Origin: Cylindrotheca closterium
Lineage: Eukaryota; Bacillariophyta; Bacillariophyceae; Bacillariales; Bacillariaceae
Length of the DNA: 64,000 nucleotides
Reading direction: 5' to 3'
NCBI GenBank assembly: GCA_933822405.4
Contig: CAKOGP040001335.1
Coordinates: forward strand, 310,001-374,000
Shown: positions 1-64,000 of the stretch, in pieces
Layout: every line of letters starts with the position of its first letter
How positions within the stretch are numbered: the first letter of the stretch is position 1
The notes under the pieces: generated by a model
What the model was told of the DNA's origin: nothing
Database searches by the model: none
The model's input: only the letters and a program-made list of their open reading frames with translations
Program-made: the position numbers and the translations under genes

Positions 1-719
1 TCAAATAATAGGCAACGCTCTATAGCTTCTTGCAATCCCAGTTGCATCCGACAATCCGTTCGTGCTACTATTAATAATTGATTGCCATCCTGTTCATAAG
101 CTTCCTGTTGCGCCGCCAATGCCCATTGCATGCGTTCCTTGGCCGCGGCGCGGTCCAATACGGTGATTCCTTTGCCGGCTACATAGGTACATCGCTTGGG
201 AAAGGTTTGATCTTCAATGGAAATAGCCGCCGCCTTGAGACTGGCCACATCCCGAATGGTCCGACGAATGTTGGCGGCACCTCCAAACCCCGTATCGCCA
301 TCCACCAGCACCGGCAGTCGAGAGGAGGTCCGCTGCAGGATTTGCTTGGTGGAATCTTGCAATTCCGTGCTAGTTAACAAACCAGCGTCCGGTTGTCCTA
401 GCCGCGAGGCCGAAATTCCGAATCCGCTGACAAACAAGGCGGCATTTTTGTTTTCGGGAAGTTGGGCTTCGAGAATCCGAGCCGAGAGAGCATCGTGAAC
501 TCCATAAAGACCCAGTGCTTCTTTGTTGTTGTTGTTGTTGTTGCTGTTGTTGTCAAGCATATCCAGCAAATCATTGGAAGGACAGCTATTTCTATTATTG
601 TTGTTGTTGTTGGCCAAGGATTGTACGCATGGCACGGAAGCAACGATGCACATCATCATCAGGAGGATGCGTCCGGATGGGAGATTGCCATCATGGCTAT
701 TTGAAATCTTCTTTTTCAT
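1..719 (-). CDS. PEP mutase / isocitrate lyase-family enzyme, 3'-truncated by the window
   Basis: The frame is open from an ATG at 719 to the window edge, so about 239 N-terminal residues are visible and the C-terminus is missing. The N-terminus is hydrophobic (LLMMMCIVASVPCV, about residues 19-32) and looks like a signal peptide. An Asn-rich linker encoded by AAC repeats follows. The catalytic core then shows family hallmarks in order: VHDALSA, GFGISASRLGQPD, VDGDTGFGG (Mg-binding Asp loop), EDQTFPKRC (lyase/mutase loop) and ARTD. These match the phosphoenolpyruvate mutase / 2-methylisocitrate lyase / oxaloacetase superfamily, which makes or breaks C-C or P-C bonds next to a carboxylate. The loop reads KRCTY rather than the KRCGH of classical lyases, so the exact reaction is open. 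The signal-like start suggests an organelle or secretory location. It is divergent from the PDZ gene at 1391. Confidence 0.82.
   Translation of the reverse strand, partial: MKKKISNSHDGNLPSGRILLMMMCIVASVPCVQSLANNNNNNRNSCPSNDLLDMLDNNSNNNNNNKEALGLYGVHDALSARILEAQLPENKNAALFVSGFGISASRLGQPDAGLLTSTELQDSTKQILQRTSSRLPVLVDGDTGFGGAANIRRTIRDVASLKAAAISIEDQTFPKRCTYVAGKGITVLDRAAAKERMQWALAAQQEAYEQDGNQLLIVARTDCRMQLGLQEAIERCLLF
522..556. repeat. GTT/AAC microsatellite
   Basis: Near-perfect GTT triplets with one GCT interruption. Read on the minus strand they encode an Asn/Ser run in the linker between the signal peptide and catalytic core of the PEP mutase-family gene. A second short GTT run lies at about 598-612. 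Confidence 0.9.
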
Positions 720-1390
720 TTTGAAGCTTTCTTTTGTGGTTTCAAGATTACTCAAACTATAGCTTTGTGTTTTGCTAGTTGCGCTAGGTATGCTTGCTAT
801 AATATATATTATAAGCTTCCACTCGCTGATTTGGCTGCTACAGTACAGTATTCAGTATAGTACAGTATTTGATGGATGAGCTTTTGTCAGTTGTTGGTTG
901 GGTTTGTTTGACACCCGTTGGATATTTAGAAATTCATGTCGCACCACGGTTTATGACGTACTCGGTTGAATATGTCTTATCTACGAGAATGATGACCGTA
1001 GACTGGCGTACCGGTACCGTACCGTACATCCTTTTGATTCAAAATTCCGGCGCACTGTTGGAGGATTGCACGTCCGTCGCTCGGGTCCAAGTATTCAAAA
1101 ATTGTCAATAATAAAAGCCTATAGAAGCACCTCGCCAACGACAACTTCATTGGCGATGGACGTTAACTAAATGCCAAGCCTTGCGCTCTGGACCTCCCGC
1201 CAAAATGCAAAGAAATCTGTCACGTACTCACGTACCTCCATCCACTTCTCTATCGCTCGTTGCTTCCACTAGGTATCAACGAACAACCAAAAAGGAATTT
1301 TCAATCATCTTATTCCCCATCCTAGTATACTATCTCTTAAAGTCTCGCAGCAGCAGATCAACCAAGAGTAATAATAATAATATTAACAAC
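720..1390. other. Divergent intergenic region
   Basis: 671 bp between two divergent genes. It carries AGTACAGT-type repeats at about 841-868 and the palindrome GTACCGGTAC at 1008-1017. In-frame codons upstream of 1391, including an ATG at 1205, could extend the PDZ protein, but the predicted extension looks like 5' UTR (AT-rich, AAT repeats just before 1391). No RNA gene was recognised. Confidence 0.6.
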
Positions 1391-2677
1391 ATGGTCAAGC
1401 AGACGAAAGGAAAGGTTACAAAACTTCAGGTTTGTTTGCACAAACCCACCAAGGAATCCGTCTTAGGAATTGGCTTTTGTCGTGAAGACGAAGATGACGA
1501 TTTGACCATTTCGGGAATTGCCGAAGACGGTTTGGTCTTTCAACAGACCCAACTCAAGCCAGGCCTCAAGATGCTTCAAATCAATGGTTTGGATGTCCAA
1601 AAGGCAGATCCCGTTGAAATTGCCACCATTCTCAAAGAAGCACCTCCTGGAAACATTACCTTTTTGGTCAAAGGCCAAGGATTGGAACACGTCAAGGACG
1701 CTGTGTCTTATCAAACAGGTCTCACCTTTCGTGAAGTCCAAGGCGTCAAGGGAATCATGATTGCAGGCATTGAAAACGAGAGCATGTTTGCCTACAACGA
1801 ATTGGAAGTTGGATCCCTCTTGCAATCCATCAATGTCGAAGTCAAACCGACCACTTCCGAAGGAGCCATGCGAGCCATGGACGTGGCCTTGCCAGGAAAG
1901 GTTACCGTCAAGGCCGAACGCATGGTCCAAACCAACTTGGGCATCTGGGCGGATCGTCGCCATAAGCCAGAACAGCAGCCAGTGGAAGAAAAAAAGACTC
2001 AAGAAATGACGGTCCAAAAGGTGGGCGTGGGTCAATACATGGACAGCCAATTGGTACTGGACGGTGCAGAAGAAGACATGACAGAAACCGTGGTCAAACC
2101 CACGGCGGATGCCGACATGGGACTTATTTTTGAACAACGCGGCAGGGATGTCATCATTTCCAAAATTGTCGGGGGAACACCCTTTTCGTACTCACCCATT
2201 CAACCTGGAATGAGATTGGAATCCATTACTTACACCAACGAAGTCGCTACTGCCAAGGATGCCGCCTTCACTCTGGATCGATTGACCATGATTGATGGTG
2301 TCGAAATGGCATTGGACGCCGAAGCCTTTGTGGCCACCACCCACAAGACCTTCCAATGGACGTCGACTGGACTCAAATTGATGGATTCGGACGATGGTGT
2401 CATTATTCACGAGATTCCACATGGATCCCATTTTGACAAGACGGATCTAAAGGTGGGAATGAAGATTCTTTCCGTCAATGGACGGCCTTGTCCATTCACA
2501 GCCTACCAAGTGGTGGATCAAATCAAAAAGGCAACTGGCAAAATCAAAATTGTCGCCCAGTTTCCGCTATCGTATGTAGAGGTCTACAAGCAAGCAAAAG
2601 CAAGAGAACGCGAAATTGAAACGCACAAAGATGCCTTTTTCTTGTGCGGTGAAACTCCATCGCTATTTTCGGGCTAA
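1391..2677 (+). CDS. Four-PDZ-domain protein
   Basis: Single exon, 428 aa. I chose the ATG at 1391 (start MVKQTKGK) because PDZ homology begins about ten residues later and the upstream extension is low-complexity. Four PDZ-like folds are seen at about residues 12-95, 105-178, 233-312 and 325-392. Each shows the pattern of a GIGF / GLTF / GLIF / GLKL carboxylate-binding strand, an I.GI or I..I strand, and an LKPGLKMLQING-type turn (LKVGMKILSVNG in the fourth). There is no enzyme domain, membrane segment or signal peptide. PDZ domains bind C-terminal peptides, so a soluble scaffold is the simplest reading (inference). It is convergent with repeat protein A, 172 bp apart. Confidence 0.85.
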   Translation: MVKQTKGKVTKLQVCLHKPTKESVLGIGFCREDEDDDLTISGIAEDGLVFQQTQLKPGLKMLQINGLDVQKADPVEIATILKEAPPGNITFLVKGQGLEHVKDAVSYQTGLTFREVQGVKGIMIAGIENESMFAYNELEVGSLLQSINVEVKPTTSEGAMRAMDVALPGKVTVKAERMVQTNLGIWADRRHKPEQQPVEEKKTQEMTVQKVGVGQYMDSQLVLDGAEEDMTETVVKPTADADMGLIFEQRGRDVIISKIVGGTPFSYSPIQPGMRLESITYTNEVATAKDAAFTLDRLTMIDGVEMALDAEAFVATTHKTFQWTSTGLKLMDSDDGVIIHEIPHGSHFDKTDLKVGMKILSVNGRPCPFTAYQVVDQIKKATGKIKIVAQFPLSYVEVYKQAKAREREIETHKDAFFLCGETPSLFSG

Positions 2678-2849
2678 TCTCTGGGTGTGACGAGTATTGT
2701 GTTGATCGTGAAACACAGTACAGTATTGCATATATTTATTTCTTTTGTACAAGTATTATTATTATTTCATTCAGATATTGGTAAACAATAGCGGGTCAGT
2801 GTTACATTTTTTCTTTCATTTTCTCCTACCTATTGCTTTCATACTATTA

Positions 2850-5800
2850 TTAGTCTCGATCCGCACTGAAAAAGCTCGAATCGATTGGAGAGTTGTACCA
2901 GCTGCCATCCGATACGTCTTGATCGCTTTCGACAGGTGTCAAAGTATCGTCGTTGTTGAATTTCTTATCATATGGGTCATTGGGGTTCACTGGAATGAGT
3001 TTGGTGTCTTGCGTTGTGTCGTCGGTATTGGTATTGGTATTGGTAGCTGGCGGTAGTGATGTCGAAGGACGAGTCGAATCGCTCTCGAATTGGGAAGCAG
3101 TAGGATCATTGGGATTCACTGGGGTTAGATGCACCTCCGCTTTGTCGTCAATTCTGTCTGGGAGTTTTGGGACGGCGCTCTCTTGTTCCTCAGCAATATC
3201 GGCATCGTTGCTCAATTCCTCTTCGTCAGGCGCAACATCCAACACTGGTAGTTCTTGGGTTGAGGACTCGCTGCTGCTATAACTCTGTAAAATTGGGGGA
3301 TCTGGGTTCATGGTGGTGTCACTTTTTCCTCGCGACCACCACTCACCATTGCTCGAGGAATACTTGGTCATTATGTCAACTGGTTCATCTACTGCACCAT
3401 GCGGATCCCAATGTTTTGGCGTGGCTTGAGGCCTCTGAGGAGGTGCAGCAAAGGCTGATTTTGATTCCTCTTCGAGCCCCCAATCTTGTTGGCGTATTTG
3501 CCACCATTGTACAGAATCACCACCGTCAGCATCTAGAGCATACATTTCCGGTTGGTTGGAAGATGTTGCTGTGTCGGCCGACATGATATTGTTCGGCATC
3601 TGGTCAATAGCTTTAGGCTTTGGTGAAGGTTGCTTGGAAAACGATGTCGCGCTTTGGCTGTTTAGTTCTGCGGGGGGAGCTTTGGAAGGTTGTGGCGGAG
3701 GTGATTGCTGCCTCATCTCGGGAGACTCTGACATCATCATATCGTCGTCTTTTCCCCAATCAGTGGTCACGGGTGAATTGTACCAGGAGGGGCCAGAACT
3801 TTCAGAGTCATCTGATGTTTCGAAAGACTCTTCGGTCTCCAACAATTGATCTTCAGACAGAGTCGAAGAAGATGACTCATTATCGAGTTTTGGACTATCA
3901 GGCACATACCCCTTGGAAAACGGAGAAGACGACCATTTGGTCCCAGGTTTTGGCTTACTTCCACTTGTTTCAAAGCGTGTTGTGCTTTCGCTCATGGACC
4001 CCTTCGGCGATTGCATTTTATTGGTGAAAGGAGATGACGATGATGGCTTGCTGCCTGTATTCGCCGAGCCACCAAATGTGGGTGTTCCAGTCTTTCCTAA
4101 TGGCGATGCCGATCCCTTGCTGTCTGCCTGTGCCGACCCACCAAATGCGGGTGTTCCAGTCTTTCCAAATGGCGATGCTGATCCCTTGCTGTCTGCCTTT
4201 GCCGACCCACCAAATGCGGGTTTTCCAGTCTTTCCAAATGGCGATGCTGGTCCCTGCAGCCCCTTGCTATTGAGCTTTGGAAACGGTGTAGTAGTCGCTG
4301 CTGTCTCATTGTCATCTTTGGAGCTGTCAGAATTGTCGCCCGATCCACTGAATGTGGTTGCTCCGGTCTTTCCGAATGGCGATGTTGATCCCTTCAGCCC
4401 CTTGCTATTGAGCTTTGGAAACGGTGTAGTAGTCGCTGCTGTCTCATTGTCATCGTTGGAATTGTCGCTCGATCCACCGAATGTGGGTGTTCCGGTCTTT
4501 CCGAATGGCGATGTCGAACCCTTCATCCCCTTGCTATTGAGCTTTGGAAACGGTGTAGTAGTCGCTGCTGTCTCATTGTCATCGTTGGAATTGTCGCTCG
4601 ATCCACCGAATGTGGGTGTTCCGGTCTTTCCGAATGGCGATGTGGACCCCTTCGTCCCCTTGCTATTGAGCTTTGGAAACGGTGTAGTAGTCGCTGCTGT
4701 CTCATTGTCATCTTTGGAGCTGTCGGAATTTTTGCTAGAGGCACCAAATGCGGGTGTTCTGGTCTTTCCGAAAGGCGATGTCGAACCTTTCATCCCCTTG
4801 TTATTGAGCTTTGGAAATGGCATTGTAGTTGAAGATGCACCAGAGTCTTCGTCGGGGATGTCGGACTTATGGTGTGAACCATGTGGTGATTCTATTTTGT
4901 AGAATCGAGGAGGCGAAGATGTCGATTCCTGGATTCCTTTCTTTGGCCCACCAAATTCTTTGGGCATCTCGGTCTTTCCGAACGGTGATGTAGATCCAGT
5001 CATCCCCTTGCTATTGACCTTTGGAGATGGCGTCGCAGTTGCCACCGAATCAGTGCTATCTATAAGAGTTTCTGGTTTCTTGCTGATGGCACCTTTTGAT
5101 GATTTCGGTTTGTTGAAGGGCGGAGGAGCCGACGGCTTGTTGCCAGCTTTCGACCCACCAAACGATGTCGACGTTCCGGGCGTGACTGATGCGAGAACTT
5201 TCCCAACTGAATCTCCTAAATTCGGACCTTCCGGAATGCTACTTGAAGGATCGTCAAAGCCTGTCTCACTGCATTTCAAAACCTAAGTGTTAGTATTCGA
5301 CTTCCATGTATCAGCATATCATCTCGCGACCCTTACTCACAGCTTTTTACTCACGTTTCGCCTTCTTTGGAGTCAGTCTCAAAGGCATCAGCTGTCGAAG
5401 TTTTTGGACCCTTTACATATTTGCCTGGAATAGGATCTTGGACAAACATCAAGGACAATGGACCGTTTCTGATGGAGGATGAAAAAAAGTAAGGCTTCTT
5501 CCTCTTTTGTTGTCCTTCCGACGGTGTTTTGTCCCCTTTATCATCTTGACTTTCCTCCTTGGAATCCTCTTCACTTTCACTCTCGTTTGTAGGAACGAAC
5601 GATATAGCACCAAGAGAAGCTTTTGATGAGGTTCCAGATTCCGTGGACTCTCCAGTCTTGAAGGGGGAATCATCATCGTCTGTCGAGCTTCCATTGACGG
5701 TATCACTTGTCTTTCCTATCTTAGAGATTGGGGAAATTGTTGCAACACCATTGGAACCAAATGGACGCTTACTAGATGCACCGGGGCCTATCTTCGTACC

Positions 5801-8800
5801 ACCCTCAGGACCATACGAAGCCTTGCTGAATGGACTGGAGCCTGTCTTGGATATTGTAGCACCCTTGGGTCCGAATGGACTGGTGCTAGAGGCAGAAGTA
5901 CCTTCTTTAGGGAATGGCAAAGCCGTACTAGCACCCTTGGGACCAAATGAACCCTTGCTGAACGAATTCGAGCCTGTATTTGAAACTTCAGCACCCTTTG
6001 GTGAAGATGGACTAGTGCTAGAGACAGCAGAACCTTCTTTAGAGAACGGAGAAGCAGTATTGCCACCGTTGGGACCAAAGGAACCAGTGCTGAACGAACT
6101 TGAGCCTGTCTTTGGAGCTGTAGCGCCCTTTGGTGAATATGGACTTGTACCAGAGACAGTAGAACCTGCTTTAGAGAACGGAGAAGCAGTACTAGCACCC
6201 TTGGGGCCAAAAGAACCGTTGCTGAACGAACTCGAGCCTGTCTTTGGAGCTGTAGCACCCTTGGGTGCAATAGAATCTTCTTTAGAGACCGAAGGATCGA
6301 CACTAGCACTGTTGAGACCAAATGAACCACCCTTACTGAACGAGCTCGAGCCTGTCTTTGGAGCTGTAGCACCCTTTGGTGAAAATGGACTAGTGCTAGA
6401 GACAGCAGAACCTGCTTTAGAGAACGGAGAAGCAGTACTACCACCATCGGGACCAAAGGAACCAGTACTGAACGAACCCGAGCCTGGTTTTGGAGCTGTA
6501 GCACCCTTTGGTGAAAATGGACTTGTACCAGAGACAGTAGAACCTGCTTTAGAGAACGGAGAAGCAGTACTAGCACCCTTGGGACCAAATGAACCGTTGC
6601 TGAACGAACTTGAGCCTGTCTTTGGAGCTGTAGCATCCTTGGGTGGGATGGAACGTTCCTTTGAGAATAGAGAAGCTGCGCTAGCACCCTTGGGACCGAA
6701 TGAACCCTTGCTTAACGAGCTCGAGACTGTCTTCGGAGCTGTAGCACCCTTTGGTGAAAATGGACTAGTGCTAGAGACAGCAGAACCTTCTTTAGAGAAC
6801 GGAGAAGCAGTACGACCACCATCGGGACCAAAGGAACCAGTACTGAACGAACTTGAGCCTGTCTTTGGAGCTGTAGCGCCCTTTGGTGAAAATGGACTTG
6901 TACCAGAGACAGTAGAACCTGCTTTAGAGAACGGAGAAGTAGTACTAGCACCCTTGGGGCCAGAAGAACCGTTGCTGAACGAACTCGAGCCTGTCTTTGG
7001 AGCTGTAGCACCCTTGGGTGTAATAGAATCTTCTTTAGAGACCGAAGAATCGACACTAGCACTGTTGAGACCAAATGAACCACCCTTACTGAACGAATTT
7101 GAGACTGTATTTGAAACTGTAGCACCCTTTGGTGAGAATGGACTCGTACCAGATACAGCAGAACCTTCTTTAGAGAACGGAGAAGCCGTACCAGCACCAT
7201 TAGGACCAAATGAACCACCTTTGCTGAACGAACCCAAGCCTGTTTTTGGAGCTGTAGCACCCTTTGGTGAGAATGGACTCGTGCTAGAGGCAGTGGAACC
7301 TTCATTAGAGAACGGAGAAGCTGTACTAGCACCCTTGGGACCAAATGAACCACCTTTGCTGAACGAGCTGGATTCTGAAAACGGGTTCTTTAAGCTTCCC
7401 TTGGTCATGTCCTTGTCAGAGAGACCAGTTTTTGCAGCAGAATTCGTAGAGCTGAAGGGGGAGGAAGGTGACGCATTGACTGGATTCATCCCACCGAAAG
7501 ATCCCTTTGGACTGACTGACCCAAGCGAGCCCTTGGGAGAGCTTCCATTGACCGCATCGTTCGTGGCCCCAAATTTCGGTAGTGGGCGCTCGTAAGAAGA
7601 CCTGTCTGGTATGCCCTGCCTTGTGGCGCCTGACGCTTGCTGTGCTGACAATGTTTCGGAATCTGTTTGAGTTGGCACTGACAGATTCCTGTTGAACTCT
7701 TTGATTGGCGAAAACGGTGATGGTGTTTTGTCCGTAGCGGTGAAAAACTCTGCTTTTTGCGGGGGGTTATCAGGATCGTCAAGAACAGCAATGCAATCTC
7801 GTTCATCCCATGTCTCGTCATAGATTCGAAGTGAGCGGGCAGTTGAAGCGGTTGCAAAAATGCCTACACCAGTCAAAGCGATTGCTGTAGTCGCCATTTT
7901 GTTCTTGCCAAAAATTGACGAGAGCCCGACGTCTGCTTTGAAATCAGAGGGTAGTTTTCCGCTTATCATTGATCGCACAGCAGAAACACTGGGAAATTGT
8001 GTCGACCGAAGCTTTTCCATTGTGTTTTGCATCTCTTTTTGGATCGAATCAGAGCTGGGAACATTTGGAAGCTTAGGAATCTCAAACTTTGGAGCCTCAA
8101 ATGTTGAGAGCTTGTCGGCGGCACCCTTACTAACATCCGCGAATGAAGGCAGCTCAGGAATACGGACTTTGGGAAGTTTGAGAGTACTGGTGTCGAGAAG
8201 ATTTGACGGCAGACTGCCCTTGATCATCTCGCTCACAGATGACACGATTGTTGTGTCAGCTTTGGGTATTGAGAGGGAACGTGTAATGGATACCCCTGCT
8301 GCTGACGATGAACCGATAGGCACGCCTTGTTTGCTTTCCGCCACCTTTGGTGTCATTCCGTCTATTCCTGGTTGTGGTACAGTCGTATCAGCCTTAGTAG
8401 GTGCTTCGCTGGAACCTGGTTTTGCGGCTGCAACTGATTCGCTGTTTACCTTAATCTCCGTATCCTTCACGCGTACTTCTTTGTCAGTCTTCACCTTGAC
8501 ATCTAATTCAGCTTTCGGTTTCTTCTCTTGTTCGGACTTGACACGGGCTTCTTCGTCGGCCTTGGCCTTCGCTTCTATTTCGGTCTTCGATTTCTTTTCT
8601 TGCTCGGCCTTAATTCGAACTTCCTCGTCAAACTTGGCCTTGGCCTTGGCCTCGGCCTGTTGTTTGTTTTCCTGTTCAGCCTTTATCCGAACCTCTTCAT
8701 CAGCTTTCGCTTTAGTCTCAGCTGCGGATCTTTGTTTCTGCTCTTGCTCTACTTTGGCACGGGCTTCTTCGTCCGCCGATGCTTTGGCATCTGCTTTTTC

Positions 8801-10378
8801 CTTGAGCATCTTTTCTTGTTCGGCCTTTATTCGAGCGTCCTCTTCAGTCTTAGCCATGGCGTCTGCTTGCTCCTTCAAGGTCTTTTCTTGCTCTGCCTTG
8901 ACATGGGCTTCTTCGTCCGCCTTTGCATTGGCATCTTCTTTTTCCTTCAGCATCTTTTCTTGCTCGGCCTTTATTCGAGCATCCTCTTCAGCCTTAGTTT
9001 TGGCATCTGCTTGTTCTTTCAATTTCTTTTCTTGCTCCGCTTTGATGCGAGTTTCCTCTTCGGCCTTCCGTTTCTTCTCCTGTTCCGCCTTTACTCTAGC
9101 TTCCTCTTCTAACTTGGCTTCAGCTTCCATCTTCTTCTCTTGTTCGGCCTTGATTCGAGCCTCTTCGTCAGCCTTGGCTTTTTCTTCAGCCTGCTGTTTT
9201 TTCTCTCGCTCTGCTTTTGCTTCAGCCTGCTGTTTTTTCTCTCGCTCAGCCTTTATCTTCGCTTCGTCCTCAGCTTTAGCCTTGGCCTCCTGTTCGGCCT
9301 TTCTCCTCGCTTCTTCCTCAGCCTTCTGCTTCTTTTCTTTTTCAGCCTTTATTCGAGCCTCTTCATCTTCTTTGGCTTTAATTTGTGCTTCTTCTTTCAA
9401 CTTCTTTTCCTGTTCAGCCTTTATTCGAGTATCCTCTTCAGCATTAACTTTGGCTCCAGTCTGTTGTTTCTTATCCTGTTCTGTCTGTATCCGCGATTCG
9501 TCGTCTATTTTGGCTTTCTTTGTGATATCCTGCGCTTCGGCAGTCTTTGCCTCCTGTCGAGCTTGCATTATGAGTGCTGCGGCTTCTGTCTGAGCCTGCT
9601 GTTTGATCTCAGCTTCCTGGATTTTGTTTTCTAGATATGGTAGCTCTACCTGTTCGGTTGGTGTCTGTTGCGTCGAGGACATTTGTTGCTCTTTTTGGAT
9701 GATGATTGGCTTTGCGGTAGACTCTTGATCCGGTATCGCGGCATCATTACCTGCGCCAATTAGTGCACTACCAATTAGGGCAGCAGTGCCCAACTGAAAA
9801 AAGGGAAACCCCCCGCCACCTCCGTCTTGTTTGGCTTTGTTGTCTTTGTCGTCTGCGGGTGGAGGAGGTCCACTCGGTGCCTTTGTTCCATTCTTCTTGG
9901 CCAATTTAATCAGTTTTTCTTCCTCCTTTTTGATTTTTCGATTCGACAGGGCATTTCGACCTGCAACACCAGCCACAAGAACAGATCCAGCTAGGACAGC
10001 AGTCGTTGGTTGTGGACCACCGCTAGACTCTATAGACTGTTGTCGTGCTTCAAAGTTTTGCAACGATTGCTCTAATCGCTTTTTCTTGTCGTCAAGCTGC
10101 TTTGCTTGTTTCTTCAGATTCTCTTGCACTGCATTATCATCAAGACCCGTGCTTTCCTCTATTTCGGTTGCCAGCTTTTTTCGTTCGACATCCAATTCCA
10201 CAATCTCGTTTTTTATTCGGTCTCGAACTCGAATGAAAACTCGGTCTGAGAATTCCTGTTGCTTTTCAGGAGTAGCGAATCTTGATAATGTGACAGCTAC
10301 AGGGCGGCTTCGAGGTATGAATGCACCAACCTCGCTCTCTAGCGCGAGAAAGAGGCATGCAAGAGCATAAAGTCGCAT
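2850..10378 (-). CDS. Repeat protein A: plastid-signal-like, helical and F/G/S/P-repeat giant protein
   Basis: Two exons, 10378-5355 and 5268-2850, joined across an 86 bp GTGAGT...GCAG intron that keeps the frame, giving 2480 aa. The ATG at 10378 is the first in-frame one. Order of regions: signal peptide (MRLYALACLFLALESEVGAF, AF motif at the likely cleavage site); coiled coil to about residue 125; two hydrophobic segments (about 126-145 and 195-215); a LPYLENKIQEAE motif; a charged KAEQEKK helix (about 290-650); MISGKLPS motif and a third hydrophobic segment (about 850); then 44-residue SPFSPKGATAPKT-type repeats, and in exon 2 43-residue FPKLNSKG/TSPFGKTG repeats. The end is Trp-rich, with SWYNSP twice. 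Architecture is shared with B and E. The AF motif suggests the plastid, which is inference. No known enzyme domain was found. A cell-wall/silica protein is an alternative. Confidence 0.8.
4030..4830 (-). repeat. 129-bp tandem repeats in repeat protein A exon 2
   Basis: At least five units of 43 codons. For example, the same block recurs at 4471 and 4600, exactly 129 bp apart. Each unit encodes a DDNETAATTTPFPKLNSKG segment followed by STSPFGKTG. Confidence 0.88.
5800..7380 (-). repeat. About 132-bp tandem repeats in repeat protein A exon 1
   Basis: Roughly a dozen diverged units of about 44 codons encode alternating SFGPKGAST, SPFSKAGS and SPFSPKGATAPKTG motifs. Some units are shortened (for example FGLNSASVD / KEDSI variants near 6290 and 7040), showing unequal exchange. 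The composition leaves a long antisense frame open. Confidence 0.87.
8490..9480 (-). repeat. Charged-helix coding repeats in repeat protein A
   Basis: Repeating Lys/Glu/Ala codons encode EEARIKAEQEKK-type units, predicted to form a long single alpha helix or coiled coil like the TolA stalk. Units are irregular (about 11-22 codons) and diverged. Confidence 0.85.
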
Positions 10379-10725
10379 GGCGAAGATTTTGATGAATGTA
10401 AAAAAAGAGTGCAAGTTGTCAAAGAGTTCGGTTGATGCTTGATTGACGGCGCGCAGACTGCGTCTGACGTCATTGAACAAAATAAATTTATTTAGCCAAA
10501 ACGGCCAAATGGCGCCTATATCTGTACTTTCTGGGTTTGGATGACGACTCTACTACACTCTACACTGTACACGTGTACATCATGAAAATCTCCAGCACTA
10601 GACGACGACTCTAGAGTATTTGTGAATAATGATTTAACATGTACAAGTCTATATATAGTTTTACCTCATTGCAAACAGACAAATTATCCCCACATTCATC
10701 CTACAATACAATATCAGTCAAGCTT
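10379..10725. other. Intergenic region between repeat proteins A and B
   Basis: 347 bp between the start of A and the stop of B, both minus strand. The A frame stays open for 34 codons upstream of 10378 but has no ATG. Short TACACTGTACACGTGTACA-like palindromic sequence lies at about 10560-10579. No gene was seen. Confidence 0.5.
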
Positions 10726-13700
10726 TCAATTACTGCTGTTCCACTGCCAGTCTTGGTTCAGCGAACCTTTCCCTCCTCGTCCATCATCGAACCAATTGTT
10801 GGACGGCTTTGAGTCCTTGGGGCCTGACCGCCCTCTTTGTGCCGCAGTTTCAGTGTTTGGATCAATTTGATCAGATTTTGTTGTTGGTCTAGTCCCATAT
10901 GGACTGGAATAGAACGGATCCGCTTGTCTTCCTGTTGCTTGTTGCATGGTCCGTTCTTGGTTCAAATATTGTTGTTTTCGAGTTGGCACATTGCTGCTTG
11001 AACTGTTCAAATATGGATCAGGTCGGCGATAGCTTTGTGTGGGATCAACTGCTCGATTCACGTATCGTGATGTTGGCTCTGTTGCCTCTTCATCAAGTCG
11101 CCGAAAGTCCTCAACTCTACGGTTGCCGTAACTGTTTGTACTGCGCGGTCTTCTAAAATCAGCTACAGAGCCGGATTGGTTACCATTTTGATCTGGCTGG
11201 TAACTCCTGCCTGGCGGTTGTTTTGAAAAAGCACCAGGGCTGTTTGGGGAGAAATAAACTGGATTGTCAGTGTTTTGAGAAGCCATATTCTCACTTGGTG
11301 CTTGTGGTGTGGATACAGGGTTTGCACCAGCAGCCACTGGTGATGCATTGGTGCTTGTGGCTGGTTGTCCTGGTTGTGGTTCATTCTTTAGCCACTCAGC
11401 AAAGGGTGAAAATCCAGACTCATTTGTTGTGGTCTCTGAACTTGTTGGAACGGGTGGCGACCAGCTTCCGAATGGGCTATTAACATTTGCATTGCCTTGG
11501 CTTGGTACCACTTGAGGCTCTGAAGGGTTTGGAACACTTGCTGACCCAAAAGGACTGTAACTGCTCTCTTTTTCTTCAAAGGGAGCATATGATGTCTTCA
11601 CAGGACTATTTCCTGAGGTTGCTCCTTGAATTGCCCGTTTCTGTTCCACAATGTTCCTTGTTGGATCCACAGTATTTGCAACTCCAAAAGGGGCTCTTGG
11701 TGTACCTTGCGAATATGACCTTGGACCAAATGGTGAATACGAGCTCCGTACTTTGCTTGCTGGGAATTCAGCAGTATCACTCGCAGTTGTTGCTTGCTTG
11801 CTGGAATAAGTTGATCGACCAGTGAACGATGACACAGTCGCAGAAAGTGTGTCCCAAATAGACCCCTGAGGCTCTTCAGTATTTTGTTCGCCGTTGGAAG
11901 CTTCACCAGGCTGTGCTAAACCCTGCTCATTCTCCTGCAAAGAAATTGGCAACGGAGTCGATTCCATTGACGCCGTCGGGAGATCGTTGTTCAATTTTGA
12001 AGTTTCCCATGCCTTACTTGGAGCAATTGATGATTCTCCTGACACTGACGCTGATGCCCACGTTGCAGATGCTTCAGTTGCTGCATCATCTGTCTTGGAA
12101 CCTTCGAGACTTGGAGCTCCCAGATTTGCAGAAGCGTCCGCTTTTGAGGATCCTGGTGTCCACTGACCAAGTGGACTGTAGGTTGAAGATTTGGATGGCT
12201 CTGTCTTTTTCTTGGGACCAAAGGGCGAGTATGAGGACTTCACCCCTTGATTCTTTGAGGTAGACCCTTGCATGCCCGAGAGATATGAACTGGAAGAAGC
12301 TGGCAAATCTACACTTGTTGCAGGAGATTGTGGAATATCCTGCACTTGGAAGCCCAAATTTGATCCAGAAACTGATGCGCCGTCTGTTCCTTTTGAAGAT
12401 ACTCCTTCTTTTGGAGGGAAAGTTGGATTGAACTCTGCAGGCAAATCTGCTTCGGAAGTCATTGCTTCAGCAGGTCTGGAGTATGGTTTAAAGCTCTTCT
12501 TCTCAACCTCATTGGTCATTCCCTTTGGAGAGTACGGCTTAAAGTCTTTCTTTGCAACTCCTTCAGATGATTGAAACGGTGATTTCAGTCCAGTCTTTGG
12601 GGGCTGGAAGCTCTTCTTGCCGCTGGAATTGCTTTGTCCACTCAATGATTTTCCAGGACCGTTCCCAAAGGGCCTGGTAGTGATTACCTCAGCCCCATCC
12701 TTACCAGTAAATGATGTAAAGGTCTTCCGCCCGTCCGGTTTCCCAGCGATATTGGATGATCCAGCAGGTGAACCCGTCTTTGTTGGAAAGGTTGGCCCAC
12801 CAGGTGTATCCGGCCTTGACGATGGAAACGGGTCGAATGAAGCGGGTGCTCCTTTTTTCACTGTAGATGATCCTGACTTTGGAAATAGTTTGAATTCCCG
12901 TTTTCTTGCACCTGTATAGCTGTTGTTTGTTTCGGCAGGACTTTTGCCGCCAGACAGTGGTCGAAAAGATGCCGAACTGGATCCAAAATCAGAAGGAGCA
13001 GTCGATTTGGAAATTTCAAAAGCACTGGTACCCTTGACTTCACTTGTACCAGAGGACGACTTTGCCGCACTACCGGGTGATCCAAATGGCAAACCAGTCT
13101 TAGGAGATGCAAATTCATTTGCAGATGCCGAACCTGAAACACCATCTTTGGTAGCACCTAGACCAGTACTATCACCCTTAGAATCACTACCTTTTGCGCC
13201 TCCTGGCCTCCAGAAGCCCTTGGGAGCAACAGTTCCTGCTCCTGCTCCAGTGCCCTTAGAACCAGCACCTAGGTCTCTACTTTGTCCATTGGCTGGATTT
13301 GGGAAGCCGTTTGGCACTCCTGGACCACCACTCTTAAAGTCATTCGGAGAGACGGTTCCAGCTTTGGATTCCTTCATACTAGCAGTTGTGTCATTGCTTT
13401 GTCCATTGACTTGACCTGCGTCATCCTTTGGTTTTGCTGGACCACCGTCAAAGGGCTTGGGAGCAACGGTTCCAGCTTCAGCTGCCTTCGGACTAGCTCC
13501 TATATCACCACTTTGCCCATTGGCTGAGATTGGGGAACCTTGCGAGCCTCCTGGCCGCCAGAAGCCCTTGGGAGCAACAGTTCCTGCTCCTGCTCCAGTA
13601 CCCTTAGAACCAGCACCTAGATCACTACTTTGTCCATTTGCTGGATTTGGGAAACCGTTTGGCACTCCTGGACCACCACTTCCGAAGCCATTGGAAGAGA

Positions 13701-16700
13701 CGGTTCCAGCTTCAGGTTCCTTAGCACTAGCATTTACTTCGTTGTTTCGTCCATTGACTGGACTTGCAAAGCGATTAGATAGACTCGAGAAGCCCTTTGG
13801 TGCTTCTAGACCACCACTTTCAAAGCTGTCGGGGGCAACATTTTCAGCTGCCTTCGATCGAGTATCTAGGTCGCTGCTTGGTCCATTGACCGGGCGTGGG
13901 AAACCTTTCGGTACTCCTGAGCCTGCTCCAAAACCCTTGGGAGCCACACCTGGACCAATCGGAGATCCTGTTGTAGTGCCAGTGAAGAATGATGATCCTC
14001 TCTTTGGTAATCCTTTCCCAGAAGTCTCGAATGGTGACGCACCAGGCGAATCTAGTGGAGCGACTGGATCACGTCCGATGCCCTTGACACCGCCATTACC
14101 ACCATTGGTTTCATTTGAATAAGAGCTTGGAAATCCTTTCGGAGCACCCCTATCAAGTCCATTGGGTGGACTTGAACTCAGAAATCCTTGTGAACCACCT
14201 GTATCAACCGTACCAGCTCTGGGACTTTCAGCACTATCAACGCCATTGCTTTGTCCATTGACTGGACCTGGACCAGTTACAAATCCTTTGGGTACTCCTG
14301 GGCCCGCACTAAAGCCAGGCCCGAGTGGCGATCTTGTGGAGGGCCCAGTAAAGAATAGTGATTCTTCCTTTGATGAGCTTTTACTGCTAGCTCCGACAGA
14401 CGACGCACCCTTGCGAGATGATGGGAATTTGGAAGCACCAGGGTCTGTTTGAAACGGCGAGGATCCTTTAGATGCACCAGCACCAGGCCCAAATGGCGAT
14501 CTGTCACCAGCCCCAAACTTGGAAGCAAATTTGGAAGCACCAGGGTCTGTTTGAAACCGCGAGGACCCTTTAGATGCACCAGCACCAGGCCCAAATGGCG
14601 ATCTGTCACCAGACCCAAACTTGGAAGCAAATTTGGAAGCACCAGGGTCTGTTTGAAACGGCGAGGACCCTTTAGATGCACCAGCACCAGGCCCAAATGG
14701 CGATTTGTCACTAGCCCCAAACTTGGAAGCAAATTTGGAAGCACCAGGGTCTGTTTGAAACGGCGAGGATCCCTTAGGAGCACCAGATCCAGGCCCAAAT
14801 TGTGATGTGTCACTAGCCCTGAACTTGGAGAATTTGGAAGCCCCAGGACCAGTTTGGAAGGCATTATCCTTCAAAATATCCACTCCAGGATTGAAAGCCG
14901 AAGACAAAGACTTGAGATCATCTTCATCTGCTGGTCCATCGTACGAAGATATGAACTTGGGAGTCTTGGGACCCGGCGATCCCTTTGGTCCCTTAGATGT
15001 TGTTGACGGTGATGATCCTGACTCTGTTCCAGATTTATGTGGTTTTGTTTCTTCCACTGATGCTGGTTTTGATGATGCAAAAGATGACTTGGTAGCATCA
15101 TCTCCTCGTTTGCCGACCTTCGACGGTGAGGAAATCTCCTTGGGTGGTGGTGGAATGTTGAATGGGAGCTCGTCTGATTTCTTGGCTTTTGCCTTGGGCT
15201 TGGAAGTTGAAATTTTCATGGTGGCCCGAACTGGATCCCCTTTCTTCTGCTTATCATTGTCCTCCTTGTTCTTTGCAGCACCAATAGCTGTTGCTACGCC
15301 AGCAGCGGCTGCAACCCCCCCTCCAATAAATGCAAGTACCGCCGGATTGTTCGTCACCTTGGAGAGTGCGTCAGATGCACTACTGGGAGCGGTTGCTGCC
15401 ACACCTGCCGTGGGAGTAGCAATTGTAGAAGTTGCCAACTTGGAAGAAAACGGACTAGTTGCTTTGCTGGTTGGTCGCAACATGCCCTCGGCCACTCTTC
15501 TCTTGAGATCCAAGGATTCGGCTTCTTCCTTCTTTCGAGTAGCAAAGGCATTGTCTTCCTTTTTCTCCATGTCAATATTGGTGATTGGTGCTGGTGATGT
15601 AGTGGCCTTACGTTCCGCTGCCAAGGCTCGTGCTTCTGCCTCCTTGGCAGCCAATTCGGCCGATGACAAACGAGCAGTGGCCATTTTGGCTGCTTCTTCG
15701 GCAGCTTTCAATTGGGCTTGCAATGTAAGTGACGCCTGCTCCTCAGTCTTCAACATTTGCTCGAGGCGTTGGCTCTTTTGGGTTGCCTCTAAAACTGCTT
15801 TCTCCTTAGCTTGCACTTCCAATTCAGCTTTTTTGATATTCTGTTCGAGAGAGGGTAACTCGGCAGTGGCCAATGTGGCCGCCTCCCCGACAGCACGTTG
15901 GCTCTTTTGGGTGGCCTCCAGGATGGCTTTCTCCTTGGCTTGCACTTCCAATTCAGCTTTTTTTACATTTTCTTTGAGAGAGGGTAACTCATCAGTGGCC
16001 AATGTGGCCGCCTCTCCGGCAGCGCGTTGGCTCTTTTGAGTTGCTTCCAAGACGGCCTTTTCCTTGGCTTCCACCTCTAATTCAGCATTTCTGATATTTT
16101 CTTCGAGATAGGGCAGCTCAGGTTTTGGTTCAACCAGCTTCTTTTGTGCGACCTGTTGCTCGTTCTTGATGCTAATAGTTGGCATTGAGTTTCCACCCAA
16201 TGATGGCAGTGAAAATTCATCTAGAGTACCACTCAGGGTCACACCCAACGCAGCGATCCCAGTTACTGCTGCTGCTTTCTGCGCCGCCGATTGTACCGAT
16301 ATTTTCTCTAACTGCAAAGCAGCATCCAATCGAGATTGATAGGCTCGTCGTTCCATGTCCTCAATTTTGGCTTGTCGTTTTTGTAAGAAATTACGTCCAG
16401 CTACTACTCCAGCTGCTGAGACCCCCACAATCCCACCAATAGGACCAAGAAGTCCCGTCGTTGCTTTGATTAGATCCTGTGATAACAAGTTTTTGTTCGC
16501 TTGGGCAAGTTCTAGTTCAGCCAGAGCCATCTGCGGCGTTCGATTGAGTACACTCTCAGCCATGGAAGCCATCAATTCGTCTTCCAAAGCAGCCCGTTTC
16601 CTCTGAGATTCTGCCAAGGCCAGCTCCAATTCCGCCATCGAAGCATCTGTATCTATTATTTCATTGTCATTCCATTCTACCTCTTCATTCAAATTGTTAG

Positions 16701-16881
16701 TTTGCTCGCTGAGAGCAAGGCCTTCTCGTATCCGGTAAGATGATGGATCTCTGTCTTGTAAATTTGATTGCTTTTGTCCAAAAGAACTTCTTCTATCGTT
16801 TATGTGCAATCTAAAGGGCAGAAAAGCCGCTAAGCCTTCGTCCACAAGGCAAGCTATTGATAAGAGTCTCAATATCTTCAT
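10726..16881 (-). CDS. Repeat protein B: plastid-signal-like, helical and F/G/S/P-repeat giant protein
   Basis: Single exon, 2051 aa, ATG at 16881. The start MKILRLLSIACLVDEGLAAF followed by LPF is a signal peptide with an AAF cleavage motif typical of import into diatom plastids. Next come short helical blocks, hydrophobic glycine-rich segments (GIVGVSAAGVVAGRNFL and AAVTGIAALGVTLSG), three 43-residue helical repeats (LPYLEENIRNAELEVEAKEK type), another hydrophobic segment (VLAFIGGGVAAAAGVATAIG), then more than 1300 residues low in complexity: four to five 34-residue FQTDPGASKFASKFG units, repeats with NGQSNDL and GTVAPKGF, and SYSPFGP motifs. The C-terminus has NNWFDDGRGGKG. The LPYLE motif, the AF motif and the Trp tail link it to A and E. 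Function is unknown; the plastid location is inferred. Confidence 0.8.
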   Translation of the reverse strand: MKILRLLSIACLVDEGLAAFLPFRLHINDRRSSFGQKQSNLQDRDPSSYRIREGLALSEQTNNLNEEVEWNDNEIIDTDASMAELELALAESQRKRAALEDELMASMAESVLNRTPQMALAELELAQANKNLLSQDLIKATTGLLGPIGGIVGVSAAGVVAGRNFLQKRQAKIEDMERRAYQSRLDAALQLEKISVQSAAQKAAAVTGIAALGVTLSGTLDEFSLPSLGGNSMPTISIKNEQQVAQKKLVEPKPELPYLEENIRNAELEVEAKEKAVLEATQKSQRAAGEAATLATDELPSLKENVKKAELEVQAKEKAILEATQKSQRAVGEAATLATAELPSLEQNIKKAELEVQAKEKAVLEATQKSQRLEQMLKTEEQASLTLQAQLKAAEEAAKMATARLSSAELAAKEAEARALAAERKATTSPAPITNIDMEKKEDNAFATRKKEEAESLDLKRRVAEGMLRPTSKATSPFSSKLATSTIATPTAGVAATAPSSASDALSKVTNNPAVLAFIGGGVAAAAGVATAIGAAKNKEDNDKQKKGDPVRATMKISTSKPKAKAKKSDELPFNIPPPPKEISSPSKVGKRGDDATKSSFASSKPASVEETKPHKSGTESGSSPSTTSKGPKGSPGPKTPKFISSYDGPADEDDLKSLSSAFNPGVDILKDNAFQTGPGASKFSKFRASDTSQFGPGSGAPKGSSPFQTDPGASKFASKFGASDKSPFGPGAGASKGSSPFQTDPGASKFASKFGSGDRSPFGPGAGASKGSSRFQTDPGASKFASKFGAGDRSPFGPGAGASKGSSPFQTDPGASKFPSSRKGASSVGASSKSSSKEESLFFTGPSTRSPLGPGFSAGPGVPKGFVTGPGPVNGQSNGVDSAESPRAGTVDTGGSQGFLSSSPPNGLDRGAPKGFPSSYSNETNGGNGGVKGIGRDPVAPLDSPGASPFETSGKGLPKRGSSFFTGTTTGSPIGPGVAPKGFGAGSGVPKGFPRPVNGPSSDLDTRSKAAENVAPDSFESGGLEAPKGFSSLSNRFASPVNGRNNEVNASAKEPEAGTVSSNGFGSGGPGVPNGFPNPANGQSSDLGAGSKGTGAGAGTVAPKGFWRPGGSQGSPISANGQSGDIGASPKAAEAGTVAPKPFDGGPAKPKDDAGQVNGQSNDTTASMKESKAGTVSPNDFKSGGPGVPNGFPNPANGQSRDLGAGSKGTGAGAGTVAPKGFWRPGGAKGSDSKGDSTGLGATKDGVSGSASANEFASPKTGLPFGSPGSAAKSSSGTSEVKGTSAFEISKSTAPSDFGSSSASFRPLSGGKSPAETNNSYTGARKREFKLFPKSGSSTVKKGAPASFDPFPSSRPDTPGGPTFPTKTGSPAGSSNIAGKPDGRKTFTSFTGKDGAEVITTRPFGNGPGKSLSGQSNSSGKKSFQPPKTGLKSPFQSSEGVAKKDFKPYSPKGMTNEVEKKSFKPYSRPAEAMTSEADLPAEFNPTFPPKEGVSSKGTDGASVSGSNLGFQVQDIPQSPATSVDLPASSSSYLSGMQGSTSKNQGVKSSYSPFGPKKKTEPSKSSTYSPLGQWTPGSSKADASANLGAPSLEGSKTDDAATEASATWASASVSGESSIAPSKAWETSKLNNDLPTASMESTPLPISLQENEQGLAQPGEASNGEQNTEEPQGSIWDTLSATVSSFTGRSTYSSKQATTASDTAEFPASKVRSSYSPFGPRSYSQGTPRAPFGVANTVDPTRNIVEQKRAIQGATSGNSPVKTSYAPFEEKESSYSPFGSASVPNPSEPQVVPSQGNANVNSPFGSWSPPVPTSSETTTNESGFSPFAEWLKNEPQPGQPATSTNASPVAAGANPVSTPQAPSENMASQNTDNPVYFSPNSPGAFSKQPPGRSYQPDQNGNQSGSVADFRRPRSTNSYGNRRVEDFRRLDEEATEPTSRYVNRAVDPTQSYRRPDPYLNSSSSNVPTRKQQYLNQERTMQQATGRQADPFYSSPYGTRPTTKSDQIDPNTETAAQRGRSGPKDSKPSNNWFDDGRGGKGSLNQDWQWNSSN
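14431..14840 (-). repeat. 102-bp near-identical tandem repeats in repeat protein B
   Basis: GGAAGCACCA recurs at 14431, 14533, 14635 and 14737, exactly 102 bp apart. Each unit encodes 34 residues including FQTDPGASKF and SPFGPGAGASKGS. Near-identity of the DNA suggests recent expansion or gene conversion. Confidence 0.93.
15720..16130 (-). repeat. 129-bp helical repeats in repeat protein B
   Basis: Three units of 43 codons (CGTTGGCTC recurs at 15767, 15896 and 16025). Each encodes an amphipathic helical segment ending in KAVLEATQKSQR. The first unit begins with LPYLEENI, the motif also seen in A and E. Confidence 0.92.
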
Positions 16882-17267
16882 GATCAAGAGAGGAGGTACG
16901 ATACTGTCGTTGTTGCAACACTGTTGTCGAGTGATGTTTCAGTTCGCTTGATTTTTTGTGTGGATGGATCCAACGTGTCAACAATGTTACGTGCAATGCA
17001 GTACTTCGGATGACTGGCGCGTTCAGATGGCGGGAACGTTAATTCAAATCTTTGTGCGATGACGTACGAGCCTGTGGAACCTTCGCCTTCATCAATGTAA
17101 AATCTCCACCGTATTGCATCAAGTACCAAAACTGGAGTAGCTAGTAGACATGTGACTAATGAAATAGATATTGCTTGTTTTATATTATTCGGTGAAGTCT
17201 AATAAACTGATTCTTTGTACAGTTGACCCCAGACAAACATTGAAACAAACTCTCTTCGGCGCACTAA
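16882..17267. other. Intergenic region upstream of repeat protein B
   Basis: 386 bp between the start of B and the stop of protein C. Only short spurious frames are present. It probably holds the promoter of B and the terminator of C. Confidence 0.5.
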
Positions 17268-20033
17268 TTATGCGCGAGTCGTCCTCGATGATCCGAACAA
17301 CCACCCAGCCAAACCAGGTCCTTGGTGATTGTCGCTGTCATCCAATTGATCTGTGGAAACTGAGGTTTTGGATTGAAATGATCCAGTCAATTCAGAACTC
17401 AAAAGTGAACGCTGCGATGCTTCAAAATTCGTCTGGTGGAGACGAGAAATCTCCGTCATGAAGGCCGTCTTCTCTTTCTCAAGCTCCCAAATGCGCTGTT
17501 GCAAAGTTGCGACCTCTTTCCCCTCTGACACTTCTTTTCGCATTTCTTCCATCTCCACTTCCATTTGTTTCGATCGCGAGGCCTGATCTTGGATGGTTTT
17601 GTCCTTCTCCTCCAAAGTGGCCTTCATTTCGTCGAACTCCTTTTTCAATTCGGATGTCGACTTGTCGCTCACTTCCTCGATCGCAACGATTTGTACATTT
17701 GCGGCCTTTTTGTGCTTCTTCAAGGCTTCGTCTTGTTGGTCGAGTCGGACGCGAAGCACTTCATTTTCGGCTTCCAACACCTTTGTTCGGGTTTGGATTT
17801 TCATTGGAATATCCAGATCCACTGCATCCAACTTTGCATCCAATCCTTGAAAGGTCTCTTGCAGGTTGTGCAGTACTGTTTCGAGGTGCATAATTCGTTT
17901 GAGTTTTTCTGTCTCTTCCAACACTTCAGAGATATCGTCCAGTAGCTCAGAGACATTCTTTGATTCATTCATTTCGCCTGCAAAGTCGATTCTTACAGGA
18001 GGGTGGATGTAAAAGGAACCCACATGGTCGGCAGACGCCGTCCGACTTGGTGCCTTTCGTTCCACATCACCCCCTCTTCTAATATTGGCAAGGCTTCCAT
18101 CCGATCGAGTCTTTCCGGGCGCCTTCCGAATGCGATTATCTGCTTTCTTTTGGCTATGATCACTTGTTTGGTCCAAATTCCGAGAAGAGTTTGTTTTGCG
18201 CACCTTGAGGCGATCGGCAGAACTTCTCCTAGCACCAATAGCTTTTCGGTTGGAAGCAGATCTCTGAGAGGTACCTACTTCTTCCTTCGGCTCGTCTGCC
18301 TGATCAGAGTCGCCTCGACCTTCAGATATCATATGGGATAGATCACTTTCACTGGAATGCATCAATGAGTCGTCCACACTTCGAACAGATCTTGGTTTCT
18401 GCTTTCTTACTCGACCACCACCAAAAGACTCCGAGGACAAGTCTCTCCCTCCTTGGTTGCCACATACGTTGATACTAGTTCTAGTTCTTGGTCTATTCGT
18501 CCTCTTTCTCGGATCGAAAGAGGCATCAAGAGACAAACTAGCCAAGCTGTTTTCTTTCATTAGACCCCTGCGTGGATCCGAATTGAAAGAAGCATCAAGG
18601 GACAAAGCAGGGACGCTGTTGCCTTTCATAAGACCTCTACGTCGAAATGAATTGGTATGTTTCAGTTGTTTTCGTCTTTCAGGAGACTTTGCGGACATAT
18701 CTGGTGCAGTTGGAGTCGATTTGGAACCATACTTTGTTTTCAGTCTGGTCGACCAAATTTGCATTGCATCTGGGTGTTCATCTGTGTCCGACTCGCGAGG
18801 CCTTGTCTTGTGGAATCTTCGCTCACTTGAAGATAAAATGAGGGCTAAATCACTCTCACTTTGGTTGCCGTTCACGTCCGAAGTCACAGCTTTCATCTCT
18901 TCCGTTGGTTCGTCGTCGTCCGAAGAATCTTCTGTGATCATCTTTCGAGAAGATTTACTCTTTTTTATTGACATCCGATCGAGAGATCGCACCTCCTTGC
19001 GACTACGGCTGGATTCGTCAAGTTTATTCCGAGACGACTTGATCTTCTCGAGTTTTGATCGTATGCGCGACAACTCACTGTCGCTGCGGTGCATCAATGT
19101 GTCCACGCTCTCCCCCAAGTTGTAACTATTCTTGTCGACACTCTGAGACGATTTGGTCTTTCGTTGTGGTTTACGAAGATCAGATGGGCCCAGAGATGTT
19201 TCTCGCTTGCTACTGTCCAACTTACGATTAGATTTGGATCTCTTGCAAGGCTTCCGACCCACGGGCACTGATTTCTCACTTGTTGATGACTCTGAAGGAG
19301 ATAGGTCAGTGCTTTCAACGTCAACACTTCTGGTAGACTTGGTCCTTCTCAATGGCTTTCGACTAAAGGGGTTTTCTAGAGATTTAGCCTTCTTGAGTGG
19401 CTTACGGTCACCGTTGGACGAGAGCGGGGCGTTTCTCATGCTTCTCATGCTCTGACTGATTGGGTCCAAAGCGTTTGGTGAACTCGACGTCTTCTTCTTC
19501 CGATCTCCTTTCTTGTTCAGTTTTGATGGAGGAAGCCGAGACCATCGAAAGGAGGAATCATCATTTGCTCCTTTCGATTCTTTACCTGAAGAATCCTCAT
19601 CGTCAGTAGGGCTCTCAGATCTACCTCGAACGTTATTGCTCTTGTTTTTCTTGTTCGTCTTGGATTTAGACTTTACTACCTCCGATTCTTCTGAAGATGA
19701 ATACTCCTCAGTCGATTCCAACTCTGCCAAATCTGCCTTGGAAAGTAGTGGTTTCGGTCGCTTTCCTCGTTTCTTTGGCAATTCTTTTGTGGACGCGCCG
19801 GTAGCAGTACTCTTCTCCGAGTCAAGGTAAATACCGTTTTGATTGCTCATGTTTGAGTTGAAGCTCCACCGATGTTCCTTGATGCTCCAATTCGGAGAAG
19901 GGTCGGATATGAAATCATCAATCGATGTCCCTTTCTTGCTGTTTACTTTCTGGTCAAGGGGAGTTTTTGGAGTTGGAAGAGGCTGGTTCTTTGCCTCGTC
20001 CTTTCGATTCCATAAGCTGTTTCTCCTAGCCAT
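17268..20033 (-). CDS. Protein C: basic Ser/Lys-rich protein with coiled coil and GWLFG tail
   Basis: Single exon, 921 aa, ATG at 20033 (MARRNSLWNRKDEAK). There is no signal peptide or membrane segment. The first two thirds are disordered and very basic, built from diverged KSKSSRK / RKTKSSQSVD blocks, with MHSSESDLSHM and MHRSDSELSRIRSKLEKIK units. Trp-containing motifs HRWSF, FRWSRLPPS and IWSTRLK are scattered through it. From about residue 700 a coiled coil runs to the end (LETVLHNLQETFQGLDAKL, LEAENEVLRVRLDQQDEAL, LEKEKTAFMTEISRLH). The protein ends with GLAGWLFGSS. Coiled coil, SELSRI units and tail are shared with protein D, so the two are tandem paralogues. Basic SK-rich stretches would suit nucleic acid or acidic-partner binding, but no function can be named. 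Confidence 0.82.
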   Translation of the reverse strand: MARRNSLWNRKDEAKNQPLPTPKTPLDQKVNSKKGTSIDDFISDPSPNWSIKEHRWSFNSNMSNQNGIYLDSEKSTATGASTKELPKKRGKRPKPLLSKADLAELESTEEYSSSEESEVVKSKSKTNKKNKSNNVRGRSESPTDDEDSSGKESKGANDDSSFRWSRLPPSKLNKKGDRKKKTSSSPNALDPISQSMRSMRNAPLSSNGDRKPLKKAKSLENPFSRKPLRRTKSTRSVDVESTDLSPSESSTSEKSVPVGRKPCKRSKSNRKLDSSKRETSLGPSDLRKPQRKTKSSQSVDKNSYNLGESVDTLMHRSDSELSRIRSKLEKIKSSRNKLDESSRSRKEVRSLDRMSIKKSKSSRKMITEDSSDDDEPTEEMKAVTSDVNGNQSESDLALILSSSERRFHKTRPRESDTDEHPDAMQIWSTRLKTKYGSKSTPTAPDMSAKSPERRKQLKHTNSFRRRGLMKGNSVPALSLDASFNSDPRRGLMKENSLASLSLDASFDPRKRTNRPRTRTSINVCGNQGGRDLSSESFGGGRVRKQKPRSVRSVDDSLMHSSESDLSHMISEGRGDSDQADEPKEEVGTSQRSASNRKAIGARRSSADRLKVRKTNSSRNLDQTSDHSQKKADNRIRKAPGKTRSDGSLANIRRGGDVERKAPSRTASADHVGSFYIHPPVRIDFAGEMNESKNVSELLDDISEVLEETEKLKRIMHLETVLHNLQETFQGLDAKLDAVDLDIPMKIQTRTKVLEAENEVLRVRLDQQDEALKKHKKAANVQIVAIEEVSDKSTSELKKEFDEMKATLEEKDKTIQDQASRSKQMEVEMEEMRKEVSEGKEVATLQQRIWELEKEKTAFMTEISRLHQTNFEASQRSLLSSELTGSFQSKTSVSTDQLDDSDNHQGPGLAGWLFGSSRTTRA

Positions 20034-20536
20034 TTTCTAAATTTATGTTACGACGTCCTTCATTATACTGCATTGTTGTGAGCTTCATACATGTAGTCAT
20101 TGAAACGAAGACCGCAATGCTGGAAAACCAAATTCAAACTCCTTCAAGGTCCTGCGGCACCATTGACTGGAAAATGGCTTCGCGTTTGCACTTAAAAGTT
20201 CCCGCAAAAGGAAGTGAAAATAGTCATTTCGACTGCTCCGATTGAACACTGGAACGTTGCCAACTATGTAATTATGACCTTGCCAGAAAAATAGTGATAA
20301 AAACATGCCATATTTTATCTATTGTTCTCGCTTACATACCCTACCTGTCCTACCGGTATTTCGCGCAACCTCAAGAAGAAGGCAACAAAAAAAGAAGGCA
20401 AAAGAACAATTCAAGAACCAAATAATCAAAATTGTGGCTTAATAGTAACAACACCTATGCCTCTTCAGTTCAGGGCCAGGGCCAACATGGAAGTACCTCT
20501 GCGTCAGACGGAGAGGACTAGGTCTCTTCTTATAGC
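20034..20536. other. Intergenic region between proteins C and D
   Basis: 503 bp with only short frames. The exact palindrome TACCGGTA lies at 20351-20358. It presumably contains the promoter of C and the 3' end of D. Confidence 0.5.
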
Positions 20537-23038
20537 TCAGGATTGGACTCCAAACAACCAACCGACAAATCCAACATCTTGCGTCTTTTCATTAGTAGTC
20601 TCCGTACTATCTTCCTTAACACCTTCTTCTAGGATCGATTTCATGTCTGCCACATCTGCCTTATCCTCTTCCTCATCGTGCGATAATGATCTCTGAAATC
20701 TAGGAATTTCTTTTTGCTCTTGCGTTTCGCTCCCCTCCTTATGGAGACGAGCTATCTCCGCCATGAAGTCCTTCTTCTCCTTTTCAAGATCCGCAATACG
20801 AGTTTGCAGCACATGCATTTCATCTCCTCCCGTGATTCCGTGTTGCACCTTGCCAATTTCAGCCTTCACTTCATTGCGTTGCAAGGCTTGCTCTTCAAGT
20901 GTCTTATCTCTCTCCTTCAACTTGGCTTCGAGCTCCAATAGTTCGCCCCTTATTTGCGGTGCAGATTGAGTAAGTGATGATACAGCTGACGAGGCTAGCA
21001 AAACTTCGCTCATGAGAAAATTCTCTCGGCTTTTCATTAGATTGGATTTCTGGTACTTTTCCAAAGTGGCCTCTTGGCGTTTGATTCGAAGTCGTAATAC
21101 TTCATTTTCCGTTTGCAACATCTCCCTGCGAGTATGGATGCTATCGACCGGGTGATCTACGTCGTCTAACTGAAGATACAGCACCTGATACTTCTCCTGT
21201 AGCGCATGCAATGTCGTTTCGAGCTGTTCCTGTCTCTTGACTTGTTCGAACACTCTGGATTGCAAATTCTGTTTTTCCAAATCCAAAACATTTTGCTCAT
21301 CCATGAGATCCGTTTCATACTTTTCCAGATCTGCAAAGAATCTTTGGAGGTTCTTGTGCTCTCCGTTCGGCTCAGGCTCAAGCTCCTTCCGTAGCTGGTG
21401 TGAGATTGCGAAACGTCCATCATTCTTGTCATCAGCGGTAATCGCTCGAGGCGATTTGTTATTTTGCATCGCCACCTGATCCACGGACTCCTCTTCCTTG
21501 GCACTGCGGTTTGATAAGTCAAGATTGCGAGACGACTTTAACTTTTCAAGTTTTGATTGTATTCGCGTCAACTCAGTGCTACTGCGGTTCACCAGAGCGT
21601 CCACGCTCTTCGGGCAGTGGGTCCTTCCTGCTGGTTTGTGAGGCTCTTCCTCCTTTTGTATTGCATCTTTGTCACCATGGCTTGATTTTTCCACACTTCG
21701 AGACGATTTGATGTCCTCAAGTTTTGATTGTATTCGCGTCAACTCAGTACTACTGCGATTCATCAAAGAGCCCACGCTATGTCCGGAATGGGTCCTTCCT
21801 GGTGGATTTCGAGGTTCGGTGCGCTCTAGAGGCTTGTGACTACTACTGGATGTACATAGGGACGCTTCTTCGTCTGCTTCAGAGTGGTCACTCGGAGATT
21901 CAGACTCTTCCTTGTGTTGCATTGTATTCGATGCAGGTACTCGGGACCATTCAAAGGAGAAATCGCGAGTCTGGGCACTATCGCTCGTGTCTGAGTGTTT
22001 TTTCTTCTTCTTCCTGCGTTTTGGGGCATCGTCTGGAGTGCGTGGAGAGGAATCAATGGACTTGTCACGTCTGCTTTTTTTCTTCTTCGGCGACTTATTC
22101 AGGCGATGACTACTAGTTGAGTCCATACTTCGAGTCGATTTGTTCTTCTTTGGTAGCTTCCGACGGTGGTTTGATGATTTGGTGGAACGATCCACGCTAC
22201 GACTGCTCGCCGAGTCAACGCTTCGGGTAGATTTGTTTCTTTTGAGTTTCTTTTGTCTATCATTGGAATCGTCGATCACGTGCCTTGAGGATTTGGTCTT
22301 CTTTGGACTTGACGATGAATTCAGGGAGACATCGGACCGGCTGTGGCCACTGTCTTCGACGTCGTCAGTTTTAGTAGATTTCTTCTTCCTGCGTGGCTTG
22401 CGGCTAGCAGACGACTTGACCGATACATCTCGGCTATGACTACTGCCCGAGTCCATAGATCTTGCAGATTTGGTCTTCTTTGGATACTCGCTATTTGATG
22501 ACTTGAGAGATGTCTCATCTTCGTCGATGTAATCACTTGTTTTCTCCGTCTTGTGTTTTGGATCCGAGGCACCAGATACCCGGGACCATTCAAAAGTGAA
22601 GTCACGAGTTGGAAGACTATCGTCGATGACTAGGTTTGCATTCTTTCCTCGTTTGTTTCTCTTCCCCTTTCGTTTCTTTCGGGCATCTCTTGGGCGATCT
22701 GATTCCGATTTGATTGATGTGGAATCAATTGACTTGTCATCGCTGCTCTTTTTCTTCTTTACTTTCCTTGTTTTGGAACGACGAGGATTTCGGGACCATT
22801 CAATAGCCTCCACTGGATCTGGATCAACTTGTGTGCGTGAAGTGCCGTTGTTGCTCTTTGTCTTCTTGAATTTCTTTGTTTTTTGACTAGGATTCCGGGA
22901 CCACTCTGTGGTAGACGGAGAATGGATTTCATTCTCAGTGGGTGCTCCTCCCTGTAGAGAGCTGATGGTTTGGTTGTCCTCTGCTTGTGATGGCTTTTCC
23001 TTTTTTCGACCCCACCTAGCGCTAGCCACCCGTATCAT
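20537..23038 (-). CDS. Protein D: paralogue of protein C with EWSR motifs
   Basis: Single exon, 833 aa, ATG at 23038 (MIRVASARWGRKKEK). The disordered, Lys/Arg/Ser-rich N-terminal half holds four EWSR motifs: TEWSRNPSQK, IEWSRNPRRSK, FEWSRVSGAS and FEWSRVPAS, separated by basic KKKKS/SRRDKS linkers and KSTRSVDS repeats. Two SVxxLxNRSSTELTRIQSKLE units follow. A coiled coil covers about residues 560-790 (LETTLHALQEKYQVL, LQTENEVLRLRIKRQEATL, LEKEKKDFMAEIARLH) and the protein ends VGFVGWLFGVQS. Coil heptads and tail align with protein C. No signal peptide is seen. The spaced Trp motifs in a basic disordered chain resemble a multivalent linker in general form only. Function is unknown. Confidence 0.82.
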   Translation of the reverse strand: MIRVASARWGRKKEKPSQAEDNQTISSLQGGAPTENEIHSPSTTEWSRNPSQKTKKFKKTKSNNGTSRTQVDPDPVEAIEWSRNPRRSKTRKVKKKKSSDDKSIDSTSIKSESDRPRDARKKRKGKRNKRGKNANLVIDDSLPTRDFTFEWSRVSGASDPKHKTEKTSDYIDEDETSLKSSNSEYPKKTKSARSMDSGSSHSRDVSVKSSASRKPRRKKKSTKTDDVEDSGHSRSDVSLNSSSSPKKTKSSRHVIDDSNDRQKKLKRNKSTRSVDSASSRSVDRSTKSSNHRRKLPKKNKSTRSMDSTSSHRLNKSPKKKKSRRDKSIDSSPRTPDDAPKRRKKKKKHSDTSDSAQTRDFSFEWSRVPASNTMQHKEESESPSDHSEADEEASLCTSSSSHKPLERTEPRNPPGRTHSGHSVGSLMNRSSTELTRIQSKLEDIKSSRSVEKSSHGDKDAIQKEEEPHKPAGRTHCPKSVDALVNRSSTELTRIQSKLEKLKSSRNLDLSNRSAKEEESVDQVAMQNNKSPRAITADDKNDGRFAISHQLRKELEPEPNGEHKNLQRFFADLEKYETDLMDEQNVLDLEKQNLQSRVFEQVKRQEQLETTLHALQEKYQVLYLQLDDVDHPVDSIHTRREMLQTENEVLRLRIKRQEATLEKYQKSNLMKSRENFLMSEVLLASSAVSSLTQSAPQIRGELLELEAKLKERDKTLEEQALQRNEVKAEIGKVQHGITGGDEMHVLQTRIADLEKEKKDFMAEIARLHKEGSETQEQKEIPRFQRSLSHDEEEDKADVADMKSILEEGVKEDSTETTNEKTQDVGFVGWLFGVQS

Positions 23039-23374
23039 GTTGGATATATTTGACGAAAGAGGATGGGCTATCTCCCTGCATAACTGGTGATCAGAAGGTT
23101 GCTCACAACTGTCACATGGCGAACAGTTTTCTTCTTTCCGGCGGCATTATTTTACAATACGTGAAGTCCAAAACGGATATACCGATATATGATTTTAAAA
23201 GAAGATTGACTACTTAGACCCCCTGGCTTGTCCCCGCAATTTTCGTGTTTTCATCATTGATATAACACAAGGAATCTGCGTCAAATGGATTTGCTGACCA
23301 TTGTCCCACTCTCTCCACTGATACCTTTATCTGCATTGTGAAACGAAGAGAATCACAACTGGTCCGTTTTCAAA
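23039..23374. other. Intergenic region and 5' flank of J-domain copy 1
   Basis: 336 bp between divergent genes. It holds the first copy of the ATTGACTACTT motif (23205-23220) and a block ending just before the ATG at 23375 (CTCTCCACTGATA..., from about 23310) that recurs before the other J-domain copies. Confidence 0.65.
23205..23220 (+). repeat. Upstream repeat of J-domain cluster, copy 1
   Basis: AGATTGACTACTTAGAC, a diverged version of the motif found at 25501, 25999 and 28206, always some 170-200 bp before a copy of the gene. Confidence 0.6.
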
Positions 23375-25336
23375 ATGGCGACCAATAAGAATAAGCTGAC
23401 AGTCGAATCTAGTCTGTCTGCCGACCGGCTGCTGATAATTTGTCCACTATGCTATTCGGAAAAGGGTCAGTCTTACCAGGATACTCTTGGTCTTACTGCC
23501 TTAGCTTACCTAACCCCGCCGAGTCTTGCCCAGTATTGCAGTTCCGTTTCAATACTGGATTTATTCGTGCATCCTTCACTTCAGTCAAAATGTAATCATT
23601 ATATAATATTTCTTTGAATCAATTTGTATTCTATCAAGGATTGTCATTTCAAACAAACAACACTAGGTCAGTACCTGAAGCAGATCAGAGTTGGGATCCG
23701 CAATCTCAGGTAACCAGACCTGTCTACGGTACAGCTCTGAGTCTGGCTGCCATTTTGATGGTCTTCTTTCATTTCTTCCGGTGGTTATTGGAAATTCTTT
23801 TCATCTCGACCGATCCACAACCTGAAACATTCAGCGACAATCATGAATCATCAGAAAGTTCTCGAACAGATTCCCGTTCGTCAAATGGCGATAAGAAGAT
23901 GGAGGAGGAACACTTTAGCAACAGCAGCGACGACAAATTATCATTGGAAGATGCCTTCAAGTATTTTGAAATCGATGATCCCAAAGAAGCCACTCGAGAA
24001 GCTGTGAAAAAGAAGTTTCGACGGCTTAGTCTTGTGCACCATCCAGATCGGAACAATCAATCCCAAGAGAGTGTGAAAGAAATGCAGAAAATTAACAACC
24101 TCTATGAAATAATGGAACAAGAATTTGATCGAAGAGAAGGCAACGATCGTCTTTACAACGAGAATATTCCAGAGGAGCCCGCTGAAAATACCACCAAACC
24201 CGATCCATGTGATCCTGACGAGCTAGGTATCTCTAAAACAGAACAGAAACGTCGCCGCAAGGTACACAAAAGACGACGACAAAAGGCTCGATATAAAGAG
24301 CGAACAGAGCAAGAGCGCCAACAAGCAGAATATAAAAGGCGTCGAGAAGAAATGGAAGAAGAGATGCACAGAGAATGGGAGGAAGCGAGACGGAAGATGG
24401 AAGATGGAAGAGTTCCAAAAGAAACAAAAAGAGGCCAAACAACAAAATAAAAGCAAGTTCGCAAAAGAGTCTCTAGATACGGAAGGGGGGCGCTTTCGGG
24501 CTCATCAAACCTGGAAGTCCAATATTGAAGCTATAAAGAAGGGTGAGAATTCCAATGATGGTAGCAACCAAAAGCGAGCCACAAGCAAGCCGCCCAATTC
24601 AATCATGGAATGTCCGATGAATGACATTGCGATTGCGCTACGACTTGGTGCAACGGATGTCGCGATTGAGCTTGTCCAAGAGTCCCTGCAAGCGTGTATG
24701 CAACGGTCGTTTAATGATAGGATCCGGCGAGGTGAAATGATTGGCACCTTCCCATACCTTGCGGAAGAAGATACATTGGTTTTCAATCATGAAGTTTATG
24801 TCAACGTCCTCCTGTCGCGCTTGGATGCTGATGGCAACCATGCCTTGCACTATGCTGTGTACTACCAAGACAATGACTTCTTAACGTACTTGATCCATCA
24901 AGCATATCGGCTTGGACATTTTGCGCAATATATTACCAGTACCAGCAAATGCGGATCGAGCGTCATGGACTTTTGTGTCGGATCTTCAAATTCTCGTTTC
25001 AACAATCGAGTCAAGGCCTTTTACGACGAGGGATGCAAAACGATTGAAGAAAAGGAAGAAGCTGAGGCTCGAGCCAAAAGTGTTATTTCGATGTTGTTAC
25101 ACTACTTCCAGCAGTTCCGACAGGATGCGAATTTAGATCCAGCCTCTTTCTCTGCTTCTGGTCTGTTGTTGGGAAAGTACATTGCGCCACCACCTAAGAA
25201 TCAACGATTGGCCGTGATGAGAAACGTCACTGTAATGTGCAGTTGTATCCTTTTGGTTCGATATGCGTGGCCCTTCCTCCCTCAATGGAACCTTGCAGAA
25301 TCTTTGAGAGAGGAAGCGAAAAGCGAGGAGCTCTGA
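23375..25336 (+). pseudogene. J-domain (DnaJ-like) membrane protein copy 1, interrupted and frameshifted
   Basis: Compared with the full copy at 26203-28128 this gene has three breaks. The start MATNKNKLT is intact at 23375, but about 347 bp of unrelated sequence (about 23400-23746) separates it from the rest; the next usable ATG is at 23758. The J domain is complete, with the HPD motif in LVHHPDRNNQ. At 24396-24409 a GATGGAA unit is present twice, where the intact copy has one, so the frame shifts by 7 nt and ends at 24450. The remaining 310 codons to 25336 continue in another frame. Finally about 100 codons of the C-terminal membrane region are missing, with LLGKYI joined straight to PPPKNQRLAVM. 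It could still make a truncated J-domain protein (23758-24450), but pseudogene is the best label. Confidence 0.75.
23400..23746. other. Insertion of unknown origin in J-domain copy 1
   Basis: Homology with copy 2 stops after AAGCTGAC and resumes at GCTGCCATTTTGATG. The intervening stretch of about 347 bp has no clear GT-AG borders, no terminal inverted repeat that I can see and no coding potential. It could be a short non-autonomous mobile element or filler DNA. Confidence 0.5.
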
Positions 25337-25500
25337 TTTTATATTGATCTCGCGCATCGGCATTTAGCACTTTGGAGATAGTTGACGAAATAGAGTGGGC
25401 GATCTCTCTGAATCACTGCGCTGCTGCATCTCCTGAAGATTACCTCATTCTTCATTTTCATTTTGTGATGCGGATGTGATGGATGGCGCAAAGACATAGT

Positions 25501-25522
25501 GATTGACTACTTTGACGAACTG
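25501..25522 (+). repeat. Upstream repeat of J-domain cluster, relic copy
   Basis: GATTGACTACTTTGACGAAC followed by TG, the same motif as at 25999 and 28206, placed before the 3' relic. Confidence 0.7.
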
Positions 25523-25656
25523 AATGGGCCACTTGTTTATTCTGTTCGTTGGATGAAAAGAGCTTTTAATATATTTCATTCAGGCAAGTCCGCTGACAAT
25601 GGTCAAGTCACAAGAAATCTCTCCACTGAGATCTTTATCTACATTGTGACTTCGTG

Positions 25657-25809
25657 GCAAGTCCCAAGAATCAACGCTTAGCCATGCTACTAGATGTGGT
25701 TGTCCTGGGCAGCTGTATCGTTTCGCTTGGATATGCGTGGTCCTTTCTACCTACACAGAACCTTGCTGAATCATTTACAGAGCAAGCAAACAACAGCGAA
25801 GAAAACTAG
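25657..25809 (+). pseudogene. 3' relic of a further J-domain gene copy
   Basis: This stretch translates to PKNQRLAMLLDVVVLG...YAWSFLPTQNLAESF...EQANNSEEN then TAG at 25807-25809, matching the last 50 or so residues of copies 1 and 2 (PKNQRLAVM..., RYAWPFLPQWNLAESL). It is fused directly to a normal cluster-type upstream flank (about 25555-25650 resembles 28262-28355), so almost the whole coding region including the J domain has been deleted. It is a relic, not a gene. Confidence 0.8.
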
Positions 25810-25998
25810 AACTCTTATTCTCGCGCTTTCACTCTCAGTTTCCAGAATGTTAGTTCGATTGCAGGCATGTTTCCGTATCATGCATGTACTACAGCTCTGT
25901 CTACTGTTTACTTAATCTTTATACCTAAGCATTTTCGTGTATCGCATCTGTAGGTATACCGGTAGGGTACAGTAGAGGGTGTGGAGTATTTCATACCA

Positions 25999-26022
25999 AG
26001 ATTGACTACTTTGACCAATTGA
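25999..26022 (+). repeat. Upstream repeat of J-domain cluster, copy 2
   Basis: AGATTGACTACTTTGACCAA followed by TTGA, 180 bp before the copy 2 start. Confidence 0.7.
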
Positions 26023-26202
26023 TTGTCAACACACGCTTCCGACATAATTTTCAAAATTGCCGCGTCTTTGTCAAACAGGAGCTATTACTTTGTTGTTTCA
26101 ATCTGCGTCAAATGGCGTTGCTGACAATTTCCCCACACTCTTCACTAATATCTTTATCTAAATTCTGGAACAAAAGAGAATCACAACTGATCCGCGTTCA
26201 AA

Positions 26203-28128
26203 ATGGCGACCAATAAGAATAAGCTCACCGCCATTCTGATGGCCTTCTTTCAGGTCGTCCGGTTGTTGTTAGAAATACTCTTCATCTCGACCGATCCACG
26301 ACCTGAAACATTCAGCGGCAATCATGAATCTCGGAAACATTCTCGTTCGTCAGATGGCGATGAGAAGAAGGAGGAGGAACACTTCAGCAACAGCAGCGAC
26401 AACCAAGCAGCACTGGAAGCTTCGTTCAAGTATTTTGAAATCGACAATCCCAAAGAAGCAACTCGAGAAGCTGTGAAAAAGAAGTTTCGACGACTCAGTC
26501 TTGTACATCACCCAGATCGGAACAACCAATCCGAAGAGAGTGTGAAAGAAATGCAAAAAATCAATCGCTTTTATGAATTGTTGGAACAAGAATTTGATCG
26601 AAAAGAAGGCAAAGGTGGCCTTTTCAACGAGAACATTCCAGAGGAGCCCAATGCAGATACCACCGAAGCGGATCCCGACGAACCTGGCATCTCGGACGAA
26701 GAACGCAAACGTCGCCGCAAGGTACAAAAGAAGCAACGCCAAAGGGCTCAACAACGCGAGAAAAAGGAGCAAGAGCGCCGAGAAGAAGAATTTGAAAGGC
26801 GTCGAGAAGAAATGGAAGAAGAGATGCACAGGCGACGTGAAGAAATGGAAGAAGTGATGCACAGAGAATGGGAGGAAGCGAGACGGAAGATGGAAGAGTT
26901 CCAAAAGAAACAAAAGGAGACCAAGCAACAAAATAAAAGCAAGTTCTATAATTCATCTCTAAATACGAAAAAGGGACGAATGAAGGCGCACCAGACCTGG
27001 AAGTCTAAAATTGAAGCTTTAGAAAAGGAGGAGGAAGGGACCAATAATGGCAGCAGTCAAATGGGTGCCAGAAGTAAACCACCAAACTCAATCATGGAAT
27101 GTTCGACGGATGACATTGCAATTGCACTAAGACTTGGTGCAACGGATGTTGCAATTGAGCTTGTCCAAGAGTCGATGGCAGAGTGTATGCAACAATCGCT
27201 TAGAGATAGGGCCCGGAAAGGTGAAATGATTGGCACCTTCCCATACCTTGCGGAAGAAGATACATTGAAGTTCAATTATGAAGTTTATGTCAACGTACTC
27301 CAATCGCGCTTGGATGCCGATGGCAACCATGCCTTGCACTACGCTGTGTACTACGAAGATAATGAATTCTTAACATACTTGACCCATCAAGCACACAGGC
27401 TTGGATATTTTGGGGAGTATGTGACCAGCACCAGCAAACACGGGTCGAAAGTCCTGGACTTTTGTGTTGGATCTTCTAATCCTGGTTTCGACAATCGAGT
27501 CAAGGCCTTTTATGAGGAGGGATGCAAGATGATGCAAGAAAAGGAAGAAGCCGAAGCTCGAAGCAGCAGTGTTATTTTGTCGTCGCGATACTACTTCCAG
27601 CAGCTCCGACAGCATGCCAATTTAGATCCAGCCTTTTTCTCTGTTTTTGGTATCCTGCTGGGAAAGTATATCTTTTGCGGCAGATGGTACGAAACGATTT
27701 TGGCCATCCTTTTCAGCAGATTTATGGAAATCGCCAAAGATGCTTCGAAGCATGAGCAGTATTATGTCTTGATTTTCTCGCACTGCTACTGGTTTATTTT
27801 CAAGAGCACTGTGTATTTCACGTGGAAGCTTTTTCCATGGTGGCTGATTCTTGGAGTCACTCTTGTAGCTGGATATTTCTTCTCATTGAGCGAAGTGATA
27901 TTTTTTGTTCCGGCTATGGCGCACCACGGTAGTAGCATCATTGTCAAGCATGCCCTCAATTTGTTCGGTTACTTTGTGCCAACACCCAAGAGTCCACGCT
28001 TGGCTTTGATGAAAGATGTGATTGTCATGTGCAGCTGTATCCTTTTGCTTCGATATGCGTGGTCCTTGCTTCCTAAATGGAACTGTGTTGAATCATGGAA
28101 AGAGGAAGCTAACAGCGAGGAGCTCTAA
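26203..28128 (+). CDS. J-domain membrane protein, full-length copy 2
   Basis: Single exon, 641 aa, ATG at 26203 in a context conserved with copies 1 and 3. An N-terminal hydrophobic segment (residues 10-28) is followed by an acidic linker and a J domain at about 70-132 with HPD at 103-105. A highly charged RRREEMEEEMH coil covers about 160-270. A globular region then contains an ankyrin-like DADGNHALHYAVYYEDNEFL segment. The C-terminal part has several hydrophobic segments (ILAILFSRF; WWLILGVTLVAGYFFSLSEVIFFV; VIVMCSCILLLRYAW). J domains stimulate Hsp70 ATPase, so this is probably a membrane-anchored Hsp70 co-chaperone, perhaps in the ER (inference). It is the only copy of the cluster that appears complete. 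Confidence 0.85.
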   Translation: MATNKNKLTAILMAFFQVVRLLLEILFISTDPRPETFSGNHESRKHSRSSDGDEKKEEEHFSNSSDNQAALEASFKYFEIDNPKEATREAVKKKFRRLSLVHHPDRNNQSEESVKEMQKINRFYELLEQEFDRKEGKGGLFNENIPEEPNADTTEADPDEPGISDEERKRRRKVQKKQRQRAQQREKKEQERREEEFERRREEMEEEMHRRREEMEEVMHREWEEARRKMEEFQKKQKETKQQNKSKFYNSSLNTKKGRMKAHQTWKSKIEALEKEEEGTNNGSSQMGARSKPPNSIMECSTDDIAIALRLGATDVAIELVQESMAECMQQSLRDRARKGEMIGTFPYLAEEDTLKFNYEVYVNVLQSRLDADGNHALHYAVYYEDNEFLTYLTHQAHRLGYFGEYVTSTSKHGSKVLDFCVGSSNPGFDNRVKAFYEEGCKMMQEKEEAEARSSSVILSSRYYFQQLRQHANLDPAFFSVFGILLGKYIFCGRWYETILAILFSRFMEIAKDASKHEQYYVLIFSHCYWFIFKSTVYFTWKLFPWWLILGVTLVAGYFFSLSEVIFFVPAMAHHGSSIIVKHALNLFGYFVPTPKSPRLALMKDVIVMCSCILLLRYAWSLLPKWNCVESWKEEANSEEL

Positions 28129-28205
28129 TTGGATTGGTCTCGCGCTTTGGCAATCATCATGTTGGACATCGTCTCACCGTTACTTGGTTTTGTGGCGCGA
28201 AGACA

Positions 28206-28228
28206 TTTGACTACTTTGACCAACTGAA
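28206..28228 (+). repeat. Upstream repeat of J-domain cluster, copy 3
   Basis: TTTGACTACTTTGACCAACT followed by GAA, about 180 bp before the copy 3 start. Confidence 0.7.
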
Positions 28229-28387
28229 ACCAAAATGGCCATGTGAATTTTCTGATGTTTTTGAAAAGAGCTTTTACTATATTTCAATCTGCGCAAAGCT
28301 TTGCTGATCATAAAGTCACGCTCTCTCCACTGATATCTTTCTCTACACTCTGAAACGAAAGAGAATCAGAACTGATACTTATTCAGA

Positions 28388-29308
28388 ATGGCGACCAATG
28401 AGAACAAGCTGGCTTCAATTTTGATGGCCTTCTTTAAGATCTTGTTGTTGTTGGAAAAACTCTTCGTCTCGACCTGTCCACGGCATGAAACATTCCGCGC
28501 CAACAATGAATCATCAAAGAAATCTCGAAAAGGCAGTGCTCGAAAAGGTACTCGATCATCAGGTGGTCATGGCGATGAGAAGAAGGAGGAGGAACACTTT
28601 AGCAACAGCAGCGACAACAAAGTATCATTGGAAGATGCCTTCAAGTATTTTGCAATCGATAATCACAAAAAAGCCACTCGAGAAGCTGTGAAAAAGAAGT
28701 TTCGACGGCTTAGTCTTGTGCACCACCCAGATCGGAATAATCAATCTGAAGAGAGTGTCAAAGAAATGCAGAAAATCAACCTCTTCTATGAACTATTAGA
28801 ACAGGAATTTGACAGAAGAGAAGGCAAAAACGGCCTTCACAGCGAGAACATTCCAGAGGAGGGCACCGAAGATACGACCGAACCGGATCCATGTGATCCC
28901 GATGAAAAGGAAGAAACTGGAGCTCGAAGCAACAGCTTTATTTTGTCGTCACGATACTACTTCCACCAGCTGTTGGGAAAGTATATTTGCGTCAGGTGGT
29001 ACGAGACGGCGCTTATCAGTCTTGCAGCCATATATATACAAAACGCAGACGTAGAAGTTTCATGTCGTGAGCTGTATGATTTCGTGGATTGGTGGTTTCT
29101 TTTCAAGAATATCGCATTGGAAGGTTGTGGCATCATTATCACGCGTGTTCTCAATTTGTTCGATGAGTTTGAGCCAACACCCAAGAATCCACGCTTGATA
29201 CTGATGAAAGACATGATTATCCTGTGCAGTTGTACCCTTTTGCTTCGATATGCTACACGAAATTTTGCCGAATCATCGAAAGAGGGAGCAAACATCGGGG
29301 ATCCTTGA
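28388..29308 (+). CDS. J-domain membrane protein, internally deleted copy 3
   Basis: Single exon, 306 aa, ATG at 28388 (MATNENKLASILMAFF). It keeps the N-terminal hydrophobic segment, the J domain with HPD (LVHHPDRNNQ) and the C-terminal membrane part (LLGKYICVRWYE, MIILCSCTLLLRYA). The frame jumps from DPCDPDE straight to KEETGARSNSFILSSRYYF, so the charged coil and the ankyrin-like region, about 280 residues, are missing without loss of frame. A second, smaller deletion removes part of the C-terminal membrane region. It may be a functional short co-chaperone or an early stage of decay. It is convergent with the transporter at 29425. Confidence 0.75.
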   Translation: MATNENKLASILMAFFKILLLLEKLFVSTCPRHETFRANNESSKKSRKGSARKGTRSSGGHGDEKKEEEHFSNSSDNKVSLEDAFKYFAIDNHKKATREAVKKKFRRLSLVHHPDRNNQSEESVKEMQKINLFYELLEQEFDRREGKNGLHSENIPEEGTEDTTEPDPCDPDEKEETGARSNSFILSSRYYFHQLLGKYICVRWYETALISLAAIYIQNADVEVSCRELYDFVDWWFLFKNIALEGCGIIITRVLNLFDEFEPTPKNPRLILMKDMIILCSCTLLLRYATRNFAESSKEGANIGDP

Positions 29309-29424
29309 TTACAGTCGTTTCCATCATCATAGTAGTGTGATACAGTAGTCCTAGCATCATGAATTATCTTTTTGTCTATTGTTTACATTACATCATCGTA
29401 CAGCAGTTTCCTTTCTCTTTCTAT

Positions 29425-31000
29425 TTAGCTGTAGTGGGAAGCATCGGCCCCATCGGTGGATCGCAATCGTTCCATACTGAGCCAAACAATAGCACCAATG
29501 GTAATGAACGCCGAAAGGAACCACTTGGAGACTCGCTCGACTCCACTGATTTCTTTGAATACCAAAATTCCCCACAAACCGCTGACAAGGATCTTGGCTT
29601 GAACCAAACTGTTGCCAACTCCTTGCCCTAGGTAAGTGACGGAGATGATACTGCCAAACATGGCAATGGACAAAAAGACTCCAGCCAAGGTTCCTGGTTT
29701 CCAAAGAGCAGCAAAATGCCATTCGGGCATAGACTGGGCAGCCGCAACGACGGAGCCAGCTTGTATTGATCGCACCACCAAAAATAGAGCCCAAATGATA
29801 ATGTTGGAAATCATAGCGCCACAGGCAATGCTGATAATGTATAGTTCTCCACCAAATCCTTCTTCCTTGGCATAGTGAAGTGGAACCAAGGAACATCCTG
29901 TAAAGACTCCATTGATGACGGCACCGGCAATTCCACATTGACGCTTGGTCAATGTAATTCCACAGATGGTGGCGTTGGGTGCGTTGGGGTCATCTGGTGC
30001 CGTGATTTTTCTAGGTTTGGTATTACTACCACTCAATCTGGTTGTGGATGCATTCATGGGTTGGGCCTCCAATTCTGCGTCTTCTTCCTTTAGGGTCAGG
30101 TCGTTGACACCGGTAGACGTTGGAGGAGGTGCACTGTACCGACTCATGCCCACCAATCCAAGGGCCAACAAGCAAAAACTGGCCAAGGTTCCACCCAAAT
30201 CATGGACGGGTTCTTTGAAAATAATGATACCAAATAGGAAATTGACCAAGATCATGATTGATGCCCAAGTTCCTGTTGATTGCGTAGGAAGAAAGTCATG
30301 AGTGATGCATTAGACAGACTACATTGTAACTCGAAACGAGAACACGACACCCAATCACGCATCAACAGAACATACCTACTGCAATGGCCAACCCTGCTTT
30401 TCGAATGCCGTAAATTCCACCGGTACCTCCCAAAACCCACAGCAACCCACTCAATAGACCCCAGGATGTAAATTTGACCTCCACACCTAGCAACATAACA
30501 CTCCACCCTAGTACAAATATGATAAGAGTCTTGTACGATTGCATCACCAAGGGGTGCACGTCAATCGATTTGGTAGCTCGAATGGGAACTCCATAGGTTC
30601 CATAGGCAAGCGCAGCAATCGCAGCAGCGATCCAACCACAAGATTCATCGCAGATTCCGTCTTCTAATAGCATCAATGTCATGGTAGGCTCTGTCAGTGT
30701 TGTAGGATAGTTGGTTTGTTGATGATCTTCTTCTTCACTTGCGTACACTACAGAAAAAGAAGCAGTACCGTCGATCCTTCTGGTTATTTTCCAGTTGTTG
30801 TCGTCGTCAAAAGTGTCGCATCGAGCACCCCTGCTGGCGCTCGCTTGAATATTCAGCGAGCGGTTAAAAAAGCAACGTCTCCACCAATGGTGTCGTCGTG
30901 CAGAGGACGAACTGGCGTCACGAGATCCACTTCTGTTTTGAGGTGCTTCTGACCTGCTGGCGCGCAAAGGACACATCGGGCTAAGGGGTGAATGAGACAT
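29425..31000 (-). CDS. TMEM144-like multi-pass membrane transporter
   Basis: Two exons, 31000-30376 and 30272-29425, joined across a 103 bp intron with donor GTATGT and acceptor CAACAG. The splice restores the sequence AVGTWASIMILVNFLFG. About ten hydrophobic helices are seen. The first contains AALAYGTYGVPIRATKS, and an LLWVLGGTGGIYGIRKAGLA helix and the FKEP motif match the TMEM144 branch of the drug/metabolite transporter superfamily, in which human TMEM144 is a carbohydrate transporter candidate. A hydrophilic loop separates two halves of about five helices. The start is uncertain: the ATG at 31000 gives a roughly 106-residue polar N-terminus, while the ATG at 30682 starts 12 residues before the first helix and may be the true one. 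Substrate unknown. Confidence 0.78.
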
Positions 31001-31401
31001 GCCATTTCCGACTAATGCGACTTTTAGGGCCCCGCATTGCCTAGCAGAAGCAGGTTTTGTTTCTGTGCGATGAACGCGCGGTAGTATTGCATTTTCATTT
31101 TATACTGCAAAAAAAACCGGTTGTGCCTCTTCCGACTCAACCGATTACTGTTTTTCTATTTTCCACGCCAGCCCGTTAGAAGCACATTTTGCTGGGAACG
31201 AAACAGAAGTGATCCGATCCAATCTGATCGATCCCACTTTTAAAACGTACTGTACCAGTACATTACCCCAAATCCATTCTTCATGTCGCAGCAATAATTT
31301 TAAAAGTATACTGTAGGTACCGGTAGTAGCAGAACAATGTATTGCTTTAAAATATATAATTATACAGAATTTGAGTAAGCCTTGGTCATATCTCTCTTGT
31401 A
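31001..31401. other. Intergenic region between transporter and SGNH-like gene
   Basis: 401 bp, AT-rich towards 31370, with GTACTGTACCAGTAC-like sequence at about 31247 and TACCGGTA at 31318-31325. No gene was seen. Confidence 0.5.
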
Positions 31402-32574
31402 TTATACCACCTCGGATAGACTGTGTGCACTCCTTCCACTTCCTTCGCTGCTAGAAGAATCGGAATGTACGTTGGGTCTGGACACTGCGCTATCCCGAAG
31501 CTTGCGTTTTTGTCGTTCCGACAACTTTTGCAATTGCAAAAAGCGGCACAAGACGATATTGGAAAGGAGTAGTCCAATGGACAAGGCCAAAATGACGTTG
31601 AATCCTTGATTCGGTGGGACTTCTTCTGGTTCTTCAATGCCACAGATAATGCCAGCTACTTCTCGCAAAATGGCAGCATCCTGTTTGGAAGGAAAGGGCA
31701 TGGGTGGATCGAGGTATCTAGCATTGCTCCACCAAGTCTCATCGTAGGCTTCCGGTGGCATTTCTCCCGTAATGGTGCAAAAGAGGACACTGGCTTCCAA
31801 AAAGGTACCCATTGGACTGGGATGAAAGTCATCTGGAGCGTAAAGACGATTCCAGTAGGACTTGCCATAGTTGTCGCGAATGTACTTGAAGGCTAGTCCG
31901 AAATGAGCCACTGTTGCCTGGGGAAAGATTGCTTCGTACTCGTCGTATCCTTCGTCGAGCAATTCGGTAAACTGATAAAAGCCGCCCAAGTCACCTGAAT
32001 GTTTCGCAGGGGCTCGGTAGGCCGCAGTCATTAACAGAATCACCATGGTATTATCACCAATCAGTGGCAAGTATTTATTTTGCAAGGTGTCCATGGAAGC
32101 AGTTCGATTGACCTCTCGGACCGGTCCTTGGGTGTGATCATTGATGATCACATAATCCCATTCGCGTTCTTTCAAAAGAAATGTGACATTCGGGGCACCA
32201 ATGTCAAAGGTACCGTCATCCAGTAGAGCATTGGGTGTATCGAAGCGATCTTCCATGCCATTGCCGTCATTGAATAGGCGGGTGACATTGGCTCCTCCCC
32301 TGAAGCAGGAATCGGAGATGACTTCTTTGTATTTGTATTTCAACATTCGCTGAAGCAATCTGGGACAATCATTGTAGAATTGGATCGAGTTGCCTATGTG
32401 GGCCACACTGAGTTCTTCGTCCAATTCTGCTACTTGAATTGCAAGTTCCTCTCCAATGTCATTCTCCGCTGGATCGGAAATAAAATCACCAGCATCTTGA
32501 GCCCGCACTGATGAGAGAGTGGTGGTCAATAGTAGCAACAATAATAGACTTGATATTTGTAACATGCTTGTCAT
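31402..32574 (-). CDS. Membrane-anchored SGNH hydrolase-like protein (DUF4886-like)
   Basis: Single exon, 390 aa, ATG at 32574. A clear signal peptide (residues 1-25, poly-Leu core) leads to a luminal or extracellular domain. GNS at 61-63 fits the block I serine of SGNH/GDSL hydrolases, INDHTQGP at about 144-151 the Asn/Gly blocks, and DDFHPS at 248-253 the catalytic Asp and His. One transmembrane helix (about 327-345, FNVILALSIGLLLSNIVLC) and a short Ser-rich cytosolic tail follow, making a type I membrane protein. SGNH enzymes are esterases, lipases or sugar deacetylases. The substrate is unknown and catalysis is inferred from motifs alone. Confidence 0.72.
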   Translation of the reverse strand: MTSMLQISSLLLLLLLTTTLSSVRAQDAGDFISDPAENDIGEELAIQVAELDEELSVAHIGNSIQFYNDCPRLLQRMLKYKYKEVISDSCFRGGANVTRLFNDGNGMEDRFDTPNALLDDGTFDIGAPNVTFLLKEREWDYVIINDHTQGPVREVNRTASMDTLQNKYLPLIGDNTMVILLMTAAYRAPAKHSGDLGGFYQFTELLDEGYDEYEAIFPQATVAHFGLAFKYIRDNYGKSYWNRLYAPDDFHPSPMGTFLEASVLFCTITGEMPPEAYDETWWSNARYLDPPMPFPSKQDAAILREVAGIICGIEEPEEVPPNQGFNVILALSIGLLLSNIVLCRFLQLQKLSERQKRKLRDSAVSRPNVHSDSSSSEGSGRSAHSLSEVV

Positions 32575-33850
32575 GGTCTATGTTCTGACTGACTGTGCGT
32601 ATTGCAGATGGATACTCTACTAGCAGAAGTAGGATTCGGAGTCGTTTTCACTCTTGCTTGCTACTATTAACGCAAGCTCTCTCGTTCTTTCTAATCGCCG
32701 AACGAGGTGTTGGTGCAAACTAAAACACAAGATTGTTCAACGTCGTCGCTTCTTGTTTTGGGTGTTCTCCAAAAATCAAAGAGAGCTAAAAATATCTATG
32801 AGCCGTTGAGAAAATGCCAATCGCTAATCCGTTCCATGTATGTATCCGGGTATCTTTCTATAGACCCTTCCGACTGCAATCAATTTCAAACTTCAACTCC
32901 CCAAGAATGCAGACCTCTTCGATTGCTTGATTCCTTCGGACGTCACACTGTGACAACCCGAAAACCTCCATTCCACTTACTTGGTCGTACAATCCTACTA
33001 GGAACATCTTCGATGAATGGCGTCAGCACGGCGTTTCCAATCATTGGAGAACCACATCGGTGGAATGGAATTTATTATATTTCTCGTCATGCAAATCTGG
33101 CATCCTCATCGCGAAACAGAACTTGAACATCAAAAGCGCGGGGGCGAAGAAAACGAACGGACCTGTCATCGAATGAATGAATGAATGAATCCCATCGAGA
33201 GATAGACCTAACCATACTATGTCGTAGTCATCAATCATGAACTCTATCCACCACTAGTCGTTGTACACCATTTCAAAAGATACCGTATTCAACGAGCGTC
33301 GCGTCGCGTCGCCGAAATTTCAAAGGAATGACTCACTAGATCGCTCAAAAACGCATCGGAAACGTGGGTATCATCCTCCACTCTCTCTCTCGCTTCAAAA
33401 GACTACCACTGCACTATAGATTCAATGCTACACGCACAGGTAATAGTTGTAATGTTTGCTTCTTAGCGTTAATGAATATAATGCTAGGCTGCTATGCGGT
33501 TCCTTCCATGCAAAGTTCAACTGTTGGTCCCGTGACTTGAGTGTCACGGAGTTTTCAGTCCAAGAATGGAATGGAAAATGCCGTTCTTGTTCATGACTAT
33601 AGGATGGATGCAGGTGCACCCATTAACTTGAAGTCATTTTGAATAGAACAAAACAGCATGTATGGAATGGATATTGAATCCCTGACAGATCAAACTCATC
33701 ACCAGTCGTGTCGTGTCATACGGAAGGACATGAGTCCAACCATATAGGGGATGGTGATGATGGTAGCTTGTAGTAGGAGTGGTCTTGAAGTGGTATTAGT
33801 AGTAGTAGGTAGCGAGAGTGATCTTGTAATTGTAGCTTCACTGTCACTTG
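32575..33850. other. Gene-poor region
   Basis: 1.28 kb without a convincing gene. It contains a (GAAT)5 microsatellite at 33171-33190. The longest frame (32707-33126, plus) begins with GTG and has no recognisable features. Part may be UTR of the flanking genes. Confidence 0.5.
33171..33190. repeat. (GAAT)5 microsatellite
   Basis: Five perfect GAAT units in non-coding DNA. Confidence 0.95.
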
Positions 33851-34486
33851 CTACCACCACATCCGTGGTCGCGGTCTCCTGAGAAAGGATGGCGCCGATG
33901 GCTCATCGCATTGCGCCAAAAGTCGAGCAAAGGCCACACAGGCCTTGCTGGAGCTTCCAGCTAGTTCCGCCATGTCATCATCATCTTGAGCTTCGACCAC
34001 TTGTTGGACGTGGACTTTGCGATGTTTCTTGGAGTATGGCAAAATGGCCCATTCGAGGCCGCGCACATGAGTGGGAAGGTGCAGTTTGGGCTTGCGAATG
34101 TTGGTCTTGGAGATGAGCCAGGTGGGCTTGTTCTCGTCTTCTGATTCAGAGGATGAAGAAGAAGAGGTGTCTTCGTCACTGTAACAACATTGATCGTAAG
34201 CATCGTTCGCGTTGGCAATGTCGTGCGGATGATGCGTCTTGAATAGTTTGGCGAGACGATGGTTGTTTTGCAGGATTTCCTTACGCTCGTCTTTGGTCCA
34301 CCAAAGATCTCCCTTTTCCTGTTGTTTGCTAGCAGAGTTGTCGTATTCAAGGACGTGGACATCCGTAAACTGAACCTTTCGCTTGCGATTTTGCAAGCTG
34401 TGTTTCACAGGGGTGAGTTTGGTTCGAATGCCCTTTGGCTTGGAGCGAAGTTCCAAAGACGAGTTCATGATGCTAGAGACGCCCAT
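33851..34486 (-). CDS. Small conserved-looking unknown protein
   Basis: Single exon, 211 aa, ATG at 34486 (MGVSSIMNSSLELRSK). A basic stretch with RKVQFTDVHVLEYDN is followed by DLWWTKDERKEIL, a Ser/Glu/Asp run, then HVRGLEWAILPYSKKHRKVH and VQQVVEAQDDDDM. The layout of a VxFxxVxxxEY strand, a WWTKDE block and an RGLE helix recalls small uncharacterised proteins that are abundant in diatoms; this is recollection, not a search. No signal peptide or membrane segment. Function unknown. Confidence 0.65.
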   Translation of the reverse strand: MGVSSIMNSSLELRSKPKGIRTKLTPVKHSLQNRKRKVQFTDVHVLEYDNSASKQQEKGDLWWTKDERKEILQNNHRLAKLFKTHHPHDIANANDAYDQCCYSDEDTSSSSSSESEDENKPTWLISKTNIRKPKLHLPTHVRGLEWAILPYSKKHRKVHVQQVVEAQDDDDMAELAGSSSKACVAFARLLAQCDEPSAPSFLRRPRPRMWW

Positions 34487-36163
34487 ACTTTTGGTGATCT
34501 TGAGATGAGGATAAGAGTTTCCTTTGGTTTGCTATATGCTTGTGTTGCTGTCAACAGCGTGCTTTGTATTTGTGTCGATTATATTATTCGAGTCCCAGCG
34601 AAAAGTGTGTGATACCGGAACTGAAAGTGAAGGAAGCCCGAATATTTTTTTGTTTGTGACGAAGAGAAGGGGGCTTGAAACGGGCGGGACGGTGTTGGCG
34701 TACTCTGTGTAGCCTTTGTGTAGAATGTACCAGCGAGGAATGTACCACGGATGTCATATATGACAAAGCTACTTATGAACCAATCTGCCAACAGTATCCA
34801 CGCCAGTTCAAAAACTGCTTTCAACACATCACGAACACGAAAATCGCGGTTGATGGACGTTGATCTGGTACTCGTGCCGTACCAGTAGATGCGTTGACGA
34901 TCGTAAAAACGAGTGGGCAGGGAGATGAGCCCCACGACGAGAACATCAGGATTCATTATTGATCAATGCAAGGCACAGCATCAGTCTTGTCCTACCTGTA
35001 TGATCCATGGCATTTCCTCATCACCTCACTCTCAGATGGTATGTATGAATGAGATGAGATGAGAGTCCGTTTTCTCCTGTCGTCTCAGAAATGACAAGGT
35101 GACGACGAATGGGTATTATCAGATGGGATCCGGAGGAAGAACACCTCACGTGTTGATCTACCACAATAAACGAAGCATGTTAAGACGTGTAATGTGGCGA
35201 TGGTGATGCATCATACACCACCATACATGCCTCTTTCATCTAAGATGTTTCAATTTTGTCGTCCAAAATTTTAACGAACGGTTTTTCAAACACACAATAC
35301 TGTAGGTTCTGGAGAGAAAATATCCCAATTGTCCAAGCCCACACAATCAAAGAATCATGTAGGACGTGATATGGCAATAGTGATGCGTTGCTTCTATCAA
35401 CATTAGCATACATGCGTATTCATCACAGATGATTGATTGATTCTTCCTTCGACCTAAATTTCGAAGAACAGCGTCTGAAAGACACGAAAGGTTGGAGGTG
35501 CCATCGTCACGCTGAGAGACACACAAGATAACTTTGTCTACACGTATAGTCCATTAAAAAAAAATTTTAGTTAAGGATACAGCCGTTGTCAATCAAACAT
35601 TGCGGTAGCATGGTGCTTTGGACTACCGGTCGAAGAAGCAGGCAAGACCCAAACCGTCAAAGATGAAAGCCGAAGGAATCTCGGGCTTTTTCACTGGAGC
35701 TAGATGATAAAGATGACTTTATTCTGAAAACTACATTATTATTAATGATCCACGCGCTGTTGTTCCAATCATTGCCATCATCGTCCACTGTCGGAGTGGA
35801 ACGCGCCTGGGTGAGCCGCCAACATTGAAATAAAATAGAACGGACAAAAATTCCCAAAACAGATGCCGATGTCTTGGTCCGATGTGTCAGAAATCGGAAA
35901 CAAACGTGGAGAAAGGAGAACAGGAGTTCAATGATGCACAAGTGCGAATTATTTTGAATTTGCTGCGACACTGACGTCATTTTGTGCAGAATTGCGTACG
36001 CCGACTGCCGTTGAAATATTTGGTAGAAATGTGCAACCAATCAAACACCTTCCACGGTATGTCACACAACGGTTTTTCGATAGCTATCAACGGAACGAAG
36101 TAACGTCTCATCACGAACAAACAACATCAATACAATAATATCAATGGAAAGGAGAGTCGCAAG
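34487..36163. other. Long divergent intergenic region
   Basis: 1.68 kb between divergent genes. It includes a degenerate tandem duplication (35160-35500, listed separately), a T-rich stretch with AAAAAAAAATTTTAG at about 35557, and only weak frames (34579-34956 and 35657-36040, both minus) that I do not accept. The promoter of protein E should lie at its right end. Confidence 0.5.
35160..35500. repeat. Degenerate tandem duplication of about 180 bp
   Basis: The segments at about 35160-35335 and 35343-35500 align by eye in the same order: CAATAAACGAAGCATGT / CAATCAAAGAATCATGT, GGCGATGGTGATGC / GGCAATAGTGATGC, CATACATGC in both, ATCTAAGATG / ATCACAGATG, then GTCGTCCAAAATTTT / TTCGACCTAAATTTC. 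The copies are much diverged. Confidence 0.6.
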
Positions 36164-39100
36164 ATGAGATTTAGTTTCGTCGTGCTTTCAATAGCTCTTC
36201 TACAGGATCATGACAACCGTACTAGTTTGGGGGTCGATGCCTTTGTGAATCCTAAACCAAGCATCACCGCACGACACCCAATAGTAGCAGTCCAGAATAC
36301 CCTCGATCCCGATGCCTCCAACTTGGACGAGGAACTCGAACTATTGATGCGACAACGAGATAAAATTGAGCAACGGTTCCAATCGAATGATGAGTTGTCA
36401 CAGCTGCTATTCCAACGGGATCAAATTGAACAACAATTACTCAAAAGCAACTTTCAAGAGGCTCCAACTACCACGGTGGCGGATCTAGCCGACACAGAGC
36501 TAGCTCGGGAAAAGTTACGGCGAGAACTAGAAGCCGCGGAAAAGCGGCGCAAATTGTTGGAAACAGAACTGGAAGCTAGCAAAAAGAAGCAAGACTTGGG
36601 CAAGGAAGAACTCCGCAAATCGCTAAAAGAAAGAGATGTCACCCGTAGCGAAGTCCGCGAGATTACGGGAGGTTCGAGTCTGTTTCCGTTAGCCAGTCTA
36701 TCCTTGGGGGCTCTTGCGCTGGGAAGGAGCGCACTTGAAAACAGACGCAGAAAAGTAGAAGGTGAGTCATGCGTCGTGATGTGATGTGATGCTTTTTTAT
36801 GTTATGTAGTTTGTGACACGACAAGGTTTTCTCATTTTGCATGAATTGTACACAGAAAATGAATATGAAGAGCTACAACGTCGATTCGACAAGGAACGAA
36901 GAGAACGAGATCGTAGGGCAGATGCAGAAAATAGAAATCTGATCTTGGGAGTGGGGGGCGCCTTTGTGGTTGGTACTGCGGCAGTGAGTGATAACGCCCT
37001 CAATTCAGCGTCATCGCTAGACAATGGCAACAGAGGCAAAGTCGAACAATCTGCTAAATCCTCCAACAACGTTGCAAAGGAAGGCTCTACGCAGTTGCCG
37101 TATCTGGAAACCAAAATCAAACAGGCTGAAATCGATGTGAAAAGGAATCGGGCACTCATTCAAGAACAAGAGGCAAAAGCCAACCAGTTGAACTTTGAAT
37201 TACAGCAACAAATGGAGAACGATAAGATTCTTGCGGATCAATTGCGAGAAGCAGAAGCGAAGTTGACCATTGAACAAAAAGCGGCGGCTGTAAAGTCGGC
37301 ACAAGAGAAGGAAATCGCTGCCGCTAAGGCAGCAGCCAAGAAGGAGGCTGAAGCCAAGGCCAAGGCTGATCTGGACAAGATTCAAGCCCAACTCAAGGCC
37401 ACTGAAACCAAGTTGAAAGAGACAGAAGTGAGATTGTCCAGCCCTGCTAACCCCGAAATTGTAAAACTCCAAGCAAAACTCAAGGAAGCCGAAGACAAGT
37501 TGAAGACGACTAGTGGTTCTACGGCAGAAGTAGCCAAACTACAAACACAATTGAAACAAGAAATGACGAAAGCCCAACAAGATCAAGTAGCAAAACTGAA
37601 AGAAGTCGAAGCCCGAAAAGTTGCTGCAGATCTGATTGAATCTGAGAGTCTAGCCCGACAACGAACAAATGCCTTGTCGAGTAATCTAGAACGACAAAAG
37701 GGTGCTACTTTAGCTACCGAAAAACTCACGCAAGAAAGAGTGAAACTAGATAAAGCCAGTGAAGATGTGAAAAAGAAGACAAACATCAAGATTGAAGCCG
37801 ACAAATTCCTGAAAGAGAAAGAAAGATCTGCCAAAAAGGCTGCCTCAGAATTGATTGCGCAAGAGAACATTGCCAACGATAGGTCTGCAACGATAGACCA
37901 GCGAACGAAAGCAGAGATTATGTACAAGGAAGCCGAAGTCAAAGTGACCAAGGAAACTGAGGCTAGGATACTGGCCGAGAAGAAAGCCAAGCAGGCCGAG
38001 GAAGACTTGAAGACAGCCACTGCCAAGAAGGCTGCACTAGAGAAATCCGTTATCAATGTTGAAAAGGAAGCCAAGAAAGCGTTGGCGGCGGCAAAGAGAG
38101 GAGGCTACAGACCATCCGCAGCGGCTCAAATGATCTCCGGGAAACGGCCTTCAGAGTTGGAGAACTCTGGTGCAAAGAGTTTTGTTCAGATCTACGAGAG
38201 AGTTGCAGTAACTGCCACTGGTATTGGACTGGCGGCGGCAATCTATGCGGTCGCGACCGGAAGGCCTCTGGGAATCATGCCCAACGATCCAAGATATCAA
38301 GGCGGCGGTATGGAGTTCTCATTCCCAAAGATGCCAAATTTTCCAAACTTTGGAGGAGGTGGCCAAGGGCTCGGACAAGGATCCAACCAAGGATTTGCCC
38401 CGTTTTCCAAAAGCAACTCCAACGGTGGATTTGGCGGTGCAACTAATGCCAGCGGCGGCGGATTTGGAGGAAGTCCAAATGGCAGTGGTCTAGGAAGCGG
38501 TGGTGGTTTTGGAGGCGGCGGAGCCTCAGGCTTTGGTGCAGGAAGCACGTCAAAGGGGGGGTTCGGAGGAGGCGGTGGAATGGGCGGATCTGCTAAAGGA
38601 GGCTTTGGAAGTGGATCATCGAGCCTCGGCGGATCAAGCACCTCGAAGGGTGGTTTTGGCGGAGGTGGAAGCACTTCCAACGGAAGCTTTGGAGGCGGAT
38701 CATCAAGCTTTGGCGGATCCAGTACTTCAAAGGGAGGATTCGGGGGTGCAGGTGGGCTCGGAGCCGGTGGAACACCCAGCTTTGGAGGCGGATCAAGTAC
38801 ATCGAAGGGTGGTTTTGGCGGTGGATCTTCAAGCTTCGGAGGAGCAAGTACTACCTCGAAGGGAGGGTTCGGTGCTGCAGGGGGGCTCGGAGCCGTTGGA
38901 ACACCTGGCTTTGGAGGCGGATCGAGCACCTCAAAGGGTAGTTTTGGAGGTGGAGCGTCAAGCTTCGGTGGATCCAGTACTGCCTCGAAGGGAGGATTTG
39001 GAAGTACTGGTGGCGCAGGTGGGCTCGGAGCCGGTGGAACACCCAGCTTTGGAGGCGGATCAAACACCTCGAAGGGCAGTTTTGGAGGCGGAGCGTCAAG

Positions 39101-41261
39101 CTTCGGAGGAGGAGCAAGTACCTCGAAGGGAGGATTTGGAGGTTCAAGCGGGCTCGGAAGCTCGTCCAAGGGAGGCTTGGGAGGTGGAGCATCAAGCTTT
39201 GGTGGATCAAGCACTTCAAACAGTGGGTTTGGCAGCTCATCATCCTCTAAGAGCGGTGAGAAGAAGGGCCTTTTCGGTGGTCTTTTTGGTGGTGGCTCGA
39301 AAAACTCTGCTGGTAATGACCAGAGCAATGGAGGCTTTGGGGGCGGATCGAGCACCTCGAAGGGCGGATTTGGAGGTGGAGCGTCAAGCTTCGGTGGATC
39401 CAGTACTACCTCGACGGGAGGATTTGGAAGTGCTGGTGGTGCAGGTGGGCTCGGAGCCGGTGGAACACCCAGCTTTGGAGGCGAATCAAGCACCTCGAAG
39501 GGCAGTTTTGGAGGCGGAGCGTCAAGCTTCGGAGGAGGAGCAAGTACCTCGAAGGGAGGATTTGGAGGTTCAGGTGGGCTCGGAAGCTCGTCCAAGGGAG
39601 GCTTGGGAGGTGGAGCATCAAGCTTTGGTGGATCAAGCACTTCAAACAGTGGGTTTGGCAGCACATCATCCTCTAAGAGCGGTGAGAAGAAGGGCCTTTT
39701 CGGTGGTCTTTTTGGTGGTGGCTCGAAAAACTCTGCTGGTAATGACCGGAACACTGGAGGCTTTGGGGGCGAATCGAGCACCTCGAAGGGCGGATTTGGA
39801 GGTGGAGCGTCAAGCTTCGGCGGATCCAGTACTACCTCGACGGGAGGATTTGGTAGTGCTGGTGGTGCCAGTGGGCTCGGTTTTGGAGGCTCTGGTGGCG
39901 GTCTCGGAAGTAAAGGCAGCACATCATTTGGCGGTGGCTCCAGCAAAGCAGGCTTCGGTGCTGGCGGTGGCTTAGGAAGCAAAAGTGGAGCCGGTGGGCT
40001 CGGAGCGGGTGGTACACCCAGTTTTGGAAGCTCTGGTGGTGGACTGGGCAGCAAAGGCAGCACGTCATTCGGTGGCGGGTCAAGCACTGGAGGATTTGGC
40101 TCTGGTGGCGGCCTAGGAAGCAAAAGTGGAGCCGGTGGGCTCGGAGCGGGTGGTACACCCAGTTTTGGAAGCTCTGGTGGTGGACTGGGCAGCAAAGGCA
40201 GCACATCATTCGGTGGCGGGTCAAGCACTGGAGGATCTAGCTCTGTTGGCGGACTAGGAAGTAAAAGGTCCGTTCCAGGCAGCACATCGCCCGGGGGTAG
40301 CTCGAGCACAGCAGGGTTTGGCTCTAGTGGTGGCCTTGGAAGTAAGGGATCTGTTCCAGGGAGCACTGGAGGATTTGGCTCTGGCGGTGGGCTGGGAAGT
40401 AAAGGCTCTGTTCCGGGTAGCACATCGTTCGGCGGCAGCTCAAACACAGCTGGCTTTGGCTCCGGTGGCGGAGTTGGAAGTAAGGGATCTGGCGGCACAG
40501 CAGGGTTTGGCTCTGGTGGTGGCCTGGGCAGCAAAGGTTCGGTCCCAGGAAGCACATCCTTCGGTGGTGGCTCTAGCATCGGAGGGTTTGGAGCCAATGC
40601 TGGTGCTAATGGTTCTACAAACGGTTTCGGTTCTAATGGCGGTCCGAATGGTTCTGGCCTCGGTTCCAATAGCGCTGCAAATGGTTCGTCTGCTCTTGGA
40701 GGAGGGCTGTCAACATTTGGCGCATCGGGCACCAGTTCAAGCGCTTTTGGGGGGTCGAATATGAATGGTAGATCAGCGCCAGGGGCGTCATCAACTTCTG
40801 CGTACTCAAACTATGCTGGGGAGCTACAGAATGCTCAAGTCAGTCAAAGTGACAACTGGTACAATGATCGTGGCCAGTATCAGAATTATGGATCGAATCC
40901 TTCCTCACAAGCAACTGTTGACCCTTCAGTCTTTCAGCAAGAGCAGTCGTCGTCTTGGTTTGACAACCGAAAAGGGACGCAATCAATGATGGAGGACACA
41001 AGTGCTAGGTCAGGAGCGACGTATTTTCAACCGAATCAGCCCCAAATGAATCAAGACATGTACTCCTCTTACAATGCCAACGACGCAAACGGTTCATGGT
41101 TCAATGATAGGAATGGGAGTGGGTCACGGTCGATGATGATGGAAGATACTAGCCAAACGGGAAGGGATCCGTCATACAACAATGGATTTAGCCAAGGTGC
41201 TGAATATGGGGATACATCGAATCAGTTTCAATCTCAACAGAATTGGTTTGATGGAAGATAA
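36164..41261 (+). CDS. Repeat protein E: plastid-signal-like, coiled-coil and Gly/Phe-repeat giant protein
   Basis: Two exons, 36164-36761 and 36856-41261, with a 94 bp GTGAGT...CACAG intron, giving 1667 aa. The N-terminus MRFSFVVLSIALL is hydrophobic and a VDAFVNP motif follows at about residue 25. Helical repeats come next (ELLMRQRDKIEQRF, LLFQRDQIEQQLL, REKLRRELEAAEKRRKLLE), a Leu/Gly hydrophobic stretch, LPYLETKIKQAE, and a coiled coil to about residue 600. AQMISGKRPSELEN and a hydrophobic helix (VTATGIGLAAAIYAVATG) lead into about 800 residues of GGFGGGSSTSKGGFGG repeats. The C-terminus has four Trp motifs: NWYNDR, SWFDNR, SWFNDR and NWFDGR at the very end. The MISGK-PS, LPYLE and Trp motifs tie it to A and B. 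Plastid location is inferred; function unknown. Confidence 0.82.
38400..40680 (+). repeat. Gly/Ser/Phe tandem repeats of repeat protein E
   Basis: Diverged short repeats encoding SSFGGSSTSKGGFGG and GLGSKGSTSFGGG types. It includes a large direct duplication of 426 bp: the block encoding SGEKKGLFGGLFGGGSKN occurs at 39251 and again at 39677. Another nearly identical unit recurs at about 39990 and 40130. A long antisense Pro-rich frame is an artefact of this composition. Confidence 0.9.
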
Positions 41262-41633
41262 CGTATAGTGATGTAATAATAGATGATTTTTGAATGTTTC
41301 TGCAATGTGATGAAAAAGATTAGCATGTAAAAAAATGTTGGGGGAGTGGGCATATTTGATATCAAGACGATCAGCGTGCAGCTGGTGTCCGTGAGTAGGT
41401 AGCACTGTTGGGGGAATGGGCATACTTTTCATCGAGACATCTTCAAACACGGATGGATCAGAGTGCACCTTCTGTAGTGCTATCCAGTTCTATAACTTGG
41501 ATGTAAAGACGATGCAATGCTCAAGGCTTGCAAATTTGGAGCAGATTTGGTTCTTTTGGTGTGCATAGTAAACGAGAATCTAATATGCAGTTACTTTATC
41601 TAATATGCAGGGAGAAAATGTGGATCTCTGACT
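41262..41633. other. Convergent intergenic region
   Basis: 372 bp between the ends of repeat protein E and the VWD gene. A near-duplicate 20-mer TGTTGGGGGAGTGGGCATA lies at about 41336 and, with one change, at 41408. Likely 3' UTR. Confidence 0.5.
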
Positions 41634-44600
41634 TTAATACGCACCTGCCATGGTGGTGTCTTGGGTGGCCATGATGTCGTAGATGCAATCCTTTCTGTCG
41701 AGTGGGTCAGTCAAACTTGCACAAGCGGCTTCGGCTTGCTCTTCTGTGACGGAGGACTCGTCTAGGCGTCGACGACGTTCGCCTTGAGGATCTTCGGGCA
41801 TCATACACTTCGTTGGGAACTGCGGCTTCTCAACATCATGGAAGAGCATGTCGTCTGTGGGGCGAACCTGCCATTCGTCTCCGAATTCATGGAAATCGTG
41901 GAGAATTCTGCCATCTCTGGCGAGAGTTTGTCCGGTCTTGAAGTCTCCAAGCATGCCAACAGAGTTGCCATAGGCCTCGGCGGAAGCATTTTTGAATTCA
42001 ACAGCGACAAATTCCTTCCAGGTGGTGATTTGAATCTTTTGACCAGGGTACTTGGAATCCAAGTCGATGATGAAACGGTTCTTCATGAATCGCCCAGTTC
42101 CCTTCTTCAACGTGATAGGGAATCCACCAATAGTCTTGATCTCCTTTTGAAATTCAAAATTGTGCCAATATCTCAAAGTGTTCGCTTCGTCACCAGTACC
42201 TTGGACTTCGAGGATGTCATCTCCAATTCGAATGGCCGCGCTTCTAATGTAGCTCCAGAAACGAACAAGCTTGGTTCGGATTTGAACATCAAGACCAAGT
42301 CCATCAGCGAACGTTGGGTTACGATTGAGAACCAAATCACATTGCGAGTGATACTCAAAGTGTTCGTTCTTCCACGTCTTGACTGTTGGCGGATACAAAT
42401 GGGATGAAAGGCGTGAGTAATTGAATACCAATCAATACATTTCGATGCGGGTCAAGTAAACTTACAGTGTGGATCACCACGGCTTCCGGCATCAGGAGGA
42501 GGAACGGTCTCTTCTTCTGGCTCATCAATGTCTGCAGTATCAGTTGGGGTTGTCTCTTCTTCTGGCTCATCGACTTCTTCAGTGTCAGTGGTTTCTTCGT
42601 CCTCAACGTCTTCAAAGGTGTTTCCGTTTCCGTTTGTACTTAGATCCGACTCCTTGGTTGGTCCAGAAGTTGGTCCAGAAGTTGGTCCGGATGTTGGTCC
42701 GGATGTTGGTCCAGAAGTTGGTCCGGATGTTGGACTAGAAGTCGGAGGAGAAGTGATAACAGCAGTCTCGGTATTTTGGATCACTTCCTTGTACTCTTCA
42801 CAAGCTCCTTCGCCGAAGAAATCACATTCGAGGACGCAACCATACTCGACTTCGCCATCGATGGTACAATTACTGATGAGTTCTGGGTCAGCATTCTCAA
42901 TGATATCGTCCAGAGTATCATCATACTGTTCTGGATTGCACTTGTCAAAAGTCGAAAAGCTATTGCCACCCTGGTAGGTAAAGTGAGAATCGTCAGCACT
43001 TTCCAAACACCAAGTCAACGAGTAGTCGTAAGCTTTTTGAGTGCGTCGATCCTTATTCTTCGGTGGAATCGGAACGGGAGTGCCACTGTGGTCGTGCCAG
43101 TCATTCATAGGTGCACCATCAGGTTGGCCTAGAATACCGACCAAGGTCTCATCACAGCGACAATCAGAAAGGATGTAGTTCACGGAAAAGTGACAGGTGT
43201 TTCTCCAGGTCTTGACTTGCAAGTCGAGTCTCAAGTTAGTGGAAGGGTACTCGAGAACAATGCGCTTCCGATTGACTTGAACGGTAACGTCGGTGGAACC
43301 AGTTCCAGTGGTAATGTCGCGGTACACTCCATCGACAAACAATTGGACTGGACACTTGCCGATTCCAACAGATGGACCATCAACTGGACGAGCCAAGGAA
43401 ATTTGGACAACAGGAAGGTTCTTGGAGCTATCTTCGTGGACTACGACTGCTGTGGTGACGGCTGGTCCTTTGGGATGATTTTCAACAATTTCAGTACGAG
43501 CTTGAATCTCAAAGTCAGTACTCAAGGACTTCAAGAAGGTGAGCTCCCCGATGACATGGACGTCATATGTGCTGCACAATTCAAGAGAAAACAAAGGTCA
43601 GTCACCGCAAAAACAGGAAAACATGTCATCAAAGCAAGTAAGCAAACTTACACTCCATCGAACGTGATAATGTGCGGATCACCCCAGCCTCTGGCTTTGC
43701 AGACAGGACAAGCAGGGTTCGGGCCTTCTTCATCGCTCACTGTGGTAATGCAAAGAAAGCAAAGTGAGAAGTGAATGAACAAATACACCAGGCTGGGACT
43801 TGATGCAGTGTTTGCTTACCAGTGATGTTGACTTCCGACACCAAACCGTTGTTGATGCTAGAAGCCTGAGTGCTGAGAGTGTTCAAAGTAGTGACATTGG
43901 GAGCCTTCCAATCATCTTCGGCATACAGCTCGGCTTCACGAGTGTTGCTGACTTTGTTGGAATCTTCTTCTTCATCGCTGAATCCTTCGACGGCATCCTC
44001 AAGGTCGACAACTTCGCCAGCTTCTTCAGTCATGTTCTTGAGAACGGCTACATCAGCGATACATTCCTCTGGATTCTCAACCTTGTTGCACAATTCCTTG
44101 ATGCTGTCAGGCAAGGCAGCAATCATTTCTTCGTACGCACGTGGATCAAAAGAATCATCAGCGCACTTGTTATGGGCAGTGTAGGTGTCATCTCCGTACA
44201 GGGTGCTCGAACGGGGAACACACCAGTTCTCACGGCAGTAACTAGTTCCTTCGGAACGCAACTTGGATCGACTGCCGACAGGGACGGGAAGAAGAGACGG
44301 AGTCGAGGTACTTGTCATCCAATCATCGGTCTTGTCCCCGTTGGGGGATCCAAAGAGACCGACAATGTCACCACCGTGGTTTTGAGGAGTGACACAGATG
44401 TTGGCTCGCATGCGGCATCCAAATTTCGAGAAACTTCCTGAGTGTGTCAAGATCTCGATACGGGTTTGGTAATCAGGGAAGGTGACGACCACTGCCTTTT
44501 CGTTGGTGTACACATTGGCTTCTCCGGGGTAGTTCTGCATGAAATAGTCGACAATTTCATCCGCTGCAATCTCAATCTCGTTCTCTCCGAGAGTGTACGA

Positions 44601-45566
44601 GAAGCTGCACTGCCCATTCGCATCTGGCATGTCTGGGATGGTAATGTGAAGGACAGGGACGTTCTCATCAACCAGAATGGCAACGGATCGTGTGACAGAA
44701 GGTCCAGTACGACTACCACCAGTATCTTCAAAGACTCCGTGAATGGCAAGTGGGTCGGGACCATTGGACTTGACGAGGACGTACTCTCCGCGACCTTGGC
44801 AATCGTATTTGAGTTTATCAAACGTGATAAAGTGGGGATCTCCCCAGACAACACCTGTAGGCCCTTCGCAAACGGGCTTGTAGTCAGCAGGAGATAGAAT
44901 GGAGTAGGTGTTACTGCTCGATTTGCTGGCGAATCCATCGCTCCATTTACAGAGTTTGCAGGTTCCAGCGCCAGTGGGGCTAAAGTCCAGATCGCTCACG
45001 GAAAAGTAACCGCATCCTTGAGTATCCTTGCACTTGGTGTGGCACTCTGCTTGAGTAAGACCAGGAATGGGGCTCCCATATTGCTGGGAGCCACAGTCGC
45101 GCTTGGCGGCCACCTTGGTGAACTGCCAATCATCAGGAGTCTCGATTTCATAAACAGTGAATGGCTCGTGGTCATCGTAGCCATATTGGTGACCATTGCA
45201 ACCCATGCACTATCAGGTTGGAGAAAAGTAAACGTACAAACACCAGTTAGCTAGAGAAACGAAACAACAAACGAAACGAGAAAGACGAACAGCAGCATTT
45301 CGTACCATCCATTGGTTGTTATAAAATCCATAGGAAACATGCTTGCAGTTTTGGATGCTCTTGCACTTTTCAACACAATCTTCAATTTTGTCATCCGAAT
45401 CGCTCGTGGAATACTTGAAGAGACGAGTGCTGTCATAGGGGCACTTTTTCCCCTTGCCAATCTTAATGCCGTTTTCATCTTGCAATTCCCAGAAAGGCTG
45501 GCCATCAACAGCCGCCGCAGTTTGGAGGACCGACAACGCGGTCAGTAGGAGGAGGAAGAGTTTCAT
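41634..45566 (-). CDS. Secreted protein with two Cys-rich PAN-like segments and three VWD domains
   Basis: Five exons, 45566-45306, 45209-43820, 43739-43652, 43571-42466 and 42382-41634, with introns of 80-96 bp, all GT-AG; frames join exactly to 1197 aa. Signal peptide at residues 1-19 (MKLFLLLLTALSVLQTAAA). Two Cys-rich PAN/apple-like segments follow (CVEKCKSIQNCKHVSY; CHTKCKDTQGCGYF). Three von Willebrand type D domains begin at WGDPHFITF (about 207), WGDPHIITFDG (about 565) and GDPHFKTW (about 945); each has a GLFGSPNG / GILGQPDG / GMLGDFKTG turn. A (PTSG)6 linker lies between the second and third. VWD proteins are extracellular, Ca-dependent and often adhesive or wall-associated. Without a membrane anchor this is probably a secreted adhesion or matrix protein (inference). 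Confidence 0.85.
42655..42735 (-). repeat. Pro-Thr-Ser-Gly coding repeat
   Basis: Tandem 12-bp units (GTTGGTCCAGAA / GTTGGTCCGGAT on the plus strand) encode a PTSG repeat, a typical O-glycosylated linker of secreted diatom proteins. Confidence 0.85.
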
Positions 45567-46290
45567 AGTTTTTAACTTTTTATGAAGAGTGCCCCCGACA
45601 CCCACAATCCCGATTCACAATCCCGATAGAACGGCACACACGATCAATCACTTTGTGAAGAGGTCATTCATGGTCTTGCTCAGAAACCATAATCTATTAA
45701 GAGTGACTCTGTGTTTTAAATAGTTTTAAAACAACTATGCACCGTGTCGCTATGTAAGCGAGTCGTTGTGAATTAAATTACCTCTCATTTTAAAACCTAA
45801 GCCCTCTTGCCTGTTCCATCTAGGAAAAAGAGTCATTTCGATTAAATAGAAGAAAGATAACAATATCGCACGGATCAGAATCATCTTACAGAGCGGCCAA
45901 AAATGGACATGGTGAACAGGACTGGAGCGTCCAAAAAACGAATACCAGTACAGTACTGTAGGTGTGGTACCATGTACCCGCGGTACCTGGTACCGGTGTC
46001 TGTGAAGAAAGACTAAAATAAAAAATCTCTAAACTGAAAACGGACAGACCTTAAAGGACTACATCTGTCTTCGGAAACCGATTCGTGATCGATTGATCGA
46101 TTCATCATTCATTCACATTGCTGTAATTCCGGGTCCCTTTTCGATTCCTAACGAAGCATCGAGATCCCGCATTCAATACCGGTAGATAGGAAAGATAATA
46201 TCGAGTAAGAGTGACTGTCCCTTTCCAAACCAACCGACTCACTTACACACCAACACATTCATACAAGACATCTTTGAAATCAAATACATC
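45567..46290. other. Divergent intergenic region
   Basis: 724 bp between the VWD gene and CSN3. It has a cluster of GGTACC-type palindromes at about 45946-46000 (CAGTACAGTACTG, GGTACCATGTACC, GGTACCTGGTACCGG) and TACCGGTA at 46177-46184. No gene was seen. Confidence 0.55.
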
Positions 46291-47860
46291 ATGGCAGACC
46301 ATCTAGCTGAAATAGCGGCGGACGCAGCGTACCGAATCTCATCCTCGTCTAACTTGGTTCTCCCACCCGAATTCGTTCAAGACCCGTCTTCCTTTTTGAC
46401 CATGATTGCTTCAGAACCTCCTTCTCATGAAGCCTTGCGGAAACTTGCTGGACCCGTAGCATCTTGGTTATCTAATCCCAATTCGGCTGAAGCGGCCTCC
46501 CAAGTTTCTAGCCTCTATCTTAAAGCTGCGGCAACCCAACTGAAGGTGGAAACGACGTCGGATGGAGCTACGGTAGCAGCGGCAAGAAAGGCGGCACGCA
46601 GTGGGCGAATGGAAGAAATGGAAATGCTACACATTCAACACAAGGCAGAAGTAGTAGATGTACGTTCAACCGATTGGGAAATGGATTGTTTTCTTGCCAT
46701 GTCTTTGTGAAATGAAATCTAATATGTTGCAAAACTATTTCTCTCTCTCTCTCTCTCTCTATTCGATACTAAAGGCCGTGGGTGTGGCTGCTGCTCACTG
46801 TATGTCCAATCGGATATCCATTTCAAGTTCAGGTATCATTCCTTCCCTCGCACAAATCATGCTCAATGCTCCCAATGAATTGCTGTCAGCCAGTGTGGAA
46901 TTTCTCCAATGCTCTTTGCTTGCGGAGCAGTACCGATATGCTGCCCGCTTGCTCCAAGGAACTTGGCCACGACCTGGGGAAGGATCTAGTGTCAAACAAG
47001 TCTTGCGATATTATCATTTGCGAGGCATGATTCATCTAGGTTGCAACGACCTCGTTATGGCCCATCGATGCTTTTGGACTTGCCTTTCCATTCCTTCTGA
47101 TTCCTTGTCCAAGATTACCTTCGAGGCCTGGAAAAAGATGGTTCTTGTGCAATGTCTCACGGCGAAACAACCCCAAGCCAAGGGGATGATGCGTACCCCC
47201 AAATCAATGCCCAGTGTCTTGGTGAAACTATTGTCGTCCTACAAGGATGGGAGCCCCGCCAGCCAGACAAAACCAGCTCGTGCTGTCGGTTCCGAATCAG
47301 CCGGTGAACGACGTCCTTCCCAACGACTTTCGTCTCAACGACTTGATCAATTGACTGCTCAAGAGGCACTTTCCTCGTACATGAGCTTGGTGGATGCCTT
47401 TGGTCAGCGTGACAAGGCCAAATTCATGTCGATCATGCAAGAAAAAGAAGCCATGTTTACAGAAGACCGTAACATGGGCCTGGTGCATCAGTGTCTGAGC
47501 CAATTGGTTCGTAACCAAGTGGTCCACTTGAGTAATATCTATTCCGTCGTTCCCGTGTCCAAGGTTGTCAGCATTTTGGGACTTGAGAATGAATCGCAAG
47601 TGCCCACCATTCTGTTGGAATCCAAGGTGCCGTGTCAAATTCAACCAGATGGCATGGTGGTCTTTGACGACAATATAGTCGCTGAGAAGAATCCATCCTT
47701 GGTGGACTTTGCCGAATGGATGGAGCTGTTAGAAAAGGTCCAACAATTGGACATTTCCATGCTGACTAGTGCCAAATATCATGCCTTGCTGCAAAAGGAA
47801 AATGCCAATCGCAAGGATGCGCCAGGAGTGGGAGGCCCACAGGGAGTTGAGGACCTTTGA
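46291..47860 (+). CDS. CSN3: COP9 signalosome subunit 3
   Basis: Two exons, 46291-46659 and 46775-47860, intron 115 bp, total 484 aa. The intron ends in a CT-repeat polypyrimidine tract and AAAG. The protein is an all-helical subunit of the COP9 signalosome, which removes Nedd8 from cullins and so controls CRL ubiquitin ligases. Family features seen are the N-terminal helical repeats with AARLLQGTWPRPG and VLRYYHLRGMIHLGCNDLVMA, and the C-terminal PCI/winged-helix part with YMSLVDAFGQRDKAKF, LVRNQVVHLSNIYSVVPVSKV and the ending IQPDGMVVFDD. Length is near the usual 400-450. The start ATG has no in-frame upstream alternative with homology. Confidence 0.85.
46741..46762 (+). repeat. (CT)11 microsatellite as intron polypyrimidine tract
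   Basis: Perfect CT run in the CSN3 intron, about 12 bp before the AG acceptor at 46773-46774. Confidence 0.9.
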
Positions 47861-48361
47861 GTATATTGAAGGGAAAGCATAGCTCAAACGAAAGTATAGA
47901 ATATTTTTGGATTCCATCATGTCCCTTTTGTTCTTTTGATGTCCCGTACCATGAATACTTGCGCTTGTGCTGTACCGGTACAATAGGCCCGAGAATTCAG
48001 AACTGGACACCGTCGTAGGAAGGACCGGTCGGCGGAATCGAATGAATTTTAGAGACGCGACGACGAAGTTTGAAGTCAATAACCGATACGAACCCGCTGG
48101 TAACATCGTACCTTACAAGTACCGATACGAGTATGACTGAAACAATGTGCGGTTTCTTACACCAGAATATCTGTTAAAACTGCATGCACTGTTTCGGACG
48201 ACTATTTTGTTGTCCACGATCTTCACGATATCTAAAAGGCAATCAGGGTAAAATGCCATTAGTCCTATTATTTGGGAAGGATCATCCATAAACTTTCTTC
48301 ACATCCTCGTTGAGTATTCAGATTGTTGCAAAAGAGCAGTTCTTTCAGAGAAGTGAACATC
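47861..48361. other. Intergenic region
   Basis: 501 bp between CSN3 and the next plus-strand gene, with TACCGGTA at 47973-47980. No gene was recognised. Confidence 0.5.
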
Positions 48362-49723
48362 ATGGTGCGGCTGATTTCTCGAACCATTTCTGGAGCTCAG
48401 TTTTTGGTGATGCTGTTATCCGTCATGGCGACATTTGTTCATAGTGACGAAGAGCAAGGAAACATGGAGGAGTCTATTGCTGTTGCCGAAAAGCATCCCT
48501 CTGGTGTAAAGCCTTATTTCGTATTTTCAACAATTTCAATCGCTTGCATGGGGGAAATTGAAATGTTATGTGCGGGTGCCGAGGATGTGGAAGATCTCCC
48601 GTGTCCCAGCGAGATTGAATCAATGCCATTCGAAAGTTGCAAGACGAATAGTTGTTTGTACTTGCACAGCATGTTGGAGGTGTTGGACAAAAAAGATCCA
48701 GCGGGGGTAGTGCATAGAGTGGAACTCGTTCAGAAAATGTCCAAAAACAGTAATGTCAAAATATCTCAGGAATGCCAAACTTCGGTGTTTGAGTACATTA
48801 GGGCGCAGGAGTTCCTTCGAATATTGGAAAGCGGGCCCCAGAACTGGATGGAGAGGGTGCAGTTACTGGAAGTCAGGGCAAATATGATCTCCCTTTGGTT
48901 TATGGGAGCCATATTTAACCCCATGTCATTGTTGTTCCACTGCTGGGTCGTGCTGTTCGTAGCATATAAAGGTTTCAAAAGCTATCGATTTCTAAAGCAA
49001 GTAAAAGAAGAACGACAATGCGTCTTGGAATGTGTGCTAGCCAATGAAGGCATGAAGACCCGTTTGGAAGAACTCACAAATCAGAAACTTGACATATCCC
49101 CTTATTCATTGACTTGGGATCTACAAAGCCAGACACAGCAGTTTGCCAAAGTTAGCAACCAAGTGAAGGTATTGCGAGCCATTTATTCGGATCCCGATTT
49201 AAAATTGCAATTCAGGTTGCTAGATAGATTTGTCCAGTCGGACCTGATTATGTCGCTGACTCCTCCGGTAAACTCCCGAACATTGGAACGCGGATTCAAT
49301 CCTCCACGACCCTGGTTCTCGCCACGCCCAGCTACCAAATTCTCCCTCTTCTACGCTGGATATGTCTTTTTCGTGATGGATCTAAATCTCCCACCGTGGA
49401 TGAAATTGCTTGTGGAAGTATGTGCTGTCAAACTGGTCATATCGAGTGCTCGGAAAGCATATGGGACTCCAGGTGGGTACCGGAAATCGACCTGTTGCCA
49501 TTGTGGCAAAACAAGTTTGCAAGCTGATGACAAAAAGAACGAAGATGTCGATTGTCTCGTTTGTTCTGGCACCGGGGTGTGTCATTTGGCCTGCACGGTT
49601 TGTGAACAACGGTTGCAAACGCTATTTCCCAGCAACAACGTGTTCCTACCAGGGGACGCTCCACCAGGATATGCCCCCGTACCTGCACCCTTGCATACAA
49701 GGACACATGGCCGTTTGTATTAG
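48362..49723 (+). CDS. Unknown membrane protein with Cys-rich C-terminal cluster
   Basis: Single exon, 453 aa, ATG at 48362 (MVRLISRTIS). A signal peptide or signal anchor at about residues 8-28 is followed by a luminal region with conserved-looking cysteines (CMGEIEMLC, LPCPSE, CKTNSCLYL). One clear transmembrane helix lies at about residues 190-210 (FNPMSLLFHCWVVLFVAY) and a hydrophobic stretch near 340-360. Near the end CCHCGKTS, DCLVCSGTG, CHLACTVCEQ form a four-pair CxxC-like array, probably zinc binding. I do not recognise the family. It is followed by a Pro-rich tail and a convergent gene. Confidence 0.7.
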   Translation: MVRLISRTISGAQFLVMLLSVMATFVHSDEEQGNMEESIAVAEKHPSGVKPYFVFSTISIACMGEIEMLCAGAEDVEDLPCPSEIESMPFESCKTNSCLYLHSMLEVLDKKDPAGVVHRVELVQKMSKNSNVKISQECQTSVFEYIRAQEFLRILESGPQNWMERVQLLEVRANMISLWFMGAIFNPMSLLFHCWVVLFVAYKGFKSYRFLKQVKEERQCVLECVLANEGMKTRLEELTNQKLDISPYSLTWDLQSQTQQFAKVSNQVKVLRAIYSDPDLKLQFRLLDRFVQSDLIMSLTPPVNSRTLERGFNPPRPWFSPRPATKFSLFYAGYVFFVMDLNLPPWMKLLVEVCAVKLVISSARKAYGTPGGYRKSTCCHCGKTSLQADDKKNEDVDCLVCSGTGVCHLACTVCEQRLQTLFPSNNVFLPGDAPPGYAPVPAPLHTRTHGRLY

Positions 49724-50071
49724 CAGTGGTGTCTATTGGATTTTGCTAAGCTAGAAAGTCAAAGTAGTGGTTTGTACAGCAAAGAACATTTTTGGATTCC
49801 ATAATTGTTTGCGAAAGTGCCGTTTGTACTGTAGTACCATTTCTTCCTTTCGTCACGGAATGGATGGTCTCGTTCCAGTTTTACTTCCATGAATATTGGA
49901 TACATTTTACGAATTGATATACCGTACATGCATAGCAATAGCATTTTCAGGAGTATGGTTGGTTGGTTGGATGGTCTAGTTTACTTTATTGTAGAGTACC
50001 GTTTACAAAATGACATACATACATATAGCAAGCATGCTTGTTGTTGAAAAGAAGAAAGAGTGTGCTGCTGC
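49724..50071. other. Convergent intergenic region
   Basis: 348 bp between the ends of two convergent genes. Only spurious short frames were seen. Likely 3' UTRs. Confidence 0.5.
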
Positions 50072-51398
50072 TTAAGCCAAAGTACCTTCGGCAGAGGCAA
50101 GGTTGACCTTGGCACGATGGATCTTGCGGTACAAGAAAAAGGAGTAAGCTCCCATGACCGCGGTCGTCAAGGCAAAGAGAACCGCAAAGGTGACGGCAGC
50201 AGAACCTCCGCCAGCTGATCGCGAAACCTTGTTTCCGGTGATTTGAGAAGTGGCCTTGGACAACTTGGGAAGAATGTTTTGAATGTAGTCGCAGCCAGAT
50301 TCGTCGGCATAGTACAAAACATTTGTCAAACCACTCTCGCACTTGGCAGCTTCCTCAACGGATTGTTCGCAAAGTTCGATGATCTCAACATCTCCATTGT
50401 TGTTGTTATTGTTGTTGTTGTTGTTGTTATTGTTGTTGTTATTGTTGTTTTGGTTGTCAACACAAGAGATGCAGTCGTTGGAAACCATGGATTCCTTGGA
50501 GAAAGGAAGAGAGCTTCCGTAGTTGAAGGCTTCCCAGACACCAGACTTCGTCTTTTGTGTGCATCCGTTGTCATAGAACGTGGCAAGGTTGATTTCAAAT
50601 CCATCCGAGCAGACGGGTCCAACGTAGTACTGTTGGTACATGTCAACATTATTGTTGTTGTTGTTGTTGTTATTGTAGTTGTAGTTTCCATTGTTGTTGT
50701 TGTTATTGTTGTTGTTTCCACCTTCCAATTCTGTAAAAAGCAAAGCGAATGTCAGATACAAATCACATGTAATAAATAATAATATTGATGGCACAATCAA
50801 TCAATCAATCAATCAATCAAATCAATGCAGTTCACACAGCACACCCACACCCGCACGCATTTTTCTTACCGGCACATTCCAAATACTCTTGAATCTCAAA
50901 CTCATCTCCTCCCTCGTATTCAATACAAGAGTCCATTCCAGCGCTGGTGTAGCATGCAGCTTCACAGACGTCGTCATCATTGGCATCGTCACAGTAGCAA
51001 TTTTCGCGAATGTTTTCACAGGCTTGTTCCTTGGCATTCATTTGCATTTCAGTGTAGGCATCAATGAATTCGTTCATGTTGACAACGTATTGAGCCTTTC
51101 CCTTTCCGCAGGATCCGCAAGATTCGCTGCTAGAGCACAATCCGAACTTGACCATGTTCATAGTGTACAAGTTGGATTCATCTTCTCCGGCGTCTTCGCG
51201 GACTTGGATCAAGGAAGAGCAACCCATGTACTTGATGGAGTATCCAGCCATCCAGGAAGAATCATCTCTATTTTGATCCAAAGCACGAGCCTTGTTCAGA
51301 AGCCTCATTCCAACAGCAGAATCAGCTGGAATACTAGAATCAGGAGTCATGGCAGAGGCCGAAGCGGCAAGTAGAACGACAGCAGTGGACTTGAACAT
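50072..51398 (-). CDS. Cys-rich type I membrane protein with Asn homopolymers (copy 1)
   Basis: Two exons, 51398-50870 and 50730-50072, intron 139 bp, total 395 aa. Signal peptide MFKSTAVVLLAASASA at the start. The luminal part is Cys-rich (CGSCGKGKAQYVVNM, CENIRENCYCDD, CEAACY) and includes SWMAGYSIKYMGCSSL. The second exon starts with an Asn/Tyr-rich stretch, then YQQYYVGPVCSDGFEINL and CISCVDNQ, a second poly-Asn run from AAC repeats, and a C-terminal transmembrane helix (FAVLFALTTAVMGAYSFFLY) with a short basic tail RKIHRAKVNL. A close paralogue lies head-to-head at 51794. The family is not known to me. The topology suggests a surface or endomembrane protein. Confidence 0.85.
50396..50452. 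repeat. GTT/AAC microsatellite encoding poly-Asn
   Basis: Long run of GTT/ATT triplets read on the minus strand as about 18 consecutive Asn codons. A second run of the same kind is at 50647-50718. The paralogue at 51794-53126 has shorter runs in the same places. Confidence 0.92.
50796..50823. repeat. (TCAA)n microsatellite in intron
   Basis: Six to seven tandem TCAA units inside the single intron of the Cys-rich membrane gene at 50072-51398. Confidence 0.9.
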
Positions 51399-51793
51399 GG
51401 TCGAGTGGAGTTTCTTCTTTTTCCCTCGTCGTAAAAAAAATGGTGGGCTATCCAAAGCTGCATTGAGCGAGGCTTGCTCAAATTTTTGATTTAGCGAGTG
51501 CAACTCGGTGCTATTTATATAGAATCGCCGATGCACATGACCTACTTACTGCTGTCTTGATCGCGATCGCCAATGAACCGTACGTAGGATAACCGTTGAT
51601 ACCTATGGTACATTGGTTCAAATCGCCTGATCGTTCGAAATGGCACGTGCCTTTGAGATATTTGTATTCCTCCCTCGCGGAACGGATTTATCGCCGTGGA
51701 CGAGATCCAAGAGAAAGAAAAGACTCCCATCCAACAATTTTCAGTTTTCGTTGTTGCAACACGCACCCCCCGATAATAAGCAATCAAATCAAA
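51399..51793. promoter_or_regulatory. Shared divergent promoter region of the Cys-rich paralogues
   Basis: 395 bp separate the two start codons. The region must hold both promoters. No specific motif can be named, and frames entering it from either side lack an ATG upstream of the predicted signal peptides. Confidence 0.55.
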
Positions 51794-53126
51794 ATGTTGT
51801 TCCAGTCGACCATCGTTGCTTCTCTCATCGTCTCTGCTGCCGCTCTTCGCCCTAACAATGGAATCCCTGCTGATTCCAAAGCGGGCATGAAGCTCCTGTC
51901 GGAAGCACGTCAACTGAACCAAGAAGAACAAGACGATGACATGTCCTGGATTGCAGGATACTCCATCAAGTACATTGGATGTTCTTCCCTTCTTCAAATT
52001 CGTGAAGATGGTGGAGAAGAAGGATCTAACTTGTACACTATGAACTTGGCCAAGTTCGCCCTTTGCGACAGTGGAAATTCGTGTTCCTCTTGTGGAAGTG
52101 GTGCCGCCTCATATGTGGTCAATATGGAAACCTTTGTCGATGCCTACACTGAAATGGCCTTGAATGCTCAAGAAACTGCCTGCGAAAACATTCGCGAGAA
52201 CTGCGATTGCGAAAACGCCAACGACGACGATGCTTGCGAAAACCAATGTTACACCAACATGGGAATGGATTCGTGCATCGAATACGAGGGAGGAGAAGAG
52301 TTTGAGATTCAAGAGTACTTGGAGTGCCGAGGTAAGCATATTGAATATGCACGTGCATATCATATGATTGTATTGTCGTCAAGTATATCATGAACAATGA
52401 TGCCAGTGATTATCACATTACCTTTTGATACCTATACCTACCTCCTACCTTCAACCACTACCTTCACGACTCACACATTTTCACTTCCTTCCCCATACAG
52501 AAATCGAAAACGAAAATGGCAACAACAACAACAACAACAACAATGGATACTATCAACAGTACTATGTTGGACCCACCTGCTCCAACGGATTCGATATCAA
52601 CCTTGCTGTTTTTACCGATGAGGGTTGCTCCACAAAGGCCACTGGATCTGGAATCTACGAGAGCATGAACTACTATGGAAACTCCCTTCCCTACGAAAAG
52701 GAATCCATTGTCTCCAGCGACTGCATCTCTTGCATTGACACCCAAAACGACAATGGGGACGACAACCAGAATAACAACAACAACAACAACAATGGACAAC
52801 AAGAGTATGATATCCTCGAGCTGTGCGAGAATACTTACGAAGACGCTGCCAAGTGCGAAAAGAGCCTCAGCGGAAAGTACTACAATGACGATTCTGGATG
52901 CAACTACATCAACAATGTTCTTCCTACCCTTGAAAAGGCCACTAACTCCATCACCAAGTCTTCTGGATCGCGTTCGGCCCGTACAGGAGATGGATCCGCT
53001 GCGACTGGGTGGGCGATCTTTTTTTTCCTGACTGCCGTGGTCATGTCGGCCTATGCCTTTTTCCTATACCGCAAGATCCATCGCGCCAAGGTCAATCTTT
53101 CTTCTTCGGAAGGTCAATTGGCATAA
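51794..53126 (+). CDS. Cys-rich type I membrane protein with Asn runs (copy 2)
   Basis: Two exons, 51794-52331 and 52501-53126, intron 169 bp, total 387 aa. It aligns over its full length with the gene at 50072-51398: signal peptide MLFQSTIVASLIVSAAA, SWIAGYSIKYIGCSSL, CSSCGSGAASYVVNM, CENIRENCDCEN, YQQYYVGPTCSNGFDINL, CISCIDTQ, a C-terminal transmembrane helix (AIFFFLTAVVMSAYAFFLY) and tail RKIHRAKVNL. Intron position and phase (after the first base of a Glu codon) are identical, so the pair arose by inverted duplication after the intron was present. Asn runs are shorter than in copy 1. Function unknown. Confidence 0.86.
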
Positions 53127-53625
53127 GCCTTTTGTATATCATTCGCACCATAAGGCGGGGGTTAGCTTGCTTGCTTGCTTGATGTTTGTTTCTATATATA
53201 CTAGATATTAATAATTTGTAACAAGGTAGTATTGTTGAAATTGTACAGATAGCAGTTTACTCCTAGAACCACTAGGTAGCAGCAGATGGTGGGAGGCGGC
53301 ATTCCAAGATGGTATCCACGCTTTGAACCAAACTAGCTGGAGTTTCAAGTTGTCGATGTGATTTTTTTAAATGACACGTTCCAATGACAAACAAGCACAT
53401 GTCAACAATCACAAAAGAAATGCCGGAAGTGGAAAGAACATATTTAGTCCCTCTATTCCTTCAGTTCTCCCATTCTCCATTTGTCACGACAACCAAGAAG
53501 AAGAATCATCATCATCAATCAATCAGCAAACTTCAAACTCCAAACGAGGGTCGTGCTTGGACATCATTCCAATCGTTTTCATCTACTTTATCATTTGCTA
53601 ATACAACCAACGAAAGTATAATAAT
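53127..53625. other. Intergenic region
   Basis: 499 bp between two plus-strand genes. No convincing gene; CTTG repeats at about 53167-53180. Confidence 0.5.
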
Positions 53626-54519
53626 ATGGGAGGAGATGGAGGCGTCGTTGCCGTCAATCGTCGTTACATGCGAGGAGCTGGAAGCGCAGACCACACGGGA
53701 GACTATGCCAAAGAGGGTGGACACCACGAACACAATGGCTTGGAAGCCATGACGACTTGCCATCTTACCAAATTGCCATTGTTTTCGAATGGTAGTAATG
53801 GTAGTAGCGGTAGTATTGGTAGTACTAGTAGTGGACCAATTGTGGCCTGTGTCTTTGGGAGATTGTATCAAAAAGAAGCGGCCGTGGAAGCTCTGTTGAC
53901 ACGGGCTTCGTCCAATGGGGGTGGTGCATCTTTGACCTCGACGACATCGGTATTGGGGGATCACGTTCGTAAAATGTCCGACTTGCACGAGGTTCGATTT
54001 CATCAGGACACTGCTGCTACAAGTAGCAACACCAAAAAGAAGGGAATTGTCAATTTGACCTGTCCCATTACGGGCAAAGCTTTGCTAGGCATTATTCCTG
54101 CTATATTGCTGGTTCCAGGCAAAGCGGGCACTCCCAATGTGCTTAGTGAATCAGCCTTTGACCACCTGCCCAAGGAAGAGTTGGAGCTGGAATATGGACC
54201 AATCAAGCAAAAGATTCGACTGGCGCCTCCTCCGGAACTCTTGAAGCAACTTCAGGAGGAAGAATTGGAAAACAGATTGCAAAAGAAGAGCAAGCAGCAA
54301 CAAAAGAAGAACAAAAAGAAACGAAAACAAGATGGCGAAGGGGGTGGAGAACAGAAAAGCAAACCCAAGAAACAAGCTAAAGCCAACATTGGAACAGCGG
54401 CAAAGAGTCGAGTGGACAGTGCCATTGAATCCAATCAGGTCTTGTCGAGTCTCTTTACAACAACCAATCCGTCCAAAAAGACTGATAAAGAACGAAAAGA
54501 CGGACTCTTTGCTCGATAG
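53626..54519 (+). CDS. RTF2: Replication termination factor 2 (RTF2) homologue
   Basis: Single exon, 297 aa, ATG at 53626. The N-terminal signature MGGDGG is followed by the first RING-like half, TTCHLTKLPL, then PIVACVFGRLYQKEAAVEALL, and the second half, NLTCPITGKALLGIIPAILL. This is the C2HC2-type RING of Rtf2 proteins, which act at stalled replication forks and in splicing. The C-terminal third is Lys/Gln-rich (KKSKQQQKKNKKKRKQ), a likely nuclear localisation signal, and ends KERKDGLFAR, close to the usual Rtf2 end. Length fits the family. Nuclear location is inferred. Confidence 0.87.
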   Translation: MGGDGGVVAVNRRYMRGAGSADHTGDYAKEGGHHEHNGLEAMTTCHLTKLPLFSNGSNGSSGSIGSTSSGPIVACVFGRLYQKEAAVEALLTRASSNGGGASLTSTTSVLGDHVRKMSDLHEVRFHQDTAATSSNTKKKGIVNLTCPITGKALLGIIPAILLVPGKAGTPNVLSESAFDHLPKEELELEYGPIKQKIRLAPPPELLKQLQEEELENRLQKKSKQQQKKNKKKRKQDGEGGGEQKSKPKKQAKANIGTAAKSRVDSAIESNQVLSSLFTTTNPSKKTDKERKDGLFAR

Positions 54520-54668
54520 ATTATTTGAATTGTTCAACTTATTAAAATATTAATAATACATGTTGTAGTCCTAGGACTATTCTATTTCTTCTAATCAATG
54601 TATTTTATTAAAATACTGTATTGTAACTATCTCAGCATCAGCATTGGGAGTCGAAGCTAAATTTTGGA

Positions 54669-56126
54669 TCAGTCCTCCTTTTTGTCATCTGGTTGTTTGT
54701 TAATGTACGAGGCTTCGGAAAGAACCTTCTCCAGCGAAATGTCAAACTGCAAGTCCGAAAATCGCGTTGCTGCTTGCTGGGCCTTTTGGCGCATTTCTTC
54801 TGGATTCTTTTGTTGGAGTGCTTGATGAATGACTTGAGCGTATTCCTCGGCAGTGGTGGCCAAGAATCCAGTGACACCATGCTCCACAATGTCCGTTTTA
54901 GGGCCACCCGAATTGTGGGCAATGGTCAGCAATCCCGCGGCCATCATTTCCACAATCCCAATGCCAAAGTGTTCTTGTCGCATGGTATGGATACCAATAC
55001 TAGCTTTATACATGGAGTCTTGTAGTTCTGAATAAGGAGGATTGATGGAAAAGTCGACAGCATCCTCGAGTTTCAATTCTTGAACCATTTTTTTCAAATT
55101 GTCGACTCGTTCTTGGTCACCATTGTTGCGGCAACTGCCAATGAGCAACAATTTTACTTTCCCCCTGTGTTCTGGATACAATTCTAGTAATTTTGCCAAT
55201 GATTTGACTTGCAAGGGATGATCCTTTTCCGGTCGAAATTGTCCAATGCTGACAATGGTGTTTTGTCTTGTCGTCGTCGTCGTCGTCGTTTTGCTATTGA
55301 TCTTGCTCTTGTCGTTGGAAGAAATCTCATCATTAGTTGTACTAGGCACCCGACAGGGTGGATATACGATGTGTACATGTTTCGATAATCTCCATAATCT
55401 CGCAATATGATTGTACGTCCATGTCGAGTTGACCATGACCAAATCAGCAAGACTCCCAACCATTCCATACAAAATGGCAAACATCCAATAATATACAAGT
55501 TTCACAAGAGTCTTCCACGTCTTTCTGGCCACCCCTCGTTGCTTCCATTCCCACAGCATCATATCCGTGCTAATGGTAGGATAATGAACATAGGCCAGAA
55601 TCTTGGACGTGGCCGGCAACATCCAATGGGCGACACAAAAGGTAAAGGCACATCCTGTGGTATCACAAAAGACATCTGGTTGGTGCCGTATCAAGGCTTG
55701 TCGCGCCAGTTTCATGGTCCCAAAAGATTCTAGAATTAGAGACAAGTACGGAGATGGTAACAGAAAATCCTTGTATTCCTCCAGTGAAATCAACGTGACG
55801 GGTTGGTCAATTTGCACATCAAATCGTCTCGAGGCATCTTGCCGCAGCTTGGCTTCGTCTGTGTCTGGTGGATCTATCGTATAAATGACGATTGATTTGT
55901 TGTACTGTTGCAAAAATTGAATCATTTTCCACAAGACACGTTCGCCTCCACCACCACCAGAACAATACGGATGGAAGAAGCCAAAGATTTTCAAATCGTC
56001 AGGGGAATACGCTTGTTGTTGTCGTCCTGGTACGAGGAGCCTCCAACAAGATATTATGTAGACCAACGGAAACGCCAGTATCGACGTTCCTGTTATTATC
56101 ATTATTATCATGTACATAGTTTCCAT
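54669..56126 (-). CDS. ALG11: GDP-Man:Man3GlcNAc2-PP-dolichol alpha-1,2-mannosyltransferase
   Basis: Single exon, 485 aa, ATG at 56126. An N-terminal membrane helix (residues 5-30) anchors it in the ER. ALG11 adds the fourth and fifth mannose on the cytosolic face during N-glycan precursor synthesis. Seen in the sequence: FFHPYCSGGGGGERVLW (donor-side Gly-rich loop), CDTTGCAFTFCVA, YVHYPTISTDMM, MVNSTWTYNHI, the GT-B C-terminal domain with SIGQFRPEKDHPLQV, LLIGSCRN, and the GT4 EX7E-type motif EHFGIGIVEMMAAG. These are specific to ALG11 rather than ALG2. It is divergent from PIGV, 281 bp away. Confidence 0.92.
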   Translation of the reverse strand: METMYMIIMIITGTSILAFPLVYIISCWRLLVPGRQQQAYSPDDLKIFGFFHPYCSGGGGGERVLWKMIQFLQQYNKSIVIYTIDPPDTDEAKLRQDASRRFDVQIDQPVTLISLEEYKDFLLPSPYLSLILESFGTMKLARQALIRHQPDVFCDTTGCAFTFCVAHWMLPATSKILAYVHYPTISTDMMLWEWKQRGVARKTWKTLVKLVYYWMFAILYGMVGSLADLVMVNSTWTYNHIARLWRLSKHVHIVYPPCRVPSTTNDEISSNDKSKINSKTTTTTTTRQNTIVSIGQFRPEKDHPLQVKSLAKLLELYPEHRGKVKLLLIGSCRNNGDQERVDNLKKMVQELKLEDAVDFSINPPYSELQDSMYKASIGIHTMRQEHFGIGIVEMMAAGLLTIAHNSGGPKTDIVEHGVTGFLATTAEEYAQVIHQALQQKNPEEMRQKAQQAATRFSDLQFDISLEKVLSEASYINKQPDDKKED

Positions 56127-56407
56127 ATTCTATAGGTAATAGTTTCGCAATGATGAAAATCAGTGATTTTAGGCGGTCGTCAAATAATGCAGTCGGTCGT
56201 CAAGTTGCTGTATTTGCAACGTGTGTTTGCTTTTGTTTTGACTTACTATTGTACTACTTGGAGCTTGGAGTGTCTTCATGTCAACTTGAATCGGACGGGT
56301 CGATACTGTAAATCCTGACACACAATACAACGCGACTGAGATGCATTTTATATTGTTATATTGGGAGGATACGAAATAAGAGCAACAACCACAACCACAA
56401 CCACCAG
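56127..56407. promoter_or_regulatory. Shared divergent promoter of ALG11 and PIGV
   Basis: 281 bp between the start codons. It contains GGTCGTCAAATAATGCAGTC and a second GGTCGTCAA 23 bp later (about 56173 and 56193). Any bidirectional promoter must be here. No defined element recognised. Confidence 0.55.
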
Positions 56408-58147
56408 ATGATTCTCGGGTCGTTGCTGCAGCTAACTCAGATTTCTGAGGCTGGTAGACGCTGTACTTCGTCGTCAGAATGGAAACTGGTTGGTTTGGTC
56501 GTATGGTTCCGCCTGGTTCTACTCCTCGCCATGGCCATTAGCTGTCACTTCATTCCGGATCACAATCCTGGGGGAAATGTGTTGCGGTTTGACATGAGAT
56601 TGCTCAACAATGAAGAACAACAGCAACAACAGCAACAACCACAACAACAAGGAGAAGAAGAAGAAGACTGTTTTTGTATCAAGGGACACTTTTGCGAACA
56701 TTTTGGAGGAAACGACGAGTCGTCGAGTGGCAATTGTGCCATTGCCAGTGGGAACACTTTCCTGCCGTCTCCAATCTGGCATTTCTTTCTCGCGCCCTTG
56801 ACTAAATGGGATGCAGCTCGCTTTTTGAATCTAGCACTTGACCCAACCATGCTAGATCCAAAGTGTTCTACTACTAGTGGTGCTGTACACTGCAACTTTG
56901 ATGCATCCGAGGAAGCTCACGCATTCTTCCCATTGTTTCCAGCGATCGTTGGCCAACTCGCCATTCTTGCAATGAACCTGGTGCCACTAGAATTCCTTCC
57001 ACCGACCTTTGAAGCCCTCTTGACCCTCTGTGGATTTCTCTCTAACATGACATGCGCAGTAGTTGCCACCCTATGTCTCTTTCAACTCACGCTGAGCATT
57101 CTCCCGGAAGAGATGAAGCCTGAACAACAACGGCATATCGCTTGGACCACTTGTTTGATCAATGGAGTTTGGAACCCTGCCAGTGTGTTCTTTGTATCCA
57201 ACTATTCCGAGTCTCTATTCAGTGCCACTACTCTATTGGGTCACTATCTATTTCAAATGGAAAATAATCTAATCGGTATGGGTCTCGGCGTTGTCGTTTG
57301 GACCATTGGTTCCAATGTTAGATCGAATGGAATTCTGCAGTCCCTTTGGCTTATCGTTTATGCACTGGCAAAAACCTGTGCCTATGCCATTACGAGGAAC
57401 AAGAAAAATAGTGGCTTGAAGTATCATCATTTTTATTATTATTATCATCATCATTTGGTACACGCAGTCTTTGCCATTGTGGCTGCCGTGATCATTGCGC
57501 AACCGATGAAATGGCACGATCTCCAGGGTTTCAATCGACATTGCCATGGTTCGTTACCATCGAATCAGGTACCAGAATGGTGTGCTCTACAACAAGAGGG
57601 CAATGAATCCTTTTCTCTCTATGGTTTTGTCCAAAGAAAGCATTGGAATGTTGGATTTATGAAATACTACGAATGGAAGCAAATTCCAAACTTTCTATTG
57701 GCTGCCCCAATCTTGCTACTAAGTGTGAAAGGTGTCTACCAGTGGATACATTATAGCCTTGTGACAGACTTTGGAAAGGGAAAACTGCCACTTCCTCGGC
57801 TGATCCTGATGGATTGGCCAATTCAAGCATTGGCGGAGTCCGTCAGCACCAGCATCAAGACCACAAATTCCAATCCGCTTCGGCCTGAAGAATGGCTCAT
57901 TCACAACCCTTGGCTACTGGGACATTATGCCATTCTTGCGATTGTCACATTGGTAGGCGCCTTCATTGCCCATGTCCAAATCTCGACCCGAATGATCCTT
58001 TCCTCGTCACCAGCTTCCATTTGGTACTTGACATTTTTAATCATGCAAAGGGAAGAGCCAAAATTGCAAATTGCCGCAAGAACATATCCATGTCTATACA
58101 TATTACTTGGCATCATATTGCATGTCAATTTTTTGCCATGGACATGA
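56408..58147 (+). CDS. PIGV: GPI mannosyltransferase 2 (PIG-V)
   Basis: Single exon, 579 aa, ATG at 56408. PIG-V transfers the second mannose to the GPI anchor from dolichol-P-mannose in the ER lumen. Typical features: WDAARFLNLA (catalytic Asp loop), EEAHAFFPLFPAIVG, NPASVFFVSNYSESLFSATT and RSNGILQSLW, within about eight to ten hydrophobic helices. A Gln-rich run (CAA repeats, about 56616-56652) lies in the first luminal loop, which is longer than in animal homologues. It ends 52 bp from the convergent NAF1. Confidence 0.9.
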   Translation: MILGSLLQLTQISEAGRRCTSSSEWKLVGLVVWFRLVLLLAMAISCHFIPDHNPGGNVLRFDMRLLNNEEQQQQQQQPQQQGEEEEDCFCIKGHFCEHFGGNDESSSGNCAIASGNTFLPSPIWHFFLAPLTKWDAARFLNLALDPTMLDPKCSTTSGAVHCNFDASEEAHAFFPLFPAIVGQLAILAMNLVPLEFLPPTFEALLTLCGFLSNMTCAVVATLCLFQLTLSILPEEMKPEQQRHIAWTTCLINGVWNPASVFFVSNYSESLFSATTLLGHYLFQMENNLIGMGLGVVVWTIGSNVRSNGILQSLWLIVYALAKTCAYAITRNKKNSGLKYHHFYYYYHHHLVHAVFAIVAAVIIAQPMKWHDLQGFNRHCHGSLPSNQVPEWCALQQEGNESFSLYGFVQRKHWNVGFMKYYEWKQIPNFLLAAPILLLSVKGVYQWIHYSLVTDFGKGKLPLPRLILMDWPIQALAESVSTSIKTTNSNPLRPEEWLIHNPWLLGHYAILAIVTLVGAFIAHVQISTRMILSSSPASIWYLTFLIMQREEPKLQIAARTYPCLYILLGIILHVNFLPWT

Positions 58148-58199
58148 TAATGGTGAGCAGGAGGGCAGGAGGGCAGCAAAAAAAATGCATGTCATTCAT

Positions 58200-59944
58200 C
58201 TAGTATTGATACGCTGGTGGTGGTCCGGAATTATTGTTTGGCGCTTGATAATAGCTTCTGCCTTGACCACCAGGAGGAGGAGGTGGTGGAGGAGGATTTG
58301 AACCACCAGGATATCCACCATAGTTTGGATATTGTTGATACGTCGCAGCTGCAGGTGGTGGTGGCGGCGGCGGATATCCATGTCCATAGTAAGCTGCTGC
58401 TGGTGGTGGTTGATGGAATCCTTGTGGCATTGGTGCCGGTGGCATGGGTAATGCATGAAAGCCTGCTGGAGTGGTGGGCTGGTGAAACCCTCTTGCTCCC
58501 ACATGGCGTGACCCATCTGGTTGTTGCTGTGATTGCTGGTTTCTCGAAGCTTTGCGACGTGACTTGGCTTGACGCTCTTTTTCATCATCGCTGTAATACA
58601 TTTCTTCTTTGTTGTTTACCTCCTCGTCATACACATTAGAAGCGTCTGAAAAATGAGCATGGCAACAAGTGAGTATCAGTGCTGTGAAAAAGGCATCCAA
58701 CGGCGCCAGCTGTAACGAAAACATGATTGGTCTCAATACTACTAGCAACTCTTGTTCTTCTTACCGCATCCCTTTCCACTTTTTCTTAGAATCATATCCG
58801 TATCAATTAGCTTTGCTTCATCTTCCACAAAGTACACTGGTACACTACTACTCATTTTTGCTTGAATCAATTGAGAATACTTGCCATTGGGTCCCCAATG
58901 GTCTACTGCTGGTGCTGGTGGTGGTAGTGCAGTCGTGTCAGTCTCCTTTTTGTCGATATCGTCTTCGTTGTTGTTGTTGTTTGGGCCAGCTTCATCACTT
59001 TTCTGGATAGTATCAGTATTATCAGTCTCAGTGCAACCATCAGGGTTTGTTGGTGTGACTTGAGGAATCGTCTTTTCCGCAGTAGCAGCAGCAGGTTCTT
59101 TCGGAGGATCTATGGGTTCTGGAAGTCGAATGGTATACAATGGTCTGGTGACTGGACCAAAAGTCTCAAATATTCTCCCCAATGGAACCAGACTCTGGTT
59201 CTTGTTGTTGTTGTTGTTGTTGGAAGATGACGATAATCCTTCTTCTCCCTTCATTAGCAATAACGTTCCCTCGTCCAATGGATTCAAAGATGCACCGCGA
59301 ACAGGTGGATTGGATTCAATAACAATGGTGCGATCTTCTGCCATGTGATGTTTAATGGTACCGGCACATTTCAAGTCGGAGGGTTGTAACTTTCGAGGTT
59401 TTGTGGTTGCTTGGAGCAAATCCACCGACAGTCGAAAATCCAAATGTTGTTCCAATTCTTCAAAGGGCGTATTGTAGGCATCCACTTCGTGTTGGGTCTT
59501 GAGAGAGGCTTTGGATATTACGCCTTCTTCCTCAATAACGTCTTCTTCCATGGCAGCAATGGCCTTGACAAAATCTTCGTGGTCCTCATCATCATCGTCG
59601 TCGTCGTCGTCGTCATCCTTTTCATTTTCAGGATTCTCGTCGATTTCATCAGAAATAGGCTTCTCAGGATTGTCATCATTACTATTCTCAGAATCATCAC
59701 CACTATCACTCTCAATATCAATCTCTTCATCACCGTCGTTATTATCACCCTCACCATCAGGTTCGGAAGCTTCTCCCATGCCTGAATCTCCATGATCATC
59801 CTTTGTCGTTGTTGGCAATGTTGTTGTGGGTGGGCCCATCATGGCAAAGCTTGCCGCATAGGCCAAATCATCGACGGTTTCTTCCTCATGCTGCTCGACT
59901 GGTTGCCGTCGTTTCCCCCGTCGTGATCTGTTGTTATGAGACAT
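58200..59944 (-). CDS. NAF1: H/ACA ribonucleoprotein assembly factor NAF1
   Basis: Two exons, 59944-58765 and 58645-58200, intron 119 bp, total 541 aa. The join gives SGKGCDASNVYDEE, matching the conserved end of the NAF1 core. The ATG at 59944 is the first in-frame one; an upstream GTG extension was not used. NAF1 has a Gar1-like beta-barrel that binds dyskerin during H/ACA snoRNP assembly. Seen here: acidic N-terminus with poly-Asp, CAGTIKHHMAEDRTIVIES, LDEGTLLLMKG, LGRIFETFGPVTRPLYTIR, VYFVEDEAKLIDTDMI, then SDDEKERQAK and a Pro/Gly/Tyr-rich tail. A poly-Asn loop (GTT repeats) is inserted within the core domain. Nuclear location inferred. Confidence 0.88.
59588..59625. repeat. ATC/GTC microsatellite encoding poly-Asp
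   Basis: Run of TCATCG/TCGTCG triplets read on the minus strand as about 11 Asp codons in the acidic N-terminal part of NAF1. Confidence 0.85.
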
Positions 59945-60440
59945 GTTGTTGTTGTTGTTGTTGTTGTTGTATTTTAATTTCAAAGTTGGGACCCTTGTTT
60001 GCGAAATGGCCAAAAGATGGAATGGTTGGTGTCGGTGGATCCATTCGATTGCTTTCACTCGGATGGATCCATCTGCACCCGCCAGCCTTCGATATCTTTC
60101 TGCTCGGTGTGAATCGTACTGAAATCCTTCGTAGGATCTCCCGTACGGTCTTTGTGCCCGTTGCTGAGAGATCGAGCCTTGAATGGGAAGTGAACGTTGG
60201 AAGCAGGGCTTGAATGAAAATAGCCAGAATCTGAGGCAAATCCTCAGTACACAAAGTACTCAACAATTGCACCAAAGTATATAAAAGGATCTTTAGTAGG
60301 CAATACGGAAATCATCAGTCGTAAACTGTGACTCTCGACTGATTATTTTCTGTTCTTAAAAAGCCCAGAATCTTAAGAAAGATTGTCTCAAGGTGCCAAA
60401 GCAAGTATCCATACATCAATAATAACACAACAACACCAAC
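59945..60440. other. Divergent intergenic region
   Basis: 496 bp between NAF1 and the large helical-repeat gene. A GTT run (59944-59970) lies directly before the NAF1 ATG, probably in its 5' UTR. No gene was seen. Confidence 0.55.
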
Positions 60441-63400
60441 ATGAGGTCTTGGATCTTTGGAGGAAATAAAAATGAGGGCCAACAGGACGATAGATCCCAG
60501 AATAATCCACAGGGAGAGAGGTGAGTTTTCTTAAATTGTTAAGGCATCTTCGTCCAATCTGGCATACATAGTATACAATGACACACAGCCAAGAGACGAT
60601 CGTTGGGAGGGAAGCATTGGATCGAAGCTTGAGCAACTGGCTTGGAAAAATGTCAAGATGAAAATGTGCACGAACGAACCAAACTTAAGGCTTATAGTAG
60701 AGGATGGGGGACCATTTTGCGGTAGCATCCAATGCTCAAAAGATCTGGAAATATCAAATGATTGGAAGATTGATCGCAGACTTGGACATGCATCGAAATG
60801 GGACTACTGTGCCACATATATGCCAGGATTGGATCGGACATGCTTGTTGATGCATGGTATGATGTCTTGCTATGATACGATTGACTCACTTGCATTTTTT
60901 CTTGCCCCCCCATCCCTAGTGGACGCCCCGGAGGAGTAGTAGGTGCTGCAGCCGATGCCCTTTCTGCCTTTCGAAGAGGAGCTCCCGATGACGCCGAAGT
61001 AGAACGAAAAGTATCCTTGGCGGCCCGGAATTTATGTTATGGGGTTCAGCGAATAGTCTTGGCGGCCAAGGGCAAGTCGGGGGTGGAATGGAAGGCCGAA
61101 TTGCTCAATTTGTTGGGTGGGGCAGACGATACTGTCCCCAAGGGACATTGTGATTTAGATGTCTTGTTGGTGGCTCCCAAAAATGACAAGTTCATATTGC
61201 GATGTCTGGAGAATGAGCTACCGCCCAACATGATTCATTGTTTGAGGTTGCTAAGAGTATTGGAATTGCAGCATGCAAACCAAAAGCACAAAGAAAACGA
61301 AGCCCGTCTTAAGGCTGGCAAGAAAACCAAATCAATAAAGCCGATATCGAGTCGGGCGACTTCTAAGGTCAGCCAACTGCTCTGCACACTTTGTACAGAT
61401 CCGTCTGTCGGAGAACAACTTCGACCGCATTTGTTTGGATTGCTGGCATTGTCGGGAGCATCCTATCCGGCTTCGGGAGTTCATGTTGCCAAGGGGGCTT
61501 CACAAGTTATCATTGCGTTTGCGGAAAACTGTCTTTCCAATAGTCTGGTATGGTTTCTGCACGATCGAAAAATGATCATTCACATGACCGACGATATCAA
61601 GGAGTTATGTGGACTGACTGCGGATGGGGATCTGACCACTTCTTCGACTAGTAATGCTCTCAGTTTGTATGGAGCCGAGGCAGAGAAGGAGGGACTTTGG
61701 GCGATATCATTATCGACGGTGATTCATCTGGTGGTGAATTCATGCCGGCACAACTGCAAAGAACTAATGAAAGACTTTGAGGCAGCTAAAGGAAACGAAG
61801 TCCTCAAGGGAGCCATTTTGCAATCCAAGTCGAAATACGGAAAGGATCTCATGAATCTCATTCCATTGCTAGCGACTTGTAATGTTTCGGAGGATCAAGA
61901 GGAAACTTTGCCGGGCCAACGGCCAAACGAGAATCTAGCAGTCAATACAGCCGCCTTTGGTATTATGGAAGAACTCATGTTCAAATCACTGCCATTTCTG
62001 GAAAAGTATGACAAGGAATTTGAAGAGCGACCGAACCCAACCAAGAAATCCATCAAGGAAATGGCCGAATATACTCTGAATCTGTCTGCCAAAATACGAT
62101 TCACGGAAGAAATCGATGAATCGGTAATGTCAGCTGATGCTGATGTTGATGAGACTACAGAAGCACAAATAGAAGGTTTTGATGTGGCTACCGACTTGTT
62201 GCTGTCATCGCTCCAACTGTACTCGGAGCATGCGATGAATTTTGGAATACTGGAGAGTAGATGTCACCTCTTAACGACGTATGTTCTGGCATTCCCGACA
62301 CTGAAAGACGAGAATCTCAAGGTTCTGATATTGAAGACGGTAGAATTTGTAGTGACTGGAGTCCAAGGACCTGTTGCTATGCAGCCGTTTGGAGTGCTGA
62401 GTGAAGTTTTCGTTTCCATTTGCAAGATCTTGTTAAAGGGTGGCCTTGAGTCATCGAGTGAGGAGCACAAGAAGCAAATGTTGGATGGCTTGTTTGCGGA
62501 TACCGATTTGATCAATGAATCGATGGAGCGATTGTTCAAGTTTGATAGTCGGGTCGGACCAGCGATTATGCAATCAGGAACGATTACCAAAGTGGTGGAC
62601 GACGTCACAGAGCTGGTGTTGCAGGCCATGGAAGAGAAGAAAAGTGAATGGGAGGAAAGTTTCGAGGACGATGGGCAGAAATTCATCACACCGCCATCGG
62701 AGACTCCATTGGATAGTGTCTGCGCAGCGATTTGCCGTGTTCTTGGATTGATTTTGGGCCAAAAAGCAAGACAGAATGTCACCATCTTAACATCATCGTC
62801 AACCGAAAAGACGAAAGAGCTGAAATACCTACTTGTGACCGCAGTGAAGGAAATGGGAGACGAAGCAGCTTTTGCGGCAACTGGTGTATTCGAGTACATC
62901 CTTTCGGCGAGAGAGGAATTGGAGCTATTGCGAGAGGACATGGTATTTTGTTTGCAGCTCTCTGATTATTTCTCCGACATTATGGCTCGATCGTGTGGTG
63001 TGCCAGAGGCAGCGAAAGAGGTTACCAAGAATAAATCTTTGAAAAGTGGCGACGAGTTAGACATTAAGTTCACTCCCAAGCAACCTCTGAACGATGTGCT
63101 CTTGCGACGCGTTGCGGGTGTTTACACAATGCTCAAGAAAGTTCTGGAAAGTAGTAGTTTGGCACGAGATGCCTTTCGACTGACTGGTGGTTTTGAATCC
63201 ATGGTGCGAACAGTTCTTTGCCTTGGTGGTGCTGCCGCCCAAAACGATCCCGCCGACGATTCGATAGTTGAAAATTTGATGAATCTCTTGAAAATCATCC
63301 TTTCAGCAGTGGATGCTGGTATCGGAATTGACTCAAGAGAGCCCCCAAGCATGCAGGATTTGGATGTGTACTCCCGCGTATCTTCCGTTACTCTAGGAAC

Positions 63401-64000
63401 AGGAACACTGGTGGATCCAGTGTCATCACAGTACTCGGCGCCAAAACCAGCCGCAAAGAATCTGTATTACTTACGTTTGAAAGCCTTCTATTTGGATTTT
63501 GCAATTGCGATTTCTCAGACCAAGATACTGGAGACACCAGAGACTGCAGTTCAAGTCTTTGACATTGCCATGTCACATATGGATCCATCCTTCAGTCTCA
63601 TCCAAGCTGATGCGACATCAGCAGCTTTGCTCATTCGGAATCCCGACGCCGCCCGCTTGATCCTTGGTCTGAGCCTTTTCTTGCCAAAAACCAAAGATGG
63701 TGCTTTGCTTTCCAAGAAAGCTTTCGACAATATCATCCGCTTATGTGATCCAAGCCGACTTGGCTCCACGCTCTCACAACTTGCGAACTGTGGTATCATT
63801 TGGAGTATCACAAATCCTAAAGAGTTTGCTCCAATTTTGGACGAGACTTCGCATCACTTGTACCCAAGATTCATGCTTCTTCTGAGACGAGTGGCATCTT
63901 TCAGTATGTCTTACAACGACTTCGTGTCCATGCTACGAGGCATATCTGGTCCGCTTCTGATAGAAGAAGGCGAGTCTCGGATTCGACTGCCTGTCATCAC
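60441..64000 (+). CDS. N-terminal part of a very large helical-repeat protein, possibly BEACH family; truncated by the window
   Basis: Exon 1 is 60441-60520 (MRSWIFGGNKNEGQ) and exon 2 starts at 60920 after a 399 bp GTGAGT...CCCTAG intron. The splice codes SGRPGGVVGAAADALSAF. Exon 2 stays open to the window end, so at least 1053 residues are encoded. The visible part is ARM/HEAT-like helices, with LPPNMIHCLRLLRVLELQH, FLHDRKMIIHMTDDIKEL, FETLPGQ-type linkers and SMSYNDFVSMLRGISGPLL near the end. These resemble the long N-terminal regions of WDFY3/ALFY and other BEACH proteins in membrane trafficking and autophagy, but the BEACH and WD40 domains would lie beyond 64000. The family is therefore tentative, although the gene itself is secure. 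Confidence 0.72.

Follow-up and report, generated by a model that had tools for sequence, protein, structure and literature searches.

The window analysed here, 64,000 nt of the forward strand of Cylindrotheca closterium (GCA_933822405.4, contig CAKOGP040001335.1, positions 310,001-374,000), carries three giant genes, and the coordinates and lengths given for them in a sequence-only reading were reproduced from open frames and spliced translations. Gene A lies on the minus strand at complement(10378..5355, 5268..2850), has one GT-AG intron and encodes 2480 aa; gene B, also on the minus strand at complement(16881..10726), is intronless and encodes 2051 aa; gene E, on the plus strand at join(36164..36761, 36856..41261), has one GT-AG intron and encodes 1667 aa. 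The common layout described in that reading was recovered as well: a signal with an A/F motif, LPYLE, a coil, hydrophobic segments and a low-complexity tail. Within the head the order is the signal with A/F, two hydrophobic segments with GRNxLxNRxxK, LPYLE, the coil and a third hydrophobic segment. Two further genes had been missed: a relative, F, on a separate contig outside the window, and gene G, which stands beside A and runs in across the left window edge. The genome is photosynthetic, with 66 PF00504 matches (exon pieces included).

By inspection, the signal leads into a plastid-type motif in A (VGA/FIP), B (LAA/FLP) and E (VDA/FVN), in keeping with the plastid targeting signal proposed earlier, and also in F (VSA/F). 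A signal followed by an A/F-type motif is what marks diatom plastid preproteins, and all four proteins would be cleaved at this motif and imported. The signal core of E is under the hydropathy threshold and those of A and B are over it. Beyond the signal, hydropathy reveals three more hydrophobic segments in each of A, B and E. The first two of A (residues 126-144 and 191-209; 9752..10003, minus strand) are also supported by alignment and shuffles, with GRNALSNRKIKK following segment 1; the third (residues 828-846; 7841..7897, minus strand) comes after MISGKLPS. In B the segments lie at residues 143-161 and 203-221 (16219..16455, minus strand) and 515-533 (15283..15339, minus strand), and in E at residues 173-191 and 227-245, with the intron between them (36680..36992, plus strand), and 649-667 after MISGKRPS (38202..38258, plus strand). 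If the segments insert into a membrane, an odd number of them separates head and tail across it, and a tail in the stroma then requires a lumenal head.

The heads are homologous. BLAST of the heads with composition statistics and without SEG gave E-values of 6e-8 (A-B), 1.7e-7 (A-E) and 3e-5 (B-E), and for every pair the score was reached by none of 500 full and none of 500 local (20-residue) shuffles; whole-protein comparisons with SEG were weaker (3e-5, 0.015 and 0.018 for the same pairs). The scores of the F head against A and B were reached by 0/500 shuffles of either kind, and that against E is borderline (0/500 and, for local shuffles, 2/500), while the last segment of F matches B (0/500) and not A (202/500) or E (38/500). 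With the B head as query, a genome search returned A at E 0.0135 and F at 0.054; with the A head it returned B at 0.063, F at 0.53 and a weak match, C13, also at 0.53. A homologous head with LPYL thus unites A, B, E and F in one family, of which E-F is the borderline pair. The MISGK-PS motif ascribed to A and E withstood shuffling (0/1000 full shuffles; 1/1000 in 12-residue windows), and against B this stretch was no better than chance (272/1000 and 404/1000). As a DNA pattern MISGK was uninformative, with 284 matches versus 88 for the reversed control. What had been described as helical repeats is low-complexity coil, which directly after LPYLE is at shuffle level (A-B 38/1000 and 64/1000; A-E 799/1000 and 743/1000). 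In genome searches, full-length B matched itself only, and the E coil found itself and weak, apparently unrelated matches (L031, L032), with none to A, B or F. The best match of B among PDB sequences had E 0.97, and the head structure model is of low confidence (pLDDT 64, pTM 0.22).

A database search over the approximately 7,990 candidates richest in common words returned only B itself for residues 1-560 of B and nothing for residues 1-300 of A; since the latter failed to retrieve A, this protein is apparently not in the searched database. The homology search proposed earlier therefore gave no relative of A or B outside the genome among these candidates, which does not imply absence of orthologues. 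Neither a nucleoporin Pfam match over cut-off nor a rhodanese domain was found in A, B and E.

The tails comprise residues 931-2480 of A (2850..7588, minus strand; 85 Phe), 561-2051 of B (10729..15201, minus strand; 79 Phe) and 691-1667 of E (38328..41258, plus strand; 71 Phe, 61 of them FG), and by composition count none contains Cys. They are 977-1550 residues long and rich in Phe, Ser, Gly and Lys, with median gaps between Phe of 15 in A, 13 in B and 11 in E. Phe is found in the contexts SPF.K in A, SPFG and YSPF in B, and GFGG in E. Over whole proteins, SPF[GSAEQT] occurs 27 times in A, 14 in B, 2 in F and 24 in G, against local-shuffle means of 1.25, 0.83, 0.07 and 0.69, and each count was reached by 0/300 shuffles; the SPF motif is absent from E. 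The related [ST]Y[STA]PF occurs four times in the whole of B and twice in F, and YSPF is absent from A and E. Enrichment of F..KG-type spacing is seen in A and G and is lacking in B, E and F. Between repeat copies of A, pN/pS is 0.99 for the 378-nt units, in which indels break the register, and a 69-nt pair has three differences, none synonymous.

Trp motifs accompany the long Phe-rich tails in A, B and E as had been claimed, with a single one in B. In A there are two copies of WYNSP on the minus strand, at 3771..3785 (Trp codon at 3785) and 2886..2900 (Trp codon at 2900); B has WFDDG at 10780..10794 (minus strand, Trp codon at 10794), and E has four within 40857..41258 on the plus strand (NWYNDR, SWFDNR, SWFNDR and NWFDGR, with Trp positions 40857, 40956, 41097 and 41244). 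Stop-to-stop frames of at least 100 residues in the window (38,200 residues) hold nine W[FY][DN], seven of them in A (2), B (1) and E (4); the one in B is weak alone, being reached by 80/2000 shuffles. The wider W[FY][DNSE] occurs 2 times in A, once in B, 4 times in E and 12 times in G, where local-shuffle means are 0.21, 0.06, 0.19 and 0.39 and the counts are reached by 5/300, 17/300, 0/300 and 0/300 shuffles; it is absent from F and from six other DPC2/I29-type proteins counted. As a genome-wide code the C-terminal motif was rejected, with 13 matches of TGGTWYRAYRRNMGNTRR versus 25 for the reversed pattern. Four motifs in one frame were found only in E, whose frame (505 codons in the piece examined) ends there; the other frames with matches are 7 to 188 codons long, and one of them, of 49 codons, has two motifs. 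A search for two Trp motifs 70-100 nt apart retrieved E only (control 0); because this pattern misses G, it is too narrow to show restriction of the motif to E.

The N-terminal part of G, an open frame at 1..719 on the minus strand, encodes a signal peptide and the start of a PEP_mutase-family domain. From its ATG the protein has 2669 aa, in an open frame of 2713 codons whose last codon is at contig position 302713, and its SPF tail and Trp motifs lie left of the window. The enzyme domain scores 88.2 bits with PF13714 (cut-off 31.5) and matches petal death protein in the PDB at E 1.2e-28. G stands outside the head family: only its signal segment is hydrophobic, its head is the PEP_mutase domain, BLAST with SEG against A, B and E gave nothing below 0.14, and the motifs alone are in common. 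Its signal is followed by Leu instead of Phe (S/L), and G may be located outside the plastid.

F contains an I29-like domain, an unnamed W..TTS..SGS domain, two SYLD-like motifs and Y[ST]PF motifs. The four best matches of the I29-like domain share 46-49% identity with it (E 1.1e-10 to 5.4e-10), and L036 is one of them, at 48%; C46 is a weak match of F at E 0.62. L036 also has the I29-like, SYLD and Y[ST]PF features, and the 18 proteins in its listing (L036 itself and 17 relatives) are all pre-annotated as PF25195, 'Diatom pyrenoid component 2' (DPC2); Y[STA]PF is present in nine of the 18, all among P0004-P0013. With the model used, L036 falls under the DPC2 cut-off (62.1 vs 70 bits) and the SYLD-repeat gene L066 exceeds it (80.4 vs 70 bits). 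Neither F exon 2 nor B nor the two exons each of A and E match PF25195, a search of the genome gave no single stretch over the cut-off (best 30.6 bits), and a DPC2-like structure model is of low confidence (pLDDT 40). The W..TTS..SGS domain is carried by the first exon of F (E 1.5e-4). Its interpretation as a diatom pyrenoid shell fold is unsupported by the PDB search, in which the best profile match, Colicin-Ia at E 0.015, was not accepted as genuine and the two-copy frame gave coil matches only.

A, B and E resemble DPC2 in their signal with an F-type motif and low-complexity multivalent tail and, by way of F, in the SYLD-like motifs and the Y[ST]PF and I29-like features of DPC2-like L036; they differ in having hydrophobic segments, LPYLE and long coils. 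Since A, B and E have neither an I29 match (Pfam) nor a SYLD-like motif, the link passes through F alone. It would be an indirect one, built on a Pfam name for which a literature search found no DPC2 paper. The pyrenoid proposed earlier is supported indirectly by what F has in common with DPC2-annotated L036, and not by any DPC2 match in A, B or E themselves.

In Chlamydomonas, RBMP2 combines membrane segments with Trp motifs at its C-terminus, by which it holds the matrix. Measured against this principle, A, B and E have three hydrophobic segments each, with four W[FY][DN] in E, two in A and only one in B. The green Rubisco-binding motif is of the type [DN]W[RK]xx[LIVA], and none of the Trp contexts in A, B and E contains [DN]W[RK]. 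SAGA1 and MITH1 pull membranes through the matrix of the same alga (PMC13345187, PMC11649565). RBMP2, SAGA1 and MITH1 belong to the green lineage with a different Rubisco, a rhodanese domain was not found here, the Trp motif is W[FY][DN], and we claim no sequence homology. Another precedent is the linker PYCO1 of the diatom Phaeodactylum tricornutum, a mostly disordered protein of about 590 residues whose Trp motifs bind Rubisco (PMC10288592). Low-complexity tandem repeats, aromatic stickers, Trp motifs and a plastid signal are reported for PYCO1 (PMC10288592), and A, B and E share these features. However, a head like theirs is not described for PYCO1 in that report, whose authors found no homologue of the linker in other sequenced algae (PMC10288592), and the Trp motifs of A, B and E correspond to neither KWSPRGGS nor AAEWGSMNQ. 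None of their Trp contexts has the stickers KWSPR (small subunit) or EW.SMN (large-subunit helix), the nearest being KWSSSPF in A and QWTPGS and SWSPPV in B.

Plastid signals, membrane-type segments, repeated sticky motifs and a smaller cousin sharing DPC2-family parts make these proteins good pyrenoid-scaffold candidates. We tentatively read A, B, E and F, at close to an even chance, as multivalent scaffolds anchored in a plastid membrane and most likely belonging to the pyrenoid, G being a client or co-scaffold. The four would form one plastid-targeted family in which the head segments probably anchor the protein in a plastid membrane, most likely the thylakoid, and the coil spaces or oligomerises the chains. 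The presumably disordered tail of A, B and E, with its 71-85 Phe and one to four W[FY][DN] near the end, could then hold the matrix on the principle of RBMP2, and A, B, E and F would join a condensate in the stroma, most likely the matrix of the pyrenoid, to its supplying membranes. G, with the same SPF and Trp motifs, might be recruited by the same code. The scaffold or condensate role suggested earlier is supported by SPF and Trp motifs that are multivalent and more numerous than in shuffled sequences; condensation itself is inferred. A more detailed version is speculative and, as a whole, unlikely: a modular sticker code for the pyrenoid in which A, B and E attach membranes to the matrix, Phe stickers of the SPF/FG kind drive condensation, and W[FY][DN] tails serve as the red-lineage counterpart of the green motif, gripping a common partner, perhaps Rubisco, while F bridges to DPC2-type I29/SYLD scaffolds and G uses this code to add a metabolic enzyme to the condensate. 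Up to 20% of global CO2 fixation is attributed to diatoms (PMC10288592). If the five proteins build or tether the pyrenoid, they provide a testable parts list of membrane anchors, sticker motifs, a candidate common Trp motif, a bridge to DPC2-type proteins (F) and an enzyme client (G); if they sit elsewhere in the plastid, they are still a condensate-type scaffold set missed by ordinary homology searches.

Location elsewhere in the plastid is a serious, if somewhat unlikely, alternative. The plastid-type signals, hydrophobic segments and tails would be no different in scaffolds of the girdle lamella, inner envelope, plastid division or nucleoid that condense via Phe tails, and the pyrenoid evidence is indirect, coming only through F; against this, the I29-like domain and two motif types of F are shared with L036, whose listed relatives carry the DPC2 annotation. 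Silaffins and cingulins combine a signal peptide with Ser/Gly/Lys-rich low complexity containing aromatics, and A, B and E share this composition. Their tails resemble silaffin peptides, and E has as neighbours a VWD gene at 43740-45206 and, beside that gene, weaker mucin-type pieces. Yet secreted cell-wall, silica or adhesion proteins of the silaffin, cingulin or girdle-band type, an alternative raised in the sequence-only reading, are very unlikely: the A/F motif is of plastid type, further hydrophobic segments flank the long coil on both sides, and the silaffin pentalysine cluster, KxxKxxKxxKxxK, occurs in none of the three tails. R.L is likewise absent from the E tail, though present once in the A tail and three times in the B tail.

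FG nucleoporins have Cys-free Phe-Gly-rich tails like those seen here, where FG makes up most of the Phe of E and occurs 30 times in A and 17 times in B. That A, B and E reside in the nuclear envelope or the chloroplast ER as nucleoporin-like proteins, each combining an FG tail with a hydrophobic anchor, is nevertheless very unlikely in view of the signal peptide with A/F and the further segments, the coil, the Trp motifs, the domains and motifs that F has in common with plastid-signal proteins, and the lack of a nucleoporin Pfam match. It is also distinctly unlikely that these are fast-evolving low-complexity proteins without a common partner, their tails arising by tandem duplication under weak selection and their Trp motifs incidental. 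Tandem repeats are indeed frequent in the tails, SEG-masked A-E and B-E similarity is modest, the Trp motif of B could be chance, and pN/pS between repeat copies is 0.70 in B (one of four units out of register) and 0.75 in E. Against this explanation, SPF and Trp counts are about 10 to 35 fold over local-shuffle means (A, B, E for Trp, and G), and pN/pS is 0.29 in the coil of A and 0.41, 0.41 and 0.60 in its 132-nt units.

The three giant genes with plastid-type signals, A, B and E, lie at positions 2850-10378, 10726-16881 and 36164-41261 of the window, where the sequence-only reading had placed them; open frames and splice sites agree with these limits. By frames and splice sites, A encodes 2480 aa and E 1667 aa, each with one intron, and B is an intronless open frame of 2051 aa. 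The genome of Cylindrotheca closterium (47.6 Mb), in which the window corresponds to C135:310001-374000, is a photosynthetic one, since it gave 66 chlorophyll-binding matches, exon pieces counted. A Pfam search of the three proteins gave no match over the cut-off.

Their proposed common layout is borne out by hydropathy, alignment, BLAST of the heads and shuffles. From the N terminus it runs from an A|F signal through a helical stretch to a first hydrophobic segment with GRNxLxNRxxK behind it; a second such segment and LPYLExxIxxAE come next, then a long coil, the third hydrophobic segment and the tail. The signal core passes the hydropathy threshold in A and B and is below it in E. For the pairs A-B, A-E and B-E, BLAST of the heads without SEG gave E-values of 6e-8, 1.7e-7 and 3e-5, and BLAST of the whole proteins with SEG gave 3e-5, 0.015 and 0.018. 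The observed head score was reached by 0/500 full and 0/500 local shuffles in each of the three pairs. For the block after the first hydrophobic segment, none of 1000 full shuffles reached the score in any pair, and local shuffles did so 4 (A-E), 25 (A-B) and 0 (B-E) times. The MISGK-PS motif described for A and E was recovered before the third hydrophobic segment; shuffle comparison did not show it in B.

The tails of A, B and E are free of Cys. Their Phe number 85, 79 and 71, the median gap between them being 15, 13 and 11, respectively. The motif SPF[GSAEQT] has 27 copies in A, 14 in B (60-residue shuffle means 1.25 and 0.83) and none in E, in whose tail 61 of the 71 Phe are FG. Trp motifs had been claimed at the tail ends, and W[FY][DN] is indeed found near the C terminus, twice in A, once in B and four times in E, counts reached by 2, 80 and 0 of 2000 shuffles of the end part. 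A (20, mean 4.49) and G, the gene adjoining A (18, mean 3.85), are enriched in an F..KG-type spacing. B (2, mean 3.80) and E (1, mean 4.96) are not, and F, a relative on contig C257, is not clearly so (1, mean 0.21; 53/300 shuffles reach this). Comparison of repeat copies gave pN/pS values of 0.41-0.60 for the 132-nt units of A, 0.29 for its coil, 0.70 in B, with one of four units out of register, and 0.75 in E. The 378-nt register of A, which is broken by indels, gave 0.99, and a 69-nt pair in A has three differences, none synonymous.

G is a 2669-aa frame that starts within the window at 719..1 (minus strand), also lies at L055:2713-9999 (minus strand) and has its last codon at contig position 302713. 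Its N terminus is a signal peptide with Leu after the likely cleavage site, followed by a PEP_mutase-family domain (88.2 bits; petal death protein in the PDB at 1.2e-28). The activity is uncertain because the active-site loop reads KRCTY, whereas petal death protein has KKCGH at the same place. G further contains coils, 24 SPF motifs (mean 0.69) and 12 W[FY][DNSE] motifs (mean 0.39), and its last 2209 residues are without Cys. An LPYL head was not found in G and BLAST against A, B and E gave nothing significant, so that motifs are shared with these proteins and common ancestry is not proven. We infer that G could be a client.

A fourth member, F, emerged from genome searches with the heads. 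With the B head as query, A was hit at E 0.0135 and a frame of 594 codons on C257 at 0.054; with the A head, B came up at 0.063 and this C257 frame at 0.53. With an upstream exon, joined in frame by a splice placed by inspection, F has 737 aa. Its signal reads VSA|F, and the protein also comprises a hydrophobic stretch, LPYL twice, a coil, another hydrophobic stretch and a tail. Its head score was reached by 0/500 shuffles of either kind against A or B, and by 0/500 full and 2/500 local shuffles against E. The last hydrophobic stretch resembles that of B (0/500 shuffles reach the score) and not those of A or E (202/500 and 38/500).

The first exon of F includes a 55-residue domain, W..DG.I.G...F..G..ITTS......VV.T.SGS.Y.L. 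A copy on contig C112 used as query gave 12 matches at E <= 1, itself counted, of which eight were below 1e-3, and matched the F copy at 1.5e-4. Pfam gave no match for two frames with this domain, and the PDB no convincing relative. On C112 the domain comes after coils and Phe/Pro/Lys tails, close to I29-like exons, the exon joins being provisional; this exon cluster (C112:762501-772400, L050) also encodes plastid-type signals.

At its C terminus F carries an I29-like domain (Pfam 15.9 bits, under the cut-off of 24.4), and all 14 further genomic places matched by F at E <= 0.1, six of them below 1e-6, fall within this part. Proteins at these places open with signals such as SAVAF, ESAAF, VSSF, SNGF and VQAF. 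Two giant signal-peptide frames (L049:2-5362, minus strand; L052:5168-9229, plus strand) combine I29-like sequence with three lipoyl-type (PF00364) or three E3-binding (PF02817) stretches; by eye, the lipoyl-type stretches joined to I29-like sequence have no Lys in ESDTF. A frame of 1137 codons on contig C101 (L051:2090-5500, minus strand) carries a signal of the VQAF type together with many I29-like repeats, of which five stretches were scored; it gave no peptidase match. A 1346-aa protein on C329 (L053:1364-5452, minus strand) has an ESAAF signal, I29-like domains and one hydrophobic segment; its three Trp-Trp motifs, EWWDGSG, DWWEGG and DWWGSG, recall EWWSRG of A.

The I29-like domain also occurs in a 586-aa protein (L036) with nine SYLD-like motifs and one YTPF. 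A search with it returned 18 proteins (P0004-P0021), itself included, all already annotated as PF25195, 'Diatom pyrenoid component 2' (DPC2). Against the DPC2 model used here (cut-off 70) it scored 62.1 bits and the protein at L066 80.4 bits over seven stretches; with stretches scored singly, 0/13 matches of the genome search passed. A literature search on DPC2 found no paper. F has two SYLD-like and two [ST]Y[STA]PF motifs (shuffle means 0.02 and 0.00), B has four of the latter (mean 0.01), and A and E have neither. Of the 18 listed proteins, nine contain Y[STA]PF (9/10 of P0004-P0013, 0/8 of P0014-P0021). All ten of P0004-P0013 have HWMD near the C terminus; the resemblance of HWMD to W[FY][DN] extends over only three residues.

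Membrane-type chains that bear stickers, a neighbouring enzyme that bears the same ones, and a relative with parts of DPC2 type would fit a plastid condensate tied to membranes. The most likely site of such a predicted condensate is the pyrenoid. For PYCO1, the diatom Rubisco linker, both subunits of Rubisco are reported to be bound through Trp motifs, and its authors point to variants of the large-subunit helix in other proteins (PMC10288592). Around the Trp residues of A, B and E, neither the PYCO1 type nor the green Rubisco-binding motif is seen, so the likeness to both systems is one of working principle only.

Further genes were noticed in the window. Two similar basic Ser/Lys-rich proteins (17268-20033 and 20537-23038, both minus strand) have no evident signal peptide and no Pfam match; they show repeated [ER]WSR[NVL] motifs, a coil at the C-terminal side and, close to the end, GWLFG. 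Three DnaJ-domain frames are clustered at 23614-24447, 26203-28125 and 28388-29305 (plus strand). Adjoining E, the region 41637-45206 (minus strand) has a VWD domain over the cut-off at 43740-45206, beside PT-repeat and mucin C8-like pieces under the cut-off; together these are perhaps one adhesion-type gene.
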